Origin: Calothrix sp. PCC 7103
Lineage (GTDB): Bacteria; Cyanobacteriota; Cyanobacteriia; Cyanobacteriales; Nostocaceae
Assembly (NCBI RefSeq): GCF_000331305.1
Contig: NZ_KB217478.1
Coordinates: forward strand, 5,429,595-5,493,594
Length of the DNA: 64,000 nt
Reading direction: 5' to 3'
Positions 1 to 64,000 of the stretch are shown here, in pieces; the stretch's first letter is position 1, and every line of letters starts with the position of its first letter. The notes beneath the pieces are model-generated. The model saw nothing but the letters and a program-made list of their open reading frames with translations, was not told the origin of the DNA and did no database searches. A program made the translations under genes and the position numbers.

Positions 1-2
1 GC

Positions 3-134
3 CAGCAATCGATGTTGGGACGTACTGGTGAAGAAATAGGTTTGACTGGAGAAGTTTCTGATTATTGGAATCCCTTGCAAGGTAAGATTGACCCAAGCAA
101 GCGCGCGACTTATGATAGCACTTCGATGAATTGA
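3..134 (+). CDS. gifA: Probable glutamine synthetase inactivating factor (IF7-type), C-terminal part
   Basis: Only the last 43 residues lie in the window; the start is off the left edge. The visible piece begins QQSMLGRTGEEIG and ends DPSKRATYDSTSMN. The QQSML-R-EIG pattern resembles, from memory, the small IF7 proteins that bind and inactivate cyanobacterial GSI when ammonium is plentiful. In Anabaena the IF7 gene lies beside glnA and converges with it, as here: this stop is 94 bases from the glnA stop. The family call is inference from that short similarity plus the position. The NtcA-repressed promoter that would support it is outside the window. Confidence 0.55.
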   Translation, partial: QQSMLGRTGEEIGLTGEVSDYWNPLQGKIDPSKRATYDSTSMN

Positions 135-158
135 AAGAATTTCTACGATAGTCAAGAA

Positions 159-183
159 AAAGCCACCCTTTAGAGGTGGCTTT
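159..183. terminator. Bidirectional hairpin terminator between gifA-like gene and glnA
   Basis: A perfect 9-bp stem (AAAGCCACC at 159-167, GGTGGCTTT at 175-183) with a 7-base loop sits between two convergent stops. It is followed by a T-rich run on the plus strand and preceded by A-rich sequence that gives a U-tract on the minus strand, so it can serve both genes. Confidence 0.8.
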
Positions 184-228
184 GTTTTTGGGAATGTTTT
201 TGGAAAGAACTTAAGTCCTTTATTACTA

Positions 229-1647
229 CTAGCAGTCGTAGTAGAGTGCGAACTCATGGGGGTGAGGACGCAAACGCATGGGGTTGACTTCGTTATCTAT
301 TTTGTAAGCTATCCAGTTTTGGATGAAGTCTTCGCTAAATACACCACCCTCTGTTAAGAAAGCATGGTCTTTCTCTAATGCTTCGAGTGCTGCATCAAGT
401 GAACCTGGGGTTGAAGGAACTTTTGCTAGTTCTTCTGGTGATAATTCGTAGATGTTTTTATCTAAAGGTTCGCCTGGATCTATTTTATTCTTGATACCGT
501 CTAAACCTGCACATAACATTGCTGCAAATGCTAAGTATGGGTTAGAGGTCGCATCTGGACAACGGAATTCTAAGCGTTTTGCTTTGGGATTGGTGCCAGA
601 TAATGGAATACGAATAGAAGCTGAACGGTTACCTTGGGAGTATGCTAAGTTTACAGGCGCCTCATAACCAGGAACTAAGCGCTTGTATGAGTTAGTGGTA
701 GGGTTAGTTATCGCTAATACAGCAGGTGCGTGCTTGAGCAAACCACCAATATAATGTAAAGCAGTTTCACTTAAACCAGCATATTTATCGCCAGCAAATA
801 ATGGTTGACCATCTTTCCAAATCGACTGGTGACAGTGCATACCAGAACCATTATCACCAAATACAGGTTTGGGCATGAAGGTTACGGTTCTGCCATACTT
901 TTTAGCGACGTTCTTGATGACATATTTATAAGTCATCAACCAGTCAGCAGCTTGGATTAATTTACCAAACTTGAAACCTAGTTCGCACTGACCACCAGTG
1001 GCTACTTCGTGGTGATGTTTTTCAATGGGGACACCTAACTTCGCCATTGTTAACAGCATCTCTGTCCGCATGTCTTGGAAAGTGTCGGTAGGAGCTACTG
1101 GAAAATAACCTTCTTTGAAGCGGGGTTTGTAACCTAAGTTTCCACCAGCTTCTGTTCTACCTGAATTCCATTTACCTTCGATAGAATCTACATAGTAGTA
1201 ACCAGAACTGGAATTTTGGTCGAAGCGAACATCATCAAAAATGAAAAATTCTGCTTCTGGCCCAAAAAATACTGTATCGCCAACACCAGTAGAAATTACA
1301 GAATCTACCGCGCGTTGAGCAATTTGACGAGGACAACGGTCGTAAGGTTCACCAGTACGAGGCTCAATAATGCTACAAACTATTGAGAGCGTTGGCTCTT
1401 GCATGAATGGGTCTATCCATGCTGTATCTGGGTCGAGAACCATCGACATGTCACTAGCTTCAATTCCTTTCCAACCCCGAATACTCGAACCGTCAAAAGG
1501 TACACCTTCGGTGAAGCTGCTTTCATCGATTTGGTTTTGGTACACCGTTAAGTGCTGCCAAGTTCCCAACATATCGATGAACTTCAGGTCAATCATCTGA
1601 ATGTTGTTGTCTTTAACCAACTTCAGGACTTCTTGTGGGGTTGTCAT
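229..1647 (-). CDS. glnA: Glutamine synthetase type I
   Basis: At 472 residues this is the normal length for a dodecameric GSI, which joins ammonium to glutamate using ATP and feeds GS-GOGAT nitrogen assimilation in the cytoplasm. Visible signatures are the beta-grasp start ([14 protein letters not shown]), the DGSSIRGW segment, the metal and glutamate site [20 protein letters not shown], the ATP-site region [20 protein letters not shown], and NRSASIRIP. The tyrosine that enteric bacteria adenylylate is present in [11 protein letters not shown], but cyanobacteria regulate GS with small IF proteins, and a likely one lies next to it. Expression should be NtcA-dependent (see 1748-1789). Confidence 0.98.
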
Positions 1648-1747
1648 GGTTACTCCTTATCTGCCTAATTACTTTACAGTCAATTCATAAAGCCCAAAGC
1701 AATAGCTGACCCTGCTTGGCTAAACCAAATTTTTACACACCTGGATT

Positions 1748-1789
1748 ATCGTAAGAAGAGGTTGTCCAGAATTTTGTATTCATTGATAC
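1748..1789 (-). promoter_or_regulatory. NtcA-activated promoter of glnA
   Basis: A perfect GTA-N8-TAC site at 1776-1789 is followed, reading on the minus strand, by exactly 22 bases and then TACGAT (1748-1753), which fits the TAN3T -10 box. This is the canonical class II NtcA architecture, placed about 100 bases upstream of the glnA ATG. NtcA is the global nitrogen regulator of cyanobacteria. The site and spacing are seen directly; binding is inferred. Confidence 0.88.
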
Positions 1790-2030
1790 AGAATTTCGGA
1801 ATTAAAGGTTATATTAACCTTTAACTGTTCATAACGATACAAAACTACAAAGTAGATTTTCTTACGCGCAACTTTGACATAAAATCCTTTATGAGAGTGC
1901 GAGTTGCGGCGCCGAAATATTATTGTAGAGGTATGAAGGCAACACAATTGCTATTCTCATGCATTTATTGCATAACGAAACAGCCAAATTAATATCAAAC
2001 CGTTAACAGGAATGATTGGGAGATAAAGGT

Positions 2031-2540
2031 ATGCGCGACGCTGTTACAAGTTTAATTAAGAATTATGACGTTGCTGGACGTTATTTTGACCGGATTGCAA
2101 TTGACAATCTCAAAGGCTACTTTGAAAGCGGTACCGCACGCATTAAAGCAGCAGCAGCAATAAATTCCAACGCAGCAGCTATCGTCAAGCAAGCAGGTTC
2201 AGCTTTGTTCGACGAACAACCTGAGTTAATTCGTCCAGGTGGTAACGCTTACACAACTCGTCGCTATGCAGCTTGTTTACGCGATATGGACTACTACTTA
2301 CGCTATGCAACTTATGCACTTGTAGCAGGCAGCATGGATGTACTCGATGAGCGTGTTCTCCAAGGTTTACGCGAAACTTACAACTCGTTAGGTGTACCTA
2401 TCGGTCCAACAGTTCGCGGTATCCAAATTATGAAAGATATCGTTAAAGAACAAGCTGCTTCCTCTGGTGTCACCAATACCAGCTTTATCGATGAACCTTT
2501 CGATTACATGACCCGCGAGTTAAGCGAAAAAGATATCTAA
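2031..2540 (+). CDS. apcF: Allophycocyanin beta-18 subunit (phycobilisome core)
   Basis: This 169-residue bilin-binding globin-like protein begins MRDAVTSLIKNYDVAGRYFD. It carries the phycocyanobilin cysteine in RRYAACLRDMDYYLRYATYA. The tail FIDEPFDYMTRELSEKDI separates ApcF from ApcB. ApcF replaces one ApcB in the core trimers that hold the terminal emitters, and so helps pass energy to the photosystems. The ATG at 2031 is chosen over an in-frame TTG at 2016 because homologues start MRDAV and a GGGAGA ribosome site lies 7 bases upstream. It appears monocistronic, with its own terminator. Confidence 0.96.
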   Translation: MRDAVTSLIKNYDVAGRYFDRIAIDNLKGYFESGTARIKAAAAINSNAAAIVKQAGSALFDEQPELIRPGGNAYTTRRYAACLRDMDYYLRYATYALVAGSMDVLDERVLQGLRETYNSLGVPIGPTVRGIQIMKDIVKEQAASSGVTNTSFIDEPFDYMTRELSEKDI

Positions 2541-2595
2541 TTGGGTTTTGTCAATATGACTTAACAAAACTTAATATAAATTTTAATTCAAATAA

Positions 2596-2628
2596 AGCGA
2601 GTCTTGTTACAAAGACTCGCTATTTTTG
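2596..2628 (+). terminator. Rho-independent terminator of apcF
   Basis: A 10-bp stem (AGCGAGTCTT at 2596-2605, AAGACTCGCT at 2612-2621) with a short loop is followed by ATTTTTG. It lies 56 bases after the apcF stop. The minus-strand gene at 2655 ends just beyond it and may share it. Confidence 0.85.
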
Positions 2629-2654
2629 TATAACTCTTTCAAAACAACTCGTAA

Positions 2655-3137
2655 TCACATCAAATAGTAGTTATGCTCAAATCTTCCTGCTAAAGTAGTA
2701 ACTAAATCTACTACTTCAGTCATATCCAATGGCTTGCATATACAAGCATGACAATTTAAATCTTCAGCCATTAGCGGATAGATATTGCGTTTCGACTCCA
2801 CTACACCGATTATCAAAATTTCCTTGCCAGTTTTATTAGCACAAACGTTTGTTTTGTCAACTATGTCATACTGTTGAAGTGCTTTAACGCTGGCAAATAT
2901 AACATCAGGGGGATGATACACCAGTTTGCCCATTGCAGTGTCGTTAACTGAAGCGGATGATATAACAGTGGCGCCATGCGATTCTAAAATATAAGTCAAT
3001 AAGTCGCGCTCATCTCGCTTACTTTCGATAACTAATACACTTAACCCTCTTAACGAGGTTTTTTCAATAACTTGCTTCTCTACATACATAACAGTAACCA
3101 CAAATAAATTTTTAAAATAAGCACTATAAAAAATCAA
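2655..3137 (-). CDS. Degenerate response-regulator receiver domain protein
   Basis: This 160-residue protein is a single CheY-like domain (LSVLVIESKRDERDLLTYIL at the start, CICKPLDMTEVVDLV at the end) with no output domain. The conserved lysine before proline is kept (CKPLD). The acidic pair after strand 1 is reduced to E-S, and the phospho-acceptor position reads HPPDVIFASV, where an aspartate is expected two residues before the final V. It therefore probably cannot be phosphorylated in the usual way. The first 16 residues look non-domain; the ATG at 3089 (MYVEKQ) is an alternative start. Partner and function are unknown. Confidence 0.75.
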   Translation of the reverse strand: MIFYSAYFKNLFVVTVMYVEKQVIEKTSLRGLSVLVIESKRDERDLLTYILESHGATVISSASVNDTAMGKLVYHPPDVIFASVKALQQYDIVDKTNVCANKTGKEILIIGVVESKRNIYPLMAEDLNCHACICKPLDMTEVVDLVTTLAGRFEHNYYLM

Positions 3138-3432
3138 TATAGCAATCCTACTTCAGCGGCAGTTTCCCGATATAAGTAAAATCACTGAAAATTCACAACT
3201 TCAAATAATTTGTCTATATACTACTTATACAATTGCAAATTTTTGTTACAGTATATTTTTAATTATTAATTAAGATTTATATTAACAACAAAGAAAATAA
3301 GTATGTTATACCTCTGAGGTAATAAAACTACTTGAGTATATCGATAGGTTATATAGCTAAGATGCTTTACGTGCAGATAGAGTTCCGCTGCTGATATAAA
3401 ATAAGAATAAACAACGTCTCAAAAATATTAAA

Positions 3433-4278
3433 TTGGCGAAACAACGACTCGATACTTTACTTGTCGAACGAAACTTATGTACTTCCCGTGCATTGGCACA
3501 GCGTCTCATCCAAGCAGGAGAGGTGACAGTTGATGGTAACATAATTGATAAAGCTGGAACCGAAATAGACACAGGCGCCTCTATAACAGTTAAACAAAAA
3601 TCTCGCTTCGTTTCCAGAGGCGGCGAAAAACTAGCAAAAGCACTCTTAACATTTAATATAGATGTAACCGCACGTGTATGCTTAGATGCGGGTATCTCCA
3701 CAGGTGGTTTTACAGACTGTTTACTCCAAGCAGGAGCTAAATTAGTTTACGGAGTAGACGTTGGTTATGGTCAAGTAGACTGGAAACTGCGAAACGACCC
3801 CAGAGTTATCTTATTAGAACGCACAAACATCAGACATCTCACACCAGAACAAATATACAAGAACTCCCCCCCTGGTCAAGAGTTTGGGGGGGGATTAGAA
3901 CAACCCAACTTTATAGTCGTTGATGTCTCATTTATTTCCGTCACCAAAATATTACCAGCCCTCTGGCACCTCTCTCAACCACCGCGAGAAATGGTACTAC
4001 TAGTAAAACCACAATTTGAAGTTGGAAAAAACCGAGTTGGCAAAAAAGGAGTAGTGCGTGACCCACTCTTACAAGCTGACGCTATTTACCAAATTTTGCA
4101 GACTGCACAAGAACTTGGATGGAAATATAAAGGTTTAACGTGGTCGCCAATTACAGGACCCGCTGGAAATGTAGAATACTTACTGTGGTTATCAATGGAA
4201 AGTGTAACAGTACCATTAGAACTTGAAGCAATCAAGCAAATAACTGTTACAGCAATAAATGAAATAAACAAATCGTAG
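3433..4278 (+). CDS. tlyA: TlyA family rRNA (cytidine-2'-O)-methyltransferase / hemolysin A homologue
   Basis: The protein starts at a TTG (MAKQRLDTLLVERNL, the usual family N-terminus). It has an S4 RNA-binding domain over about residues 3-60 and an FtsJ/RrmJ-like SAM methyltransferase domain with LDAGISTGGFTDCLLQ-GA and VYGVDVGYGQ. The central catalytic segment VVDVSFISVTKILPAL is intact. TlyA proteins methylate 16S and sometimes 23S rRNA. Oddity: near residues 145-155 an in-frame insertion (NSPPGQEFGGGLEQP) is encoded by a C7/G8 inverted repeat (3866-3893) that looks like a dispersed repeat captured by the gene. The stop codon lies inside another palindrome (4275-4302). Confidence 0.93.
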   Translation: MAKQRLDTLLVERNLCTSRALAQRLIQAGEVTVDGNIIDKAGTEIDTGASITVKQKSRFVSRGGEKLAKALLTFNIDVTARVCLDAGISTGGFTDCLLQAGAKLVYGVDVGYGQVDWKLRNDPRVILLERTNIRHLTPEQIYKNSPPGQEFGGGLEQPNFIVVDVSFISVTKILPALWHLSQPPREMVLLVKPQFEVGKNRVGKKGVVRDPLLQADAIYQILQTAQELGWKYKGLTWSPITGPAGNVEYLLWLSMESVTVPLELEAIKQITVTAINEINKS

Positions 4279-4302
4279 AGACGTGATTAATCACGTCTCT
4301 AC
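4275..4302. repeat. 28-bp perfect palindrome, copy 1 (likely terminator for tlyA and cp12)
   Basis: Each arm reads GTAGAGACGTGATT and the second arm is its exact reverse complement. A second copy is at 44057-44084 and differs at one base pair, with both arms changed together. It lies between the convergent tlyA and cp12 stops, overlapping the tlyA stop. Confidence 0.85.
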
Positions 4303-4306
4303 ATAT

Positions 4307-4570
4307 TTATACGTCGTAAACGCGACATTCAAGAGCATCGGGATGCGAGGAGCAGTATTGGTCTAAAGAAGTCTTAACTTGAACTTCTTTACTACGGTGT
4401 GATTTTTCAGCTTGTAGCTCTTCAACGATATCCCAAGCTACTGCACACTCTTTTGAAGTATCACCATGTAAACCACATGCATTACGTGCTTCTACAATTG
4501 ATTCATGAATTACGTGTTCAATAGTAGGTTGAGTTTCTTCGGAAGTAACTGCGTTTAATGTATCTTGCAT
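4307..4570 (-). CDS. cp12: CP12, redox switch of the Calvin cycle
   Basis: The 87-residue protein has both disulfide-forming cysteine pairs: C-x8-C in ACGLHGDTSKEC and C-x7-C in YCSSHPDALECRVYDV. It also has the AWDIVEELQAE core motif. CP12 is intrinsically disordered. When oxidised in the dark it clamps GAPDH and phosphoribulokinase into an inactive complex, and its C-terminal tail enters the GAPDH active site. The length and layout are those of a full CP12, not a CBS-fused variant. It is monocistronic and convergent with tlyA. Confidence 0.95.
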   Translation of the reverse strand: MQDTLNAVTSEETQPTIEHVIHESIVEARNACGLHGDTSKECAVAWDIVEELQAEKSHRSKEVQVKTSLDQYCSSHPDALECRVYDV

Positions 4571-5263
4571 TTTGACTCTCGCTTGGATATTTAACTAGAC
4601 AATGAATGAAATATCTTTTAAGTACTTTGGTTTTAACAGGGTAAATTAGGCGCCGCAAAGCATTAATACTTAGTTATAATTAAATATTAGGTAAAATTAC
4701 CTGCCAGCATTTGAAAGCGTTGCTTTACTCACTTTAACCTTACATACCCAATGTAAACTAATCTTTATCAGATTGTCGGGTGGTAATAACCGTCATTTAA
4801 CTTGATATAAATGACCGGATAACACTCCAATGTAATTATGGAATTAAGTAAATTTTAATTCTGCATTAACTGTTACACTTTGCATAAATTTTCTCTTGAT
4901 TAATCAGAGAGTTTTTCATCAAAACGTCAATATTTCTCTGTATAAATTAATTATACGTTATAAAAATTTACATCCCCTCATTGTTACTAAACGAAGTCCG
5001 TACAAAGCTGAAATGCTTGCTAAATAAGAATTTATGATATATGTATGTATTTTTTGTTTCTTTATTTTTAATTTAGATTTGCGTAGCTTGAGCAAAATAT
5101 ACATATGATTAACAATTCGCAATTAATATAATTGTGAATAAGCATATAAACCGAGTTTCTACGCATTCATTGTCGCAGACAAATCGTCATTTCTATTACA
5201 GTTTTTCACAGAAACCCGGTTTCTAGGATTTGATATAAGTTTTTTAAGTGATAAGTATATGAA
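4571..5263. other. Intergenic region without a supportable gene
   Basis: About 690 A/T-rich bases. I see no open frame with coding character and no tRNA. It holds the cp12 promoter region and one copy of the AGAAACCCGGTTTCT palindrome at 5210-5224, with a partial relative at about 5148-5160. Confidence 0.6.
5210..5224. repeat. AGAAACCCGGTTTCT palindrome
   Basis: A perfect palindrome apart from its central base, found again at 17161, 17212, 45519 (one change) and 58634. Here it stands alone in a non-coding region. Confidence 0.85.
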
Positions 5264-5421
5264 ATGCAAATATCAAAATGGGAACAATATATAAATAAAT
5301 TATTGAAACTGGCGAGCAATTTTTTTCTCCAGATACGGCAGAACGCTTGCAACAAATTATATGGAACTCAGAAAAACCTGTTCGTATGATTGAAACACCT
5401 GTTTATAAGTTTGCGGCATGA
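5264..5421 (+). pseudogene. Frameshifted remnant of a small protein (antitoxin-like tail)
   Basis: The ATG at 5264 opens MQISKWEQYINKLL. The second half makes protein-like sense only in another frame: TGEQFFSPDTAERLQQIIWN, then SEKPVRMIETPVYKFAA and a TGA at 5419. Start and stop are out of frame by one indel near 5305. The tail looks like the end of a small antitoxin-type protein, but I cannot name the family. The sequence is seen directly; the pseudogene reading is inference. Confidence 0.5.
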
Positions 5422-5452
5422 TATGTAAACTAAATTTTTGGCGCCATTACTG

Positions 5453-6808
5453 TTATTTTATAAGATTATCAGGTTTCAGCCAGCCTAGTTCTTGTTGTAA
5501 GCGGTGTAAAATCGTTTCTTTAGGAACAGTAGCGAGTATTTCTTGTATAACAGTACTGGCGCCAAATTGTCCCCAAGTACACCCAGCTTCAAGGTATACT
5601 TTAGCAGCTTTTCCAATTGTAACGGCACCATATCCAGCAATACCCGACTGTACTAAAGCACTGCCAATAAACCCAGTAATATTACCAGGGTTATCACCAG
5701 CTATTACAGAAGCACTTTTGTCTAAACCAAATACAACGCTTGTTCCCAACTCCCCAAGTAATAAACCACCCGAACTTAAAAAAATCGTTTTGAGAATTTT
5801 TCCAGCTTGAAACCCAGTCATTGGTAAACCGTAAACCTTTGCGAGAGAACGAATTAAAGCAAGGTCAGCAACCGCACCACCAAACACATCGAGTACAGCA
5901 ATAGGATTTAACGCTACAGCCAAAGCTTTATACTTTGCAAACTGCCATATTAACTCTTCAGCTTGCTGTTCGCGTGCATCGATTGTTTTTTGAGCTATGA
6001 TTTCCTCAGTTAACTTAGCTTGTACCAAAGCATTCAGGGCTAAAAGTGACCGACCCTCACGGTTGAGAATATTTAATATAGTCTGTCTTAACTCATCAAC
6101 TTGGGGTGGTAAAGTTTCCCACTCATAGTCAACCCGTCCATCAGGATACTCAACCCGCACCTCTAAAGGAGAAGGTTCTGCTGCTACCATGACAATTTCA
6201 TCGGGTTGCAAAGGTTTTTCTAATAGATTCCCGGCGCCTAACTGCTGCAAATTGCGATAAACTGTCTCTCTATCGGTATCAGGATACAAATCAACCTTGT
6301 TAAACACCAAAATCAAAGGTTTCTGAGACTTTCTAAGCTCCAACAAAGCATTATACTCAGTGCGCGTAATATCACCAGACACCACAAACAAAATCAAATC
6401 AGCTTGTTGAGCCACATCCTTAGCCATTTTTGCGCGTATCTCACCCGCAATTTCATCTAACCCAGGTGTATCAATCAACTCAACCTGCACCTTCTCGCTA
6501 GGACTCCAACGTATCGAACGGGGGTATTGCGTCACACCATTAAGAGGTCCCGTCTGCAAAACCTTTTGTCCCAACAAAGCATTAAGCACCGAAGACTTAC
6601 CACGACTAACCAAACCAAAAGCAGCAATACGCACCACATTTTGGTCAAGCTTATTAAGAGTCGAGGTCAACATCTCCAACTCAGGTTTAACCAAACCCGT
6701 CAACTGAGACGAAGCTTGTCCCGGCTTACGAAGACTATTGTACCAAGATAGAGTTTGGCGGAGACTAGCGCGCGCGCGGTTTAAATGACTTTCTTGTAAA
6801 TTCGACAC
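5453..6808 (-). CDS. Era/dynamin-like GTPase with C-terminal DUF697-type membrane region
   Basis: Of 451 residues, the first half is a G domain: P-loop GLVSRGKS at 65-72, switch motif DTPG at 113-116 and NKVD at 170-173. The second half is alanine- and glycine-rich with hydrophobic helices (ALAVALNPIAVLDVFGGAVA, then a long helical tail), as in DUF697 GTPases that sit on membranes. Cyanobacteria carry several such proteins and their role is poorly known. It has no operon partner, and the reading frame is intact. Confidence 0.85.
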   Translation of the reverse strand: MSNLQESHLNRARASLRQTLSWYNSLRKPGQASSQLTGLVKPELEMLTSTLNKLDQNVVRIAAFGLVSRGKSSVLNALLGQKVLQTGPLNGVTQYPRSIRWSPSEKVQVELIDTPGLDEIAGEIRAKMAKDVAQQADLILFVVSGDITRTEYNALLELRKSQKPLILVFNKVDLYPDTDRETVYRNLQQLGAGNLLEKPLQPDEIVMVAAEPSPLEVRVEYPDGRVDYEWETLPPQVDELRQTILNILNREGRSLLALNALVQAKLTEEIIAQKTIDAREQQAEELIWQFAKYKALAVALNPIAVLDVFGGAVADLALIRSLAKVYGLPMTGFQAGKILKTIFLSSGGLLLGELGTSVVFGLDKSASVIAGDNPGNITGFIGSALVQSGIAGYGAVTIGKAAKVYLEAGCTWGQFGASTVIQEILATVPKETILHRLQQELGWLKPDNLIK

Positions 6809-6934
6809 AGCAGTAACAATTATAAGTTTATATGTACCTTCGTTGTAAGCACTTTAGTGCTTCAAAACAATGATTACAAAAATAACCTGACTTTGGCATA
6901 ATCATCCTTATAGAGTAAAAATGTATCTACAAAT

Positions 6935-7291
6935 ATGTCCGCATCAGATTGGGAAAGATTATTAGCTGAAGGAAGAGAAACAGTTGAAATAGTTCGTAGA
7001 GGACTTAGAAACCGTGGTATCAATGCAGGAGAGTCTATAATGACAGACTTTGGTACTGATGAGGACATTCCTGTATATAGTAGTGATGGTGAGCGCAAAT
7101 TATTTTGGATATCAGTCAAAAGTGTTGCAATTGCTGTTCATAACCCTCGTAGTTGGGGAGTAATTGAGGATAGACGCAAAACAAATATACTAGAACATAC
7201 GGCATACCTTTATCCTAGCTGGCTTGTGTCTCCAAAAAACATTCTTAACAAAGAGGAAATAATTAGCCATATTCAAAGGTTAGTGCAATAA
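6935..7291 (+). CDS. Hypothetical protein, possible PD-(D/E)XK-like fold
   Basis: The 118 residues have no family I can name with confidence. The middle (DEDIPVYSSDGERKLFWISV followed by K) has the D-x(n)-strand-x-x-K spacing of small PD-(D/E)XK nuclease cores, preceded by a helix with GLRNRGINAGESI. The catalytic acid before the lysine would be serine or absent, so activity is doubtful. The C-terminal YPSWLVSPKNILNKEEIISH could position a ligand. It stands alone between a GTPase on the other strand and a PLP enzyme, with A/T-rich flanks. Confidence 0.5.
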   Translation: MSASDWERLLAEGRETVEIVRRGLRNRGINAGESIMTDFGTDEDIPVYSSDGERKLFWISVKSVAIAVHNPRSWGVIEDRRKTNILEHTAYLYPSWLVSPKNILNKEEIISHIQRLVQ

Positions 7292-7412
7292 AAATTGTGT
7301 ACAATTGTATTGTGATAAATAATAGGGATAAAAATGATGTCAGAAATCTTCGATAACGGGAAAACTCCGTTTACGCTACGCTCAGAATGACAATGGGAAT
7401 TTTGCGTTCTTT

Positions 7413-8324
7413 ATGGTTACTTTTGCTTCTCCTCCTATACAAAAAATTGATAGTAAGGTAGCACTTAAAAAAGATGTAGAACTTTACGTATTGCGTTTAG
7501 ACTTGGTGCATCCGGCTATTAGTGGTAATAAATGGTATAAGTTGAAATATAATCTTGAAGCAGCGAAGCGAGAAAATTTAGATACTATACTTACTTTTGG
7601 TGGCGCCTATTCTAATCATATACATGCAACTGCGGCAGCAGGTAATTTATTTGGGTTAAAAACTATAGGTGTTATTCGGGGAGAAGAGACATTACCACTT
7701 AACCCCACGTTAGAGTTTGCCATCAGTCAAGGGATGCAAATTATATATGTTGATAGACAAACTTATCGACAAAGAAATAGCGAAACGCTACGTCAAGAAT
7801 TATTAGCCCGCTTTGGTAAGGTGTTTATAGTTCCTGAAGGTGGTTGTAATTTCGATGGTGTGCGGGGTTGCAGGGAAATAATTAGTCAAGATTTTGAGTT
7901 TGATATTGCGTGTATTGCCTGTGGGGCTGGAACGACTTTAGCAGGTGTTGCACTTTCTTTGAATAGTCAGCAGCATTTAATTGGTTTTCCTGTTTTAAAA
8001 GGGGGAGAATTTTTAAAGCAGGATATTGAATGTTTAATGGCGCCGTACAAACGTAATATAAATGTATCGTGGGAGTTAATATGTAATTATCATTTTGGTG
8101 GTTATGCAAAGGTTAATGATGAGTTGTTAAGGTTTGCGAGCGAGTTTGAGATGGAGTATGGTGTACCGCTTGATTATGTGTATACTGCTAAGATGTTCTA
8201 TGGTGTTATGGATTTAGTTAAAGAAGGGTATTTTAATAGGCGCCGTGTTTTGTTGATACATACTGGTGGTTTACAGGGAAATGCTGGCAACGGATATAAC
8301 GGATATAACGGATGTAACGGATGA
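7413..8324 (+). CDS. PLP-dependent D-cysteine desulfhydrase / ACC deaminase family protein
   Basis: The 303-residue protein is fold-type II. The PLP lysine lies in SGNKWYKLKYNLE, followed by the cofactor-contact run FGGAYSNHIHATAAAG and the glycine-rich phosphate loop CGAGTTLAG. The family deaminates ACC or releases sulfide from D-cysteine; which of these applies cannot be read from the sequence. The last eleven residues (NGYNGYNGCNG) are encoded by tandem ATAACGGAT units, a repeat that also occurs after recN, so the tail looks like a repeat that has moved into the stop region. Its stop codon directly abuts the dgt stop on the other strand. Confidence 0.85.
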   Translation: MVTFASPPIQKIDSKVALKKDVELYVLRLDLVHPAISGNKWYKLKYNLEAAKRENLDTILTFGGAYSNHIHATAAAGNLFGLKTIGVIRGEETLPLNPTLEFAISQGMQIIYVDRQTYRQRNSETLRQELLARFGKVFIVPEGGCNFDGVRGCREIISQDFEFDIACIACGAGTTLAGVALSLNSQQHLIGFPVLKGGEFLKQDIECLMAPYKRNINVSWELICNYHFGGYAKVNDELLRFASEFEMEYGVPLDYVYTAKMFYGVMDLVKEGYFNRRRVLLIHTGGLQGNAGNGYNGYNGCNG

Positions 8325-9653
8325 TTATTTTATGGAGATGCCGCTAAATTTTTGAAATAAGCTGGTTGCATAAGAGTCGCTCATTCCTGATATATAATCG
8401 GTGATGCGTAAGATTTTATGATATATGTCTTCGCTTTCTTGTGGACGATATTTTTCTGGAAGCATTAACGCTATTAATTCGCCTTTTGTACTGGTACGTA
8501 AAGCTGCATCGACAAAATCAGCAAATAGTTTTCCTAAGACTTCGTAACCTGCTATTCGCATTCCTAATATATCTGGATGTAGGAAAACTTTTTTGGTGAC
8601 GATTTTGGAGATGTTTTCTAACTGCGGTGCGTATTTACTGAGTGATAATAAATTTTGGTCGAATGTACCTGTAAGTATTTCTTCCTCACGTGCGAGGAAA
8701 TTATCTGCTGCTTCTTGAATTAAGTTATTTATTGATTTACCACGTAAACGTTTGACTTTTTCTGCTTCGCTAAATTCTTGTTCATCTATGTTTATTAGAG
8801 CAATATCACTCAGTAAAATACGTGTTTCTTCATATGAAATATACCCCATTCGATAACCGTCTTCAACATCTATTATGGAGTAACATATATCATCCGCAGC
8901 TTCTACTAAAAACGCAAGGGGATGACGTGCCCACCAATAAGTATTATTATGATACCTAATTAAGCCTAAAATTTGAGCTACTTCATGAAACAACTCTTTT
9001 TCAGCTTGGAAAAAGCCGTATTTTTTAGCACTACAACCTGTATAATCATTAATAATGTTTACAGGAATAGAAGATTCGCGCGGATATTTGGTAAAAGCTG
9101 CTAGTGTCGGACAAGTTAATTGCATTCCACCGTGACGATGATGCATTTCTATGTTTGTGAGAATGCGAAAACCTTGCGCGTTACCTTCAAACAAATCAAA
9201 GTCACATTTTTGCTGTGTATTGAGACACTCTTTCAAAGTATTGGCCCCACTATACCAAGATGCAAAACCTTGACGTATAGAATCCTCACCCGAATGGCCA
9301 AAAGGGGGATTACCAATATCATGCGCTAAACAAGCAGCCGAAACAATATCTCCAAAGTCAGAACCGCTCAACTCATATTTTTCTAGTTGATGACGCTTAA
9401 CAACTTCGTAACCAACAATTCTACCGAGCGAACGTCCAACGCAAGAAACCTCTAAGCTATGAATTAACCGTGTGCGAATATAATCGTTTTTAGATAGTGA
9501 GTAAACCTGAGTTTTATCCTTAAGGCGCCGAAACGGAGAAGAAAAAACAATACGGTCACAATCTTTCTGAAAGCAGGTTCTATCTAATTGTAAATCTTCA
9601 GGCGCCTGTTTTCCCAAACGCTGCGGAGTCAAAAGTCGTTTCCATTCCATCAT
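8325..9653 (-). CDS. dgt: Deoxyguanosine triphosphate triphosphohydrolase (dGTPase-like HD protein)
   Basis: The 442-residue HD-superfamily hydrolase has metal ligands visible as the H of RLIHSLEVSCVGRSLG, the HD pair of ACLAHDIGNPPFGHSGE and the D of AADDICYSIIDVEDG. The N-terminal FRRLKDKTQVYSLSKNDYIR is the family signature. It splits dNTPs into deoxynucleoside and triphosphate, so it controls dNTP pools, and some relatives act in phage defence. The gene is intact. Its stop touches the stop of the plus-strand PLP gene with no spacer, so no separate terminator fits between them. Confidence 0.92.
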   Translation of the reverse strand: MMEWKRLLTPQRLGKQAPEDLQLDRTCFQKDCDRIVFSSPFRRLKDKTQVYSLSKNDYIRTRLIHSLEVSCVGRSLGRIVGYEVVKRHQLEKYELSGSDFGDIVSAACLAHDIGNPPFGHSGEDSIRQGFASWYSGANTLKECLNTQQKCDFDLFEGNAQGFRILTNIEMHHRHGGMQLTCPTLAAFTKYPRESSIPVNIINDYTGCSAKKYGFFQAEKELFHEVAQILGLIRYHNNTYWWARHPLAFLVEAADDICYSIIDVEDGYRMGYISYEETRILLSDIALINIDEQEFSEAEKVKRLRGKSINNLIQEAADNFLAREEEILTGTFDQNLLSLSKYAPQLENISKIVTKKVFLHPDILGMRIAGYEVLGKLFADFVDAALRTSTKGELIALMLPEKYRPQESEDIYHKILRITDYISGMSDSYATSLFQKFSGISIK

Positions 9654-9688
9654 AAAAACAAAGTTAGGAGTTAGTAAAGGTATAAATT

Positions 9689-9762
9689 GTCATTCTGAGC
9701 GCAGCGAAGAATCTCTTAAATGCTCGAATATTATAAGATGCTTCACTACGTTCAGCATGACA
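9689..9762. repeat. MITE-like imperfect palindrome, family A
   Basis: The ends are TGTCATTCTGAGC and GTTCAGCATGACA, with an inner GAAGAATCTC and AGATGCTTCACTACG. Other copies are at 16102-16205 (left half duplicated), 31158-31224 (inside a toxin gene), and half copies at about 7372-7392 and 47013-47038. It has no coding capacity. Confidence 0.85.
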
Positions 9763-9781
9763 TGAGGGCACTCCTAACTCA

Positions 9782-10255
9782 TTAAGATTCTGGCTTTGTG
9801 CAATACTGATTAAGCTCGCTGACAGAACTATCGAATTGTGCAGCAGCTTCGGCAGCATTTTTGAGCGCTGTATCTATCTCACCTCTTGCTTTTTGAATTG
9901 TCGCTCGTCCAGCAGTTGAAGCGGAGGCTTTTTTTGTGGAACCAAGTGCTTTACCTGCTATTTCTACGTTTTTACTAAGTGTTTCAAATGTCTTGACAAA
10001 TTTACCTTGAAACTCTTTTAACTTTTCATCGCTTAAATTCAAGTCGCGAATTTTTTTGGTAACGTCTTCTAATTCTTTAGCAAGTTTTAAACTAGTTGAC
10101 ACCTGGGCGCCTTTATTTTTATCAATCAATGTAGTTCCTTCATTGACTTGCTTAATAAATCGTTCGCACTGAGCAACCTTACTGTCGCTACAGCCAAAAA
10201 GTGACAATGCCATACTTAAGCTCACGGGAGCAATTATATACTTACGCCAAACCAC
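9782..10255 (-). CDS. Conserved hypothetical lipoprotein
   Basis: The 157-residue protein starts MVWRKYIIAPVSLSMALSLF and then the lipobox cysteine (LFGC-SDSK), so it should be anchored in the membrane by a lipidated cysteine. The mature part is a long amphipathic helical bundle rich in K, E, A and L, with a cysteine near each end (VAQCERF and LNQYCTKPES) that may form a disulfide. I do not recognise a catalytic motif. It stands alone between dgt and the metal transporter genes on the same strand. Confidence 0.7.
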   Translation of the reverse strand: MVWRKYIIAPVSLSMALSLFGCSDSKVAQCERFIKQVNEGTTLIDKNKGAQVSTSLKLAKELEDVTKKIRDLNLSDEKLKEFQGKFVKTFETLSKNVEIAGKALGSTKKASASTAGRATIQKARGEIDTALKNAAEAAAQFDSSVSELNQYCTKPES

Positions 10256-10365
10256 AACAGATACCCATCACCATAAAATTCCAAACAATAGTATCCGATG
10301 ATTCGACTATTTTGATAATTGTTCCGATAATTCGATACATAAGCATCTTGTGAACGTAACTTATT

Positions 10366-11088
10366 TTACCAATCTACGGGTAAACCTAAATTATCCAATC
10401 TTTGGGCATCTTTTAATAAAGGTTGAATTTCGCCGTCGATGGCTATTTTACCTCCGTAAAGCACTAGCGCGCGTTGTGTGACTCTCCCTAGCCAGTGTAA
10501 ATCATGAGAAGCAACGAGTAAAGCTTTACCTCGCCAGTTTAATAGTACTTGCGCGAGTTTACGGCGCCATGCTGGGTCAAGTCCAGTAGTAGGTTCATCG
10601 AGTATCAGTATATCGGGTTCTAGAACAAGAATTGCTGCTAGGGCTGCTAGGCGCCTTTGTCCACCCGAAAGTTCGTGTGCAGAACGTCGCTCAAAAGCTT
10701 CTAAACCAAACTCAGCGAGTAAATGTCTAGCTTTGTCGATTGCTACTGCATTTGGGACTCCGTAGTTTCTTGGACCGAACGTAATATCTTCTAAAATGGT
10801 TGGCATAAATAACTGGTCGTTGGCATCCTGAAAACCAAAACCAATATGGCGCCTTACTTCTGCAAAATTTTCTGGTTCTACGTGTATATTATTTATCAAT
10901 ATTTTTCCTGATTTCGGTTGCTTTAAACCAATCATATTTTCGAGCAAAGTACTTTTACCTGAACCAGTGGCGCCCATTAAAGCTACTCGGTCGCCAGCTT
11001 TAATATCAAATGTAATTTCACTTAATACATTTGATTCTTTTGTATATGAATACACTAAGTTGTGAACAGATAAAACAGTTTGTGACAT
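10366..11088 (-). CDS. cbiO: ECF-type cobalt/nickel transporter ATPase, CbiO
   Basis: The 240-residue ABC ATPase has Walker A GATGSGKS at 39-46, a Q-loop in GFGFQDANDQLF, the signature LSGGQRR, Walker B ILILDEPTTGLD and the switch histidine in VASHDLHWL. The FQDANDQLF form of the Q-loop is typical of CbiO/EcfA. It lies 24 bases after cbiQ, and gene order cbiM-cbiQ-cbiO on the minus strand shows it energises that transporter at the inner face of the plasma membrane. Confidence 0.93.
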   Translation of the reverse strand: MSQTVLSVHNLVYSYTKESNVLSEITFDIKAGDRVALMGATGSGKSTLLENMIGLKQPKSGKILINNIHVEPENFAEVRRHIGFGFQDANDQLFMPTILEDITFGPRNYGVPNAVAIDKARHLLAEFGLEAFERRSAHELSGGQRRLAALAAILVLEPDILILDEPTTGLDPAWRRKLAQVLLNWRGKALLVASHDLHWLGRVTQRALVLYGGKIAIDGEIQPLLKDAQRLDNLGLPVDW

Positions 11089-11112
11089 TAAAAAAATTGG
11101 GGAAAGGAATAA

Positions 11113-11754
11113 TTATAACCAGGATGCAATAGTTAAACTTAATGCGATTATGCTCATTAAGATGACTATGTAAATTTCTTTTGGTCGTAGTTCACAAGTT
11201 ACAGGCATTTCTCCTGTGTAACCGCGTGCTATCATTGCAGCATAAACTCTCTCAGCACGGTCTAAAGAGCGAACGTATAAGGCCCCTATCATTGAGGCAC
11301 TAGCATAACGTAACCATCCAGCTGTTCCGTTCATTCCACGTAACTGGGCGCCACGCTGCATTCTTTCAACTTCCGACAGCAATATTTCCATATACTGCCC
11401 AGCTAATAATAAGGTTTGTTTGAATACACTTGGTAAAGGCAAAGATTTAAGCGCGATACCAAAACTATGGGGTGGCAGTGTAAGTAAAAAACTATTCATT
11501 GCTAGCAAACAAATTAACGAACGCACCAGCAAGAAACTCGCGCGTTGCCAGCCTAGAGGAAGTGCTAAGAATGATAAAAACAATAATTCAGTACCAAGTA
11601 AAGCCGCAAGTTTTGGAAGTCTTGCACGCAATATACTAGCCCAAATTAATGCTAAAACTCCATAAACACCAAGCATAGACCAAGCATTCTGTTTGAGCAA
11701 AGCACTACCGATAACAATGATTAGAGATATATATAAACGTAGAGTTAGAGACAT
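11113..11754 (-). CDS. cbiQ: ECF transporter transmembrane T-component, CbiQ
   Basis: The 213-residue membrane protein has about five hydrophobic helices. It carries the coupling-helix signatures of EcfT proteins, RGAQLRGM and DRAERVYAAMIARGYTGEMP, whose A-R-G motifs contact the ATPase grooves. It links the CbiM substrate subunit to CbiO. It is shorter than many EcfT proteins but has both motifs. A G/C inverted repeat (11774-11809) separates it from cbiM. Confidence 0.9.
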   Translation of the reverse strand: MSLTLRLYISLIIVIGSALLKQNAWSMLGVYGVLALIWASILRARLPKLAALLGTELLFLSFLALPLGWQRASFLLVRSLICLLAMNSFLLTLPPHSFGIALKSLPLPSVFKQTLLLAGQYMEILLSEVERMQRGAQLRGMNGTAGWLRYASASMIGALYVRSLDRAERVYAAMIARGYTGEMPVTCELRPKEIYIVILMSIIALSLTIASWL

Positions 11755-11773
11755 AGTTATAAATAAGGTGACT

Positions 11774-11809
11774 TTGATCCCCCCTTGTTATCGGGGGTTG
11801 GGGGATCAA
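11774..11809. repeat. Inverted repeat between cbiM and cbiQ
   Basis: Arms TTGATCCCCCC and GGGGGATCAA enclose a short inner C4/G5 hairpin. It lies in the 59-base gap inside the cbiM-cbiQ-cbiO unit and could attenuate or process the transcript. A similar C7/G8 element lies inside tlyA. Confidence 0.7.
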
Positions 11810-11813
11810 TTTT

Positions 11814-12746
11814 TTAGCTTCTTTGAGCAGGAGCGCCTTTCATGATACTGGCAAGACCAAATGCGAGACCAAAGCAAACGATAGAACCAATAATTCCAGC
11901 AATGCTAGTGCCAATTTTGTCAAGCCCCTGCACTTGATAATCTGCAAAAGGTGTAGGAACCACAACACGAATATTTTCTGCAAGTTTATCGAAACCTGTT
12001 TGTTCTGATACCCAGTCCAACCCATCAGGAAATGCTGATGCAAATAGCGATAAGACTCCAGAAATTAGCAGAATACTTACAACGGGAACTAGCCAACCCT
12101 TAAATTCACGCTGCTCTCCTGGTAGTAAATCTGGTCGTGCAGTCGCAAGATAAGTAAGTACTCCTCCTGTAATTAGTCCTTCTCCAACACCAATCAAGAT
12201 GTGAATACCTGTCATTGAAGGTAAGACAATATTAATTGGCGCCGTTCCCGATAATGCCAATTCAATTGCTGCGACTATTGCCGCTACCACAACACTAATA
12301 CCAGCTGCAACTCCTGCTGCCAATGGTAAACGGCCTCTTTTACCACCTAATAACCGCAGCAAAGGTTGAGTTAAACTCCAACCGACCCAAACTCCGACTA
12401 CACCCATATTTAAAATATTTGCTCCCAGAGCAGTAATTCCACCATCGGCAAATAATACTGCTTGAATAATCAAGACTGTGGCAATACAAAGCGTTGCTGC
12501 CCAAGGACTACCCAAAATTACTGCCGCTAAAGTTCCACCTAACAAATGACCACTGGTACCACCTGCTACAGGAAAGTTAATCATTTGTGCAGCAAAAACA
12601 AATGCCGTCGTTAATCCTAAAATCGGTGCGCTACGTACACCAAATGCATTGTTCGCGCGTTTCACCGCAATCGTAAGCGCTGCAACAGTCGCTACACCTG
12701 TTACCGCAGCTACCGATGGAGAAATAAACCCATCAGGAATATGCAT
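11814..12746 (-). CDS. cbiM: Cobalt/nickel substrate-binding membrane protein CbiM with fused PDGLE (CbiN-like) domain
   Basis: The 310-residue protein starts MHIPDGFISPSV. In this family Met1 and His2 bind the metal, so the ATG at 12746 is the real start; an upstream TTG at 12758 overlaps the GGAG ribosome site. Residues 1-215 are the CbiM membrane domain. The end carries FASAFPDGLDWVSEQTGF, the PDGLE domain that in other systems is the separate CbiN/NikN subunit, then a final membrane helix. The fusion is common in cyanobacteria and does not by itself separate Ni from Co. No cobalamin riboswitch was seen upstream. Confidence 0.93.
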   Translation of the reverse strand: MHIPDGFISPSVAAVTGVATVAALTIAVKRANNAFGVRSAPILGLTTAFVFAAQMINFPVAGGTSGHLLGGTLAAVILGSPWAATLCIATVLIIQAVLFADGGITALGANILNMGVVGVWVGWSLTQPLLRLLGGKRGRLPLAAGVAAGISVVVAAIVAAIELALSGTAPINIVLPSMTGIHILIGVGEGLITGGVLTYLATARPDLLPGEQREFKGWLVPVVSILLISGVLSLFASAFPDGLDWVSEQTGFDKLAENIRVVVPTPFADYQVQGLDKIGTSIAGIIGSIVCFGLAFGLASIMKGAPAQRS

Positions 12747-13240
12747 GATGTTCTCCAATTCTTCTTGTCATTTTCGATACTCTACCATTGAAAATTTTGT
12801 TAGTATATAAACTTAATAAAAAACAAAAGATTCAAAAATTTTCAATGCCCGTATGGGGGATTATAAATACTTCTTAAGACTCATTGACAGTCAAATTTTT
12901 CGTATTTTTACATACATACTTAATATCACAAATATCAAAAATATTTTTCAAATTATGCAATTTTATTTATTATTACACTTAATTTTTTTACTCAACACTT
13001 TTAAATTAATGAGAATAATAATCATATTCATAGATGCAACAAAATATAGTTAGAGATAGTTATAAAATTTATTCTTTTGAGTAGATTCATCACAGAAATT
13101 TACAAATAAGTATTCTTTGTTAAGAATTAATCCTAAGATACTTGAGATTCATTGACAATAATCTATACTTAATATAAGATTTACATTAGTTGCGAAAAGT
13201 TACCAGCTATACTTATTGTTTTGCAAAATAATCTTAAACC
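12747..13240. other. Divergent intergenic region between the metal transporter and the iron cluster
   Basis: About 490 strongly A/T-rich bases. Two related motifs, TTAAGACTCATTGACAGT (12874-12891) and TTGAGATTCATTGACAAT (13142-13159), may be paired operator or promoter elements. A 66-codon open frame at 12853-13053 is a low-complexity I/L/F run and is not counted as a gene. Confidence 0.5.
13152..13180 (+). promoter_or_regulatory. Putative sigma-70 promoter of the iron cluster
   Basis: TTGACA at 13152-13157, 17 bases, then TAAGAT at 13175-13180. It lies about 60 bases upstream of the multicopper oxidase start. The -35 is embedded in the repeated TTCATTGACA motif. Confidence 0.45.
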
Positions 13241-14257
13241 ATGCCCAATAACTTTATTTTGCCTGGAGGGGACTTGTTAAGTCGGCGCCAACTACTAAAA
13301 TTTGGATTGGCAGGCGCCGGGGTAATAGGTGGAACAGCATTGTGGCAAGCGTTAAGTTTGCGTCATACAGAAGTAAGAATACCACCAATGGATGTGCCTG
13401 CGGATACTTTGGCGATGAATCCAACGAAAATATTACGTGACTTTGACTACGGCACAGTTAAACGTGAAAATGGGCGAACAGTTCGTGAGTTCCGTTTAAC
13501 AGCATCCACATCAATAATTCAGCTAAATACAGCAGTATCGTATAATATTTGGGATTTAAATGGCAGAATTCCTGGGCCAACACTAAGAGCAAAACAAGGG
13601 GAACGAATACGGGTATTATTTCTTAACCAAGCAGGTCATTCACACTCGCTGCATTTTCATGGAGTTCACCCAGCCGAAATGGATGGGGTGCGACCAATTA
13701 GTAACGGCAAAGCTACGATTTATGAATTTGACGCAGAACCTTATGGAGTTCATTTATACCATTGTCATGTTGAACCTGTAACTCGACATATTGCGAAAGG
13801 TTTATATGGAATGTTAATTATCGACCCACCCTCACAGCGACCACCAGCGGATGAAATTGTATTGATAATGGGTGGATACGATGTGAACGATGACAACCGT
13901 AATGAATATTATGCTTTTAACGGATTGCCGCATTATTACATGGATAATCCAATTCGCATTTACAAAGACCAACTAATCAGACTCTATGTTCTTAACATCA
14001 TTGAGTTTGACCCAGCTGTAACATTTCACCTTCACGCAAACTTCTTCGACGTGTATCGATATGGCATGACTATGACTCCGAGCGAGAAAAGCGATGTAAT
14101 TACGATGGGTGTTGCAGAACGACATATATTAGAGTTTGCTTTTCGCTATCCCGGTAAGTATATGTTCCACCCACATCAGGATGCAGTTGCAGAAAATGGC
14201 TGTATGGGACAGTTTGAGGTTATTGAATCATCAAATAAAAATTCAGCAAACAGCTAA
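13241..14257 (+). CDS. Tat-exported two-domain multicopper oxidase (possible ferroxidase)
   Basis: The 338-residue protein has a twin-arginine signal (SRRQLLKFGLAGAGVIGGTA) and two cupredoxin domains. Copper ligands are visible in HSHSLHFHGVH, in HLYHCHVEPVTRHIAKGLYG, in the second domain as FHLHANFF, and as YMFHPHQDAVAENGCMGQF. The HCH and H-P-H/C-M patterns fit type 1 and trinuclear sites of two-domain oxidases or nitrite reductase-like proteins. It opens a run with a lipoprotein, a ferritin-like protein and FTR1, so oxidation of ferrous iron before FTR1 import is the likely job. Nitrite reductase activity is not excluded. Confidence 0.85.
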   Translation: MPNNFILPGGDLLSRRQLLKFGLAGAGVIGGTALWQALSLRHTEVRIPPMDVPADTLAMNPTKILRDFDYGTVKRENGRTVREFRLTASTSIIQLNTAVSYNIWDLNGRIPGPTLRAKQGERIRVLFLNQAGHSHSLHFHGVHPAEMDGVRPISNGKATIYEFDAEPYGVHLYHCHVEPVTRHIAKGLYGMLIIDPPSQRPPADEIVLIMGGYDVNDDNRNEYYAFNGLPHYYMDNPIRIYKDQLIRLYVLNIIEFDPAVTFHLHANFFDVYRYGMTMTPSEKSDVITMGVAERHILEFAFRYPGKYMFHPHQDAVAENGCMGQFEVIESSNKNSANS

Positions 14258-14405
14258 TTGCAAACAATTATTAAATCAAGCTTAAATGAAAGCCAAATTA
14301 TTGCAAATATAATTCATTAAGTGCAAAACTAACATAATTGGAATTACGACAAGCTGTCATACGCTAGTTGGTTTTCAGCTTTGTAAATTTGTTTAGGAGT
14401 AAAAA

Positions 14406-15455
14406 ATGGTTAGACCACGTTATGCATTTTTGGCATTTGCAGCTTGCGCTATCGTTGCACTTAGTTCTTGTGCTGGTGGTGGGGCGCCTGAAGCATCGAA
14501 TAACGGGGGTAACGCAACACCGATTGCCTCAACTCCTCAAGTTACGGATGCTTCAACTACTAGCTCACATAGTGGTCATGGTAAGAAAGTAAATATAAAT
14601 TCTGCGATTTTATCGGAGTTAGACAAGTTTGAAGGAATGCTTGGTGTGCCAGCATTGTCGAATAAAATTCAAGCGGGTCGTCCTTATGCTTCACCAGAGG
14701 AATTGGTAGCTAAAAAAGTAGTCACTCAAGAGCAGTTTGACAAAATTAAAGACATGGTGACGATAGAAGAAGTCAAGCTGACGGGTGAAGCGAAAGATGT
14801 TGACTACATGACCAAGTTGGGACTAATGAAAGGACACTTGATAGTCGCCAAAGAATTACTCGACCAAAATCAACCCAAGGCAGCAGAACCTCATATTGGA
14901 CACCCAGTAGAAGAAATTTACGCTGATGTAGAGGAACAACTCAACGAACGTAAAGTAAAAGAATTTAAAACAAGTTTGATTAGCTTGCAAGATTTAGTCA
15001 AAGCAAATGGCAAAGCAGACTCTATTAAAACCAACTTTACCAATTCAATGCAAGCGGTTGATGGCGCCATAGCGGCACTTCCCCAACCAGAACGCGAAAA
15101 AAATTCTTTTAACCTACAAGTAATTAACGGTTTACTCGACGCTGCAAACTCAGAATACGGCGCCGCAGTCGCAGACGGTAAAATTTCTGCTGCAATTGAA
15201 TATCAAGACTCACGCGGTTTTGTAGTCTACGCCAACGAACTTTACAAAACAATTGCCAGCAACATGGCAAAAGAAAATCCCGAAGTTCACAAAAACATTC
15301 AAGCTAGTATGGCTGAACTAACAAAAGTATGGCCCGCAGCTATTCCCCCTGCAACACCCGTAAAGACGCCTCTTGAAGTTACCAAGCTAGTAAAAGCCAT
15401 AGAAGCAGAATCACAAAAAGCTATAGACAAAGCTGCCACAAAAGCCCATTTGTAA
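14406..15455 (+). CDS. Lipoprotein with helix-hairpin-helix domain and helical iron-uptake-like domain
   Basis: The 349-residue protein has a lipobox (VALSSC-AGGG) and a low-complexity linker ending HSGHGKK. A ComEA-like helix-hairpin-helix follows at about 60-115 (VNINSAILSELDKFEGMLGV, then YASPEELVAKKVV). The rest is a long helical domain. Its GHLIVAKELL followed by EPHIGHPVEEIYADVEEQ lines up His and acidic residues as in periplasmic domains linked to FTR1/EfeO iron uptake. An AGGAG site precedes the ATG. Position between the oxidase and FTR1 suggests an iron-binding shuttle. HhH folds usually bind DNA, which is odd outside the cytoplasm, so here it may be structural. Confidence 0.7.
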   Translation: MVRPRYAFLAFAACAIVALSSCAGGGAPEASNNGGNATPIASTPQVTDASTTSSHSGHGKKVNINSAILSELDKFEGMLGVPALSNKIQAGRPYASPEELVAKKVVTQEQFDKIKDMVTIEEVKLTGEAKDVDYMTKLGLMKGHLIVAKELLDQNQPKAAEPHIGHPVEEIYADVEEQLNERKVKEFKTSLISLQDLVKANGKADSIKTNFTNSMQAVDGAIAALPQPEREKNSFNLQVINGLLDAANSEYGAAVADGKISAAIEYQDSRGFVVYANELYKTIASNMAKENPEVHKNIQASMAELTKVWPAAIPPATPVKTPLEVTKLVKAIEAESQKAIDKAATKAHL

Positions 15456-15477
15456 CATCTTGTAGCACATTATTGTA

Positions 15478-15498
15478 GCACAGGCATCTTGCCTGTGC
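15478..15498. repeat. Family B palindrome (GCACAGGCATCTTGCCTGTGC)
   Basis: A hairpin of the form ACAGGCA-TCT-TGCCTGT, just after the lipoprotein stop. Variants with compensating changes lie at 19476-19495, 40876-40898, 47070-47089, 53286-53352 and 54845-54869. Most are directly 3' of genes, so they may act as terminators. Confidence 0.75.
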
Positions 15499-15560
15499 AT
15501 TCACCAAAACATTACTCACACGACACTATATATAAATTTGATAGGAGGTTAAAATACAGG

Positions 15561-15650
15561 ATGAACCAAAAAAACTATGTAATTATAAAGAGCCATTTGA
15601 ATCTTGGTTCAAATTACCTGGTAAATCGTCCTGGAAAGTATGTAAGGTGA
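15561..15650 (+). CDS. Possible 29-residue small protein or leader peptide
   Basis: An ATG with a strong AGGAGG ribosome site (15543-15548, 12 bases upstream) opens a 29-codon frame, MNQKNYVIIKSHLNLGSNYL and then VNRPGKYVR, ending 11 bases before the ferritin-like gene. The ferritin-like gene itself has only a weak ribosome site, so translation of this peptide could be coupled to it. It has no recognisable domain. The ribosome site is seen; the function is inference. Confidence 0.35.
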   Translation: MNQKNYVIIKSHLNLGSNYLVNRPGKYVR

Positions 15651-15661
15651 ATTAATAACTG

Positions 15662-16096
15662 ATGCAAGAACTTAATCAGCAAAAAGCAATCGACCTGCTT
15701 AATACCATCATGGAATTTGAGCTAGCAGGTGTTGTTCGCTATACGCACTACTCATTAATGGTAACGGGTCCATATCGAATTCCCATTGTAGATTTCTTCA
15801 AAGCACAAGCTAGCGAATCGCTGCTTCATGCCCAACAAGCTGGAGAAATTCTCACAGGTTTAGATGGACATCCTAGCCTTAAAATCGCCCCAATGGAGGA
15901 AACATATAAACACTCGGTTAAACACATTTTAGAAGAAAGTTTGGCGCACGAAAAGAAAGCATTATCGCTGTATAAAGATTTACTTGATGCAGTAACTAAT
16001 GCTAGTATTTATTTAGAAGAATTCGCTCGCACAATGATTGGTCAGGAAGAAATGCACAATCTGGAATTGAAAAAAATGCTACGCGATTTTAGTTAA
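15662..16096 (+). CDS. Bacterioferritin/Dps-like ferritin-family protein
   Basis: The 144-residue four-helix protein has ferritin-type diiron ligands: E in MEFELAGVVRYTHYS, ExxH in ASESLLHAQQAGE, E in LEESLAHEKKALSLYK and ExxH in GQEEMHNLEL. The haem-ligand methionine of bacterioferritins is not obvious, so it may be a haem-free member. It should oxidise or store iron, or detoxify peroxide, in the cytoplasm. Its place between the oxidase/lipoprotein pair and FTR1 supports storage of newly imported iron. Confidence 0.85.
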   Translation: MQELNQQKAIDLLNTIMEFELAGVVRYTHYSLMVTGPYRIPIVDFFKAQASESLLHAQQAGEILTGLDGHPSLKIAPMEETYKHSVKHILEESLAHEKKALSLYKDLLDAVTNASIYLEEFARTMIGQEEMHNLELKKMLRDFS

Positions 16097-16101
16097 TAAC
16101 T

Positions 16102-16205
16102 TGTCATTCTGAGCGTAGCGAAGAATCTATATTGTCATTCTGAGCGTAGCGAAGAATCTATAATATCTAGTGGTTGATGAGATGCTTCACTACGTTCAGC
16201 ATGAC
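16102..16205. repeat. MITE-like palindrome, family A, with tandemly duplicated left half
   Basis: The left half (TTGTCATTCTGAGCGTAGCG and AAGAATCTAT) occurs twice in tandem, at 16102-16130 and 16132-16160, before the right half ending TTCAGCATGACA. It fills most of the gap between the ferritin-like gene and FTR1. Confidence 0.85.
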
Positions 16206-16236
16206 ATATACAACTCCTAACTCATAATTCCTAACT

Positions 16237-17181
16237 ATGGATTTTACTGCTGCTTTGTCTACATTTTTTATTGCGCTTCGCGAAGGAGTCGAAGCTGCGC
16301 TTGTCGTGGGAATTGTGTTGGCATTTCTCAAAAAAGCCGGACAAACGCAACTCAACCGCTGGGTATATGTAGGTTTAGGAACAGGAGTTGCCGCAAGTTT
16401 TGTTTTAGCGTTCTTGTTTCAATTATTTGTACCAGCTTTGCAACGCGCGTTTCCACAGTATGCAGGTGTTATTGAATTCCTTTATGAAGGAATATTTAGC
16501 GTGCTTGCTGTTATTATGTTAAGTTGGATGTTAATCTGGATGACTAAACAAGCCAGATTTATGAAAGCTTCTGTTGAAGGCGCGTTATCAGATGCATTAA
16601 AAAATGATAAAACTGCGGCGCGAAATATTTTTACATTAATTTTTGTTGCGGTTGTTCGCGAAGGTTTTGAGACAGTCGCATTAATTACTACTAATACTGG
16701 AAGTGGAGCGTATGGCGCCGGGATTGGTGCAATATTAGGTATTATTAGTGCTGCTTTTATCGGTGTTGGGTTATTTAAATTAGGTATTAAGTTTAATATT
16801 CGTCAGTTTTTCCAAGTGATGGGTATTTTACTTGTATTAATTGTAGCAGGATTAGTTGTAACAGCATTAAGCAGGTTTGACGCAGCGGCAGCATCATTAG
16901 CGTCTTATAGTCGGGCATCGCAAGACCTTTGTTTTTACTATGAACGTTTTACAAAAGTTCATTCGTGCATTCTCGGGCCGATGGTTTGGGATACTTCTAA
17001 AATTTTACCTGACGAAGAGTTTCCTGGTGTTATTTTTAAAGCATTATTTGGATACCAGCATCATCTTTATATTGTACAAGCCATCGCTTATTTAGTTTTC
17101 TTGTTTACAATTGGTGGTGTTTATCTTCGTAGTATTAGTGGTGGTGGTAAAAAACCAGAAAGAAACCGGGTTTCTATGTAA
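16237..17181 (+). CDS. FTR1 family high-affinity iron permease
   Basis: The 314-residue membrane protein has seven or so helices and both REGxE iron motifs: REGVEAALVVGIVLAFLKK near residue 15 and VREGFETVALI near residue 140. In yeast and bacteria these motifs carry ferric iron across the membrane after a multicopper oxidase makes Fe3+. The region after helix six (DLCFYYERFTKVHSCILGP, then the EEFPGVIF segment) may be periplasmic. The last residues (ERNRVSM) are encoded by an AGAAACCGGGTTTCT palindrome, so the natural C-terminus has been replaced or extended by a dispersed repeat. Confidence 0.93.
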   Translation: MDFTAALSTFFIALREGVEAALVVGIVLAFLKKAGQTQLNRWVYVGLGTGVAASFVLAFLFQLFVPALQRAFPQYAGVIEFLYEGIFSVLAVIMLSWMLIWMTKQARFMKASVEGALSDALKNDKTAARNIFTLIFVAVVREGFETVALITTNTGSGAYGAGIGAILGIISAAFIGVGLFKLGIKFNIRQFFQVMGILLVLIVAGLVVTALSRFDAAAASLASYSRASQDLCFYYERFTKVHSCILGPMVWDTSKILPDEEFPGVIFKALFGYQHHLYIVQAIAYLVFLFTIGGVYLRSISGGGKKPERNRVSM

Positions 17182-17226
17182 AATGTTATCTTTATTACAA
17201 GTTATCAAGCAAGAAACCCGGTTTCT
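17161..17226. repeat. Two AGAAACC-GGTTTCT palindromes flanking the FTR1/MOSC gap
   Basis: Copies at 17161-17175 and 17212-17226. The first encodes the FTR1 C-terminus; the second ends one base before the MOSC ATG, so it occupies the ribosome-binding region. Confidence 0.85.
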
Positions 17227-18024
17227 ATGACAAATATTTTTATCAAACAGTTATTTATCCATCCGATAAAAGGGTTAACCCCACAGGCAGAAGAATCTGT
17301 TTACCTCAAAGTTGGACATGGCATTCCAGGAGACCGTGCATTTGCTTTGATGTACAAAAAAACTCCGCCAGATATGGATATTGAAGTACCTTGGATGAAG
17401 AAAGTTAACTTTGCGATGCAAAACGACTGGCACTCGCTAGCAGCGTTAGACTGTTTTTACAACCCAACATCAGAAAAATTAACAATCAAACGTAAAGGAA
17501 TAGAATTACTAGTTGCTGATACGAGTACCATAACTGGGCGCCATGAAGTTTCAACGTTTTTTACTGGATATTTAGCAGCAAGCTATCCTAGTCCAGGTGT
17601 GAGTCAAAGCGCAAGAGAAAGGGCGCCTTTAGAATTAGTGGGGTCATATAACAAAACGCGCTATCAAGACCGAGAAGCAGGACATATATCATTAGTTAGT
17701 CAAGCAACTATAGATAATTTAAGCGAAATTGTAGGTAATATTATAGACGTTCGTCGCTTCCGTCCCAATATTGTGGTAGACGGGATACGCGCATGGAGTG
17801 AGTTTGACTGGGTTGGTAAACAAATCAAAATAGGTAACGCGCTAGTTGAAGTTACAGCAAGAATTAATCGCTGCTTGAATATTGAAGTTAATCCCGAAAC
17901 CGGAGAACGCGACATTGCTTTGCTGACAATTCTTAAGAATAACTTTCAACATACTCAAACAGGCGTAATTGCAACAATTATTACAGAAGCTCACATAAAA
18001 AAGCAAGACCTAATCGAATTGTAG
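17227..18024 (+). CDS. MOSC domain protein (molybdenum-cofactor sulfurase C-terminal family)
   Basis: The 265-residue protein has an N-terminal beta barrel (FIKQLFIHPIKGLTPQAEES) and a MOSC domain with GHGIPGDRAF. The signature cysteine is in NRCLNIEVNPETGERD. MOSC proteins handle sulfur or molybdenum cofactor, as in mARC-type reductases, but no substrate can be assigned here. It lacks an aminotransferase-like sulfurase domain. No ribosome site is visible because a palindrome lies directly before the ATG. It may be read through from FTR1 without sharing its job. Confidence 0.85.
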   Translation: MTNIFIKQLFIHPIKGLTPQAEESVYLKVGHGIPGDRAFALMYKKTPPDMDIEVPWMKKVNFAMQNDWHSLAALDCFYNPTSEKLTIKRKGIELLVADTSTITGRHEVSTFFTGYLAASYPSPGVSQSARERAPLELVGSYNKTRYQDREAGHISLVSQATIDNLSEIVGNIIDVRRFRPNIVVDGIRAWSEFDWVGKQIKIGNALVEVTARINRCLNIEVNPETGERDIALLTILKNNFQHTQTGVIATIITEAHIKKQDLIEL

Positions 18025-18091
18025 CAAAAATACTGGATAATAAAGAAATCCTAAAATTCTAAGAGCTTCTGGCTTTGCTATTACGTCATAA

Positions 18092-18997
18092 ATGGTTAAA
18101 AAACGTTGGCAAGATAAAGCAAAATCTCGCGTAGTCAATCGATATGGTTCTTTTAATGTTTTACGTAAAGGCATATCGTATTCACCTTGGCGTTATGACC
18201 CTTACCATGCACTGCTAACTATTTCCTGGGGCAGATTTATTGTTCTTATTACTGTTGGTTACTTTATCGCTAATGCTATTTTTGCATTGCTGTACCTTGC
18301 TGGTGGTGATGGAATTGAAAACGCACGTCCTGGTAACTTTTTGGATGCTTTCTTTTTTAGCGTTCAAACAATGGCATCGATTGGTTACGGCGCTATGTAT
18401 CCAAAGACAGCTTATGCCAATTTTTTAGTTACCATTGAATCCATCATTGGGTTATTGATATTAACTATGGCGAGTGGTATAATGTTTGCTCGCTTTTCCT
18501 TGCCCAAAGCACGGGTAATATTTAGTCGCGTCATATTAATTACAACTCATAACGGCTTACCAACGTTAATGTTAAGGGTAGCAAACAAGCGGCAAAACTG
18601 GATTTTAGAAGCCCAAGTGCGTCTTACGATTGTTCGTAACGAATTAACAAAAGAAGGGAGTTTTATGCGGCGATTTTACGACATTCCCTTAGTTCGTAGC
18701 GACTCTCCACTATTTGCGCTTTCATGGTCAGTAATGCACACCATCGATGAAAGTAGTCCGCTTTACGGTGTGACTCAGCAACAAATGATTGAGGATGAAA
18801 TGGAGATTCTCGTCATTTTTACAGGCATCGACGAAACAGTATCACAAACCATCCACGCACGTCACTCATATATACCCAATGAAACCGTATGGAATGCTCG
18901 CTTCGTGGACATCTTGACTCGCACATCTGACGGGAAACGTTGTATAGATTACTCAAAGTTCCATGACTTCGTATCAATTAAAGATATCAGGTCTTAA
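18092..18997 (+). CDS. KirBac-type inward-rectifier potassium channel
   Basis: The 301-residue protein has two membrane helices around a pore loop with selectivity filter TMASIGYGAMYP (93-104), where S replaces the usual T before IGYG. The pre-pore slide helix RYDPYHALLTISWGRFI and the immunoglobulin-like cytoplasmic domain (about 150-295) are complete. KirBac channels pass K+ as tetramers. The gene stands alone. Confidence 0.93.
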   Translation: MVKKRWQDKAKSRVVNRYGSFNVLRKGISYSPWRYDPYHALLTISWGRFIVLITVGYFIANAIFALLYLAGGDGIENARPGNFLDAFFFSVQTMASIGYGAMYPKTAYANFLVTIESIIGLLILTMASGIMFARFSLPKARVIFSRVILITTHNGLPTLMLRVANKRQNWILEAQVRLTIVRNELTKEGSFMRRFYDIPLVRSDSPLFALSWSVMHTIDESSPLYGVTQQQMIEDEMEILVIFTGIDETVSQTIHARHSYIPNETVWNARFVDILTRTSDGKRCIDYSKFHDFVSIKDIRS

Positions 18998-19088
18998 ATA
19001 TAACGACCTCTCTTAAAAGATAGATGTCACCAAATATCCAGCCACCTAACATATAGATGTTATTAATATTTAGTAGGAAGTAGAAATC

Positions 19089-19457
19089 ATGGGCTGGCTA
19101 AAAAGACTATTCGGACTAGAAAAACCAGAAAACGCACAAGTAAATCCCGAACCACAACAATATACACCACAGCAAGAAGTTGCATCGGCGCCTGCTGCCA
19201 CACAATCAATACCACCTGAACGCATCGGTCTAAACGGAGAATATGACCAAAGCGGTTTAGCCAAGCGCGTTGCACTAGCATTCGACCAAGACCCCCAGCT
19301 TGATGACATCAACACACTTTGGGTAGCCCAAACAAGCGGCACAGTAGTATTAAAAGGAAAAGTCCCCAGCCAAGACATACTGACCAAAATGGTATCAGTC
19401 GCGCGCAACGTCAATGGCGCCGATGCAGTAGACACATCGCAAGTTACAGTCGGTTAA
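19089..19457 (+). CDS. BON domain protein
   Basis: The 122-residue protein starts MGWLKRLFGLEKPENAQVNP, with a Pro/Gln-rich linker to about residue 50. One BON domain follows over about 55-122 (LAKRVALAFDQDPQLDDINT, then TVVLKGKVPSQDI and VNGADAVDTSQV). BON domains bind phospholipid or other surfaces in stress proteins. There is no signal peptide, so it is probably cytoplasmic or peripheral. An AGGAAG ribosome site precedes the ATG. A family B hairpin follows the stop. Confidence 0.85.
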   Translation: MGWLKRLFGLEKPENAQVNPEPQQYTPQQEVASAPAATQSIPPERIGLNGEYDQSGLAKRVALAFDQDPQLDDINTLWVAQTSGTVVLKGKVPSQDILTKMVSVARNVNGADAVDTSQVTVG

Positions 19458-19523
19458 CAAAAATGTTCTTGTGTGGTGGGCATTCTTGCCCGCCCTGACC
19501 ACTTTAAATAATATTGTTAAATT

Positions 19524-20780
19524 TTATTTATCTTCTAAGGGGATAAAAAAGATAGAAATTATACCAGGTAGTGTTAATAATAAGCCAAAAATGAAAAACA
19601 AAGGATAACCCATTTGCTTTTGAATGGCGCCACTTATTGCCCCAGGTAGCAGTAAACCCAAAGCCATAAAACCTGTAGAAATTGCATAATGTGAGGTTTT
19701 ATATTGACCTTGACAAATATATAGTAGATATACAGTAAAACCAGTAAAACCTAAACCGTATCCAAATTGCTCTAAAGAAACTAGCAAGTATATTAATGCT
19801 AAAGGTGGTTTAGTGTAAGCCATGTAGACATAAAATAAATTCGGTAGATTCATTGCTAAAGCCATTGGCAAAAGGCATTTTTTTAAGCCATAGCGTGTAA
19901 TTGTGATTCCACCTAAAATGCCTCCAACTATCAAAGAAATTACGCCGAATGTACCGTTTACTATACCAACTGTATCTGTAGAAAGTCCTAAGCCACCTGC
20001 TTCAATTGTATCTACTAAAAATAATGGAGCGAGTGTAACAAACATCGCCTCGCCTAAACGATAAAGTAAAATAAAGGCTAAGATGGCGCCGATTTTTTCT
20101 TTTTGAAAATAGGATTTAATTACTGTCCAAAAGGGTACTGTTTCATTTGTTGCCGATGTATTTGGTATATCAGATGGTGGTTTTGGTAAGATAAAGCGAT
20201 GATAGATAGAAAGCAATATAAATAATACTGCGGCAAATCCAAGAGTTATAGTCCAGGCGCCTTGAATGTTATTTAGGGATTTTTCTAGTGTGCCTGCAAG
20301 AAATAATAAAAAACCTGAACCGAATAATACGGCGAAGCGGAAGAATAGCGAACGGAACCCAACGAAAAAAGCTTGTTGTTCATTACTGAGTGCTAGCATG
20401 TAGAACCCATCGGTGGCAATGTCGCAGGTTGCTGAGACAAATGCAGCTATAGCGAATATGGCAAGTGAGATAGGGAAGAAGTTTGGTAGTTGTAAAGAAA
20501 GTGCCGCTAGCGCTAAACATGCGAACATGGCAAATTGTGTGGTTAGTATCCATGTTCGTTTGGTGGAGTTTGTATCAATGAAAGGCGCCCAAAACATTTT
20601 GAGAACCCAAGGTAGTCTGAGAAAGCTTATCCAAAATGTGATTTGTTCGTTGCTAATGGCTAGACGTTTGTAAAGGAGAGGCGCCACTGCGGTGACAATG
20701 GTGTTGGGTACACCTTGGGCAAAGTACAGGGTGGAGATGTATGTCCAAGGGGAGGGACGGGAGGGAGTTGGTTTGTTCAT
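19524..20780 (-). CDS. MFS transporter, AmpG/PAT-like
   Basis: The 418-residue protein has 12 predicted helices. The opening PWTYISTLYFAQGVPNTIVT, then FWISFLRLPWVLKMFWAPFID, is the AmpG/PAT family pattern (TxxYFxQGxP, then LPxxxKxxWAPxxD). AmpG carriers import muropeptides; the cyanobacterial substrate is unknown. The ATG at 20780 (MNKPTPSRP) is chosen because the longer frame starts at a TTG inside a GCGTCCTTTGCGG repeat, giving a non-native MRPLRPLRF leader. Confidence 0.82.
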   Translation of the reverse strand: MNKPTPSRPSPWTYISTLYFAQGVPNTIVTAVAPLLYKRLAISNEQITFWISFLRLPWVLKMFWAPFIDTNSTKRTWILTTQFAMFACLALAALSLQLPNFFPISLAIFAIAAFVSATCDIATDGFYMLALSNEQQAFFVGFRSLFFRFAVLFGSGFLLFLAGTLEKSLNNIQGAWTITLGFAAVLFILLSIYHRFILPKPPSDIPNTSATNETVPFWTVIKSYFQKEKIGAILAFILLYRLGEAMFVTLAPLFLVDTIEAGGLGLSTDTVGIVNGTFGVISLIVGGILGGITITRYGLKKCLLPMALAMNLPNLFYVYMAYTKPPLALIYLLVSLEQFGYGLGFTGFTVYLLYICQGQYKTSHYAISTGFMALGLLLPGAISGAIQKQMGYPLFFIFGLLLTLPGIISIFFIPLEDK

Positions 20781-20792
20781 GAGGTTAATGTT

Positions 20793-20839
20793 AACGAACC
20801 GCAAAGGACGCAAAGGACGCAAAGGAAGAGAAGAAGAGT
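20793..20839. repeat. Left inverted repeat of the GxxExxY unit
   Basis: It begins AACGAACCGCAAAGGACGC and continues with further CAAAGGACGC units. The reverse complement of 21241-21280 matches it with two substitutions over the first 32 bases and a small indel at the inner end. It ends at the stop codon of the gene it encloses. Confidence 0.8.
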
Positions 20840-21228
20840 TAATGAGAGTTTACGATACGTTTTATACCGTCTTTGAGGAGGATAACATTGAAGTTAATAA
20901 GAAGGGCAAGAGAATTTTTAGTCATTTTTAGATAGGAGATGGTTTGAGCTTCATGGATGGGTATTATGTTTTGCACGGCTTTAAGTTCAACAACTAGTGA
21001 TGTACCTACTAAAAAATCTAATCGTCCCTCTCCAACTTCATAACCCTTATAGTTTATTGTGACAGGATATTCATGCGTGTGAGGAATTCTTCTGAATATA
21101 AACTCTCGCTTTAAAGCTTTATGATAAACTTCCTCTAAAAACCCTGGACCTAAAAGCCTATGCACTTCGATAGCTGCCCCAATAACGTTATGCGCTAACT
21201 GCTCAATATCTTCTCTAGAATCCTTCAT
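20839..21228 (-). CDS. GxxExxY family protein (PD-(D/E)XK nuclease-like)
   Basis: The 129-residue protein has the name-giving motif GPGFLEEVYHKAL near residue 30. A nuclease-like core follows: EGRLDFLVGTSLVVELKAV, with D and ELK in PD-(D/E)XK spacing. Such proteins are widespread in cyanobacteria and Bacteroidetes and have no proven function. The gene fills the space between two 40-bp inverted repeats, 0 bases from one and 12 from the other, as though gene and repeats move together. Confidence 0.85.
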   Translation of the reverse strand: MKDSREDIEQLAHNVIGAAIEVHRLLGPGFLEEVYHKALKREFIFRRIPHTHEYPVTINYKGYEVGEGRLDFLVGTSLVVELKAVQNIIPIHEAQTISYLKMTKNSLALLINFNVILLKDGIKRIVNSH

Positions 21229-21240
21229 ATTCTTACCCTT

Positions 21241-21280
21241 ACTCTTCTCTTTGCGTACTTTGCGTACTTTGCGGTTCGTT
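21241..21280. repeat. Right inverted repeat of the GxxExxY unit
   Basis: Reads ACTCTTCTCTTTGCGTACTT and continues TGCGTACTTTGCGGTTCGTT, the near-exact reverse complement of 20793-20839. Single-ended relatives of this repeat (GCGTCC units then GCGG) lie at about 46894-46921. Confidence 0.8.
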
Positions 21281-21359
21281 CCTCTTTCATAACACCCATC
21301 CAGATTACAAGTACACTAATACTACAGTAAATTTGTAATATCTTCATCAAACCTACAAA

Positions 21360-22628
21360 CTAACACCCAACCGGACACCAGTAAGCCAAATTATCAGTAA
21401 TCTCACTTTGCGACACCCTCATTCCCAAACCACCAGACACCAACTTATCACTACCATCGTTATATAACCAAGAACCCCAAACAGCCGTCATCAACTCCCC
21501 AGCAACATTAACGCGCGGCAACTCCAACAACTGCTGATAAACTAATTGTTGGCGCCTATACCAATCGTCACTATTCTCACTGCTATATACCATTTTCCCA
21601 GACTTAACAGCAAACCCACCCTCACCTTCGCGTCCTAAAATAGGTTTAGCGAAATATGTATCCCCAATATCTTGCTGATTCAACGATGTTCTAGGGAAAT
21701 AATTAATTACAGTTTCAGCATTCTCTGAACTTAAATACTCCAACCCCAAATCATAAATCAGAGCGAAAATACTTTTAGGCTGTAAAGCAAAAGCCGAACC
21801 AAAGTTAACAATTACTATTTTCTTTTTTAAAATAAGTTCTTCCAACCCTACCCATAACTTATTCCCATTCTCATCAATATCATTAATCACCCATTCTACA
21901 GGATACCACATAAACAAAATATTAATAGGCTTACCTGTTCTAGAATCAAACAGATACTTACCATCTTGAATACGTAAAAACTCAATCGGCAAAACAGTAG
22001 ATTGATGGTGATAGTGGCTACTTAACCAACGCATTGTACCTAAATCTTCAGCATTATTCAACGCTGTAAAAGTAACGTTACAATCTGTATGAGATTTTTT
22101 TAAATACTTAGCCGCGCGTTCAATTTGTTGATTTAAAGATAAGCTTAATATTTGTTGGGTATTAAAAATCGGCGCCTTCAAATTAAAATGTTCAGCTACT
22201 TTAGTATTACCTTCAGTACATTCAAACCAAAAACTAGGCGTTTGAGGATTCGTTTCAATAACTTGCTTAATACCCTTAGCTTCATTCCAGCACCAATCAA
22301 GGCGCATACAAAATGGTGGTAAACTATCAAACTTAACTAGCTTAATACTTTCTTCAGGAAAACCGTAATCTAACAGCGTATCTTCATCCAAATTCCTAAT
22401 AATATCCCAAGTTTGCATCAAGACCTTGCCCACTGCAACAGAAGCTTGTCTAATTTCATTAATAGTTTGCTGCGGAACTTGGTGGCAATGGTAAAGCGCG
22501 TATGGAACAGTTTGCTCACTCAGAGGTATACCCGTTCCTTCTTCTATGGGACACACATCATACCATCCCATCTTCATAGATCGAAACAGGCGCCGACGTT
22601 GAGGACTATTGAAAATATCTGTATTCAT
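21360..22628 (-). CDS. Glutathionylspermidine synthase family ATP-grasp-like protein
   Basis: The 422-residue protein has an N-terminal MRLDWCWNEAKGIKQVIETN-type segment and the phosphate-loop motif YFAKPILGREGEGGFAVKSG near residue 330. Both are typical of the synthetase half of glutathionylspermidine synthase and of YgiC/YjfC proteins. No amidase domain is present. The family joins a carboxylate to an amine using ATP. Cyanobacteria are not known to make trypanothione-type thiols, so the substrate is open. It ends GLGMRVSQSEITDNLAYWCP. It is intact and stands 38 bases after the STAND gene on the same strand. Confidence 0.8.
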   Translation of the reverse strand: MNTDIFNSPQRRRLFRSMKMGWYDVCPIEEGTGIPLSEQTVPYALYHCHQVPQQTINEIRQASVAVGKVLMQTWDIIRNLDEDTLLDYGFPEESIKLVKFDSLPPFCMRLDWCWNEAKGIKQVIETNPQTPSFWFECTEGNTKVAEHFNLKAPIFNTQQILSLSLNQQIERAAKYLKKSHTDCNVTFTALNNAEDLGTMRWLSSHYHHQSTVLPIEFLRIQDGKYLFDSRTGKPINILFMWYPVEWVINDIDENGNKLWVGLEELILKKKIVIVNFGSAFALQPKSIFALIYDLGLEYLSSENAETVINYFPRTSLNQQDIGDTYFAKPILGREGEGGFAVKSGKMVYSSENSDDWYRRQQLVYQQLLELPRVNVAGELMTAVWGSWLYNDGSDKLVSGGLGMRVSQSEITDNLAYWCPVGC

Positions 22629-22666
22629 AACGAGTGATGTAAACTACATATATAATCTTGTAATTA

Positions 22667-25618
22667 TCACATAAAATTCTCAAACAATGAGGGTAAAGCT
22701 TCTAAAAAAGCCCATCCCGCAATCATTGCTGCTAAAATTACTTCTGCAACTAAAACGACTCCCAATAGCACTTTCCAAGCCAATAACATATGTGCTTCTT
22801 TTTTTAAACGTTGGCTAAGTATCATATTAACTTTCATTTTAGTTTCTAATTGTTGTTTGACAAGTTCATTTAATTTAACTTCTTTTTCGACTTCTTGCTG
22901 AAGAACTTCATTCAATTTCGCTGTATTTAGCTTTCGTAGTTTAGCTTCTTTTCCTAGTTCGGTAATTAATAGGGCTGATTGTTGTTCGTGAACAAAAGGT
23001 ATAAGATAATCATGTGCTAACTGATAAAAGTCAGCAGGATAAGCAGGAGCTTTAAATAATAAGCCCGATTTTACCAAAATTTCTAACACTAAATCGAGTT
23101 TTTCTGGTGTTACATTTAAAGATGATTCTAAGTCCGCACGAATTTTGAGAGGGCAAGTATTTGTTTCATCGGTAAGCAAGTACAAAATAAGTTTAGCTAT
23201 TTGTTCGTTTTCTACTCCACAATCTTTAATGATTTCTTCTAAAAATCGCCCTACTAATTTTTCCTTTGGTCCACATTGTCGATATTGTTCTACGGTCTTT
23301 ATTTCTTCATTTTGTAGTTGTGTACCTACCACTTGCAACTCAATTGGGCGTACTTCACCTAAATCTCTAGCTAAATCATTTACTAATTCATCAATTAGTT
23401 GGAACTCTAAGAGTAATTGATTTTTTTCGGTTAATGTTTGAAGAAATTTTTTTGTATGTTGAGGAGAAAAATTCCCTAGGTAATAAATAATATTTTTGTC
23501 CAGGATATTATTATTTATAACATCAAAATTTATGTCTTTATAGTTGCATTCTAAGAGATAATGTAAATAATCTTCGCGTAAAGATAAAATTATCTTTACA
23601 TAAGGGATATCAAGACATTCGCGGAGAAACTCATAAAACGGCTGCCGTTCTCTGGCATCTTTATAGACAAAGAAAAATTCTTCAAACTGGTCAAAAATTA
23701 AAACTGTCATGAGATTATAATCTTCATGCTTTTTCAACTGTTGGATAATTGTTTTTGTAGAATCAATAATTGTCAAATCAGATGCTTCGTATCTTGCTGC
23801 TGTTGGCTCTGCATTTGATGATAGAGGACAGACAAGAGAATTTTTTAAAGACTTTCCTAATGAGCCAACCCAATCTGTATAAACTTCGTGTAATACAGTT
23901 ACAACATCGCGCGTTCCAATTGATTGTTGTTTTAATGCGGGTATTAATCCTGCTTGTAAAATCGAACTTAAACCAACTCCTGATTGCCCGTAGAGAATTG
24001 TGAGTTTATCTGAGGGGCGCCCCATACGTTCAACTAAGCGGTTAATATCTTGCTCTCTGCCGGAAGCTACTATTTCTTGGGCAATAGACTCTTGTTTTGC
24101 AAGAACTGGCAAACCTGGATTAGTTATCTGTTGTTTGGGCTGTAAACGACCGGCGCCAATGAAAGCACGAAAACCATATTGCTGTTCTATGGAACGCCGT
24201 TGCTGTTTAATATGAAACGCATCTAAATATCTACCTTTTTGGAAATAACAGTCTCGTAATTCCCCTAAAACAGCAATATAAAGTAGCGGGTCATACTGCG
24301 GTTTAGTTTCACTTACGGCTTGTTCTAACTTATTAATCGCCTTTTCTACGTTACCCAATGCAAAAAACGAACGCGCTAAGGCAAATAAGTACCAACCTCG
24401 ATGATATGACCTTTCCCAATCTAAGTCGGCAATCGTTTCATGTTTAACTGACTTGGATGCAGCTTTTTGGGCACTCTTAAAAACAGATAGTGCTTTCAGA
24501 GCCATGTGTTTAGCTTCTTTCCAGTCCGCGCTCTGAAGTGCCACTTCTGCAAGAAAGCCGTAATTTCTAGCAAGTTTGAAACTATCAGGGTATTTTTTAT
24601 ATACAGTCAATGCTTTATAAGCGATAACTTCTAACTCTTGCCAGTACTGGAGTCGTTGTAACACTCCCCCCAAAGCGTTGATAAACTTAGCTACTAAATC
24701 CAGACGGTTTGCTAGCTCAAATACCTCTATCGATTGCTGAAAATAGTTCTTTGCTAGCTCACAAGCCTGATTATGTTCGCCTCTGTGTACCACAGCATAA
24801 GTACGCCACCATAAACCTAGAGAGTACAGTAAATAACCTTGACGCTCCAAAAATTTCTCATCTTCTCGACCTTCGATTACCTGCCAAAGTTCTAAACTTC
24901 GCTCATAATGCTGTCGAGATTTTTCCATTGAAGCATGAAGCAATCGACCTAAAACAAATTCTACGCTGGCTTCTAGTTCTAAATTTACCGTAACCTCACG
25001 CTTTCGTAATTCTTGCCATGCTAATTCCAACTCGACACGACGCAAAGAGCCAGCTTCCAAATCTAAAGCTGCGTTATCTAAAAATCTACCTGCACCTGCA
25101 TTTAAAACCTTGACAAAAACTTCATCAGTTGTTTTTTGCACGCACTCAATTAAATCATCAGTAGCGCTTGTAAACTCAACGCTAGTAGTCCAACTCAGTA
25201 AATCTGGCGCCAACCGAATCAACTTTTGCAGTACCTCATCTGTAACCCAGAAAACTAAAGGGAAATGAAAATGTTTTCTAAACTCCTCCCGTACTTGGTT
25301 AGCAGCATAAAGAACTTTATCAATAGCAGTTACTGACTCTAAACCGTATACCATCAAAGCTTGCGGATGCTGATCACCGATAGAATCCTGAATAGTGTTG
25401 TAGATTTTAATACAATCTTTATCTAGAAATATCTCCCGGATATTTAATAAGCAAGATAATTGTAAGCTTTCGAGCAAACGCAATCGCAAACTGCCGCAAT
25501 TACAGCGCGCCAAAATAAGCGAGAATTTTCCTACAGAACTTTGAAGCGCCCACGCTAACTCGTGTAAAGCTTCATCATTAGGAGATTGAGGCATAGGAAG
25601 CGAAGAATAAGAACTCAT
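22667..25618 (-). CDS. TPR-STAND NTPase-like protein with C-terminal coiled coil and membrane helix
   Basis: The 983-residue protein starts at the ATG at 25618 (MSSYSSLPMPQSPNDEALHE), which overlaps the preceding stop as TAATG. Order: an N-terminal alpha/beta domain (KFSLILARCNCGSLRLRLLE, residues 25-185); a TPR-like helical region (210-490); an nSTAND1-type NTPase from about 515; a coiled coil of K/E-rich repeats (LRKLNTAKLNEVLQQEVEKE); and a final hydrophobic helix. Walker B is present (LIFDQFEEFF). Walker A reads YGQSGVGLSSILQAGL at about 540, with leucine in place of the catalytic lysine, so ATP use is doubtful. A sensor or conflict role with the upstream ATPase is inference. Confidence 0.75.
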   Translation of the reverse strand: MSSYSSLPMPQSPNDEALHELAWALQSSVGKFSLILARCNCGSLRLRLLESLQLSCLLNIREIFLDKDCIKIYNTIQDSIGDQHPQALMVYGLESVTAIDKVLYAANQVREEFRKHFHFPLVFWVTDEVLQKLIRLAPDLLSWTTSVEFTSATDDLIECVQKTTDEVFVKVLNAGAGRFLDNAALDLEAGSLRRVELELAWQELRKREVTVNLELEASVEFVLGRLLHASMEKSRQHYERSLELWQVIEGREDEKFLERQGYLLYSLGLWWRTYAVVHRGEHNQACELAKNYFQQSIEVFELANRLDLVAKFINALGGVLQRLQYWQELEVIAYKALTVYKKYPDSFKLARNYGFLAEVALQSADWKEAKHMALKALSVFKSAQKAASKSVKHETIADLDWERSYHRGWYLFALARSFFALGNVEKAINKLEQAVSETKPQYDPLLYIAVLGELRDCYFQKGRYLDAFHIKQQRRSIEQQYGFRAFIGAGRLQPKQQITNPGLPVLAKQESIAQEIVASGREQDINRLVERMGRPSDKLTILYGQSGVGLSSILQAGLIPALKQQSIGTRDVVTVLHEVYTDWVGSLGKSLKNSLVCPLSSNAEPTAARYEASDLTIIDSTKTIIQQLKKHEDYNLMTVLIFDQFEEFFFVYKDARERQPFYEFLRECLDIPYVKIILSLREDYLHYLLECNYKDINFDVINNNILDKNIIYYLGNFSPQHTKKFLQTLTEKNQLLLEFQLIDELVNDLARDLGEVRPIELQVVGTQLQNEEIKTVEQYRQCGPKEKLVGRFLEEIIKDCGVENEQIAKLILYLLTDETNTCPLKIRADLESSLNVTPEKLDLVLEILVKSGLLFKAPAYPADFYQLAHDYLIPFVHEQQSALLITELGKEAKLRKLNTAKLNEVLQQEVEKEVKLNELVKQQLETKMKVNMILSQRLKKEAHMLLAWKVLLGVVLVAEVILAAMIAGWAFLEALPSLFENFM

Positions 25619-27039
25619 TACTGCAATCTCCTTGTTGCTGTCAAAATTGGATTGACGTCGAACCAAGACCCTTCACTGTCGCGGTACTCATAAACAAACC
25701 TACTGCGTATCAAAACTCGATATCCCTCATCTCCACTTACCCATTTCCGTTGTTGCACCTGACGCAACAATTCCCACTCGTCATCTGTAATTGCCAAAGT
25801 CATTTGATTGCAGAAACCGCGAATCACGGTTTCTAATACCTGACTGGATAGAGGTAACTTTCTCTCCTTCTTAATCCAGTCGGTTAAAAGTCTGAGTAAT
25901 TCGCGGACATGACCACCACTAAAACGACACAATTTGTCGAAAGTATCAGGATGGTCAAACAGTGCCACAGCCAATTTCAGCCGTTGTCTGGGTTCAATGT
26001 CAGGAAATGCTCTTGCTAATACCATCTGTCGCAGTAAAGCCATTCCTTCAACACATTCGCTACCATCTCGCAATTGTACTGGTACCATTGGTAACACTTT
26101 TGGGTCTACCATAAAACGCTGTGTTAGCCTGCCCAACTCATTTGAGAACATTAACTCCAAAGGCATCGTGTAAACTACATGACATTGAAGTTGCCGTAAC
26201 TGTTCGCCCCGATCTACAAATAAATATTCCGGTTGGCGCCTTCCCCAAGCTTTAGTGGAACTCTCAACGCGGTCTAAATTATCGATAATTACTACCAACC
26301 CTTTCTTACCGCATTGCTTGAGTTTCGCAATGGCTGGTTTGATTAGTTCTTCGTTAATTACATCTAAAATATTTGTGGTACGAGGACTGAGGTATTCTCT
26401 TAACTTCCCGCGAAGCTCTGGACTGTTTTTCGCTTTCGCTGTGATTTTACCAATGCCAAGAGCTACCAATGAGATACCATCTTTCTCCGACGCCTTTACT
26501 TCTCCAATTCCGGGAATATTTGCTTCGGCAGAAAACTTGCCCTCAGTACTCGCGGAAACCTTACCAATTCCAGGAACTGACGCTTCCGCCGAAACCTCAA
26601 TCTCAGTCATCAGTAGTTTAGCGGCGCCATGAAGGATTTTCTTCAAACCCTTGGGTTCTGGAATTTCTAATTTTTCCAGGCTATCAAGACTTTCACTAAC
26701 TCGACGCGCGACACTCAATAAAATATCGCCGATATCAACATCACCCATTTCCAGGTCTTGACTGGACTCAAAATATACGACATGGAAACCAGCTACTTCT
26801 AATTCATCTTTTAACCTAAGTAATTCCGTAGACTTGCCACAACCCAGGTGTCCTGTAAACAATTCGCACGTAGGCTCGTTAGGCGAGAAAAACGTAATAT
26901 TTTCTTTTAATTCTTCAATAATCTTGCCACCGCGCACCGAGGAGAAATCGATATAAAACTTCCGGTCTTCAGCATTAGCTATAACTAACGCCTTGCTAGG
27001 GTTGCAAGCCTGGTAAAACTTCTGTAAGTCTAATATCAT
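25618..27039 (-). CDS. P-loop ATPase with tandem PGIG repeats, partner of the STAND protein
   Basis: The 473-residue protein has an intact Walker A (GHLGCGKST, 63-71). A Walker B-like VVIIDNLDRVES is followed by an arginine-rich sensor region (LGRLTQRFMVDPKVLPMVPV) and a winged-helix-like end (SGGHVRELLRLLTDWIKKER). Between P-loop and Walker B lies a 60-residue insert of near repeats: SAEASVPGIGKVSAS, SAEANIPGIGEVKAS and LGIGKITAKAK. It resembles STAND/KAP-type ATPases annotated only as ATP-binding protein. Its stop overlaps the next start, so the two proteins are probably made in fixed ratio. Function is unknown. Confidence 0.75.
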   Translation of the reverse strand: MILDLQKFYQACNPSKALVIANAEDRKFYIDFSSVRGGKIIEELKENITFFSPNEPTCELFTGHLGCGKSTELLRLKDELEVAGFHVVYFESSQDLEMGDVDIGDILLSVARRVSESLDSLEKLEIPEPKGLKKILHGAAKLLMTEIEVSAEASVPGIGKVSASTEGKFSAEANIPGIGEVKASEKDGISLVALGIGKITAKAKNSPELRGKLREYLSPRTTNILDVINEELIKPAIAKLKQCGKKGLVVIIDNLDRVESSTKAWGRRQPEYLFVDRGEQLRQLQCHVVYTMPLELMFSNELGRLTQRFMVDPKVLPMVPVQLRDGSECVEGMALLRQMVLARAFPDIEPRQRLKLAVALFDHPDTFDKLCRFSGGHVRELLRLLTDWIKKERKLPLSSQVLETVIRGFCNQMTLAITDDEWELLRQVQQRKWVSGDEGYRVLIRSRFVYEYRDSEGSWFDVNPILTATRRLQ

Positions 27040-27260
27040 AACCTACCTCGTAATGCGGCTTAACTTTATTTTCTACAAAAACCGCATTACAAATTCCGTA
27101 AATATATTTAAGTAAATAGGTTATGTGCTTTTAAGTACCTACGCAAAAATATTTATGCAGGAGAGCGAGAAATTATGATTTAGCTCAAACCCTTACCAAT
27201 AATAGATTTTAGCTTATTTCGTTTATGAGAGCAGATACATAATTAATTTTGCACAACTAC
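27040..27260. other. Upstream region of the ATPase/STAND operon
   Basis: About 220 bases, A/T-rich. It must hold the operon promoter. I see no clear operator, hairpin or small gene. Confidence 0.4.
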
Positions 27261-27839
27261 TTATTCTTCTGTTTCAAATACAACACCCTCATAAAGCAGT
27301 TCAATCGGAAACTCCAACTCAATGCTTGATAAAGTGACGATATCTCCAGCAGTGTAGGGATAGTAAAGCCACATTCTGCCCTCTCCCCGACAGTAACGCT
27401 CCACAAAAATTTGTTCAGAGTCAATTAAGATATACTCTTGCAAACTGGGCATTTTCAAGAAATTTATGAATTTTTCACCCCTATCTTTTGCGCTTGTACC
27501 AGGGGAGAGTACTTCCGCAATTAATTTTGGCTTTTGAATAAACTTGCGCGCGTTCAGGTCTTGAGGGTCACAACTAACGATAACATCAGGGTAGTAGTAA
27601 GGACTCTTAGGACTAACTTGCACTTTCACGTCTGACACATTTACTCGGCAGCCTCTAGAACGTAGATGAGGGTACAAGGCTCTGTAAAAATTTAGAGCAA
27701 TATCATTATGGGGAATTGTACCACCAGTCATAGCAAAGACTTCGCCGTTAACGTATTCATAGCGAACATCTTGCTGAAGTTCCCATTCGAGGTATTCCTC
27801 GACTGTCATTTTTTGCGGTTGTTGAGGAATGGTTATCAT
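27261..27839 (-). CDS. Uma2 family restriction-endonuclease-like protein
   Basis: The 192-residue protein has the full Uma2 layout: MTVEEYLEWELQQDVRYEYV start, NGEVFAMTGGTIPHNDIALN, PDVIVSC for the catalytic aspartate, and LIAEVLSPGTSAKDRGEKF with E-x-L in place of ExK. Uma2 proteins are present in dozens of copies in filamentous cyanobacteria and their biological role is unproven. It stands alone with its own ATG, and the frame is intact. Confidence 0.93.
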   Translation of the reverse strand: MITIPQQPQKMTVEEYLEWELQQDVRYEYVNGEVFAMTGGTIPHNDIALNFYRALYPHLRSRGCRVNVSDVKVQVSPKSPYYYPDVIVSCDPQDLNARKFIQKPKLIAEVLSPGTSAKDRGEKFINFLKMPSLQEYILIDSEQIFVERYCRGEGRMWLYYPYTAGDIVTLSSIELEFPIELLYEGVVFETEE

Positions 27840-27949
27840 AACAAGTTTATTCCCAAGCTTGCTTTGATTGTAGCCAATAGTTTTTAATGAAGCTAGCCTT
27901 TATAAAATATTTTAAGTCAACATTTTTCAACAGAGCCTATTATATAATC

Positions 27950-28327
27950 ATGGAATTTCTACCACAAAATACTAATTTAGGTCAACTTGATATCATTGAA
28001 GTATACAGTTATTATAATGGGACAAGACTTTTTTCGTGTTGTAATGTAACACTCAATATATTTTTTGCACTCTGGATAGACGAAGAGGAAGGTTTTGATT
28101 TATGGCTTTATGTACCTGTGTCCCTAAAAAGATTTCAAGAAATTCGCTTTGGAAAGATGGACTTACGAAACGCATTTTTAAAATCTGAGGATGGATTTGT
28201 TTTTGAGGTTAAGATTTTTTTTGATAATCTAGATGTGGTTAGCTGTATTAAGAGCGAAGAAATTGACAAAGATTGGCTGCCCTTGCCTGATGATTATCTC
28301 AAGTTGTCATCTTTATATCTTGCATAG
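27950..28327 (+). CDS. Hypothetical protein, DUF6575-like
   Basis: The 125-residue protein starts at MEFLPQNTNLGQLDIIEVYS. The longer frame from 27887 adds a basic stretch (MKLAFIKYFKSTFFNRAYYI) without homologous character. The core has strands around RLFSCCNVTLNIFFALWIDE and LWLYVPVSLKRFQEIRFGKM, which I associate with DUF6575 proteins found near phage and defence genes. There are no catalytic residues I can name. No good ribosome site is seen before either start. Confidence 0.6.
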   Translation: MEFLPQNTNLGQLDIIEVYSYYNGTRLFSCCNVTLNIFFALWIDEEEGFDLWLYVPVSLKRFQEIRFGKMDLRNAFLKSEDGFVFEVKIFFDNLDVVSCIKSEEIDKDWLPLPDDYLKLSSLYLA

Positions 28328-28677
28328 GTGTGAATATTTTAATTAATATTACTAGGTAGTTTGTAGATTTTGCGAATACGCTCCTACCCGCATGGGACTG
28401 TAAGTCCCCATGCTAATAGCGGAAGTCCTCTGTAAGAGGACTAATAATAGTTGTTACTTTTACGACTTTATGTAAGCAAATATGTAGTTTTTACTTAGAT
28501 ATGCAAGATATTAGCATCTAAAGATTTCTCTACGTACACTTGCACTAAACGAATTCAGTATACGGCACCAGCAACCCCTTCTGCCATCAAGGTTTAACTC
28601 TGTCGCGGACAATTTCTGCAAGTTCTGGGCATTCGTAGGTAAGGAAATTGCGCTCCGTTCCTAGAATTAGCGGCGCC
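28328..28677. other. Intergenic region with two tandem hairpins
   Basis: 350 bases without a gene. The only structure is the pair of stem-loops at 28390-28442. The rest is A/T-rich with no open frame of coding character. Confidence 0.5.
28390..28442. repeat. Two tandem stem-loops with matching GTAA loops
   Basis: Stem 1 pairs GCATGGGACT (28390-28399) with AGTCCCCATGC (28403-28413) around GTA, with one bulged C. Stem 2 pairs AGTCCTC (28424-28430) with GAGGACT (28436-28442) around TGTAA. Both share the core GACT-GTAA-AGTC/AGGACT logic and are joined by TAATAGCGGA. It could be a dispersed repeat or a structured RNA. Confidence 0.6.
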
Positions 28678-28974
28678 CTATTCAAGCATATCCACCAGTT
28701 CAAAACGCACTTTTTTCCCGATGACTCTGGCAGCACGTTCAATCGTATCCAGCGTTACGGCAGGATTGTCTGGGTCTAACAGACGGTCAAGGGACGACCT
28801 ACTTGTTTGCATTTTTTGCGCCATTTCTGTCTTGCTCAGATTTTTAGATGCCATCTCCTGTTGGATCTGCCATGCAATTACCCGTTTGACAGCAATAATA
28901 TTAATTTCGTTGAGCGTCCCTTCTTCCTCGAACAGGTCATCGAGAGAGGAACCGATATGAGGATTTTTCTTCAT
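28678..28974 (-). CDS. XRE/HigA-type antitoxin
   Basis: The 98-residue protein has a helix-turn-helix at about 38-90: WQIQQEMASKNLSKTEMAQK, then TSRSSLDRLLDP, then VTLDTIERAARVIGKKVRF. Its ATG overlaps the toxin stop by four bases (ATGA), giving toxin-first order as in HigBA systems. It should neutralise the HigB-like toxin and repress the shared promoter. Confidence 0.88.
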   Translation of the reverse strand: MKKNPHIGSSLDDLFEEEGTLNEINIIAVKRVIAWQIQQEMASKNLSKTEMAQKMQTSRSSLDRLLDPDNPAVTLDTIERAARVIGKKVRFELVDMLE

Positions 28975-29321
28975 CCCATTGCCTCCACTTGTTGTTTTCG
29001 TTCTTTTGCTAAATCTAGGTCTTTCTTCGGTGTTTTCTGAGTTTTTTTAATGAACCCATGCAATAAAACCATGTTGCCCTCATGGATACAGAACAGCACG
29101 CGCGCTTTACGACCTTGCGGTAAATTAGTGCGTACTTCGTATAATCCATCACCCATTGGACGGCAGGTCGGCATCCCTATGGGAAAACCATATTCAACAG
29201 TTTTTATGTCTATACCAATCAAACGACGCTCGTCTGCATCCAAACCTTTCAACCAGTCACGAACTGGTTCGGCGCCATTTTCATTTTGGTAGAAGCTTGC
29301 AGGAACACGCTTTTCTGACAT
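28971..29321 (-). CDS. HigB/RelE-like toxin (phage Gp49-like family)
   Basis: The 116-residue protein starts at the ATG at 29321 (MSEKRVPASFYQNENGAEPV); the frame also extends three codons to a TTG. The family pattern is clear: VRDWLKGLDADERRLIGIDI, GLYEVRTNLPQGRKARVLFC, then HGFIKKTQKTPKKDLDLAKE. These are the R/K residues that in RelE-fold toxins cut mRNA on the ribosome. A TACC-N6-GGTA dyad at 29428-29441, about 110 bases upstream, may be the operator. Confidence 0.88.
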   Translation of the reverse strand: MSEKRVPASFYQNENGAEPVRDWLKGLDADERRLIGIDIKTVEYGFPIGMPTCRPMGDGLYEVRTNLPQGRKARVLFCIHEGNMVLLHGFIKKTQKTPKKDLDLAKERKQQVEAMG

Positions 29322-29330
29322 ATTGATCAA

Positions 29331-29708
29331 ACGAAGCCCGGAAGTCGCACCACAACGATGTGTAATACGTTACTGTAGCATCACATACGTTTTTACCACG
29401 GTCAGACTTGATATTACATCTCATTTATACCTTTTTTGGTACAATAAGTCAATAGTAAAAATTACACCTGTGACAGGCTGGATATTGATATATTAAGTTT
29501 CAATCAAACCGTATGCAATCTCTACGTGTGTGCAATACTTCCTGTTGTACTGAAGTTCGCCAAGCATAGCCGCGCTTTTTTATACCCGTGTGAGCAAGTT
29601 CTAGTAACAATATTGTAAACTCTACCACCCGTTAGCTGGTGTCCGCAATACCTGATTATAAGTATCAACATCTACCCAGATTTGAATGTATCGGCTTGCA
29701 TCATGTAA
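29331..29708. other. Intergenic region between two toxin-antitoxin loci
   Basis: It contains the TACC-TTTTTT-GGTA dyad (29428-29441). On the minus strand at about 29632-29704 a short frame reads RYIQIWVDVDTYNQVL and stops, which could be a worn gene end, but it has no start. Nothing else is supportable. Confidence 0.4.
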
Positions 29709-30815
29709 TTATTGTGACCCCTGAAAACACAAATTCACCTTAAAATCATTCATCCAAGATTTGGGAATTAAATTATCATGTTGAAGCCGCCCTACAACAA
29801 TAGCAGGATGAATATTGATACAGGAAGCAAAATCAGCAACATCAGTTTTAGATTTAAGTTGTGTTAACTCTCTTTCATACTGAGGTGGTATCAAAAATGT
29901 CCTTGCCCATTGCGAAGCTTCACGTTCTTGTTCTGATTCCAAACTTTCCCCACTATTCCATTCATCCAGAAAAATATTTTCTTTATCATGTAGTAGGATA
30001 TGTGCTGCTTCATGGAAAAAATTAAACCAGAAACAGTCATTGGTTTTACCGTAAAGTGAAAGTTGAATCAGTGCCTTATGGGGATTTAACCACCGTGCTG
30101 CACCACTAACGTGCGCTCCCTTAATTGATGGGACTAAAACCAGCACAACCCCACATTCTCGGCACAACTGTTGTATAGTAGGTTCAAATTCTAAGAGTGG
30201 TAACACCGTCAACGCGCGAATTGAGCGCACTGCTTTTTCAAATTTGGGTTTACTGTACTTGGGACAGTCGAGTTTTTCTGCTTCTATTTCACCCAATCGT
30301 AACCAAGCAGAAATCGCACCAATATCACTTTGTTCTTTCCGGGTGCGACGAAAGGAAATTTCCATACCTGCATAGTAACTTCGCCACTCGTCTGGCGAAG
30401 CCACACCAAAAAAATGTAATAATTTTTTTACTACTCCTGGTTTATTCTTGGTAATTAAATGACACTTAGGAATTGCACCTTGGTTCATCAATTCTTTGAC
30501 TGGTAATTGATCTAACCATTCGGTCCACCCCTTTAAACGATTTTCTTCTTCTTTCTTAGCTAAAGCAACACGATATTGGGCTTCACGATTGAGCCAAAAC
30601 CCCGCTGTACTCCCCAAAACCCGTTCTAGCTTCAGGGCTGTTTCTTCATTAATTGGTGCTTTGCCATTAATGAGCAAACTGATATGTTTTGTTGTATAAC
30701 CTAAACGTTCTGCAAACTGTACTTGTGTCCAATCACGCTCTTCTAACAAATCAGCAATGGTATCACCGGGGGGAGATACCCAATCGGGAGTAAAAGGACG
30801 GGTTGTCTCAGTCAT
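29709..30815 (-). CDS. HTH-ImmA/IrrE metallopeptidase fusion antitoxin
   Basis: The 368-residue protein starts at the ATG at 30815 behind GGAGATTACC. N-terminal XRE helix-turn-helix (GDTIADLLEERDWTQVQFAE, then TTKHISLLINGKAPI) resembles HigA/VapI antitoxins. The C-terminal ImmA/IrrE zinc peptidase has FHEAAHILLHD (HExxH), with the third ligand probably in the EREASQWARTFLIP segment. Such fusions repress the promoter and can cleave a regulator. Its start overlaps the toxin stop by eight bases, so the two are coupled. Confidence 0.9.
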   Translation of the reverse strand: MTETTRPFTPDWVSPPGDTIADLLEERDWTQVQFAERLGYTTKHISLLINGKAPINEETALKLERVLGSTAGFWLNREAQYRVALAKKEEENRLKGWTEWLDQLPVKELMNQGAIPKCHLITKNKPGVVKKLLHFFGVASPDEWRSYYAGMEISFRRTRKEQSDIGAISAWLRLGEIEAEKLDCPKYSKPKFEKAVRSIRALTVLPLLEFEPTIQQLCRECGVVLVLVPSIKGAHVSGAARWLNPHKALIQLSLYGKTNDCFWFNFFHEAAHILLHDKENIFLDEWNSGESLESEQEREASQWARTFLIPPQYERELTQLKSKTDVADFASCINIHPAIVVGRLQHDNLIPKSWMNDFKVNLCFQGSQ

Positions 30816-31254
30816 GGTAATCTCCAATGAAAACAATACAAACAGCAGTAACTTTTGACCAATCAATACTTCCATCTCCCATTAAGGGGATGGGGTCGTC
30901 CGAAGGCTTAAATACAAGTCGTTTCCCACCTTCTAGGTTTACTGCAAATTCTCCTGCCCGATCTCCTTTTAAAGGATGGGGATTACCTGCAACCAATTCC
31001 GTAACACAACTCACAGCAGCAAGGTCTCCCAATCGGGTTATCAATTTCTTGGCACAATTTGCACCCAATTTTCTTTGTGCTAGTTTTTCTTGCGAGCATA
31101 GGTTTTGCAGTTTGCTGTCCCCGAAAGTATACTGCAAACGGGTAAAATATAGACTTTTGTCATGCTGAACGAAACGTAGTGTAGTGAAGCATCTTGGAGA
31201 TTCTTCGCTTTGCTCAGAATGACAGTTCTTAGCCGTTTTTAGTATAATTTCCAT
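30808..31254 (-). CDS. HigB-like (RelE superfamily) toxin with a repeat-encoded N-terminal extension
   Basis: The toxin body runs from about residue 40: LQYTFGDSKLQNLCSQEKLA, the Gly-Asp-Arg-Ala motif in HPLKGDRAGEFAVNLEGGKR, LVFKPSDDPIPLMGDGSIDW and IVFIGDYHD. Residues 11-33 (CHSEQSEESPRCFTTLRFVQ and on) are the translation of a family A palindrome at 31158-31224. Either the ATG at 31254 is used and the toxin carries this leader, or translation begins at a TTG at 31137 (a 110-residue toxin). The operator repeats lie upstream of the insertion, so the element separates promoter from toxin. Confidence 0.8.
   Translation of the reverse strand: MEIILKTAKNCHSEQSEESPRCFTTLRFVQHDKSLYFTRLQYTFGDSKLQNLCSQEKLAQRKLGANCAKKLITRLGDLAAVSCVTELVAGNPHPLKGDRAGEFAVNLEGGKRLVFKPSDDPIPLMGDGSIDWSKVTAVCIVFIGDYHD
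31158..31224. mobile_element. Family A MITE-like palindrome inserted in a toxin gene
   Basis: Ends TGTCATGCTGAAC and CTCAGAATGACA, 67 bp, matching the copies at 9689 and 16132. It keeps the toxin frame open across its full length. Confidence 0.8.
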
Positions 31255-31274
31255 GCCTTGTAGCCTAATATAAG

Positions 31275-31356
31275 TTTACCATTTTGGTAAACAAATTGGT
31301 TAGATTCCAAAAGACATATCATATCAATTTATGTAATAATTTACCGTTTTGGTAAA
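31275..31356 (-). promoter_or_regulatory. Paired operator of the second toxin-antitoxin locus
   Basis: Two copies of TTTACC-N5-GGTAAA, at 31275-31291 and 31340-31356, each followed by a similar A/T-rich tail and TTAGATT, start to start 65 bases apart. They lie just upstream of the toxin start and are the likely binding sites of the helix-turn-helix antitoxin. Confidence 0.7.
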
Positions 31357-31514
31357 TAAATTTGTTAGATTTTGTAACTGACCTACCGGAGCGAGGGATA
31401 CGTAACTGCTCACTCCGAGAGATATGATGTAAACTTTTGTCCATCAATATTTGACTTTCCGAACGCTACGAGTAGGTTTACAGGCGTATAAGTGATTTTC
31501 AGAACATGAGTCCC

Positions 31515-31697
31515 TTAATGATATATCGGGTGTTCCAGCACAACCGATTTTGTATCCCGATGCCGCATAAAACGTTTACGTAACTCATCAGCGATTAAAA
31601 TTAATGGCGGAAACACAAGTAAAACTAACCAATGCAACGGTTGTAAAGGCGCCGTTGAGAAGATTTTTTGCAGCATTGACGAGTGGATAATTAACAA
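31515..31697 (-). pseudogene. C-terminal remnant of a P-type cation ATPase
   Basis: The 60 residues (LQPLHWLVLLVFPPLILIAD, then ELRKRFMRHRD) match the last membrane helices and tail of PacL-type cation ATPases, whose full length is about 900 residues. No upstream catalytic part is present, so this is a remnant of a lost gene. Confidence 0.65.
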
Positions 31698-31725
31698 TAG
31701 CAGGACTATCTCAACGCCTATTTTT

Positions 31726-31839
31726 AAGTTCCCACCCAGTCAAGCACAGTTTCCCGGAAGACAGGGTTTTCCCGTCGGAGGACAAGGAAAACCAAATTTT
31801 AAGGAGCTTGGTTTAACTGAAGAGCAATTAGGAACAGTA
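31726..31839 (+). pseudogene. Fragment of a Spy-like protein joined in frame to the next gene
   Basis: In the same frame as the gene at 31840, reading PPSQAQFPGRQGFPVGGQGK and then PNFKELGLTEEQLGTV before the ATG. It resembles the mature start of the next protein (SHAQFPSQTPGK and FTDEQKEKL), as if a duplicated gene collapsed. Confidence 0.5.
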
Positions 31840-32292
31840 ATGAAACCAAAATTCATATCTGCATCTATATTACTTGTTGCAGTAATTATCCTGGGTGCGA
31901 CACCAAGTATATCCCACGCACAATTTCCATCTCAAACACCAGGAAAAATTAAAATGCAAGGTGGAATCGAAAATATACCTGGGATGAATTTCACTGACGA
32001 GCAAAAAGAAAAGCTTCAGGAAGTGAAAAAAGAGATGAGCGATCGCATGGTAAAAATTCTCACTAGCGAACAGCAAGAGTATTTAAAAACTGCGATGAAT
32101 ACTGGAAGAAATCCTCAAGAAGTGATAGGTTCCTTAAATTTATCCAGACAGCAAAAGGAACAACTCGATGGTGTGCAGAGATGGCAACGCCAACAGCTAT
32201 TTAGCATCCTCACTAATGAGCAAAAACAAAAAATGAAGGAAATGATGATGCGAAAACAGGGTGGTGGAAACCCATTTGGTTTTCGTCCATAA
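31840..32292 (+). CDS. Spy/CpxP-like periplasmic protein
   Basis: The 150-residue protein has a cleavable signal peptide (MKPKFISASILLVAVIILGA, cut after SISHA). The helical mature part has LTSEQQEYLKTAM and LTNEQKQKMKEM, forms of the LTxxQ motif that defines Spy/CpxP proteins. In enterobacteria these are envelope chaperones or metal-stress sensors tied to the CpxAR and BaeSR two-component systems. Here a histidine kinase and an OmpR-type regulator lie close by, which supports the same kind of role. Start is fixed by the signal peptide. Confidence 0.75.
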   Translation: MKPKFISASILLVAVIILGATPSISHAQFPSQTPGKIKMQGGIENIPGMNFTDEQKEKLQEVKKEMSDRMVKILTSEQQEYLKTAMNTGRNPQEVIGSLNLSRQQKEQLDGVQRWQRQQLFSILTNEQKQKMKEMMMRKQGGGNPFGFRP

Positions 32293-32717
32293 TCATTAGT
32301 TGACACTATTAACTGGCTAGAGTAGATCGAAGAATAAGAGAATAGAGGAGATGTAACAACAATATTGCTCCCATTGTTTTTAATTTCCCTAGCTATAGCT
32401 TTTAAATCGATAGAATTGGAACCATAACGTTATAACTGAAATAGTGCAAATGAATTATATAGGTTGAAAAAATTAGGTAAAAATCAGATAAACCCAGTAA
32501 TTTAAAATTAAAAACTTTGCAATAGTACTTAAGTACAATTTCAGACCTGTTGTATCCTAGCGAATCGATGTTGCTTAAGATGAGAATAAGCTGAGAAAGA
32601 ACTGAGAGAAAATATTTCTAAATTTATATAAATTCTCAGCTATACATAATTTAGCTCTTGGCAACACCACCGACAATTGTTCTTATCGCAAACAGGGACA
32701 TGTCAAAAGGTGGTTAT
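32293..32717. other. Regulatory region upstream of the DUF4079-kinase operon
   Basis: 425 bases without a gene. It holds a GTACTTAAGTAC palindrome (32525-32536), which matches the cyanobacterial LexA box RGTACNNNDGTWCB at all but one position when flanking bases are included, and the triple TGAGAA repeat at 32581-32613. Confidence 0.5.
32581..32613 (+). promoter_or_regulatory. Three tandem 11-bp TGAGAA repeats (OmpR/PhoB-type operator)
   Basis: TGAGAATAAGC, TGAGAAAGAAC and TGAGAGAAAAT follow each other with no gap. An 11-bp period puts all half-sites on one face of the helix, as in operators of OmpR/PhoB-family regulators. The next gene starts 105 bases downstream. Related repeats are at 37431 and 37550. 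Confidence 0.65.
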
Positions 32718-33437
32718 ATGGACTTAGTAGATTTTCTAGGACTTGTTCATCCTTTCATCGCTATTTTCTTTGTTTTTCCTTTACTTGGCATCGTGGTTAA
32801 CTTTGCCTGGGCAACACGTCAGCGTCGTTTACAGAGCAAAAGTGCAGGTAAGAGTAAAATTCCAGCGTCGGTTGGTGTTGAACATAAACAATTGGGGAGT
32901 TGGCTAACAGGCGCCATTGTCGGATTAACTTTGCTAGGATTAGCTTATCCCATCGGCAAAAATATTATCACGAATCAAGTTTGGAGCAAGGCGCCGTTTA
33001 AAGTAATTTTTATTTTGTTGATGTTTGTAGCAACTATTACATCTTTAGTATTGCTCTACCGTGCTAATACAAAGATATGGCGATCTGTGTTTGCAACTCT
33101 CACAGGTGCGGGTTTGGTAATTTTAGGATTTCAAGACGGAGTGTTTCGTCGTGATAACGAGTGGTTTTGGTCGCATTACTATATTGGTATGGCTGCAGCA
33201 ATGCTGATGATTTTTTCTTTAGCTATTGTACCCGAAATTTATAAAGATAAGTCACATCGCTGGCGCCTAATTCACACGATTTTAAATTGCGTTGCTTTGT
33301 TATTATTTATGGGACAAGCAATGACAGGCACGCGAGACTTATTAGAAATTCCTTTAAGTTGGCAAGAACCTTATGTCTATAAATGTGATTTTGTAAATAA
33401 AACTTGTCCCATATCTCAACCGGAATTAAAAAAGTGA
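32718..33437 (+). CDS. DUF4079 membrane protein (cytochrome b561-like)
   Basis: The 239-residue protein starts at MDLVDFLGLVHPFIAIFFVF behind an AGGTGG site; a longer TTG-started frame (32658) adds no homology. About six helices are visible, with histidines in LVHPF, SHYYIGMAAAML and SHRWRLIHTILN that may hold haem as in b561-type proteins. A related, longer-known family member begins at 63605. The stop overlaps the kinase GTG by four bases, so this protein is probably part of the sensing complex or its redox partner. Confidence 0.8.
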   Translation: MDLVDFLGLVHPFIAIFFVFPLLGIVVNFAWATRQRRLQSKSAGKSKIPASVGVEHKQLGSWLTGAIVGLTLLGLAYPIGKNIITNQVWSKAPFKVIFILLMFVATITSLVLLYRANTKIWRSVFATLTGAGLVILGFQDGVFRRDNEWFWSHYYIGMAAAMLMIFSLAIVPEIYKDKSHRWRLIHTILNCVALLLFMGQAMTGTRDLLEIPLSWQEPYVYKCDFVNKTCPISQPELKK

Positions 33438-34852
33438 ATAGATTCAACAGATTATTTGCTAAAATTGACACTTTCTCATTACAATTTCGTTTGACAATCG
33501 GTATTATTATAGTTTCTGCTTTTGGATTAGCTGGTCTTGCTAGTTGGACTGGTTGGAAAATGCAACGAATTTTAATCGATAGTCATAAGCGGAATATTCA
33601 GGAAATCGCTTTACGTCTACCGCGCGATGTCGAAGTTTATAGTGAGATGTTGCCAATTGAGACTGCATTACAAAAAGCAATTGACAATCGAACGGAAAAT
33701 GACACTTTATTATGGGTAAAACATCAAGATACAAATCAAATAGTAGCTAAATCAAATAATTTAAATCCTGTATCTGGCTCTAACATTGCTAAATTAATTT
33801 CTCTTACAGAAATGCCTGATAAAGCAGAAATTTACGCAGTTAAAGGACATTACTTTGTTTTATGCGGTGAAAAATTAAGAATCAAAGGTGAGTTGATAGG
33901 TGAAATTTCTATAGCACAAGATATTACCCGTGACCAAACCATGTTTGTCACACTGCTACATAATGTAGGTATCGCTGGAATTGTGGTAATTGTAATAATA
34001 TCAGCAACAATTGCATTCTACATTAAAAATTCCCTCCAACCTCTACGGCAAATTAGCCAAATGACGGCAGTAATTCAAGCAGAAGATTTAGACTCATATA
34101 AATTACACCTTGCTCAGGCGCCGACAGAGGTAAAAGAACTCGCTCAAACTGTTAATATGATGTTGTCTAGATTATCTCAAGCTTGGGAAAAAGAACGACA
34201 ATTTACCAGTAATATTTCTCATGAACTGCGAACACCTTTAACTGTTGTATATGGATATTTACAAAGTGTACTAAGAAGACAACAAAATTTAACCGAAATT
34301 CAGAAAGAAGCTTTGCAAACAGCAGCATCAGAAGCAGAACGTACCATTCATATATTACAAGATTTACTCGACTTAGTTAGAATAGATAGTAGGTATGGGC
34401 ATTTTGATATTAAACCTTGTACGTTAAATTATATAGTTGCTGACGTTGTGCAGATGGCATATAAAAATAGTAATAGACAAATTAAAATTGAGGCGCCTAC
34501 TCATCCAATTATTGTAAAAGCAGATAGCAACAAACTTGAAAAAGTGTTACTGAACTTAATTGACAATGCAATTAAATATTCTAACCCAGATACACCTATA
34601 ATTATAAAATTAAAGCAAATTAAAAACGAGGGCATAATTGAAGTTTTTGACAATGGCTACGGTATTCCCTTACAACACCAATCTCGCATTTTTGAGCGAT
34701 TTTATCGTGTAGATGACGCGCGCAGTTCCAATGGTGGTACTGGTTTAGGTTTATCAATTGTTAAAAGCTTTATAGAAAGTATGGGTGGTACAGTTATGGT
34801 GAGTTCTAAGATAAATCAAGGAAGTGTATTTACAATTATTTTACCTTGTTGA
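33434..34852 (+). CDS. Transmembrane sensor histidine kinase
   Basis: The 472-residue protein starts at a GTG overlapping the previous stop (GTGA). Membrane helix 1 lies at about 17-38. A periplasmic sensor domain follows to about 175, then helix 2 (AGIVVIVIISATIAFYI), a HAMP-like linker and the H-box NISHELRTPLTVVYGYL. The ATP site is complete: NLIDNAIKYS, DNGYGIP, FERFYRVD and GGTGLGLSIVKS. It should phosphorylate an OmpR-type regulator; the nearest is at 36204. Its last 17 bases overlap the end of the convergent GAF kinase. Confidence 0.93.
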   Translation: MNRFNRLFAKIDTFSLQFRLTIGIIIVSAFGLAGLASWTGWKMQRILIDSHKRNIQEIALRLPRDVEVYSEMLPIETALQKAIDNRTENDTLLWVKHQDTNQIVAKSNNLNPVSGSNIAKLISLTEMPDKAEIYAVKGHYFVLCGEKLRIKGELIGEISIAQDITRDQTMFVTLLHNVGIAGIVVIVIISATIAFYIKNSLQPLRQISQMTAVIQAEDLDSYKLHLAQAPTEVKELAQTVNMMLSRLSQAWEKERQFTSNISHELRTPLTVVYGYLQSVLRRQQNLTEIQKEALQTAASEAERTIHILQDLLDLVRIDSRYGHFDIKPCTLNYIVADVVQMAYKNSNRQIKIEAPTHPIIVKADSNKLEKVLLNLIDNAIKYSNPDTPIIIKLKQIKNEGIIEVFDNGYGIPLQHQSRIFERFYRVDDARSSNGGTGLGLSIVKSFIESMGGTVMVSSKINQGSVFTIILPC

Positions 34853-36107
34853 TGATTTGTAGGTTGGGTGGAGGAACAGAACCCAACATAGGTAACACTA
34901 TACTTACAATTGTTCCTTGTTCGGCATTAGATGTAATTACTAACTTCCCACCATGTGCTTCAACAATACGTTTAGTTATTGCAAGTCCCAGTCCTGTACC
35001 ATCCGGTTTTGTTGAGTAAAATGGTTGAGTTAGTTTAGATAAAACTTCTGCGGCTATTATGGCGCCACCATTCTGAATATTTATTATAGCTTGATTTATA
35101 TTTGATGCAATATCTAACTTAATAGTATCTCCTACGTTTACGGCTTCATAAGCATTACGGATTACATTTATTAATACTTGTTTTAGCTTGTCTTTATCTC
35201 CGAGTACCTGAACGTTCGTACTTGCAGAAGTAAATTTTATATATCTTCCCTCTGCCTCTGGTATATCCAGAAACTCTATAATACATGTGACGAATTCGTT
35301 GAGACAAATTGGCGCCACTTGTAAAGCTTGGGGTTTAGCATAAAGTAATATTTCTTGTAATAATCTTTCTAAACGATTACCTTCATCTAGTGCTAAAGAT
35401 AATCGTAATTTTGCTGCATCATTCAAATCCAGTTTATTAAAATAATTCAATCCCATTTTCATGGTTGTCAAAGGATTGCGAATTTCATGGATAATACAAG
35501 CAGCAAATTCACCAATTGCCGCAAGACGTTCTTGTTCTACAAGTTGAGCTTGTGCTGCTTTTAATTCTTCAGTTCTCTGCGCGACTTGAGCTTCTAATAG
35601 TTCATTAAATTGCTGCTGTTGTTTATAAAGATAATAGTTATCTATTGCTGTAGCGGCACGTTCTGCAAATAGTTCCACTATATTAACTTCTGAAGGGGAA
35701 AAAGTGCGTGGTTCTTTATGAAATGAGCAAATTGTTCCAATAACTTCATTGTTAGAAGTACGCAATGGTATTCCTAAGTAAGCTTGATAACCTTCTGGAG
35801 CTTGACCATATTCTGTACAGCACTTAGTATCTTCGACTATTAAACTGCGTCCAGTTTCTATAACTGTTCCGGATAATTGACCATGTACAGAATAAGTGCC
35901 AATTTCTTTACCTAAATCTATACTACTAGCTAGTACCTTGCCAAAACCTTGCTGACAAATAGTTACAACAGACCAATCAATACTGATTAACTCATTTACA
36001 CCACAAGCTATTTCTTTTAAATATTCGCTTAATTCGCCATTTCTATGACTAAGCGACGATAAAACCTCTATTGTCCGCCTTTGCCGCCAGTAGAAGTCAT
36101 CAAACAT
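34836..36107 (-). CDS. GAF-domain soluble histidine kinase
   Basis: The 423-residue protein has an N-terminal GAF domain (about 20-165, with TYSVHGQLSGTVIETGRSLI and YLGIPLRTSNNEVIGTICSF), then a coiled coil (VAQRTEELKAAQAQLVEQER) and an H-box CIIHEIRNPLTTMKMGLNYF. The ATP site has NVIRNAYEA, F-YSTKPDGTGLGLAITKRIV, but G1 reads NGGAII in place of DxGxGI, so that loop is unusual. There are no membrane helices. It lies 96 bases after the response regulator on the same strand and probably shares its transcript. Confidence 0.9.
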   Translation of the reverse strand: MFDDFYWRQRRTIEVLSSLSHRNGELSEYLKEIACGVNELISIDWSVVTICQQGFGKVLASSIDLGKEIGTYSVHGQLSGTVIETGRSLIVEDTKCCTEYGQAPEGYQAYLGIPLRTSNNEVIGTICSFHKEPRTFSPSEVNIVELFAERAATAIDNYYLYKQQQQFNELLEAQVAQRTEELKAAQAQLVEQERLAAIGEFAACIIHEIRNPLTTMKMGLNYFNKLDLNDAAKLRLSLALDEGNRLERLLQEILLYAKPQALQVAPICLNEFVTCIIEFLDIPEAEGRYIKFTSASTNVQVLGDKDKLKQVLINVIRNAYEAVNVGDTIKLDIASNINQAIINIQNGGAIIAAEVLSKLTQPFYSTKPDGTGLGLAITKRIVEAHGGKLVITSNAEQGTIVSIVLPMLGSVPPPNLQIINKVK

Positions 36108-36203
36108 GATATACCTAAATAAAAAAATACCTATCTTATAGACTTAACACTTGATAGGACTTTTTCAGCTAAATAAAAACTTAAGATTTACTGGCGCCAG
36201 TGA

Positions 36204-36881
36204 TTAATTATCGCGTAATGCATACCCGATACCACGCACCGTATAAATTAAGCGTTTTTCATTATTTGCTTCTAACTTCAAACGCACATAGCGAACATAG
36301 ACTTCTATAACGTTAGAGTCTCCAACAAAATCATAACCCCAAACCTTTTCTAAAATTTGGTCTCTGGTAAATACCTGACGCGGGTAACTCATTAAATACT
36401 CAAGCAAATCAAACTCTTTTGCAGTTAGTTCTATTGTTCTATTGCCTCGAAATACTTGACGAGTGCGACGGTTTAATTGTAAATCTTCAAATTGCAATAC
36501 ATCTGAACTATCTTCTTGAGTGCGACGCAAATGAGCGCGGATTCTTGCTAATAACTCCTCAATACTAAATGGTTTAACGACGTAATCATCGGCGCCAGCA
36601 TCTAAACCAGTTACACGGTCATTAACTTCATCTTTTGCAGTTAACAGAATAACTGGAATTTTACTCCCCGTCGCGCGCAGACGACGACAAAGTTCAACTC
36701 CAGTTAAACCAGGAACCATCCAATCTAAAATTGCTAAATCCGGCGCCGATTCCCGTGCTAAGGTAATTCCCGTCATTCCATCGTTAGCGACACTAACCTT
36801 ATAACCTTCGCTAGTTAATTCTAACTCGACAAATCGAGCTAGCTTTACATCATCTTCCACCAAAAGAATATGTGCTGTCAT
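36204..36881 (-). CDS. OmpR/PhoB-family response regulator
   Basis: The 225-residue protein has a receiver domain with acidic pair in LLVEDDVKLA, phospho-acceptor in LAILDWMVPG and KPFSIEELLARIRAHLRR. A winged-helix domain follows: ELTAKEFDLLEYLMSYPRQV, QILEKVWGYDFVGDSNVIEV and VRYVRLKLEAN, ending TVRGIGYALRDN. It is a complete DNA-binding regulator and the natural candidate to bind the 11-bp TGAGAA repeats found on both sides of it. Confidence 0.95.
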   Translation of the reverse strand: MTAHILLVEDDVKLARFVELELTSEGYKVSVANDGMTGITLARESAPDLAILDWMVPGLTGVELCRRLRATGSKIPVILLTAKDEVNDRVTGLDAGADDYVVKPFSIEELLARIRAHLRRTQEDSSDVLQFEDLQLNRRTRQVFRGNRTIELTAKEFDLLEYLMSYPRQVFTRDQILEKVWGYDFVGDSNVIEVYVRYVRLKLEANNEKRLIYTVRGIGYALRDN

Positions 36882-36897
36882 AATTTCCCTGAATTAG

Positions 36898-36926
36898 ATA
36901 CCCGACTTTTTAAACAAGTCGGGTAT
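36898..36926. terminator. Hairpin terminator between the secreted protein and the response regulator
   Basis: An 11-bp stem, ATACCCGACTT (36898-36908) with AAGTCGGGTAT (36916-36926), loop of seven. On the minus strand it follows the stop at 36944. Confidence 0.75.
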
Positions 36927-36943
36927 CTTAATAATCTTACTTA

Positions 36944-37369
36944 TTATTTGACTTCGCTTGGAGCAAAAGCGGTTATTTTACCTTGTTTAACTGCAACAAC
37001 TACATCGTAAGTTGCACAATAAGCAAATGTAGTATTATTAGCTTTATTATAAAGATTTACAACCATACCTGCACCACCAGGTTGAACAGCAATTGGTTCC
37101 AAATCACCGAAGAAATAGCGACGGAGTTCATCACCACTGCCAAACATACCTTTATGTTTAGTTAGCATAGCGATTTTTTGAGCAGGAGTTAAGCCTGTAA
37201 CATCTTTCATTGCTTCTGCTTGAGCAGAACGCTGAGTTTCGGTCATCATTCCATTTGTTTCTTTTGCTACCGCTTGATTCGACTGTAAGTTAATTGCACT
37301 GAGTGAGGTGCCACCAATTGTGACTAAACCAGTTAGAACAGCAGTAGTTACAATAGTTTTGAGATTCAT
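36944..37369 (-). CDS. Secreted hypothetical protein
   Basis: The 141-residue protein has a signal peptide (MNLKTIVTTAVLTGLVTIGG, likely cut near NQAVA). The mature domain has LTPAQKIAMLTKHKGMFGSG, DELRRYFFGDLEP and a strand-rich end (GMVVNLYNKANNTTFAYCAT). I do not recognise the family. Its upstream region has TGAGAA-type 11-bp repeats in common with the DUF4079-kinase operon, so it is probably controlled by the same regulator and acts in the periplasm. Confidence 0.7.
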   Translation of the reverse strand: MNLKTIVTTAVLTGLVTIGGTSLSAINLQSNQAVAKETNGMMTETQRSAQAEAMKDVTGLTPAQKIAMLTKHKGMFGSGDELRRYFFGDLEPIAVQPGGAGMVVNLYNKANNTTFAYCATYDVVVAVKQGKITAFAPSEVK

Positions 37370-37430
37370 TTTGGATGATTCCTTTATAAAATCGTCTGTC
37401 TTCGATGTTTATTAGTATTGATTGAATTCC

Positions 37431-37571
37431 TGAGTTTTTGCTGAGAATAGGATTAGCTGGTGTTAAAAACTACCATTATTTTTTTTAATCTACTTAATGG
37501 TAGTAAGCATTTATTCATGCATGACATAATTTAAAAGCTTAAAATTAGCTGAGAAAACCATAAGAACTTTC
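37431..37571. promoter_or_regulatory. Two further 11-bp-spaced repeat pairs between divergent genes
   Basis: TGAGTTTTTGC + TGAGAATAGGA (37431-37452) and TGAGAAAACCA + TAAGAACTTTC (37550-37571) match the 32581 operator in period and core. They lie between the secreted protein (minus) and the DM13 lipoprotein (plus) and could serve both. Confidence 0.5.
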
Positions 37572-37722
37572 AAAGGTAAATCTCAGCTTTATAGACTGAA
37601 ACATTTAGAGCCTTATAACCTTTGACCAAATAGCTTAAGCAACAATCAAGTTAGTTAGTTAAAGCTAAAGCTAAAGCAAAACCTATATCACTAACTGATG
37701 TTGTATCGAGGAATATAAAGCT

Positions 37723-38220
37723 ATGAAATTAAGAAATTTTTTAATGCTAAGTCTCGCATACCTGTTGATAGCAAGCTGTGCAAAAGAAATTAGTGCAACT
37801 GAAAATCATGTGGCTATAAAGTCTTCAAATAATCCTGTAGTTCAGTTAGCACAAACTCAACAAACTGTGAAAGTTGGTACTTTCGTGTCTGGAGAGCATA
37901 CAACTCAAGGTACAGCAAGCATTATAACAAATAACGGCAACTCGTTTCTAAAGCTGAACCAGTCATTTAAAACTTCCGACTCAGGGCCAGATTTAGTTGT
38001 GATTTTACATCGTTCAGATAATGTAATTAGTTCAACTAAGCCACCGTCCTATCCTTTAAAAAAAGGAGATTACGTTATTCTTGGTCGCTTACAAAAATTT
38101 AGCGGCACCCAAACTTATGCCATTCCGAACAAAATAAATTTAGCAAATTACAAATCTGCTGCGATTTGGTGCCGTAAGTTCAATGCTACCTTTGGTGCCG
38201 CCAAGTTAAGCAATAGCTGA
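37723..38220 (+). CDS. DM13-domain lipoprotein
   Basis: The 165-residue protein has a lipobox (LLIASC-AKE) and a DM13 domain from about residue 48: KVGTFVSGEHTTQGTASIIT, LKLNQSFKTSDSGPDLVVIL, GDYVILGRLQKFSGTQTYAI, then SAAIWCRKFNATFGAAKL. DM13 domains are cytochrome-like or redox-linked extracellular modules with one conserved cysteine, visible in IWC. The position suggests it belongs to the envelope-signalling regulon. A clear ATG follows GAGGAATATAAAGCT. Confidence 0.85.
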   Translation: MKLRNFLMLSLAYLLIASCAKEISATENHVAIKSSNNPVVQLAQTQQTVKVGTFVSGEHTTQGTASIITNNGNSFLKLNQSFKTSDSGPDLVVILHRSDNVISSTKPPSYPLKKGDYVILGRLQKFSGTQTYAIPNKINLANYKSAAIWCRKFNATFGAAKLSNS

Positions 38221-38283
38221 TACCAATTTTAGATTGCTAAATCCTGAATAAATAGTTAAAAACTAGCAGGAAGAAGGTTTATG

Positions 38284-38483
38284 AAACTTCAATTAATACC
38301 AAGCTCTTAAACGACCCACAAAAATTAGGTGCATTGTTACAAAATATTCCACTTGGTCGTCTCGGTCAACCGCAAGATGTAGCATCCTTGGTAGCGTTTT
38401 TGGCTTCCTCTGATGCGGACTACATTACAGGTAGCACCTTTTTTGTGGATGGTGGACTGCTTTGGAACTATCAGGAACAGTAA
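38284..38483 (+). pseudogene. C-terminal remnant of a short-chain dehydrogenase
   Basis: The frame reads [40 protein letters not shown], then [20 protein letters not shown], which is the last quarter of an SDR of the glucose-1-dehydrogenase type. The NAD-binding and catalytic parts are missing. Confidence 0.75.
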
Positions 38484-38490
38484 GGCAATT

Positions 38491-39051
38491 ATGATAAATA
38501 CTCCTCTATTTATTCCCGTCATTTTGGGTACTCCCCGTCAAGGGCGCCAGAGCGAAAATGTTGCCAAATTTATCGTTGAGCAAATTGCTACACGAGATGA
38601 TGTGGAAACAGAACTGATTGATATTAGAAAAATCACGATTGCCACCAACGACGCAGGTGAATCTATTAAAGACCCTCAGTTCTCCAACACCGTTGATCAG
38701 GCAGATGGATTAATTATTGTTGCGCCTGAGTACAACCACGGTTATCCGGGTTTGCTTAAGCACTTACTTGACACTTGCCTAAAAGAATACATCCATAAAG
38801 CCGTGGGATTGTGCGGCGTTTCTGCTGGACCCTTTGGTGGTACGCGAGTAATCCAAAACTTACTGCCTGTGATGCGTGAGTTGGGACTAGTGACCATTTT
38901 CTATGACCTCAACTTTGGCAATGTCCAGCACTTATTTGATGAGTCCGGTAATTTAATTGACAAACAAACCTACATTCGGCGCCTAGATAAATTCATTAAC
39001 GAATTGGTTTGGATGTCAACGGTACTTAGATATGGGCGCCTAAAAAGTTAG
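38491..39051 (+). CDS. NADPH-dependent FMN reductase family protein
   Basis: The 186-residue flavodoxin-like protein starts at MINTPLFIPVILGTPRQGRQ. The first strand-loop binds FMN phosphate (GTPRQGRQSENVAKF). VAPEYNHGYPGLLKHLLD holds the typical PEYN flavin contact, and CGVSAGPFGGTRVIQNL follows. It uses NADPH to reduce FMN or quinones. A longer frame from 38413 reads through the SDR remnant and is not used. It is the only intact gene in a run of remnants. Confidence 0.88.
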   Translation: MINTPLFIPVILGTPRQGRQSENVAKFIVEQIATRDDVETELIDIRKITIATNDAGESIKDPQFSNTVDQADGLIIVAPEYNHGYPGLLKHLLDTCLKEYIHKAVGLCGVSAGPFGGTRVIQNLLPVMRELGLVTIFYDLNFGNVQHLFDESGNLIDKQTYIRRLDKFINELVWMSTVLRYGRLKS

Positions 39052-39230
39052 ATGTACTACCTGACGTTGCATCTAATTATATGTATAATTTTGTTCATGA
39101 AGGTTCGATAATTCCGGCAAAACCACCAAACGGTAAGTTTGTTTTGGATGTGCAAAAGTCTATACCAGCTGTGCTGATTAGTAACGGTGTGGGAATTACT
39201 CCCATGATTGATGTCTTTTTATTCTGGTGG
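39051..39230 (+). pseudogene. Remnant of a flavohemoprotein-type FAD/NAD oxidoreductase
   Basis: The frame gives VLPDVASNYMYNFVHEGSII, AKPPNGKFVLDVQKSIPAVL, then ISNGVGITPMID: the FAD-to-NAD junction of Hmp-like reductases (SNY...GGVGITPM). Neither globin nor NAD domain is complete. Confidence 0.7.
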
Positions 39231-39309
39231 TTAATTTGCTACCAGGTGCATCGCTGCCAACTTATCTTTGGTAGTGATGCTTATTTATATCGTTGACAGC
39301 AAGTTTATT

Positions 39310-40350
39310 ATGGTTAAGAGAAACAGCAAAATTCCGGGACAAATTTATCTTTGGCTTGCAATTATAATTTTTGGAGCATCTAGCGCTATTACTCGAAAGT
39401 TAACAGAAATTGGCGCCCAACATTTTATAGATGCTCGTAATCCAATTTCTCTATGTAATGTTTTATTTGTCGGTAATATATGCGCTTTATTGGTTTTGAT
39501 TACTATTTACAGGCGCCAGTGGAACAAAGCAACATTAAATAAAATATCAATAAAGAACTGGTTAAATCTGACTAAAATTGCAATATTATCGGGAGCTATC
39601 GCACCTGCTTTAATCTTTCAAGCATTGGCGTTAACTAATGTTAATAATGTTGTTTTGGTTGGGCGCCTAGAACCACCTTTAACACTAGCTTTATCAGTTT
39701 TGATTTTGAAGCAACGGGTCAATATTTGGGAAACTGTAGGAGCAGTTACTGCCTTTATTGGTGTCACCTTAACCATAATTCTTCAGCCTCCAGGACAATC
39801 CACGATGAATATGGGAGGTTTTCACATAGGTATTGGAGAAATATTAGCAGCAATAGGAGCTGTGGCTTTAGCTGTTTCTACAATTATTAGCAAACAACAT
39901 CTTTCTAAAATTCCTTTAGGAATCTACAGTGTATTTCGTACAGCTTTGGGAAGTATAATATTTTTCTTTCTTGCTTTAATAATTTATGGTCGCGACCATT
40001 TTACAGATGTGTTTTCGCCTTTTCTCTGGCAGTGGATGTTTGTATATGGTTTTGTAATTGTAGTTTTAGGCCAATCCTTTTGGATTAAAGGCTTGAAAGC
40101 TTCCACTGTATCGGTAGCTTCTTTAGTTAGCTCATTTACACCACTCATAGGCATTTTAGCAGCTTACTTCATTTTGGGCGAGGCGCCGACTATGGCTCAT
40201 TATATTGGTGGTAGCTTGATTTTGGTTGGTATCTTGTTGAGTCAAATTGGAATTCGGCGTCAAGCTTCTCTTAGAACTGGGTTGCCCAAAATGATTTCTA
40301 CATCAGCACAACACAAGGTAGAAACAACTATAGGATTTAAAGGCATATGA
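39310..40350 (+). CDS. DMT superfamily (EamA) transporter
   Basis: The 346-residue protein has ten hydrophobic helices in two EamA repeats: IYLWLAIIIFGASSAITRKL in the first, and WMFVYGFVIVVLGQSFWIKG with ASTVSVASLVSSFTPLIGIL in the second. The substrate cannot be read. A helix-two insertion (QHFIDARNPISLCNVLFVGN) is unusual for the family. The ATG at 39310 is preferred over an upstream in-frame start at 39268. Confidence 0.82.
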   Translation: MVKRNSKIPGQIYLWLAIIIFGASSAITRKLTEIGAQHFIDARNPISLCNVLFVGNICALLVLITIYRRQWNKATLNKISIKNWLNLTKIAILSGAIAPALIFQALALTNVNNVVLVGRLEPPLTLALSVLILKQRVNIWETVGAVTAFIGVTLTIILQPPGQSTMNMGGFHIGIGEILAAIGAVALAVSTIISKQHLSKIPLGIYSVFRTALGSIIFFFLALIIYGRDHFTDVFSPFLWQWMFVYGFVIVVLGQSFWIKGLKASTVSVASLVSSFTPLIGILAAYFILGEAPTMAHYIGGSLILVGILLSQIGIRRQASLRTGLPKMISTSAQHKVETTIGFKGI

Positions 40351-40353
40351 TAC

Positions 40354-40389
40354 TCTTCTCTGTGTCCTCTGCGTCTCTGTGGTAAAAAA
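40354..40389. repeat. CTCTGTGTCCTCTGCGTCTC-type dispersed repeat
   Basis: Seen here just after the DMT gene and again at 46940-46968 with one difference. It is a common 3'-flank repeat in this window. Confidence 0.65.
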
Positions 40390-40420
40390 CTCTACTAACA
40401 AAATTAAAGAACACAGACTA

Positions 40421-40750
40421 TTAGCCACCTCCATGCCCACCTCGCCCAAAACTGCCAAAACCACTGCGCCCAGATGTAGAATGACTGGCGCCACTACCAA
40501 CCCTACTAGAACCACTATCACTGGCGCCACTACCAAACCGACTACCTGAACTACCCCCATAGTAGCTTCGACTACCACTACTACCACTACTCGAACTTGG
40601 TGGACAGTTTACTTTTTGGTTTGGTTGTCCTTGTACTGCTTGCGCGCGGTTGCAGTCCTGACTGGTTTCGGGAGTTGATGCACAAGAAGCTAGAAAGGAA
40701 ATTGTCATTAACGTGACAATAAGTTTTAATAAGCTAGGTTTAAGTTTCAT
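40421..40750 (-). CDS. Ser/Gly-rich lipoprotein
   Basis: The 109-residue protein has a signal peptide and lipobox (TISFLASC-ASTP). A short region with two cysteines (SQDCNRAQAVQ and VNCPPS) is followed by a low-complexity tail of S, G, R and Y ending GFGSFGRGGHGGG. Such tails are seen on cyanobacterial outer-surface proteins. No function can be assigned. Confidence 0.65.
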   Translation of the reverse strand: MKLKPSLLKLIVTLMTISFLASCASTPETSQDCNRAQAVQGQPNQKVNCPPSSSSGSSGSRSYYGGSSGSRFGSGASDSGSSRVGSGASHSTSGRSGFGSFGRGGHGGG

Positions 40751-40997
40751 TGAATTTTATAGTTGAGTTTTTAGGTAAAACTGCAAAGCTTAAAAACAGT
40801 AACTAAAGTAACTACAGTTTGGCAGAACCAAATTTCGCTCTTGTCGGATAGCTAACTGCCTGTCCTTTATATTTTGAACAGGCAAGGATGCCTGTTCCAC
40901 AAGATGATTAATTCTGCGACAGTCTTGTAACCATGTGGCAGAATTTAGAGAAGAACAAATATAAAGAACAAAAACTTCCACACTTATCTTTCCCAGA

Positions 40998-43900
40998 ATG
41001 ACCGCAACAATATCAAACACCAACCTCTCTAGCGTTTACGACCCAAAAGCCGCTGAATCCAAGTGGCAACAGTTTTGGGAAGATAACCATATATATAAGG
41101 CAGACCCCAATAATCAAACCGAACCGTACTGTATCGTTATACCTCCTCCTAACGTTACGGGTAGCTTGCATATGGGACATGCTTTTGATAATTCCCTTAT
41201 CGACACTTTAGTTCGCTACCATCGAATGAAAGGCAAAAACGCCTTATATCTCCCAGGTACCGACCATGCGAGTATTGCTGTACAAGCAATTCTTGAAAAG
41301 CAACTCAAAGCAGAAGGCAAAACTCGTTACGACTTAGGACGCGAAAAGTTTCTCGAAAAGGCTTGGCAGTGGAAGGCTGAGTCAGGAGGGACTATTGTCA
41401 ATCAGTTGCGGCGTTTAGGTGTGTCGGTGGACTGGACGCGCGAACGGTTCACTTTAGATGAGGGTTTATCAAGGGCTGTATTAGAAGCTTTCGTTAAACT
41501 TTATGATGAAGGATTAATATATAGAGGCGAGTATTTAGTAAACTGGTGTCCTGAATCGCAATCGGCAGTTTCAGATTTGGAGGTTGACCAAAAAGAAGTA
41601 AATGGCAACCTTTGGCATTTCCGCTACCCACTCTCTGATAATTCGGGTTTCGTAGAAGTTGCCACAACTCGTCCAGAGACAATGTTAGGTGATACAGCAG
41701 TTGCGGTTAACCCAAACGACGAACGTTATAAAGATTTCATTGGCAAAACTTTAACTTTGCCAATAATGAATCGAGAAATTCCGATTATTGCTGACGAGTT
41801 AGTTGACCCAACCTTTGGTACTGGTTGCGTTAAAGTTACGCCAGCCCATGACCCGAATGATTTTCAAATGGGTAAACGTCACAACTTGCCGTTTATCAAT
41901 ATTATGAACAAAAACGGCGCCCTCAATGAAAACGCCGGAGAATTCCAAGGGCAAGACCGTTTTGTTGCGCGTAAGAATGTTGTTGCAAAGCTGGAAGAGC
42001 TAGGTGTTTTAGTTAAAATTGAAGAGTACAAACATACAGTTCCATATAGTGAAAGAGGTAAGGTTCCTGTTGAACCGCTACTTTCCACGCAGTGGTTTGT
42101 TAAAATTCGTCCTCTAGCAGATAATGCGCTCTCGTTCTTAGATAATCAAAATTCTCCAAACTATGTTCCGCAACGTTGGAGTAAAGTTTATCGTGACTGG
42201 TTAGTTAAGCTCGAAGATTGGTGTATTTCTCGTCAGTTATGGTGGGGTCATCAAATTCCTGCTTGGTACGCTGTTAGCCAAACAAATGGCGAAATTACAG
42301 ATACAACTCCCTTTGTTGTTGCTAAAAACGAAGAAGAAGCAATACAAAAAGCAAAACAACAATTTGGCGAAGATGTAAAACTCGAACGTGACCCAGATGT
42401 ATTAGATACTTGGTTTTCTGCTGGGTTATGGCCGTTTTCAACATTGGGTTGGCCTGAACAAACTTCTGATTTAGCTAAGTATTATCCTACTAGCGTTTTG
42501 GTTACTGGCTTTGACATCATATTTTTCTGGGTAGCTAGAATGACTATGATGGCTGGGCATTTTACTGGACAAATGCCGTTTAAAGATGTTTACATTCACG
42601 GGTTAGTTCTCGATGAGAAGGGCAAAAAAATGTCCAAGTCAGCGGGTAATGGTATTGACCCGTTGTTGCTAATTGAGAAATATGGTACTGATGCACTGCG
42701 ATATACGTTAATTAAAGAAGTTGCTGGCGCCGGACAAGATATTCGTTTAGACTACGACCGTAAGAAAAATGAATCGCAGTCGTTTGAAGCTTCACGTAAT
42801 TTTGCTAACAAACTATGGAATGCTTCGCGGTTCGTAATGATGAACCTAGATGAACAAACTCCTGCACAACTGGGAGTTCCGCAACCAAGTGAAATTAGCG
42901 ATAAGTGGATACTTTCTCGGTATAACCAAGTTATTAAACAAACTAGTAATTACATTGATAATTATGGTTTGGGTGAAGCGGCGAAGGGTCTTTATGAGTT
43001 TATTTGGGGTGATTTTTGCGACCAGTATATAGAACTTGTTAAGTCTCGGTTGCAAAGTGATGCAGACCCAAGTTCGCGAAAAGCTGCACAGCAAACGCTT
43101 GGTTATGTTTTAGAAGGGATTTTGAAGTTACTGCATCCTTATATGCCTCATATTACTGAGGAAATTTGGCATACACTAACTCAAAAAGGCGCCGATTCTA
43201 AGGAAAGTTTATCGTTACAGCGTTATCCAGAGGTTGATGAGGGTCAGATTGATGTAGGGTTGGAAGACTCTTTTGATTTGTTACTTGGGGTTATTCGCAC
43301 TATTCGGAATTTGCGTGCTGAAGCTGATGTTAAACCGGGTGTGAAGGTTGCTATTAATTTGCAGACCGATAGTAGTAGGGAACGTGAGGTTTTAGCTGCT
43401 GGAGAAGTTTATATTAAGGATTTGGCGAAGGTTGAGAGTTTGAGTATTGGTGGTGGGGAGGTAAAGACGGGGGAAAGCACTGAAGTGCTTACAACAACGG
43501 TGCTTACAACCACGATGAAAAAATTCCAAATTCCTCAAAAGTGGCGCCTTTATCTCAATATTATTGGTGTAATACTTTTAGTTAGAGTTGGGTTTGCTGT
43601 TTTTAATGCTATTAATCATGTTGCTGTATTAGCTTGGTTTTTTGAAGTGGTCGGTCTTGGTTTCTCCGGTTGGTATTTGGCAAATAATGTTTTTAACAAA
43701 GAAAAAAGACAGCAAATACTTCAAACTGCATCCAAGTCGGTAGAAAAAGTACCACAACCAACGGTAGAATCTGAGCCTAAGCAAGAAGAAGAAGCTATTG
43801 CAGGTGTTATCGGTACTGTACAAGTTATTTTGCCGTTAACCGGAGTAGTTGATATTGCTGCCTTTTGTGCCAAGCTACAGAAAAAACTTGAAAAAATCGA

Positions 43901-44054
43901 AAACGATATCAAGTCTCTTTCTGCTAGACTTAATAACCCTGGTTTCGTAAATAATGCTTCCCCTGAAGTTGTTCAAGGTGTACGCGATAATTTAGCCGAA
44001 GCCGAAAAACAAGCACAAATCTTACGTGACCGCATTCAAAAATTATCACAATAA
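40998..44054 (+). CDS. valS: Valyl-tRNA synthetase with CAAD membrane-anchoring domain
   Basis: The 1018-residue protein has class I motifs: HMGH at 58-61 in [17 protein letters not shown] and KMSKSAGNG near 545. The editing domain ([17 protein letters not shown]) and the anticodon-binding domain are present. Between that domain and the C-terminal coiled coil lies a 110-residue insert starting at about 839 ([20 protein letters not shown]) with two membrane helices: the CAAD domain. In Anabaena CAAD is known to anchor aminoacyl-tRNA synthetases to thylakoids. The residual coiled coil ([20 protein letters not shown]) completes normal ValRS. Confidence 0.96.
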
Positions 44055-44056
44055 AT

Positions 44057-44084
44057 GTAGAGACGCGATTAATCGCGTCTCTAC
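44057..44084. repeat. 28-bp perfect palindrome, copy 2 (likely valS terminator)
   Basis: Arms GTAGAGACGCGATT and its exact complement, two bases after the valS stop. It differs from the copy at 4275 by T to C in one arm and A to G in the other. Confidence 0.85.
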
Positions 44085-44096
44085 AAACCATTACTT

Positions 44097-44543
44097 ATGT
44101 TGTATCTAGCCCAAGTACATAAAAACGAATTTCTCGAACAATACCAGTTACGTTTGTTAGCTCGTAAAGAAGCTGAAAATATGTGGGCTACTATTCCTGA
44201 AGAAGCGTTTATTCTTTTGGGTAAAAGTAGTGCGCTGACCGAAAAGCTACTGGTTTTAGTTGAACTTTCACCCACTGGTGATATTGAACGACTCGAAGAT
44301 GCTACAAATTGGGTACTATCGTTAGTAAATACTTACTTAACGACTGGCATTACCCCAGATTTTCTGACGCAAGAAAAAGAACGCGCGGAACAATGGCGCC
44401 AAAATTTAACTTTACAAAACCAAGATTTAGCACGTCGCTCTTTAGAATTAGAAGCACGACGCGAACAAATTCAAGCTTTAGAAGAAAGTTTAAAGCGTGA
44501 GAAAAGCACCTTCGGTAATGGTAGTCATCCTGAAGAAAGCTAG
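44097..44543 (+). CDS. Conserved hypothetical protein with C-terminal coiled coil
   Basis: The 148-residue protein starts MLYLAQVHKNEFLEQYQLRL. A helical core follows (KEAENMWATIPEEAFILLGK, then TEKLLVLVELSPTGDIERLE) and a coiled coil at about 100-138 (EKERAEQWRQNLTLQNQDLA). I recognise it only as a cyanobacterial protein of unknown role. It may be read with valS. Its stop overlaps the stop of the methyltransferase on the other strand by four bases. Confidence 0.65.
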   Translation: MLYLAQVHKNEFLEQYQLRLLARKEAENMWATIPEEAFILLGKSSALTEKLLVLVELSPTGDIERLEDATNWVLSLVNTYLTTGITPDFLTQEKERAEQWRQNLTLQNQDLARRSLELEARREQIQALEESLKREKSTFGNGSHPEES

Positions 44544-45412
44544 GAGACTGCAAGTAACCCTGTTTTACAAAGCAGTACTATGCTACTTTGCTCTTGCGTT
44601 TCTTTATGTGCTTGATTGAGCTTCATTAACATTTCTACTAACCAAGCTAATTTTACCTGTCGCTTGAGGCGCCGTAGCTCCTTCCATACACATAGTGATT
44701 CTGCGACTCTCCAACCATATTTTTGAAAAAAGCTTGTTCCTTCTTGAGGAGCAAATAACAAAGTTTTATTTCCACTAGCAAAATATTGGTCAAATATTTT
44801 ACGAGCGTAGATATTATCATAATTTTGTAGAGTGTCTGCTGACTCTAACTCAAATAACCACCAGTTCAAGTTTGATTGTTCATAAATATCAGCAGCAATA
44901 GATGCTACTTGTGCTTCTGGTAAATAAGAAAGAAGTCCTTCAGTAATTACAAGTGCTTGCTTAGAGTTTTTGGTAATCTCAGCAAATAAACGTTTTCTCA
45001 ACGAAATATCTGTAATATCTAACTTAACTCGCTCCAAAGTACAAACAGGTGTAGCTTGTAAGAGTTTTTGTTCCTTTTCAGTCAAAATATCAGCAAAATC
45101 AACTTCAACCCAGCGAAGCGACGCAGGAAGATTTAATCGATAAGGACGAGTATCTAGTCCTGCTGCTAAGTTTAATACTGTATCAATCTTGTGAGACTGA
45201 ACCAACTTTTCAATTTGTTCATCGATAAGACGAGTACGAAGCGCTATTGCATTGGTAATTTTTTTCTTTTCTCCAAGCACCTCAACCAGCATCGCTCCTT
45301 TGCCACCTGCAAGTAAACGTGCGTAAGGGTCATGAAATAAAGCATCAGCGCGTTCGCTTTCCAAAGCACGATACATTGCTACCAAATAGGCAGTATCTGC
45401 AATATTTTGCAT
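44540..45412 (-). CDS. Class I SAM methyltransferase, LCMT/TIGR00027-like
   Basis: The 290-residue protein has the family start TAYLVAMYRALESERADALF and HDPYARLLAG. The SAM-binding loop is VLNLAAGLDTRPYRLNLPAS, followed by WVEVDFADILTEKEQKL. ITEGLLSYLPEAQVASIA is the typical GVLMYL-like motif. Relatives methylate small-molecule or protein carboxyls; the substrate here is unknown. The frame is intact. Confidence 0.88.
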   Translation of the reverse strand: MQNIADTAYLVAMYRALESERADALFHDPYARLLAGGKGAMLVEVLGEKKKITNAIALRTRLIDEQIEKLVQSHKIDTVLNLAAGLDTRPYRLNLPASLRWVEVDFADILTEKEQKLLQATPVCTLERVKLDITDISLRKRLFAEITKNSKQALVITEGLLSYLPEAQVASIAADIYEQSNLNWWLFELESADTLQNYDNIYARKIFDQYFASGNKTLLFAPQEGTSFFQKYGWRVAESLCVWKELRRLKRQVKLAWLVEMLMKLNQAHKETQEQSSIVLLCKTGLLAVS

Positions 45413-45518
45413 GTGTATAATAATTTATTTATAAATATTTCTGTTGTAGATACATAAAGGAGATATAAAATGGCGCCTACGCTATTTACTAATACACTTC
45501 AATAATTGATTGTCAGGA

Positions 45519-45533
45519 AGAAACCTGGTTTCT
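45519..45533. repeat. AGAAACCTGGTTTCT palindrome variant
   Basis: The same palindrome as at 5210 with C to T at position 8, in the upstream region of the secreted protein at 45601. Confidence 0.8.
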
Positions 45534-45600
45534 ATATCTGGGAACAGATAATGGTATTATAAACGTCTTTAACTAATCCCAACCAGAAAGCTGTACGTCA

Positions 45601-46281
45601 ATGAACTCAAATAAGCTATCAACTGCTTGCTTATTCTTACTAATTCTATCAACCAGCGCACCCTTCAATTTGCGCGCATTAGCATCAGATATAAGCGACA
45701 TTAAACCATCAATACAGCAAGCAGCACTAAGAAAATTATCTAAAAAAGTTAGTACACCTATTGAAAAATTGGAAATTGTTTATACATTTAAACCAACTTT
45801 TCGGACTATTGGTAAAAGTGGATTTGGATTTGTAGTTGTTGACAAACGTAACGGTAAAATATTTGACATAGCAGTAGATTCTAATGGACAAGAAATGAAT
45901 ATAGAAAAATTAGCGCAACAAGATAAAACTGCTTATGCATCTAAATATGGAAAACTATCACAAGGTTTATTTGAAAAACTTGCAGATACTAAACCTAATG
46001 AGGAAATCTCTGTAGTAATTAAATTAAAAGTAGAACGTCAAGATGTAAAAAGTATTCAGGCGCCAGTTCCAGCCAGTACAGATACGCAACAGCAAACTAT
46101 AGAAAACGAACGAGTTGTGAATGAAGCAATTAATAAAATTGAAGAATTAGGATTTAATGTAAATGGTGATAACTCCAGTCCCGCAGTATACGGAAATTTA
46201 ACCCCCACTCAAATACGCGCAATAGAAAAGCTAGATATCGTTGATAGCATTGATTACGAAGCAGTAAATCAACCTGGGTGA
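45601..46281 (+). CDS. Secreted hypothetical protein, propeptide-like
   Basis: The 226-residue protein has a signal peptide (KLSTACLFLLILSTSAPFN). The first domain has YTFKPTFRTIGKSGFGFVVV and DKRNGKIFDIAVDSNGQEM. The second has EEISVVIKLKVERQDV and a later NEAINKIEELGFNVN-x-TPTQIRAIEKLDIVDSIDYE, a layout like the inhibitor I9 or fervidolysin propeptide of subtilisin-type proteases. No protease domain follows, so it may be a stand-alone inhibitor. This is inference from fold-like pattern only. Confidence 0.6.
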   Translation: MNSNKLSTACLFLLILSTSAPFNLRALASDISDIKPSIQQAALRKLSKKVSTPIEKLEIVYTFKPTFRTIGKSGFGFVVVDKRNGKIFDIAVDSNGQEMNIEKLAQQDKTAYASKYGKLSQGLFEKLADTKPNEEISVVIKLKVERQDVKSIQAPVPASTDTQQQTIENERVVNEAINKIEELGFNVNGDNSSPAVYGNLTPTQIRAIEKLDIVDSIDYEAVNQPG

Positions 46282-46425
46282 TAATATCCAAGTCTTCAAC
46301 ACCAAAGATGCTAGACCATTTGGCGCCTTAGATAAAACATAATTCATAAAATAATTAAACTAGAGTGTGTTACAGCATGAAAAACCATCAATAAAATTAA
46401 AAAATAAAGTAGCTGTAACGCACCA

Positions 46426-46831
46426 TTAATTAATTTTATAAGGGTAAAGAGCTTTTACAGCAGCCAAACGAACTTCTTCGTTTTCATCATAAACTAACTG
46501 TGCTAAAACTGTTTCTGACGTATTCTTATGGCTCTTCCGTAGTTAGCGTGCTAAATATGTTGGTAAATTAGCTTATAATCCTTACTATGCTTATCTTACA
46601 GCCATTATTCCCTTTATAAAAAAAATTACTGAAATTTAAACTATAAGAGCCTGTAAGCCTTGAAAATAAAGGATAATTATCGATTTCAATTAAAATTTAG
46701 CACGCTATATACGAAAGAACCGGATTTTGAGCAACAGCAAAGCGTGTTTTTACCTGAATACTTATAGCTAACTCTCGCAAACGTTCTGAAGGTGTAGTTT
46801 TATCTAACGCTTCTTCCAAACTTTGACTCAT
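46426..46831 (-). pseudogene. HEAT/LRV-repeat gene broken by a small element
   Basis: The ATG at 46831 gives MSQSLEEALDKTTPSERLRE, LAISIQVKTRFAVAQNPVLS and then a stop in the element. On the far side the frame resumes as KSHKNTSETVLAQLVYDENE, EVRLAAVKALYPYKIN and a stop at 46426. Both parts fit repeats of the form VAQNPxTSxExLxQLxxDxxxxVRxAV. With the 164-bp insert removed the two parts join roughly, allowing for one small frame change. Confidence 0.6.
46544..46707. mobile_element. 164-bp MITE-like element with terminal inverted repeats
   Basis: Ends TAGCGTGCTAAAT (46544-46556) and ATTTAGCACGCTA (46695-46707) are exact inverted repeats. The interior is A/T-rich and non-coding. It interrupts a HEAT-repeat gene. 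Confidence 0.65.
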
Positions 46832-46893
46832 GGTGACAGAATAATAAGTACTATCTATATATACTTATTATTCCCTATGTAGATAAAAAATTA

Positions 46894-47095
46894 CCTTTGC
46901 GTCCTTCGCGTCCTTTGCGGTTATTTTTTCAACTCCCTACTCTGTGTCCTCTGTGTCTCTGTGGTAAATAAATTAATATTTAGAGATTTTTGCAAACAAA
47001 GCAAGTTGATCAGATTCTTCGCTTTGCTCAGAATGACATTTTGTATCTTAAAAAAGTCACTATATTTGCAACGGGCAAGGATGCCCGTTCCACAA
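46894..47095. repeat. Cluster of four dispersed repeats downstream of the AarF gene
   Basis: In order: GCGTCCTTCGCGTCCTTTGC at about 46899, CTCTGTGTCCTCTGTGTCTC at 46940, the half family A palindrome at 47013-47038, and a family B hairpin (AACGGGCAAGGATGCCCGTT, 47070-47089). No gene lies between 46832 and 47113. Confidence 0.7.
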
Positions 47096-47113
47096 CAAGA
47101 ATCATCTTACAAA

Positions 47114-49108
47114 TTAGGGAGAGGTAGTGCGAACTTCTGTTGCTGCTAATAATTCTCTAACAACTATTGCCGCAGCTTTTTGTGCAATTTGACCCGTTAT
47201 TTGTTGCCCTAACTTTTGTACACCAGGGTTAAAAAGTATTTGGGTAAGTTGAGGCGCCAGTTGATTTGCATCAAACCCGCGTGTTTCTTGTAAAATTTTG
47301 GCAATGTTCTTGATATGTTCTAACGTTTGCTGCTGGTCGGTGTTGGCAGCAGGTGCCTCTGTGACTGCGGTTAGCCCAACTTGTTGACGCAGTAAGGATG
47401 TAAAATTGTGTAGTGCGTTTCTTCGTAACCCATCGACACTTTTGAATAATTCGTCAACAAGTTTTTCACGAATATACTGACCACGTTCGGATGATAGAAA
47501 GTCGAGTGCTTGGTTGAGTACTAAGTTAAAGTCGTACTCTTGGTTGCCACGCGCGTTCTTTAACAAATTTTCTAAACGGTTCCAACGGAAGCTACCATCT
47601 TTAAATAATAAGTCTCTTAAAGAGTTTCTTAATTGCGGCGCTGGGTCGGTTAATAATCGTTTTGCGACATATGGATATGCTTCGCTCAATACTTTAAAGT
47701 TGGGGTCGATGTAAATAGCGATACCTTCGAGTGTTACCAAGGAGCGAATAATCAACGCATAATAAGGGGGTACACGGAAGGGATACTCGTACATCAATTC
47801 TGACAGGTCGTCAGTTATACTTTTGATGTTAAAGTCGGCAACACTGGCGCCTTGAGCATTAGCAAAGACTTTGGCAAATGCTGGGACTATTGGCGTTAAG
47901 TCTGTATCAGGGGTGAGAAAATCTAGATTGACGTAATCTTGAGCTAAACCTTCAAAATCTCGGTTGACCACGTGAACAATAGCTTCGATTAAACCATAAC
48001 GCTGTGCTGGTTGAACTTCGCTCATCATCCCAAAGTCTAAATAAGCGAGCTTTCCATCAGGTGTAGCAAGTAAGTTACCTGGGTGAGGGTCTGCGTGGAA
48101 GAATCCATGTTCTAGTAATTGCCGCAGCGAACACTGTACACCAACTTCGATTAAATAACGAGCGTCGATACCTTGCGCGCGCAATTCCTCAGTTTGATTT
48201 AATTTTGTTCCATATATCCATTCCATCGTTAACACACGACGGTTTGTATACTCCCAATAAATTTTGGGAACGTAAATATCTTTAATATGACCGTAAAGTT
48301 GGAAAAATCGCTCTGCGTTTTCACCTTCGTGGATATAGTCCATTTCCTCGAAGATACGTTCACCCAACTCATCGAGTATTCCCACTAAGTCGCTACGTAC
48401 CCGCTTTACAGCCCGTTGTGCCAATCCAGCAAGTTTACGAAGCAAGTATAAATCTATAGCGATAGCTTCGCGTAAGTCAGGACGTTGAATTTTTACGGCA
48501 ACTTCTTCCCCGCTGAAAAGCTTTGCTTTGTATACCTGTCCTAACGAAGCAGCAGCTATAGGGTGAGGTGAAATTTCTGCGTAAACTTCGTGTGGCTTTT
48601 GCCCAAGTTCTTCTTCTATAAATTGATATGCTATTTCGTTTGGAAACGCAGGTAGTTTATCTTGTAGCTGCGTTAATTCTTCTAAATATACAACAGGTAC
48701 CAAATCTGGGCGTGTTGATAAAGCTTGTCCAATTTTTATATACGCTGGCCCAAGTTTGGTCAGCAGTTTACGAAACTGTACAGCGCGCTTGATGTCGTTT
48801 TTTACTTTGACACCTCGTTTTCCATCCCACCATATCCCAAAAGCAAACGCCAATGTTGGCGCCAATACCTTGAATATTCTTTTCAATACCCTGAATAGAC
48901 GCGACTGATAGTAAAGCGCAATTGCATCAGCATCGTACTTCAACTGCAAATCACTATTGCCGAAAGTCGAAGTTACCGCTCTTGGAGGTAAGTTTGCTAA
49001 CTCTCCTGGTGCGCTATTTAAAGCCATAACTTGAACCTCAGTCAGCGTCTCGGGATGACTTTCTTTTTCAAGCACTAGGTCTGGTTGGGAAACTCTATTC
49101 ACGTTCAT
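47114..49108 (-). CDS. AarF/UbiB/ABC1 family atypical kinase
   Basis: The 664-residue protein has the defining motifs: KxGQ in LGPAYIKIGQALSTRPDLVP, the alanine-rich loop AAASLGQVYKA, VAVKIQRPDL, E in FEEMDYIHEGENAERF, HADPHPGNLL as catalytic loop and LAYLDFGMMSEV as DFG. ABC1 proteins support quinone or prenyl-lipid metabolism in membranes, and in plants at plastoglobules. The 100-residue C-terminal extension has two hydrophobic stretches. The frame is intact. The stop region is packed with dispersed repeats. Confidence 0.93.
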   Translation of the reverse strand: MNVNRVSQPDLVLEKESHPETLTEVQVMALNSAPGELANLPPRAVTSTFGNSDLQLKYDADAIALYYQSRLFRVLKRIFKVLAPTLAFAFGIWWDGKRGVKVKNDIKRAVQFRKLLTKLGPAYIKIGQALSTRPDLVPVVYLEELTQLQDKLPAFPNEIAYQFIEEELGQKPHEVYAEISPHPIAAASLGQVYKAKLFSGEEVAVKIQRPDLREAIAIDLYLLRKLAGLAQRAVKRVRSDLVGILDELGERIFEEMDYIHEGENAERFFQLYGHIKDIYVPKIYWEYTNRRVLTMEWIYGTKLNQTEELRAQGIDARYLIEVGVQCSLRQLLEHGFFHADPHPGNLLATPDGKLAYLDFGMMSEVQPAQRYGLIEAIVHVVNRDFEGLAQDYVNLDFLTPDTDLTPIVPAFAKVFANAQGASVADFNIKSITDDLSELMYEYPFRVPPYYALIIRSLVTLEGIAIYIDPNFKVLSEAYPYVAKRLLTDPAPQLRNSLRDLLFKDGSFRWNRLENLLKNARGNQEYDFNLVLNQALDFLSSERGQYIREKLVDELFKSVDGLRRNALHNFTSLLRQQVGLTAVTEAPAANTDQQQTLEHIKNIAKILQETRGFDANQLAPQLTQILFNPGVQKLGQQITGQIAQKAAAIVVRELLAATEVRTTSP

Positions 49109-49450
49109 GAACTACCACCACAGCTATATTGTTAAGTATTGTAACAAGTAATAAATTAATATTAAATTAATTACACCAAGGCGCCTCTATATTTCAGCTT
49201 AACTTGCTTCAGTAAAAGGGATGTACCCAAAAAACCGCCAATATTATGTTAGCGAGCCGACAATAAGCAGTCACGAGGCATTAGAGATACAACATTGGGT
49301 ATAGGAGTGAGTACTAAAATTTGTACTTAAACCAAGCTTTGTCACTGATTATTGCGACAAAAGTAAAACCATACCAGGTTTGATAAACTCATACTTGACG
49401 GGATAATTTGATGGTATCCCGCTTCTCAAAAGGCACGGAGATTTAGCTGG
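49109..49450. other. Divergent promoter region between AarF kinase and recN
   Basis: 342 bases without a gene. A dyad AGTAC-N8-GTACT at 49310-49327 lies 124 bases before recN. Its half-sites match the cyanobacterial LexA box, but the spacing is 4 bases longer than the known box, so SOS control is only possible. Confidence 0.4.
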
Positions 49451-51217
49451 ATGTTGCGAGTTCTACGAATCGAGAATTTTGCCCTCATCGACCAATTAGA
49501 ACTTGAATTTGGAACTGGATTGAATGTTCTAACTGGTGAAACTGGTGCGGGAAAGTCGATTATACTCGATGCTATTGATGCGGTCTTGGGTGGCAAAGTC
49601 TCAAGTCGTGTAATTCGTACTGGTACTAATCGCTCACTAGTCGAAGCTACTTTTGTTTCTGACTCAGCTTTAGCGAATTGGTTAAACGAACAAGAAATTG
49701 ATTTAATCGATGATAATTTACTAATCGTTAGCCGCGAAATTTCTATTACTGCCAGTAATGTTCGCAGTCGGTCGCGTTTAAACGGTGTACTTGTTAATCG
49801 TCAAGTCATGAACGAGTTACGCGAAAGATTGGTCGAAATTACTGCCCAAGGACAAAGTGTCTTGGTTGGACAATCTTCTCAAGTTCGCGACTGGTTAGAC
49901 GTTTACGGTGGTAGTACACTTCCCCAACACCGTGATGTTGTTGCAGGTGCTTATGTCACCTACCAACAAGCGCATTTAGCTTTAGAACAGCGTCGCACAT
50001 CCGACCGCGAACGTTTACAGCAACTCGATTTACTAACTTATCAAGTAACTGAACTTGGCGCCGCAAATTTAGACGACCCCGACGAATTTGAACTACTCCA
50101 ACAGGAACGCGAACGTCTTACCCACGTCGTTGATTTGCAGCAAATGAGTTATAAAATATACCAAGCTTTATATCAAAATGATGGTGATGCTCTTACTGTT
50201 ACAGATTTACTCGGTGATAGTGAAGGCGCCTTAACAGACATGGTTGAGTACGACAAAGAGCTACAACCATTATTAGATTTAATATGTGATGCTCAAACAG
50301 CAGTTTGCGAAGTCGCGCGACAAATAAATGCTTATGGTGAAAATCTTGAAGCTGACCCGCAGCGTTTAGAAGAAGTCGAGGAAAGAATTCGCGAACTCAA
50401 ACAAATTATTCGTAAATACGGGCCAACATTAGCGGATGCCATTGCCCATTACAACCGTACACAAGCCGAGTTAGCAGCACTGACCAACTCAGAACAATCT
50501 ATTGAGAGTTTGGAAAAGCAAGAAAAAGCTTGTTTCGACAAATTAATCAAAGCTTGTAACAAGTTAACGCAATTACGGCGCCAAGCTGGTGAGAAATTAG
50601 AAGCTGAGTTAATTCGCGAACTCAAACCGTTAGCAATGGAAAAAGTGCAGTTCAAAGTTGATATTACCCCAACTACACCAACATCCACGGGCGCCGATAA
50701 AATTACCTTTATGTTTAGCCCCAACCCAGGTGAACCTTTACAACCCTTGTCAGAAACTGCTAGTGGTGGGGAAATGAGTCGATTTTTACTCGCACTCAAA
50801 GCTTGTTTTTCACTTCAGGAGGCGCCGGATACAATGGTATTCGATGAAATTGACGTTGGAGTATCAGGAAGAGTCGCGCAAAGCATCGCCGAAAAACTCC
50901 ACCAAATTAGCTATCAACAGCAAGTATTATGCGTCACTCACCAACCTCTCGTAGCGGCAATGGCAGACAGACATTTCCGCGTCTCCAAGCAAGTAATAAA
51001 TCAAGCACGTAAAAAAGAAAACAACGGGCACGCAGAAGAACGTACAGTAGTAAGAGTCGTAACCCTAGACAACTTAACAAAGCGTCGCGACGAACTTGCA
51101 CAGCTAGCAGGAGGAAAATCTGCCCAAGATGCCATAGCTTTCGCTGACTCACTACTTGTACAAGCACAACACCACCGTAATAAACTAGCAACGGATGATA
51201 AACTTCGCAACGGATGA
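49451..51217 (+). CDS. recN: DNA repair protein RecN
   Basis: The 588-residue SMC-like ATPase has MLRVLRIENFALIDQLELEF, then Walker A GETGAGKS (29-36), VNRQVMNELRERLVEITAQG, two coiled-coil arms and the C-terminal ABC head with ETASGGEMSRFLLALK (signature) and TMVFDEIDVGVSGRVAQ (Walker B). RecN gathers broken DNA ends for recombination. After the end of homology (DSLLVQAQHHRNKL) a short tail ATDDKLRNG comes from the AACGGATGA repeat. Confidence 0.96.
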   Translation: MLRVLRIENFALIDQLELEFGTGLNVLTGETGAGKSIILDAIDAVLGGKVSSRVIRTGTNRSLVEATFVSDSALANWLNEQEIDLIDDNLLIVSREISITASNVRSRSRLNGVLVNRQVMNELRERLVEITAQGQSVLVGQSSQVRDWLDVYGGSTLPQHRDVVAGAYVTYQQAHLALEQRRTSDRERLQQLDLLTYQVTELGAANLDDPDEFELLQQERERLTHVVDLQQMSYKIYQALYQNDGDALTVTDLLGDSEGALTDMVEYDKELQPLLDLICDAQTAVCEVARQINAYGENLEADPQRLEEVEERIRELKQIIRKYGPTLADAIAHYNRTQAELAALTNSEQSIESLEKQEKACFDKLIKACNKLTQLRRQAGEKLEAELIRELKPLAMEKVQFKVDITPTTPTSTGADKITFMFSPNPGEPLQPLSETASGGEMSRFLLALKACFSLQEAPDTMVFDEIDVGVSGRVAQSIAEKLHQISYQQQVLCVTHQPLVAAMADRHFRVSKQVINQARKKENNGHAEERTVVRVVTLDNLTKRRDELAQLAGGKSAQDAIAFADSLLVQAQHHRNKLATDDKLRNG

Positions 51218-51280
51218 TGAACGGATGTAACGGATGATTTTGCCCTTATCCGTTACATCCGTTGTATCCGTTGCCAAATT
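51188..51280. repeat. AACGGATGTAACGGATGA short tandem repeats, both orientations
   Basis: At least four AACGGATG units run through the recN stop. They are followed by the inverted set TCCGTTACATCCGTTGTATC at about 51249, giving a long imperfect hairpin. The same unit forms the tail of the PLP gene at 8291-8324. Confidence 0.8.
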
Positions 51281-51332
51281 TACATTTTGAAACAATTATC
51301 GGAAATTTGGGAATCATAACTGTAGTAAAACT

Positions 51333-52082
51333 ATGGGCAGTAGTATTGAGAAGTCCCAAATGAACGATAAGTTACACTTGAATGGGCTACTTGAAGAAAT
51401 TTATCAACAGCTATTACCCCAGGTGAAGGTCGAAAGCGTTCACCCTCACGACCCGGTAGAAGTTGATAATTTGCCTCAACCCTGGCGCGTGTTAGGCAGA
51501 GGTAATTATGCTGCGGTATTTTGTCATCCTGATTACGCAGATGAAGTTGTAAAAATTTATGCACCGGGACGAGAGGGTTTTGAGGAAGAGATACAAGTGT
51601 ACAGTCGTCTTGGAGAGCATCCAGCATTTTCTCAATGCTATTATGCCAAACCAAACTTTTTAGTTTTAAAGCGTTTACTTGGTACAACTCTATACGACTG
51701 TATCCAACGAGGTATGCGGATACCGAAGCAAGTTATAGATGATATTGATGAAGCATTAGAATACGCACGAAAAAAAGGACTTTATCCTCACGATATTCAC
51801 GCGCGTAATGTGATGATGCATGAAGGTAGAGGTTATGTGGTAGATATATCAGACTTTCTTCATCAAGAGAGTTGCTCGAAATGGGACAACTTTAAAAAAG
51901 CATACTATTGGCTCTACCGTCCTATACTGCGTCCACTTGGGCTACGGGTACCTTACTTCGTCCTTGATATCATCCGCAAGGGTTATCGTGCTTTTTCTAC
52001 GTTCACAAAAAGTTGTCATCGACAATTAGGGATGTTACTTGGTCACAAATCTTCAAAACATCTCAAACGCTTTAAAAGATAG
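51333..52082 (+). CDS. RIO-like atypical protein kinase
   Basis: The 249-residue protein has a glycine loop VLGRGNYAAVF, a beta-3 lysine in DEVVKIYAPG, and a catalytic loop YPHDIHARNVMM. The metal-binding motif reads VVDISDFLHQ, that is DIS rather than DFG, as in RIO-like kinases. The C-terminal 60 residues are basic (SFTKSC and LGHKSSKHLKRFKR) and may bind nucleic acid or membrane. Target unknown. It follows recN after a repeat-filled gap and is probably separate from it. Confidence 0.8.
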   Translation: MGSSIEKSQMNDKLHLNGLLEEIYQQLLPQVKVESVHPHDPVEVDNLPQPWRVLGRGNYAAVFCHPDYADEVVKIYAPGREGFEEEIQVYSRLGEHPAFSQCYYAKPNFLVLKRLLGTTLYDCIQRGMRIPKQVIDDIDEALEYARKKGLYPHDIHARNVMMHEGRGYVVDISDFLHQESCSKWDNFKKAYYWLYRPILRPLGLRVPYFVLDIIRKGYRAFSTFTKSCHRQLGMLLGHKSSKHLKRFKR

Positions 52083-52267
52083 TTAACCTGTTTATATTAA
52101 AAAATTATTGCTCTTGAATTAATTTAATACATTTTTCGCATAGCAGTAAATATAACCTGCGGAAGCTTATATTTAGCTGAATTCAGCCCTCAGAAAGATG
52201 GAGAATAAGTCATTTATTTCTTACTCTTTCAATTAAGGAATATAAAACCACATGAGGGCAAATAATT

Positions 52268-53251
52268 ATGGTACTTCATAAACTTGGAGATTTCGATCCA
52301 GATTACCGCCAGACTTTTGAAGGAAATGATATCAAAGGTTTGAGTGTTTATGCTGAAGCAAGCGATGAAAAAATTGGTACTATCAGCGATGTATTAGTAG
52401 ACGAAGAAGGTCGTTTCCGCTATTTTATTGTTGATTTAGGCTTTTGGATTTTTGGTAAGAAGGTATTATTACCAGTTGGTCGCTCACGCATCGACCATAC
52501 TGCTGACCGTGTTTATGCTATTGGTATGACACGTGAGCAAGCAGATGCACTACCAGAATTTAATAACGATCTTGCTATAGATTACGATTACGAAGAGAAT
52601 GTTCGCGGAGTTTATCGCGGTTCATCCAGCAATGTTCGTACTTCTGATGTAACAAGTACTGCACCCCTAGAAGCATCAACACCATTAGATGCATCAATGC
52701 CTCTCGATGCTTCCACAGCAGCAATGGGTACAGCATATACTACAGGCACCGCCGCAGTTCCAGCACCTGCATCTGAATCACGTAAAATTGCTGACACACC
52801 TATCTACAATCGTGATGCATATACATACAAAGATGAACCATCATTGTATGACCTGAATGAGCAAGACCACCAAACATTACGTTTATACGAAGAACGTTTA
52901 GTTGCCAACAAGCAGCGTCGTAAATCAGGTGAAGTTGCCATTGGTAAGCATGTTGAGACAGAAACCGCGCGAGTTGCCGTTCCAGTTGAAAAAGAAAGAG
53001 TAGTTGTTGAGCGTGTAACTCCTACTGATGCAGGTAGAGCAGTAACTCCCGACGCAACCGCATTCCGCTCTGGTGAAGTAGCTCACGTAGATATTTACGA
53101 AGAAACTCCTGATATCCATAAAGAAACTGTTGTTCGTGAAGAAGTTCGCGTTAGTAAAGTTGTAGACCAAGATACAGTCGAAGCACAAGAAACAATTCGT
53201 CGTGAAGAATTAGACGTAAATGCTCCTGGTCTCGATGTTGATCAACGCTAA
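52268..53251 (+). CDS. PRC-barrel and DUF2382 stress protein
   Basis: The 327-residue protein has an N-terminal PRC-barrel (about 20-90: NDIKGLSVYAEASDEKIGTI, then RYFIVDLGFWIFGKKVLLPV). An Ala/Thr/Ser linker follows (130-190), then a DUF2382 domain (LRLYEERLVANKQRRKSGEV, then TETARVAVPVEKERVVVERV, ending VVREEVRVSKVVDQDTVEAQ). DUF2382 proteins respond to desiccation, cold and osmotic stress in cyanobacteria. A second family member follows at 53435. No signal peptide. Confidence 0.88.
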   Translation: MVLHKLGDFDPDYRQTFEGNDIKGLSVYAEASDEKIGTISDVLVDEEGRFRYFIVDLGFWIFGKKVLLPVGRSRIDHTADRVYAIGMTREQADALPEFNNDLAIDYDYEENVRGVYRGSSSNVRTSDVTSTAPLEASTPLDASMPLDASTAAMGTAYTTGTAAVPAPASESRKIADTPIYNRDAYTYKDEPSLYDLNEQDHQTLRLYEERLVANKQRRKSGEVAIGKHVETETARVAVPVEKERVVVERVTPTDAGRAVTPDATAFRSGEVAHVDIYEETPDIHKETVVREEVRVSKVVDQDTVEAQETIRREELDVNAPGLDVDQR

Positions 53252-53285
53252 GAAATTTCAAAAATTATCTTGTACACTCCTCTTG

Positions 53286-53352
53286 TGGGGTGGGCATCCT
53301 TGCCCGCCCTAAAGTAAGAAATAAAACAGTCAGGAATGCCTGTTCCACAAGA
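53286..53352. repeat. Two family B repeats in tandem
   Basis: GGGGTGGGCATCCTTGCCCG at 53286 and AACAGTCAGGAATGCCTGTT at about 53324, between the two DUF2382 genes. The second is imperfect. Confidence 0.65.
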
Positions 53353-53434
53353 TTGATATATTAAAACCTTTTTTAAAACCTTTTTTATAAAGAAAAAATA
53401 AATTTACATTTATAAATTTACCAAGGATTGAGTT

Positions 53435-54331
53435 ATGACAGTCGCTTCAGAAAACGTGAGTAATTTACATAGTACAGATAAACAAGCACAAATTATATCT
53501 TTACTAACCAATCTCAATAAAAAAATCAGAAATTTTGCTGTAGTTGATAGAGAGTTAGAGGAGGTTGGCGCCGTTAAAGATGTGATAATTGACTCTAATC
53601 GCCAAATTAGCTTTATTATAACTGACCATCAAACTACACCAAGACTATTTATACTAAAGGGTCAACACGTTCAAAAAATAGACCCACAGCTTAGAAAAAT
53701 CTTTCTAATTATAGATAGTACACAAATCAAGAACCTACCAGAATATCAAGAACGAAACATGGAAATAAATACAGACGCGCAAGGTTTATCTTCAGATAGC
53801 TACGTTGCAGATTCTCATATAGCTGATGCTAAATCAGAAATACATACGCATCAAACGACCTTGCAAAGCGAAGACGTAATTAAGTTACTTGAAGAACGGT
53901 TAGTTGTTGACCGCACTAAGCGAAAAATTGGTGAAATAATTGTTCGTAAAGAAATTGAAACCCGAATGGTGACAATTCCTGTTCGTCGTGAAAGATTAAT
54001 TGTAGAACAGTTAAGTCCCGAACATAAGCAACTCGCAAATATTGACTTAGGGGAAGAACAATTAACGCACGAAGAGTCAATACCAGTTAGCTCAACTCCA
54101 GCAATGCCATTAACGACTAGTTTTGAAGGTAGCTTGACTGTTACTGGAGAGTTCAGTTCGCCAAAAGTCGCAAGTTTGTTACTTAATGCTATTGCCTTGG
54201 AGCGTAATCATGGTTGTCAACGAATACAAGTTACTATCGCTGTTGATAATGAGCAACTTCAACAAAAATACCAAGAATGGTTTGCACGTACTTCCATTGG
54301 AAACCGTCAGAACAATGGTAATGGAAAATAA
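53435..54331 (+). CDS. PRC-like and DUF2382 protein, second copy
   Basis: The 298-residue protein has a diverged PRC-like start (NKKIRNFAVVDRELEEVGAV and KDVIIDSNRQISFIITDHQT) and a DUF2382 core near 148-195 (VIKLLEERLVVDRTKRKIGE, IETRMVTIPVRRERLIVEQL). The rest (SFEGSLTVTGEFSSPKVASL, then LLNAIALERNHGCQRIQVTI) is a different alpha/beta domain not found in the first copy. It is probably a divergent duplicate serving the same stress response. Confidence 0.8.
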   Translation: MTVASENVSNLHSTDKQAQIISLLTNLNKKIRNFAVVDRELEEVGAVKDVIIDSNRQISFIITDHQTTPRLFILKGQHVQKIDPQLRKIFLIIDSTQIKNLPEYQERNMEINTDAQGLSSDSYVADSHIADAKSEIHTHQTTLQSEDVIKLLEERLVVDRTKRKIGEIIVRKEIETRMVTIPVRRERLIVEQLSPEHKQLANIDLGEEQLTHEESIPVSSTPAMPLTTSFEGSLTVTGEFSSPKVASLLLNAIALERNHGCQRIQVTIAVDNEQLQQKYQEWFARTSIGNRQNNGNGK

Positions 54332-54512
54332 AGAATTTATTAAATTATGAAACAATTTATGCAATTTGGGCGCCATGTGGCTGCCTTTTTTTTGGTTGAT
54401 GTAAAAGTTATAATTCTTAATATATGGTTTTTACCTAGAAAAATTCGGAATAACCCCGTTAGCTAGTTGTTAAAAGTTGTAGGCTAGAATAGTGGGTATT
54501 TTGATATAAGCA

Positions 54513-54830
54513 ATGAATTCGGTGTATATCCTTGTCGTGGTGGTTTTAGCTACGGGCGGGATAATAGGGAGTGTTGGTGACAAATTCGAGAAAAGAGTTC
54601 GTAAACAGCGCTTATCGCTATTTTTCCTGCGTCCAAAACATCCAATTTTACTGATAGCTTTTTTTACAGGCGTACTTATTTCAGCTTCAACGCTTTTTAT
54701 TGTGTTTGCTGCTGATGCGGGGTTGCGAGACACGGTGTTTCAAATTGATGCTTTGCAGAGGGATATTAGTCTTAAGCAGGAAGAGTTGGATGTGTTAATT
54801 AGGCAGATTCAAAGTTTGGGGAATGCTTAG
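54513..54830 (+). CDS. Short DUF3084-like membrane protein
   Basis: The 105-residue protein has two membrane helices: YILVVVVLATGGIIGSVGDK and LLIAFFTGVLISASTLFIVF. RKQRLSLFFLRPKHP lies between them, and a helix FQIDALQRDISLKQEELDVL ends it. This is the N-terminus of DUF3084, but full family members run to about 400 residues. The frame ends in a proper stop with a family B hairpin after it, so it is either a natural short form or an old truncation. Confidence 0.7.
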   Translation: MNSVYILVVVVLATGGIIGSVGDKFEKRVRKQRLSLFFLRPKHPILLIAFFTGVLISASTLFIVFAADAGLRDTVFQIDALQRDISLKQEELDVLIRQIQSLGNA

Positions 54831-54844
54831 GCATGTTTGGGAAT

Positions 54845-54869
54845 GGGGCGGGCTTTCTATGCCCGCTCC
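54845..54869. repeat. Family B palindrome
   Basis: GGGGCGGGCTTTCTATGCCC, closing with GCTCC. It lies between the convergent DUF3084-like and histidine kinase genes. Confidence 0.7.
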
Positions 54870-54894
54870 ACAAAAGAGTAAGTATACAAAAATA

Positions 54895-56256
54895 CTATAC
54901 TAGGGGTAGTAGTATTTCAAATTCGGTTCCGGCGCCTGGTTTAGAGTGAATTTTAAATTTGCCACCGTGTCTTGCTGTAATAATACGGTAGCTAGCGGCG
55001 AGGGTTGTTTCTTTGTCTGCACGCTTTTCGACCGAAAATGATTCGATTATTTGTTGTTGGGTTTCTTCGGATATTGCCTTGCTGTTATCGGCGATTCGTA
55101 CTGAAACCCAGCGTGAGTCAACTGCGCTACTTGTTGTTGGTGGCAAAGAAATTACCTCGGTTATAATCTCAATTCGAGGTTTTTCTTGCTTACAAGTGAT
55201 ATCAAGATTATTATATTGCTGTCGGATTGCTTCATCGAGTAGGCTATCGACTGACCGACTCAAAATATTCATAAATACTTGATTGAGTTGCCCTAGGAAA
55301 CAATATACAGGGGGTAATGACCCATAATTTCTAATTATTTCTATTTCACCTTTGACTCGGCTATTAATCAATAAGATAACGTTTTCAATTATTGTGTGTA
55401 TATCTGCTGGTTTGGGGTAAACTGCATCAATATGACAAAAGTTTTGTAAACTGGTTACAAGTTTTTTGAGCCGTTCTGCTCCTGTTCGGATACTTGTAAG
55501 CGATTTATTTAAGTCTTGCTCTAAAAAATCAAATTCTATATCTTGCATCAAATAGACGATATGTTCTGAGGGGTTGACTAATTCCCGGTTATAAGCAGCA
55601 ATCAGTTTTAATAAGTCTTGGGTATAGTTAGAAACGTGGGTTAAGTTACCCCATATAAAATTTACTGGGTCAAGAATTTCGTGGGCGACTCCATCGACTA
55701 ATCGCCCTAGAGAAGCCATTTTGTCGTTTTGGATAATTTGCGCTTGGCTACGTTCGTACCTGACTTGTGTTTCTATACCCCGAATTTGCCATGATGCAAT
55801 ATTTAATTCTGATATATCAAGTAAGCAATAGGTACCTTCAGACGATTTGACAACAACAGGTTCGCTCACTAGTTCAGGAGAACGTCTTAATGCTAGTTGC
55901 ATTGCCGTCAAAATAGAAGTTGTCTCAGACAAAAGTAACACACCAGTCCGGGCATAACTGTAAAGAATACTCAGGGGTTGCTCAAAAAACATTTCCTTCC
56001 CAAACGGGCGAATTAAAAATTCTAATAACTGGCGCCGCGAAAGCATTCCTATGTAATTACCGTCTTCGAGTAGTATCACCCCAGGTACAAGCGGGTATTT
56101 CTCAAACACTTGAGCAACACAGGCGCCTGTACAGGATGTTTTGACCTCGAATGTGTATAATGACAATTCTTGCAGCGTAGAGTCTAGACTTAGATCACCT
56201 CTATTGCCTTCGATAAGAATTGGCGCATTGATTTCGGAAACAAATTCTTGTTGCAC
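54895..56256 (-). CDS. CBS-like sensor histidine kinase with degenerate ATP-binding site
   Basis: The 453-residue protein has an N-terminal CBS-pair-like region (about 25-155: VAQVFEKYPLVPGVILLEDG, then NYIGMLSRRQLLEFL) and a coiled linker. H-box: GVAHEILDPVNFIWGNLTHV. The ATPase half is worn: the N-box reads MNILSRSVDSL with arginine where the second asparagine is expected, G1 reads ADNSKAI for DNGPGI, and the G2 lid reads KETTLAASYRII for GTGLGLxxxxxI. It probably does not bind ATP well and may be a pseudokinase or phosphatase-like dimerisation partner. Confidence 0.85.
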   Translation of the reverse strand: MQQEFVSEINAPILIEGNRGDLSLDSTLQELSLYTFEVKTSCTGACVAQVFEKYPLVPGVILLEDGNYIGMLSRRQLLEFLIRPFGKEMFFEQPLSILYSYARTGVLLLSETTSILTAMQLALRRSPELVSEPVVVKSSEGTYCLLDISELNIASWQIRGIETQVRYERSQAQIIQNDKMASLGRLVDGVAHEILDPVNFIWGNLTHVSNYTQDLLKLIAAYNRELVNPSEHIVYLMQDIEFDFLEQDLNKSLTSIRTGAERLKKLVTSLQNFCHIDAVYPKPADIHTIIENVILLINSRVKGEIEIIRNYGSLPPVYCFLGQLNQVFMNILSRSVDSLLDEAIRQQYNNLDITCKQEKPRIEIITEVISLPPTTSSAVDSRWVSVRIADNSKAISEETQQQIIESFSVEKRADKETTLAASYRIITARHGGKFKIHSKPGAGTEFEILLPLV

Positions 56257-56791
56257 TCTAGACCCTGATTATTCATTAATTTACGTTCTTAAAATATTGC
56301 TAACGATAAATCGCTAGCTCTTCTAGGCTATTTCAGTTTTGCGTTTTGCGGTATGTGGAAAATAGGGAATAGCAATTTTGTGCCAATTGGTAAACCTCCG
56401 AGCCATTTTGATTTTAAAAGCTTTGTAAAATATCAATAAAATTACGTAAAGTTTTCTTTTTTATGAGCAATTTTACTGTAAGTATATTCATGGCTAGATA
56501 AATATTGTATGTAAGTATCATCATCAATGAACAAATACTATGCTGTTATTTCTGATGTAATCTATATATAATTCATGATACATTTGTATAATTTTTTACA
56601 AAAATATGTCCAAACTAAGTATGGAACAATAATTATTAGTAAGTAGACAATGTAACAAGTGCTACTTTAATTTCAACGTCAAACTCTGTTTAAGTTATAT
56701 TTAATTACCTGTACTTGTTTTTGATCCCCATTTCGATACAATGCGGGAACATAACTATTAATGCTAATCTCCGCTTTGCTCCAGCACACTT
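56257..56791. other. Divergent intergenic region
   Basis: 535 A/T-rich bases between the kinase and the permease. I see no coding frame, tRNA or clear operator. ATACATTTGTAT at about 56579 is a short palindrome. No Zur-type 7-1-7 palindrome was found before the permease. Confidence 0.5.
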
Positions 56792-57847
56792 ATGAATCAA
56801 CTGAGTAACGGTTTTACGATATTTCTAAGTTTATTAGTCGAGGCGATACCATTTTTGCTGCTTGGGGTTTTGTTCTCTAGTGTGCTGCTGTTCATGGTTG
56901 ATGAGCGCAAGCTAGTTGAAAGAATGCCAAGGAACCCTTTATTGGGGGCATTTGTTGGTAGTTTAGTAGGCTTTTTGTTCCCTGTCTGTGAATGTGGCAA
57001 CGTTCCAGTCGCTCGTCGTTTGTTGATGCAAGGGGTTCCTACATCCGTTGCAATTGGCTTTTTGTTAGCGGCGCCTACAATAAACCCGATTGTAATTTGG
57101 TCTACATGGACGGCATTTCGCGACCAGCCAGAAATTGTAGTGCTACGGGTAGTATTTTCCTTGGTAATAGCAACAATCGTTGGTTGGGTATTTAGCTTTC
57201 AAAAAGATTTAACGCCACTAGTGCAACCAGCTATCGCGCGCTATCTCAAATTCAACCCACCCCCACAACAATCGTCAAAACGTCGTAGTGGCACAGGGCA
57301 AAATACTAGAGTGCAAACGGGTAATTCAACATTATTACAGTCGGGCACTTATATTTTGGGTGGTTCGTCTTCTGGTCAAATTACTCGTATCGACACAACT
57401 CCAGAAGAAGTGGCAATCGCCAATCAAACAAAACCAATGTCTGATAAATTGCGCCTGGTGTTGGATAATATTATTCAGGAACTGCGCGAGTTAGGGGCAG
57501 TAATGGTTATAGGTAGTGCAGTTGCAGCAGCGATTCAAGTACTTGCACCTCGCGATATAATATTGAGTCTGGGCGCCGGAACCGTAAGTTCAATCGTCGC
57601 AATGCTTGTACTAGCAGTAGTAGTATCGATTTGTTCTACAGTAGATTCATTTTTTGCCTTGTCATTTGCTTCTGCTTTCACAAGTGGTTCATTGCTAGCA
57701 TTTCTGGTATTTGGGCCAATGGTGGATATTAAAGGTATTGGGCTGATGCTATCAATTTTTAAGCCACGAGCATTGTTTTATTTATTTACATTGGCAGGAC
57801 TACTAACATTTTTGATGACGCTATTTTTGAATTTACACGTCTTTTAA
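56792..57847 (+). CDS. YraQ/DUF318 family permease
   Basis: The 351-residue protein has about eight helices. It has the family motifs LLVEAIPFLLLGVLFSSVLL and FPVCECGNVPVARRLLMQGV, with Cys-x-Cys, then VPTSVAIGFLLAAPTINPIV and later STVDSFFALSFASAFTSGSL. A hydrophilic loop of about 75 residues separates the halves. The CECG motif suggests metal or metalloid handling, as in ArsP, but the substrate is not known. The stop is 6 bases before the TIGR03943 gene, so they form a unit. Confidence 0.88.
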   Translation: MNQLSNGFTIFLSLLVEAIPFLLLGVLFSSVLLFMVDERKLVERMPRNPLLGAFVGSLVGFLFPVCECGNVPVARRLLMQGVPTSVAIGFLLAAPTINPIVIWSTWTAFRDQPEIVVLRVVFSLVIATIVGWVFSFQKDLTPLVQPAIARYLKFNPPPQQSSKRRSGTGQNTRVQTGNSTLLQSGTYILGGSSSGQITRIDTTPEEVAIANQTKPMSDKLRLVLDNIIQELRELGAVMVIGSAVAAAIQVLAPRDIILSLGAGTVSSIVAMLVLAVVVSICSTVDSFFALSFASAFTSGSLLAFLVFGPMVDIKGIGLMLSIFKPRALFYLFTLAGLLTFLMTLFLNLHVF

Positions 57848-57853
57848 TATCAA

Positions 57854-58627
57854 ATGACTAGTCAAACGAATACTAAACCCAAAATTTCTCCGAAACTTCT
57901 AGCTTGGCTCGATGTTGTAGCAATTGGTTCTTGGGGAGTTTTGATGTTGAAATACTGGCAAACTGGTAAATTAAACATTCTAATTCACCCTGATTATTTT
58001 TGGTTAATAATTGTCGCGAGCATAGGATTATTATTAGTTGCTTTTTTAAAGGCTAAAGAGTTGTTGCAAAGGCGCCGCTATAACGAAATAGTAGGCGCCC
58101 AACACATAGCAGTTTTTCCTCCTGGTTGGAGTAGTTCGTTATTAATAATTACAGCGCTTCTAGGGTTTTTTATTACACCCCAAGTTTTTGCCTCTTCTAG
58201 CGCGATGGATAGAAGCGTCACCGAGTTACTCGGACCTACACGTTCCCAACCGCAAGCTTTCCGTGCTTCAGTTCGTCCAGAAGAAAGGTCATTAGTCGAG
58301 TGGATACGGACTCTTAGTGTTTACCCAGAACCTGATGCTTATACAGGGCAAAGAGCAAAAGTTCAAGGTTTTGCCATGTATCCCAAAGATATTGGTCAAG
58401 ACTTTATGATGCTGTCAAGGTTTGTAATTACTTGTTGTGCTGCTGACGCTTATCCAGTAGGAATACCCGTCAAACTATCTGAAGGTCGAGATAAATACCC
58501 CGCTGATAAATGGTTTGAGGTTGAAGGCAAAATCATTACAGAAACCTTTAATGGAAAACGTCACCTCACCATTAACGCTACATCTATTAAAGAAATTCCA
58601 CAACCAAAAAATCCTTACAGTTCATAA
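57854..58627 (+). CDS. TIGR03943 family permease-associated protein
   Basis: The 257-residue protein has three or four N-terminal helices (LLAWLDVVAIGSWGVLMLKY, then DYFWLIIVASIGLLLVAFL, then SSLLIITALLGFFITPQVFA) and a soluble domain with FAMYPKDIGQDFMMLSRFVI, TCCAADAYPVGIPVKLSEGR. The TCC motif and pairing with DUF318 permeases define the family, called a putative permease subunit. Some such pairs are zinc-regulated in other bacteria; no Zur site was seen here. Confidence 0.88.
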   Translation: MTSQTNTKPKISPKLLAWLDVVAIGSWGVLMLKYWQTGKLNILIHPDYFWLIIVASIGLLLVAFLKAKELLQRRRYNEIVGAQHIAVFPPGWSSSLLIITALLGFFITPQVFASSSAMDRSVTELLGPTRSQPQAFRASVRPEERSLVEWIRTLSVYPEPDAYTGQRAKVQGFAMYPKDIGQDFMMLSRFVITCCAADAYPVGIPVKLSEGRDKYPADKWFEVEGKIITETFNGKRHLTINATSIKEIPQPKNPYSS

Positions 58628-58633
58628 AACCCA

Positions 58634-58648
58634 AGAAACCCGGTTTCT
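58634..58648. repeat. AGAAACCCGGTTTCT palindrome before an ATG
   Basis: Lies 7 bases after the TIGR03943 stop and 4 bases before the next ATG, like the copy at 17212, so it fills the ribosome-binding region. Confidence 0.85.
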
Positions 58649-58652
58649 ACAA

Positions 58653-60155
58653 ATGGCTAGAAAAAAGTTTTCATTATTACCTATTGACCGTATTTCTATT
58701 GCCCTGATATTAATAATATCTGTACTAATTGGTATACTACTTATCCAAGGTGATGTTGTTAGGGCAAGCGTCAGAAACTTTAGTTGGGAAAATCAAAAAG
58801 TCGGCGCCGATGATACTTCTTTCAGCATGACATTTAGTCGTCCAATGGATGCTAAAAGTGTTGAAAATAATTTTAAAATAGACCCACCATTAGCTGGGAA
58901 GTATAGCTGGGCAGGACGACGGATGGTGTACACGCTGTTAACTCCGGCGCCTTATGGTACAAATTATAAAGTTCAATTACAGGGAGCAGTCGATAAGTTT
59001 GCCAAAAAACAGGGTAAAAACTTAACGCTTCAACCTTTTTCAGGCGCCTTCCGCACGCGCGACCGTGCGATTCTTTATATTGGTGCGACAGGAGAAGAAC
59101 AAGGAAGGTTAGTACTTCAGAACTTGACGCAAAACCAAAAAACAGTCCTTACTCCCAAAGACCTAGCGGTTATGGACTTTAAACCTTATCCAGAAGGAGA
59201 TAAAGTTTTATTCTCTGCACGTGCGAAAACAAACCAAGATTTGCTCTCCAGCAAAATATATACTGTCACAACCGGCTTTCCGAGTAAACCCACCGAAGAA
59301 GCACAACCCGCAAGTCGAGTGGACTTGGTACTAGATAGCGATGGGTATCAAAATTTAAAATTCGATTTATCACCCGATGGCAAGACTATTGTTATTCAAC
59401 GTGGCAAAAAAGATAGTCCTGGTGACTTTGGGTTATGGTTTATGTCCGCACATAAAGATTCTTCCGAAGGAAGTAAACTTACTCGTCTAGAAAGTCAACC
59501 AAGTGGAGACTTTTTAATTACTCCCGATAGTAAAGGGGTAGCTGTTGCTCAAGGTGAAGGTGCAGCAATTTTGCCATTACAAAAAGACGGTAGCAAACCA
59601 CTTGACTTTTTACCTCAGTTTGGCTTAGTACAAGCGTTTTCTAAAGATGGGACACAAGCTGCGATGGTTAAGTTTAACCGCGACTTTCAAAACCCGACTC
59701 GCTCGTTATTTTTAGTCACAAACCAAGGTGTAAACAAAGAACTGATAAAAACCACAGGTACAATAATGGGTTGTCAATTTGACACGGCATCTCCGAACCT
59801 TTACTGTTTAATTACCCAATTATTACCTGGCGATCAATTTTTGGAACAGCCATATTTTATAGCCATTAACTTAAAAACAGGGCAACAAAAAGCATTACTA
59901 GTTCTTCCAGCAGGGCAACGTAATATACAAATGAGTCTTGCACCCGATGGTTTAGGTTTGCTGTTCGACCAAGTAGTAAGCCAAGAAGGTGGCGTCTCAA
60001 CAACTAGCAACTTAAAAACCTCATCAGGTGAAACAATATCAGGCAGTAGTCTTTGGCTAATGCCCTTGCTACCCGTTGCCGACACATCAAATGCCGCCGA
60101 AATAAAACCCGAACAACTACCAATAGCTGGCTTTTACCCACGTTGGCTCCCTTAA
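58653..60155 (+). CDS. Secreted Ig-like and beta-propeller protein
   Basis: The 500-residue protein has an N-terminal membrane anchor (ISIALILIISVLIGILLIQG) and a Big_5-like Ig domain (about 35-130: DDTSFSMTFSRPMDAKSVEN, then YKVQLQGAVDK). A series of four-stranded TolB/WD-like repeats follows (LKFDLSPDGKTIVIQRGKKD, then FLITPDSKGVAVAQGEGAAI, then MSLAPDGLGLLFDQVVSQEG). It is likely extracytoplasmic. The ATG at 58653 fits the anchor; a longer frame from 58515 overlaps the TIGR03943 gene and is rejected. It may be the exported partner of the permease pair. Confidence 0.75.
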   Translation: MARKKFSLLPIDRISIALILIISVLIGILLIQGDVVRASVRNFSWENQKVGADDTSFSMTFSRPMDAKSVENNFKIDPPLAGKYSWAGRRMVYTLLTPAPYGTNYKVQLQGAVDKFAKKQGKNLTLQPFSGAFRTRDRAILYIGATGEEQGRLVLQNLTQNQKTVLTPKDLAVMDFKPYPEGDKVLFSARAKTNQDLLSSKIYTVTTGFPSKPTEEAQPASRVDLVLDSDGYQNLKFDLSPDGKTIVIQRGKKDSPGDFGLWFMSAHKDSSEGSKLTRLESQPSGDFLITPDSKGVAVAQGEGAAILPLQKDGSKPLDFLPQFGLVQAFSKDGTQAAMVKFNRDFQNPTRSLFLVTNQGVNKELIKTTGTIMGCQFDTASPNLYCLITQLLPGDQFLEQPYFIAINLKTGQQKALLVLPAGQRNIQMSLAPDGLGLLFDQVVSQEGGVSTTSNLKTSSGETISGSSLWLMPLLPVADTSNAAEIKPEQLPIAGFYPRWLP

Positions 60156-60159
60156 TAAG

Positions 60160-60252
60160 TGCTGAGTGTAAAGTGCGCTCGTGCTGAGTAGTACATTATA
60201 ATTTTTAACTCTTAACTCTTTCTTCCACTCAGCATTCAGCACTCAGTACTTT
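60160..60252. repeat. GTGCTGAGT repeats in both orientations
   Basis: GTGCTGAGTG at 60159 and about 60181, answered by CACTCAGCATTCAGCACTCA at about 60226. It makes an imperfect hairpin in the 250-base gap after the propeller gene. Confidence 0.65.
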
Positions 60253-60407
60253 CTATTTTTATAAGTACAATTAGTGCTATAAAATACTATAAACAGGTTT
60301 GTAAGCCCTAGGTCGCTTCAAGAGTGTTCTAGGTAAAATTTTATAAGAAATGCGCTGAAAACCCTTGCTCTTGACACCGAAATAATTTTTAAACTTGTGG
60401 GTGAGTG

Positions 60408-61928
60408 ATGAATGAAACTAACACCCCAGATAATGGGGCTACCGAACAACCAACATTATCTGAGACAACCGCACAATCTGAGCCTATAGATTGCCCGTTT
60501 TACTCGGTTGTGCCGCATAATTTGACAAATCAAATCTTGACAAATACAACCCATGTGTCAAGCGAAGAGGGTAATGACGCTGATTTTAAGCAGCAGGTTT
60601 TCACCTTAAATGAAGAACAATGGGAAAGTCAGGTAATTACAACCCCTGAAATATCAGAAAATAATGACAATCAGGCGCCATCAAAAGATTGGGTAGCAGA
60701 ACCAGACAGTGCCAAATTAGCAGCAATTGATGCAGAATTTCAACAAATGCTCGCGTTAAACCATGAGTTACGAGCAGCAAACGATAAACTATATAGTCAA
60801 GTAGAAGAATTAACGTCTCGTTTGGCAGAGTCTGAAAAAGCTGTGCAGTTTCAGCAAAAGCGTTATAGCGTCACTGAAGCAATGCTGAAACAACAAACGC
60901 AAGAACTTTGTGCCACCCAAGAACAAGTTCAATCACTTTATCAGCAATTAGACAATTCTTTACAAAACGTTCAACGTCAAGAAACTTTAGTTGAGACGTA
61001 TAAAGCTCAGTTAGAATTTAATCAACAGCGTCTCGCACAGTTAGAGCGAGAATGCGCGAACTTGCAAGCTAACTATAGTTCGCAGTCACAGCAACTAATT
61101 CAGTCAGAAACTGCGTGTAAAGAACTGCGGACAAGGTTAATGAGACAGCAGCGTCAAACATTGCAGTTTAAGGCAGCACTTGAAAAATGCCTAGACCCGA
61201 TGTCTGTTGTCGAAAGCGATGATAACGAATCTCCAACGTGTCAAACTACAGTTAACGATTCTCCTTCTCTGAAAAAATTTAAGTCTTTGTTCGTAAGTGC
61301 CCAACCTATAAAACCCTGGTCAGCTTCAGGAGATTTTGATTCTGTAGAGCAAAGTATCGAACCACTAAACGAAAATACAATTGTACCACAAGATACACCC
61401 GCACAACCAGAAGCATTAGAGGCACCACCTCAACAAGAAGCACATCCTGCTGACAACTTAGATGAGCAAATCGACAGCGTAATTCAAATGTACTTTGTCT
61501 CTCAATCAGCACCAGTTTCTGACAAAGTGAATATAGAACAACATATAATAGAAGCAAAAGAGACAACTTCCTTTAAAGAAGCAGAAGACATATGGGATAC
61601 AGTAGCGGACGAAGTTGAAACTCAATCATTCAATTTTACAAGTCAACAAGCAGATAGAAATAGTACAAATAATGATACAGCAATTACTCCAGAAATAGTT
61701 ATTGAGAATAACTCAATTCCAAATGCCGTGGAAGATGATTACTGGGCAGAAGTCTCGCAGCTAACACATTTAGATTTACCAGCCACAGAATCACCGCATC
61801 ATCCTTCCCATAATATAGATGATGCAAATTCTCCTTCACCAGTAGTTTACCCTAGGCGCCCACCCAAAGGACGTAAATCATTATCCTCCGTACAATTACC
61901 TAAATTTCCTCCAAAACCTCAACAGTAA
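60408..61928 (+). CDS. Long coiled-coil hypothetical protein
   Basis: The 506-residue protein has an acidic, disordered start and a coiled coil at about 105-265 (LRAANDKLYSQVEELTSRLA, then QTQELCATQEQVQSLYQQLD). A low-complexity acidic region follows, and a basic, proline-rich end (YPRRPPKGRKSLSSVQLPKF). It has no enzyme motif. The basic tail could bind DNA, RNA or a membrane. It precedes a RecB-like nuclease on the same strand by 64 bases and may share its transcript. Confidence 0.65.
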   Translation: MNETNTPDNGATEQPTLSETTAQSEPIDCPFYSVVPHNLTNQILTNTTHVSSEEGNDADFKQQVFTLNEEQWESQVITTPEISENNDNQAPSKDWVAEPDSAKLAAIDAEFQQMLALNHELRAANDKLYSQVEELTSRLAESEKAVQFQQKRYSVTEAMLKQQTQELCATQEQVQSLYQQLDNSLQNVQRQETLVETYKAQLEFNQQRLAQLERECANLQANYSSQSQQLIQSETACKELRTRLMRQQRQTLQFKAALEKCLDPMSVVESDDNESPTCQTTVNDSPSLKKFKSLFVSAQPIKPWSASGDFDSVEQSIEPLNENTIVPQDTPAQPEALEAPPQQEAHPADNLDEQIDSVIQMYFVSQSAPVSDKVNIEQHIIEAKETTSFKEAEDIWDTVADEVETQSFNFTSQQADRNSTNNDTAITPEIVIENNSIPNAVEDDYWAEVSQLTHLDLPATESPHHPSHNIDDANSPSPVVYPRRPPKGRKSLSSVQLPKFPPKPQQ

Positions 61929-61992
61929 AGAGGAATTACTAACGTTTCAAATAAACTATCATGAACATAACGTACCAACGTTAAGTGTACTT

Positions 61993-62835
61993 ATGTTATT
62001 TGATGAAACCCATCTTATGCGACTGTCGCAGGGACAACTTAATACATTAGAAAAGTGTCCACGACAGTTTCAGCATACTTATTTAGAGCAACTTTACTCT
62101 CCTGTTGACCCAGACCACGATGAAAAGCTAATGCTGGGAAGTCGGTTTCACTTACTCATGCAGCAACGTGCGATGGGTTTATCTATCGATAGTTTTTTGG
62201 AAACTGATGCTCAATTACGCGGTTGGATAGATGGACTTAGTACTGTGGCGCCGTTTATTTTAGAGAAAACGAGTGATGAAACCTTCAAAGAAAGCGAACA
62301 CTATCGAACTCTACAATTTCAAGATTACTTACTCACGGTTGTTTACGATTTGTTGATTGCTGATAATGTACAAGCACAAATCTTAGATTGGAAAACTTAT
62401 CCAAAACCGCAAAATTCGCGTTACTTAGAACAAAACTGGCAAACAAAGCTTTATTTATTCGTTTTGGCAGAAACTAGCCAATATGTGCCAGAAAATATTT
62501 CTATGACCTATTGGTTTGTTCAGCCTCATGATAAACCAAAAAGCATAAAATTTAATTACAGCACCGCCCAACACGAACAAACAAAAAATAAATTAAATCA
62601 ATTAGTTACTCAACTAAATCGATATATAACTGCATATTACCAAGGAAAAGATTTTCCACAAGTTCCTGAAGGTAGTAAAATATGCGACAACTGCCAATTT
62701 GCAGCACGGTGTAATAGAAATAACTTGCCCATTAGCAACTCTCAACAGACTCTCTCCTTAGCATTAGACCCTTCCTTACTCGACTTAGTTACGATTGAAG
62801 AAGTACCTTTAAAAGTAGAAAGTGCTGAGTGCTGA
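61993..62835 (+). CDS. PD-(D/E)XK nuclease with Cas4/AddB-like cysteine cluster
   Basis: The 280-residue protein starts with RLSQGQLNTLEKCPRQFQHT, the RecB/Cas4 opening. LMLGSRFHLLMQQRAMG supplies the catalytic histidine, LTVVYDLLIADNVQAQILDW and KTY give the D and D-x-K, and QNWQTKLYLFVLAE the QxxxY-like helix. Cysteines at residue 22 and in KICDNCQFAARC (C-x2-C-x5-C) can hold a 4Fe-4S cluster. It is thus a stand-alone RecB-family nuclease; no CRISPR array or cas gene is near. The last residues (ESAEC) come from the GTGCTGAGT repeat. Confidence 0.82.
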   Translation: MLFDETHLMRLSQGQLNTLEKCPRQFQHTYLEQLYSPVDPDHDEKLMLGSRFHLLMQQRAMGLSIDSFLETDAQLRGWIDGLSTVAPFILEKTSDETFKESEHYRTLQFQDYLLTVVYDLLIADNVQAQILDWKTYPKPQNSRYLEQNWQTKLYLFVLAETSQYVPENISMTYWFVQPHDKPKSIKFNYSTAQHEQTKNKLNQLVTQLNRYITAYYQGKDFPQVPEGSKICDNCQFAARCNRNNLPISNSQQTLSLALDPSLLDLVTIEEVPLKVESAEC

Positions 62836-62846
62836 GTGCTGAGTGA
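62822..62846 (+). repeat. GTGCTGA tandem repeat across a stop codon
   Basis: Three copies of GTGCTGA(G) run through the nuclease stop and into the gap before the GNAT gene. The same unit occurs at 60160-60252. Confidence 0.75.
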
Positions 62847-62862
62847 GATATGAGTAAGTTTT

Positions 62863-63528
62863 ATGCAATTTGATAATAATGACACAGTGTTTGTCCGTGA
62901 GTTAGGAATTGATGATATTGCTGCTATTTATCATTTAGGGGAAGAATTATTTACAAGTGATTTATACCCGTATTTATACCGCACGTGGGATGAATGGGAA
63001 GTAATAGGACTTTATAACACCGACCCAGAATATTGCTTAGTTGCTGAAATTGATGGTGAACTTGCTGGATTTATTTTGGGAACGATTATTACTAAAGCTA
63101 CCTGGACTTATGGTTATATTCTATGGTTAGGAGTTAATCCAAAGTTTCAGCGTCGTGGTGTGGCTGACAAACTGGTAGATAAAGCTATTTCTCGCATGAT
63201 TGAAGACGGCGCCCGTTTTATGCTTGTAGATACCGACCCAGCGAATGCACCCGCTCTTAAGTTTTTTAACCGCAAAGGTTTTGGTAACACGCGCGAGCAT
63301 ATTTTTCTATCGATGAATTTGAGTAAGCACGAGCATTACGGCAGGTTAATAGAATACGAGCATCAAAAAGCAGAACGTGCAGGATATCGGAGAGTAGCAA
63401 GGGAGCGGAGTAGACGTAACCCAACTTTGCGCGCAGGTAAGCCAGATGCAGGCGCCAGAGATGTTGTTTTGAATCCCCTCGTCAACGATATTCCGTCAGT
63501 GGATGAAACATCTAACAGCCAGGATTGA
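62863..63528 (+). CDS. GNAT acetyltransferase with basic C-terminal extension
   Basis: The 221-residue protein has a GNAT fold: VFVRELGIDDIAAIYHLGEE, YCLVAEIDGELAGFILGTII, and the acetyl-CoA loop NPKFQRRGVADKLVDKAISR. DPANAPALKFFNRKGF completes the RimI-like pattern. A 60-residue basic tail (AERAGYRRVARERSRRNPTL) is not part of the fold. The target is unknown. Confidence 0.88.
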   Translation: MQFDNNDTVFVRELGIDDIAAIYHLGEELFTSDLYPYLYRTWDEWEVIGLYNTDPEYCLVAEIDGELAGFILGTIITKATWTYGYILWLGVNPKFQRRGVADKLVDKAISRMIEDGARFMLVDTDPANAPALKFFNRKGFGNTREHIFLSMNLSKHEHYGRLIEYEHQKAERAGYRRVARERSRRNPTLRAGKPDAGARDVVLNPLVNDIPSVDETSNSQD

Positions 63529-63604
63529 AAAAACACCTCGCACAATGTAAAAAAAAGTTATGCTAACTTTTATGAAGATTTAAGAATTTGGGGAGAACAC
63601 GGCA

Positions 63605-64000
63605 ATGGAACTATCTCCATCGGTTAAGTACGGGTTGAATTTCGTCCACCCAGTTCTGATGTGGGGGTTATTATTAGTATCACTGTACGCAGCTTATCTG
63701 GGTTTAAAAATACAACGTACCCGTAGCGCGCAAGGTGAAGAAAAGAAAGAGCTAATCAAAGGACGTTATAATGTTCGTCACTTTCAAATTGGTTCTTTGC
63801 TATTAGGCTTTATGGTGGCTGGTTCGGTAGCGGCGATGGGTGTGACTTATATTAATAACGGTAAGTTATTCGTTGGTCCCCACTTGCTTATAGGACTTGG
63901 AATGACAGTTCTAATTGCGTTTTCAGCATCACTTTCTCCTTTGATGCAAAAAGGCGCCAATTGGGCACGCATGACGCATATTTTAATCAATTTCACTATA
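63605..64000 (+). CDS. DUF4079 membrane protein, 5' part
   Basis: The first 132 codons are in the window and the frame is open to the edge. It starts MELSPSVKYGLNFVHPVLMW behind a GGGGAG ribosome site. Three or four helices are visible, with RYNVRHFQIGSLLLGFMVAG and PHLLIGLGMTVLIAFSASLS. It is the same family as the gene at 32718, with histidines that could hold haem. Partners lie beyond the right edge. Confidence 0.82.
   Translation, partial: MELSPSVKYGLNFVHPVLMWGLLLVSLYAAYLGLKIQRTRSAQGEEKKELIKGRYNVRHFQIGSLLLGFMVAGSVAAMGVTYINNGKLFVGPHLLIGLGMTVLIAFSASLSPLMQKGANWARMTHILINFTI

Follow-up and report, generated by a model that had tools for sequence, protein, structure and literature searches.

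GGCGCC in place of HIP1 in seven species of the Calothrix/Dulcicalothrix genus

The role of HIP sequences has been a standing question since 1995. The best-known of them, HIP1 (GCGATCGC) with the methyltransferases DmtA and DmtC, resembles the system described here in that it is a GC-rich palindrome, occurs about once per kb and is tied to solitary methyltransferases; it has been reported to be selectively maintained (Xu et al., 2018, cited in PMC6604393). In Calothrix PCC 7103, GGCGCC has been described as an alternate HIP (Elhai, 2015; PMC4390886), and the exchange of HIP1 for GGCGCC in this strain was thus already published in 2015. In its relevant passages, that paper draws on one genome and 19 kb of Calothrix D253, calls exceptional HIPs sporadic and non-persistent, uses the non-persistence of alternate HIPs as one of two arguments for selection on HIP1, proposes that a second copy of the GrCGyC enzyme may have been critical, and states that the methylated base is known for no GrCGyC enzyme. 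Its genome is very probably the one analysed here, because HIP1 occurs at 14.07 per Mb in our count and at 14 in Elhai's table. Those passages also agree with our data in the word itself, its top 8-mer (CAGGCGCC), the depletion of GATC and CGATCG, and the presence of genes for GrCGyC-type methyltransferases. They give within-genome deviation counts, whereas between-species substitution spectra are absent from them. A second related system is the HindV/HgiDI-type GRCGYC restriction-modification (R-M) system: the methyltransferase of the genus is 65–72% identical to RE_HindVP-adjacent enzymes of other cyanobacteria, but the genus lacks the PF09519 endonuclease, and one of the sequences covered by the recognition word is in excess instead of being avoided.

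The window, by which we mean the whole 64,000-base stretch of DNA that was analysed, contains 101 GGCGCC sites by exact search, one per 634 bases, where a composition of 38.9% G+C alone would give 3.44; the hand count of the first-pass annotation (about 100, roughly one per 640 bases, with three or four expected) was accurate. The sites, which are palindromic and hence lie on both strands of 1..64000, have their first bases at 656, 1908, 2970, 3574, 4649, 5440, 5558, 6233, 7602, 8039, 8239, 9524, 9601, 10106, 10563, 10650, 10848, 10969, 11347, 12238, 13284, 13313, 14483, 15063, 15159, 16714, 17537, 17622, 19187, 19416, 19626, 20085, 20256, 20584, 20680, 21551, 22171, 22589, 24016, 24152, 25206, 26235, 26623, 28672, 29271, 31648, 32910, 32990, 33262, 34117, 34492, 35061, 35311, 36193, 36591, 36742, 38543, 38978, 39035, 39412, 39512, 39662, 40182, 40487, 40523, 41916, 42726, 43188, 43543, 44395, 44668, 45472, 46059, 46322, 47253, 47846, 48858, 49180, 50057, 50225, 50577, 50690, 50821, 53567, 54369, 54931, 56031, 56122, 57070, 57572, 58071, 58094, 58803, 58946, 59043, 60674, 61855, 62247, 63208, 63451 and 63953. 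The gaps between them vary a little less than chance predicts (CV 0.90 vs 0.996, sd 0.047, one-sided P 0.014). Ninety-one lie inside ORFs of at least 100 aa, which make up 83.7% of the window, so the sites are neither confined to genes nor excluded from them, as had been noted at first reading; their codon phases are 42/24/25, with phase 0 encoding Gly-Ala. HIP1 occurs once, at 32039..32046, again as annotated. CGCGCG occurs 32 times and GCGCGC 19 times, so that an earlier estimate of about 33 for the two together fits CGCGCG alone.

The whole genome repeats this picture: GGCGCC is found 17,704 times in 11,584,393 bases (1,528 per Mb, about one per 650 bases) and HIP1 163 times, and neither a near-expected GGCGCC count nor a high HIP1 count, the two outcomes that would speak against an exchange of words, was observed. 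In a 464-kb sample, GGCGCC is the top palindromic hexamer when expectations come from a first-order Markov model (observed/expected, O/E, 22.1), followed by CGCGCG (5.2), while HIP1 has an O/E of 0.9 from 2 sites, or about 3 genome-wide by scaling. The first-pass annotation had considered a longer conserved core, but none is conserved beyond GGCGCC in this sample: the flanks vary, CAGGCGCC and AGGCGCCT being the rich 8-mer contexts, and the hexamer is the unit. The reversed word CCGCGG, which occurs only 8 times in the genome, is a poor yardstick for GGCGCC. It is depleted for a reason of its own, since the genome has an Eco29kI-like endonuclease gene (Pfam RE_Eco29kI 2.2e-61; PDB 3mx4 1.3e-29) adjoining a methyltransferase gene, and Eco29kI targets CCGCGG.

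The exchange of HIP1 for GGCGCC is a trait of the Calothrix/Dulcicalothrix genus, found in 7/7 examined species. Their genomes contain 1,150–1,711 GGCGCC per Mb (7,475–20,380 per genome), against at most 1,053 per genome in all 210 other genomes of the family. Conversely, they contain 31–163 HIP1 each, against 535–8,803 in 209 of those 210. GGCGCC thus shares with HIPs in general that it is an extreme-outlier GC-rich palindrome at about 1000–2000 per Mb in genic and intergenic DNA, and, as with other alternate HIPs, it is found where HIP1 is low. The hallmarks of the HIP1/DmtC system itself, an overrepresented GCGATCGC and a CGATCG methyltransferase, are not seen in the Calothrix PCC 7103 genome: both the word and the predicted methyltransferase differ. 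At E≤1e-60, a DmtC-like (CGATCG-type) methyltransferase was found in 0/7 genomes of the genus and in 190/210 others of the family (Fisher P 2e-7). As 20 of the 210 have no DmtC-like protein at this threshold, and G182 carries one with only 30 HIP1, the absence of a DmtC-like enzyme alone does not remove HIP1. A putative transfer island in G004, with 11 of its 12 GGCGCC on C4:80227-94004, is a stretch of 51% G+C with an O/E of 1.48 and reflects composition. In a survey of 386 genomes of the phylum, whose high counters also include G262 and high-GC genomes rich in CCGCGG, we followed two, G284 and G420, chosen by eye; G420 has 2,493 GGCGCC, but an O/E of 0.95 in 56 kb, and was rejected as an independent case. 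G284, a distant cyanobacterium, shows a similar exchange, to CGGCGCCG and CGGCGCTG/CAGCGCCG, and encodes its own HindV-type methyltransferase, of which three congeners have no relative.

A HindV-type m5C methyltransferase (PF00145; L013, genome coordinates C7:8004469-8005407) is encoded at one locus in 7/7 genomes of the genus, with shared neighbours at six loci and the seventh split across two contig ends with the same neighbours. It is a C5 enzyme with close relatives beside RE_HindVP, which lies immediately upstream of the methyltransferase gene in five of the seven loci read in other genera. In those genera, HindV-type enzymes are often paired with HindVP, and GGCGCC is depleted. The genus enzymes form one clade (support 100/99), and because PF09519, the HindVP endonuclease, is found in 0/7 genus genomes (43/210 in the rest of the family), they are orphans and not part of an R-M system. 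This enzyme is the best candidate for the word-modifying methyltransferase that a HIP is expected to have, with GRCGYC as its predicted specificity (Elhai via REBASE; HindVP neighbour). The early suggestion that this lineage has exchanged both its iterated palindrome and the methyltransferase linked to it, which Elhai (2015; PMC4390886) had made for Calothrix PCC 7103, is supported, with the qualification that the solitary enzyme has a predicted specificity wider than GGCGCC. The presence of this enzyme is not enough to account for the enrichment, since its target-recognition region looks much alike in relatives with depleted GGCGCC, and 14 genomes outside the genus encode it without HindVP and have only 0.3–43 GGCGCC per Mb. 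In this tally, HindVP fragments were scored as HindVP, and of the 58 genomes outside the genus in which the methyltransferase had a match, 51 were kept; G019, G055, G066, G097, G124, G163 and G185 were dropped (fragments, split copies or 32–36% relatives only).

To compare substitutions between species, we located regions orthologous to a 20-kb stretch (40998..60997) in the other six species, with long matches 93–96% identical in a five-species core, and aligned 63–188 kb per species for all seven; expectations were taken from context-matched changes. On terminal branches, C3>T/G4>A changes at GGCGCC number 42 against 33.0 expected, whereas all other changes destroying the site number 14 against 84.4, an approximately 6-fold suppression (P 3e-21). 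With flank CpG changes also set apart, the latter become 11 against 75.8, a ratio of 0.15; for 114 control hexamers this ratio averages 0.97 (sd 0.26, minimum 0.42), and it is 1.03 for GCGC-containing words, 1.11 for other all-GC hexamers and 1.43 for CGCGCG. Unsuppressed C3>T/G4>A amid suppression is what methylation of the inner C would produce at a site that is otherwise held, which is indirect evidence read from sequence comparison; as the excess of C3>T/G4>A itself is not significant (P 0.07), the m5C reading rests on the contrast with the suppressed changes. The one-off neighbours of GGCGCC are all depleted (0.13–0.58 in 464 kb) except GGTGCC/GGCACC (1.28), a pattern repeated in five relatives. 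An origin of GGCGCC through Vsr-type T:G repair was rejected, because it would predict that GGTGCC/GGCACC are the most depleted, and they are the only near-sites not depleted. At near-sites that contain a CpG, CpG changes are scarce (1 against 5.2 expected). CGCGCG, enriched 3.0–8.8-fold in six genus genomes (G061 being outside the sample), is not protected from mutation (6 changes seen, 4.2 expected) and was rejected as part of the GGCGCC system; its enrichment looks like a separate matter.

Taken together, we consider it probable that GGCGCC is the alternate HIP of this genus, whose common ancestor would already have made the exchange, and that the orphan HindV-type enzyme methylates the inner cytosine, giving GG(m5C)GCC. 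Deamination of this m5C at the central CpG would then be the leak, and some force specific to the site would keep the other positions: in the simplest case purifying selection, the methylated site doing the job of HIP1 in relatives, or else methylation-directed repair at the site. That job may lie in mismatch repair, chromosome order, DNA uptake or recombination. The fuller account, to which we give an even chance, is that GGCGCC is a functional replacement of HIP1 that arose once in the genus, following the loss of the endonuclease from a HindV-type R-M system and of the CGATCG methyltransferase, with a similar swap in G284; that its sites are actively held and leak only at the methylated inner C, so that the methylated base would be readable from substitution spectra alone; and that alternate HIPs outlast speciation, contrary to the published view.

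The numbers of gains and losses complicate a purely selective account. Single-step losses of GGCGCC number 55 on the five core tips and 15 on the two outer tips, but none of the seven tip branches shows a single-step gain. A smaller data set gives 49 losses and 0 gains, and there the median gain/loss of 118 common hexamers is 1.0. Many losses without single-step gains are not easily given by selection at equilibrium. On the core stem, an internal-branch test for purging, we found 2 apparent gains and 0 losses, too few events for this purpose. An alternative we hold possible, if doubtful, is biased repair without function, in which G(m5C)-guided mismatch repair converts near-sites to GG(m5C)GCC and keeps them, abundance being a by-product. 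In the passages concerned, Elhai (2015; PMC4390886) proposes it for Calothrix PCC 7103 and requires methylation of the inner C, the base that the substitution pattern indicates, and the depletion of near-sites is in its favour. Lost states also seem short-lived, GGTGCC/GGCACC losses affecting 3.6–8.5% of sites on core branches (1.4–2.1% divergence), 4.9% on a branch of 8.3% divergence and 7.9% on one of 11.8%. Yet the lack of single-step gains speaks against conversion, and in the model as given in those passages the bias is inactive at the observed density, so that sites should be no safer than nearby bases, whereas they are about 6–7-fold safer than context-matched positions. Nor is a two-copy trigger needed, as the trait spans seven species and no second enzyme copy was found in two of them (G060 and G063, one match each at E≤1e-30).

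That another methyltransferase makes the mark is unlikely. A second C5 enzyme, group B (L018), is also present in 7/7 genus genomes, and the Calothrix PCC 7103 genome has 8 PF01555 matches, leaving room for an N4/N6 enzyme. However, of the two C5 enzymes shared by all seven, it is the HindV-type enzyme whose partner ties it to a set of sites that includes GGCGCC, and G284, with its GGCGCC-type words, has a relative of it that three congeners lack. Moreover, RCCGGY words are depleted (ACCGGT 0.02, GCCGGC 0.22), which would suit a DmtD-like group B.

Still more improbable is that GGCGCC sites are a relic, decaying by deamination without present upkeep. The excess of losses over gains on the five core tips is what decay predicts, but the roughly 6-fold suppression of changes besides C3>T/G4>A is not. 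Furthermore, a constant core rate predicts about 38 of 145 sites lost by C>T on the G062 and G063 branches, where we count 9 clean single losses, or 19 with multiply changed sites counted by position; against an expectation scaled to background CpG changes (30.5, i.e. 1.27 × 24.0), these 19 are a moderate point (P 0.02). Finally, an artefact of composition, codons or dipeptides deserves next to no credence: Gly-Ala phase 0 is indeed the most frequent, but all three phases are used, sites also lie outside ORFs, the O/E far exceeds the Markov expectation, and the excess is absent from the 210 other family genomes.

Beyond the 2015 paper, this analysis adds the genus-wide trait, the orphan HindV-type enzyme, the between-species substitution pattern and the case of G284. 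The data oppose the alleged non-persistence of alternate HIPs (Elhai, 2015; PMC4390886) and provide indirect evidence on the methylated base of GrCGyC enzymes. With a different word, alignable close relatives and a common orphan methyltransferase, the genus makes it testable whether the HIP sequence itself matters or just a methylated spacing.

By exact count the window holds 101 copies of GGCGCC against 3.44 predicted from composition, in agreement with the first-pass annotation, which had put them at about 100 with three or four predicted and had correctly placed the window's sole copy of HIP1 (GCGATCGC), the usual cyanobacterial highly iterated palindrome (HIP), at 32039-32046. The whole genome of Calothrix sp. 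PCC 7103 (11,584,393 bases in 12 contigs) has 17,704 copies of GGCGCC, far from expectation, and a total of 163 copies of HIP1. In a 464-kb sample of this genome, composed of 20 stretches of 20 kb and the window, GGCGCC reaches an observed/expected ratio (O/E) of 22.1 under a first-order Markov model. CGCGCG, whose enrichment had likewise been claimed, ranks second among the palindromes of the sample (O/E 5.2); it has 32 sites in the window and is 3.0-8.8-fold enriched in the six genomes of the genus sampled. Since changes at CGCGCG are not suppressed (6 seen vs 4.2 expected), it seems to be a phenomenon separate from GGCGCC.

Other words are rare in the sample, for instance CGATCG (O/E 0.056), GATC (0.14), GGCC (0.12) and GACGTC (0.08). 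Several palindromes are nearly missing (seen/expected: TTCGAA 1/146, GCATGC 1/97, CTCGAG 1/39, ACCGGT 1/53, AGGCCT 3/72, CTGCAG 6/80), which suggests a heavy restriction load, past or present. The window also contains what looks like a MITE, an element of 192 bp at 46530-46721 whose 27-nt terminal inverted repeats are 85% complementary; it recurs in at least 10 further places of the genome, and in more in relatives, among the matches listed.

The GGCGCC phenomenon in Calothrix is thus real, and it is already known. The table of Elhai (2015; PMC4390886) gives PCC 7103 a HIP1 value of 14, GGCGCC as alternate HIP and CAGGCGCC as top 8-mer. Taken as per Mb, this value compares with 14.07 in our count, and CAGGCGCC is the top 8-mer in both; its tabulated 159 (PMC4390886) lies below the 221 per Mb of our 464-kb sample, which is richer in GGCGCC than the genome average. 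Beyond that paper, nothing apparently on topic was returned when GGCGCC was searched for together with Calothrix, or with cyanobacteria and palindromes, although most subscription journals lay outside the search and absence is unproven.

To place these counts, we surveyed 217 genomes of the family, seven of them from the genus, with per-Mb values of the relatives based on rounded sizes. All seven genus genomes carry 7,475-20,380 copies of GGCGCC (1,150-1,711 per Mb) and 31-163 of HIP1. The other 210 have 0-1,053 copies of GGCGCC, the maximum occurring in a genome with 1,270 CCGCGG (G084), and 209 of them have at least 535 copies of HIP1. The exception, G182, a genome of 3.2 Mb with 30 HIP1, 15 GGCGCC and a DmtC-like protein (a CGATCG-type methyltransferase), may be a symbiont that has lost its HIP wholly.

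As a query for the HIP1-type enzyme we used L249, which we take to be DmtC-like, from G281, a HIP1-rich genome of another family (CGATCG O/E 14.9). With up to eight candidates scored per genome, relatives at E<=1e-60 were found in 190 of the 210 other family genomes and in none of the seven of the genus, where the best 25 matches among the fetched loci are 28-36% identical. Because 20 genomes with at least 535 HIP1 have no relative at this threshold, a DmtC-like protein is not strictly needed for HIP1.

The m5C methyltransferases of the genus (PF00145; 15 matches in PCC 7103, 89 across the genus) were fetched and grouped by BLASTP, and groups B and C proved to be present in all seven genomes. 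Methyltransferase D is intact in six and broken in Calothrix sp. HK-06 (G061); in PCC 7103, where its neighbour was examined, it adjoins an Eco29kI-like endonuclease gene (L019:964-2856, contig C12, near 1.2 Mb). CCGCGG is near absent from all seven genomes (1-8 each), despite the broken gene in HK-06. The group F gene is being lost in the genus: in PCC 7103 it is broken by an in-frame TAA (L012:1486-2694; C7:7848143-7849318), in G060, G061 and G062 it is intact, in G065 and G064 truncated or fragmentary, and among the grouped PF00145 loci of G063 it was not found.

Group C, a HindV-type enzyme of 313 aa (L013), has relatives in 58 of the 210 other family genomes (E<=1e-30, fragments included). 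At six genus loci its gene is flanked by a RuBisCO-like gene and an SLH/GHL10 gene (names from PCC 7103); NIES-4105 (G062) has two small intervening ORFs, and FI2-JRJ7 a short downstream ORF. In HK-06 parts of the orthologue lie on two contig ends, one with the RuBisCO-like gene and the other with a stretch of the downstream gene; the locus first compared for neighbours there is another copy. In the tree the enzymes of the genus group together as one clade (100/99), and the additional copies, 59-61% identical, as another. Elhai (PMC4390886) thought an extra copy of the GrCGyC-type methyltransferase perhaps critical, yet Dulcicalothrix desertica PCC 7102 (G060), which like G063 has a single group C match at E<=1e-30 and no extra copy found, still has about 1,701 GGCGCC sites per Mb.

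In five of seven loci from other genera (L101, L102, L104, L175 and the split L177), a gene for the HindV-type endonuclease RE_HindVP lies directly upstream of the group C relative; three such genes tested match PF09519 at 1.4e-143 to 1e-154, and the family was also found in G027, G006 and G049. The upstream gene in Roseofilum (L110) and Planktothrix (L118) is not RE_HindVP. By profile search of whole genomes, PF09519 occurs in 43 of the 210 other family genomes (42 above the Pfam cut-off) and in none of the seven of the genus. Group C is therefore an orphan in all seven, the best candidate for the solitary methyltransferase that the first-pass annotation proposed to look for, and is predicted to methylate GGCGCC. 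HindV cuts GRCGYC. As the target-recognition region is much alike in orphan and restriction-modification forms, the specificity of the genus enzyme is probably unchanged, and the persisting depletion of GACGTC, GACGCC and GGCGTC in the 464-kb sample would fit it. Among 51 carriers of a near-complete enzyme outside the genus, median GGCGCC density is 0.71 per Mb with HindVP (n=37) vs 11.9 without (n=14; P 2e-4, kinship ignored); loss of the endonuclease thus goes with relief from GGCGCC avoidance and is insufficient for enrichment.

For the substitution spectrum, DNA of six other species was projected on 810 kb of the PCC 7103 genome (each species contributing 63-188 kb of alignment at 82-95% identity). 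A branch change was called when all other species present (at least two) agreed, and expected changes came from all other positions, matched for trinucleotide, base change and synonymous, nonsynonymous or intergenic class. On the tips of the five species closest together, C3>T and G4>A at the central CpG of GGCGCC were seen 42 times vs 33.0 expected (P 0.07 for excess), whereas all other changes at ancestral GGCGCC numbered 14 vs 84.4 (P 3e-21). When flanking CpG changes are likewise counted separately, there are 11 non-CpG changes vs 75.8 (synonymous 8 vs 62.0) and 45 CpG changes vs 42.4; a smaller data set gave 38 vs 28.4 for C3>T/G4>A and 11 vs 78.3 for the others (synonymous alone 8 vs 63.9). 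Counted in this separated form, 114 control hexamers have a mean ratio of 0.97 (sd 0.26, minimum 0.42, maximum 1.89), and ratios are 1.11 for all-GC hexamers minus GGCGCC, 1.03 for words with GCGC, 1.44 for other GC-rich palindromes, 1.43 for CGCGCG, 0.91 for GCGCGC and 1.27 for near-sites, one base off GGCGCC. Protection is therefore particular to GGCGCC, and neither CpG nor GC content explains it.

On the longer branches of G062 and G063, C3>T/G4>A were 19 vs 24.0 and other changes 21 vs 69.1, so that the ratio of the latter rises from 0.17 on the core tips to 0.30, which purging alone does not predict. If the inner C is m5C and so deaminates faster, the observed 1.27 would follow from a C>T rate that is raised roughly 7-fold and then held back to about 0.17 of that. 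Alternatively, repair could restrain replication errors at GGCGCC and leave deamination untouched. Both the repair reading and that of raised deamination need a methylated C3, as does Elhai's model, whose description mentions no data on it known to the author (PMC4390886). The near-site census agrees with such predicted methylation: of nine distinct words (18 counting strands), eight have O/E 0.13-0.58 in the 464-kb sample and GGTGCC/GGCACC alone 1.28; five relatives show 0.74-1.25 for this word and 0.00-0.68 for the others. Some depletions have their own cause, GGGGCC holding the avoided GGCC and GACGCC being a GRCGYC site.

The core tips show 55 single-step losses (40 to GGTGCC/GGCACC) vs 0 single-step gains, the two outer tips 15 vs 0, and multiply changed sites on all seven tips add 28 losses and 8 gains. 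In the smaller data set, losses and gains were 49 vs 0, against a median gain/loss of 1.00 for 118 common hexamers (5-95%: 0.51-1.76), and S>W changes (3,083) were in balance with W>S changes (2,987). Gains were hardly measurable, with only 86 near-sites common to all other species, probably those barred from change by coding; the core stem has two apparent gains from GGCACC, no losses and 21 sites kept. The C>T loss fraction is 3.6-8.5% at 1.4-2.1% divergence, and 4.9% and 7.9% at 8.3% and 11.8%. Constant decay would predict about 38 losses among 145 sites on the long branches, where 9 clean losses, or 19 by position, were seen; scaled to background, 30.5 were expected vs 19 (P 0.02). Simple decay fits poorly because the loss fraction is flat with branch length, and lost GGCGCC states appear short-lived.

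A similar, not identical, swap is found in G284 (3.8 Mb), from another family of the order, with 9,489 GGCGCC vs 304-343 in its congeners G230, G281 and G295. Its leading 8-mers, in 97 kb of sequence at 54% G+C, are CGGCGCCG and CGGCGCTG/CAGCGCCG (O/E 25), GGCGCC itself reaches merely 3.9, and CGATCG stands at 0.30 vs 14.9 in G281. Three genes of G284 match PF00145. Among them, L251 shares 53% identity with group C, is placed in the tree well apart from the enzymes of the genus and has no HindVP among the neighbours seen at the locus; none of the three congeners has a group C-type methyltransferase.

As far as our literature searches reach, the clade-wide persistence, the orphan methyltransferase and the protection spectrum are new evidence. 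HIP1 is reported to be maintained by selection (Xu et al., 2018, as cited in PMC6604393), and one of Elhai's two arguments for this, as set out in PMC4390886, is that exceptional HIPs are sporadic and non-persistent. Given that seven species, diverging down to 82% nucleotide identity with PCC 7103, have the alternate HIP, this premise is contradicted.
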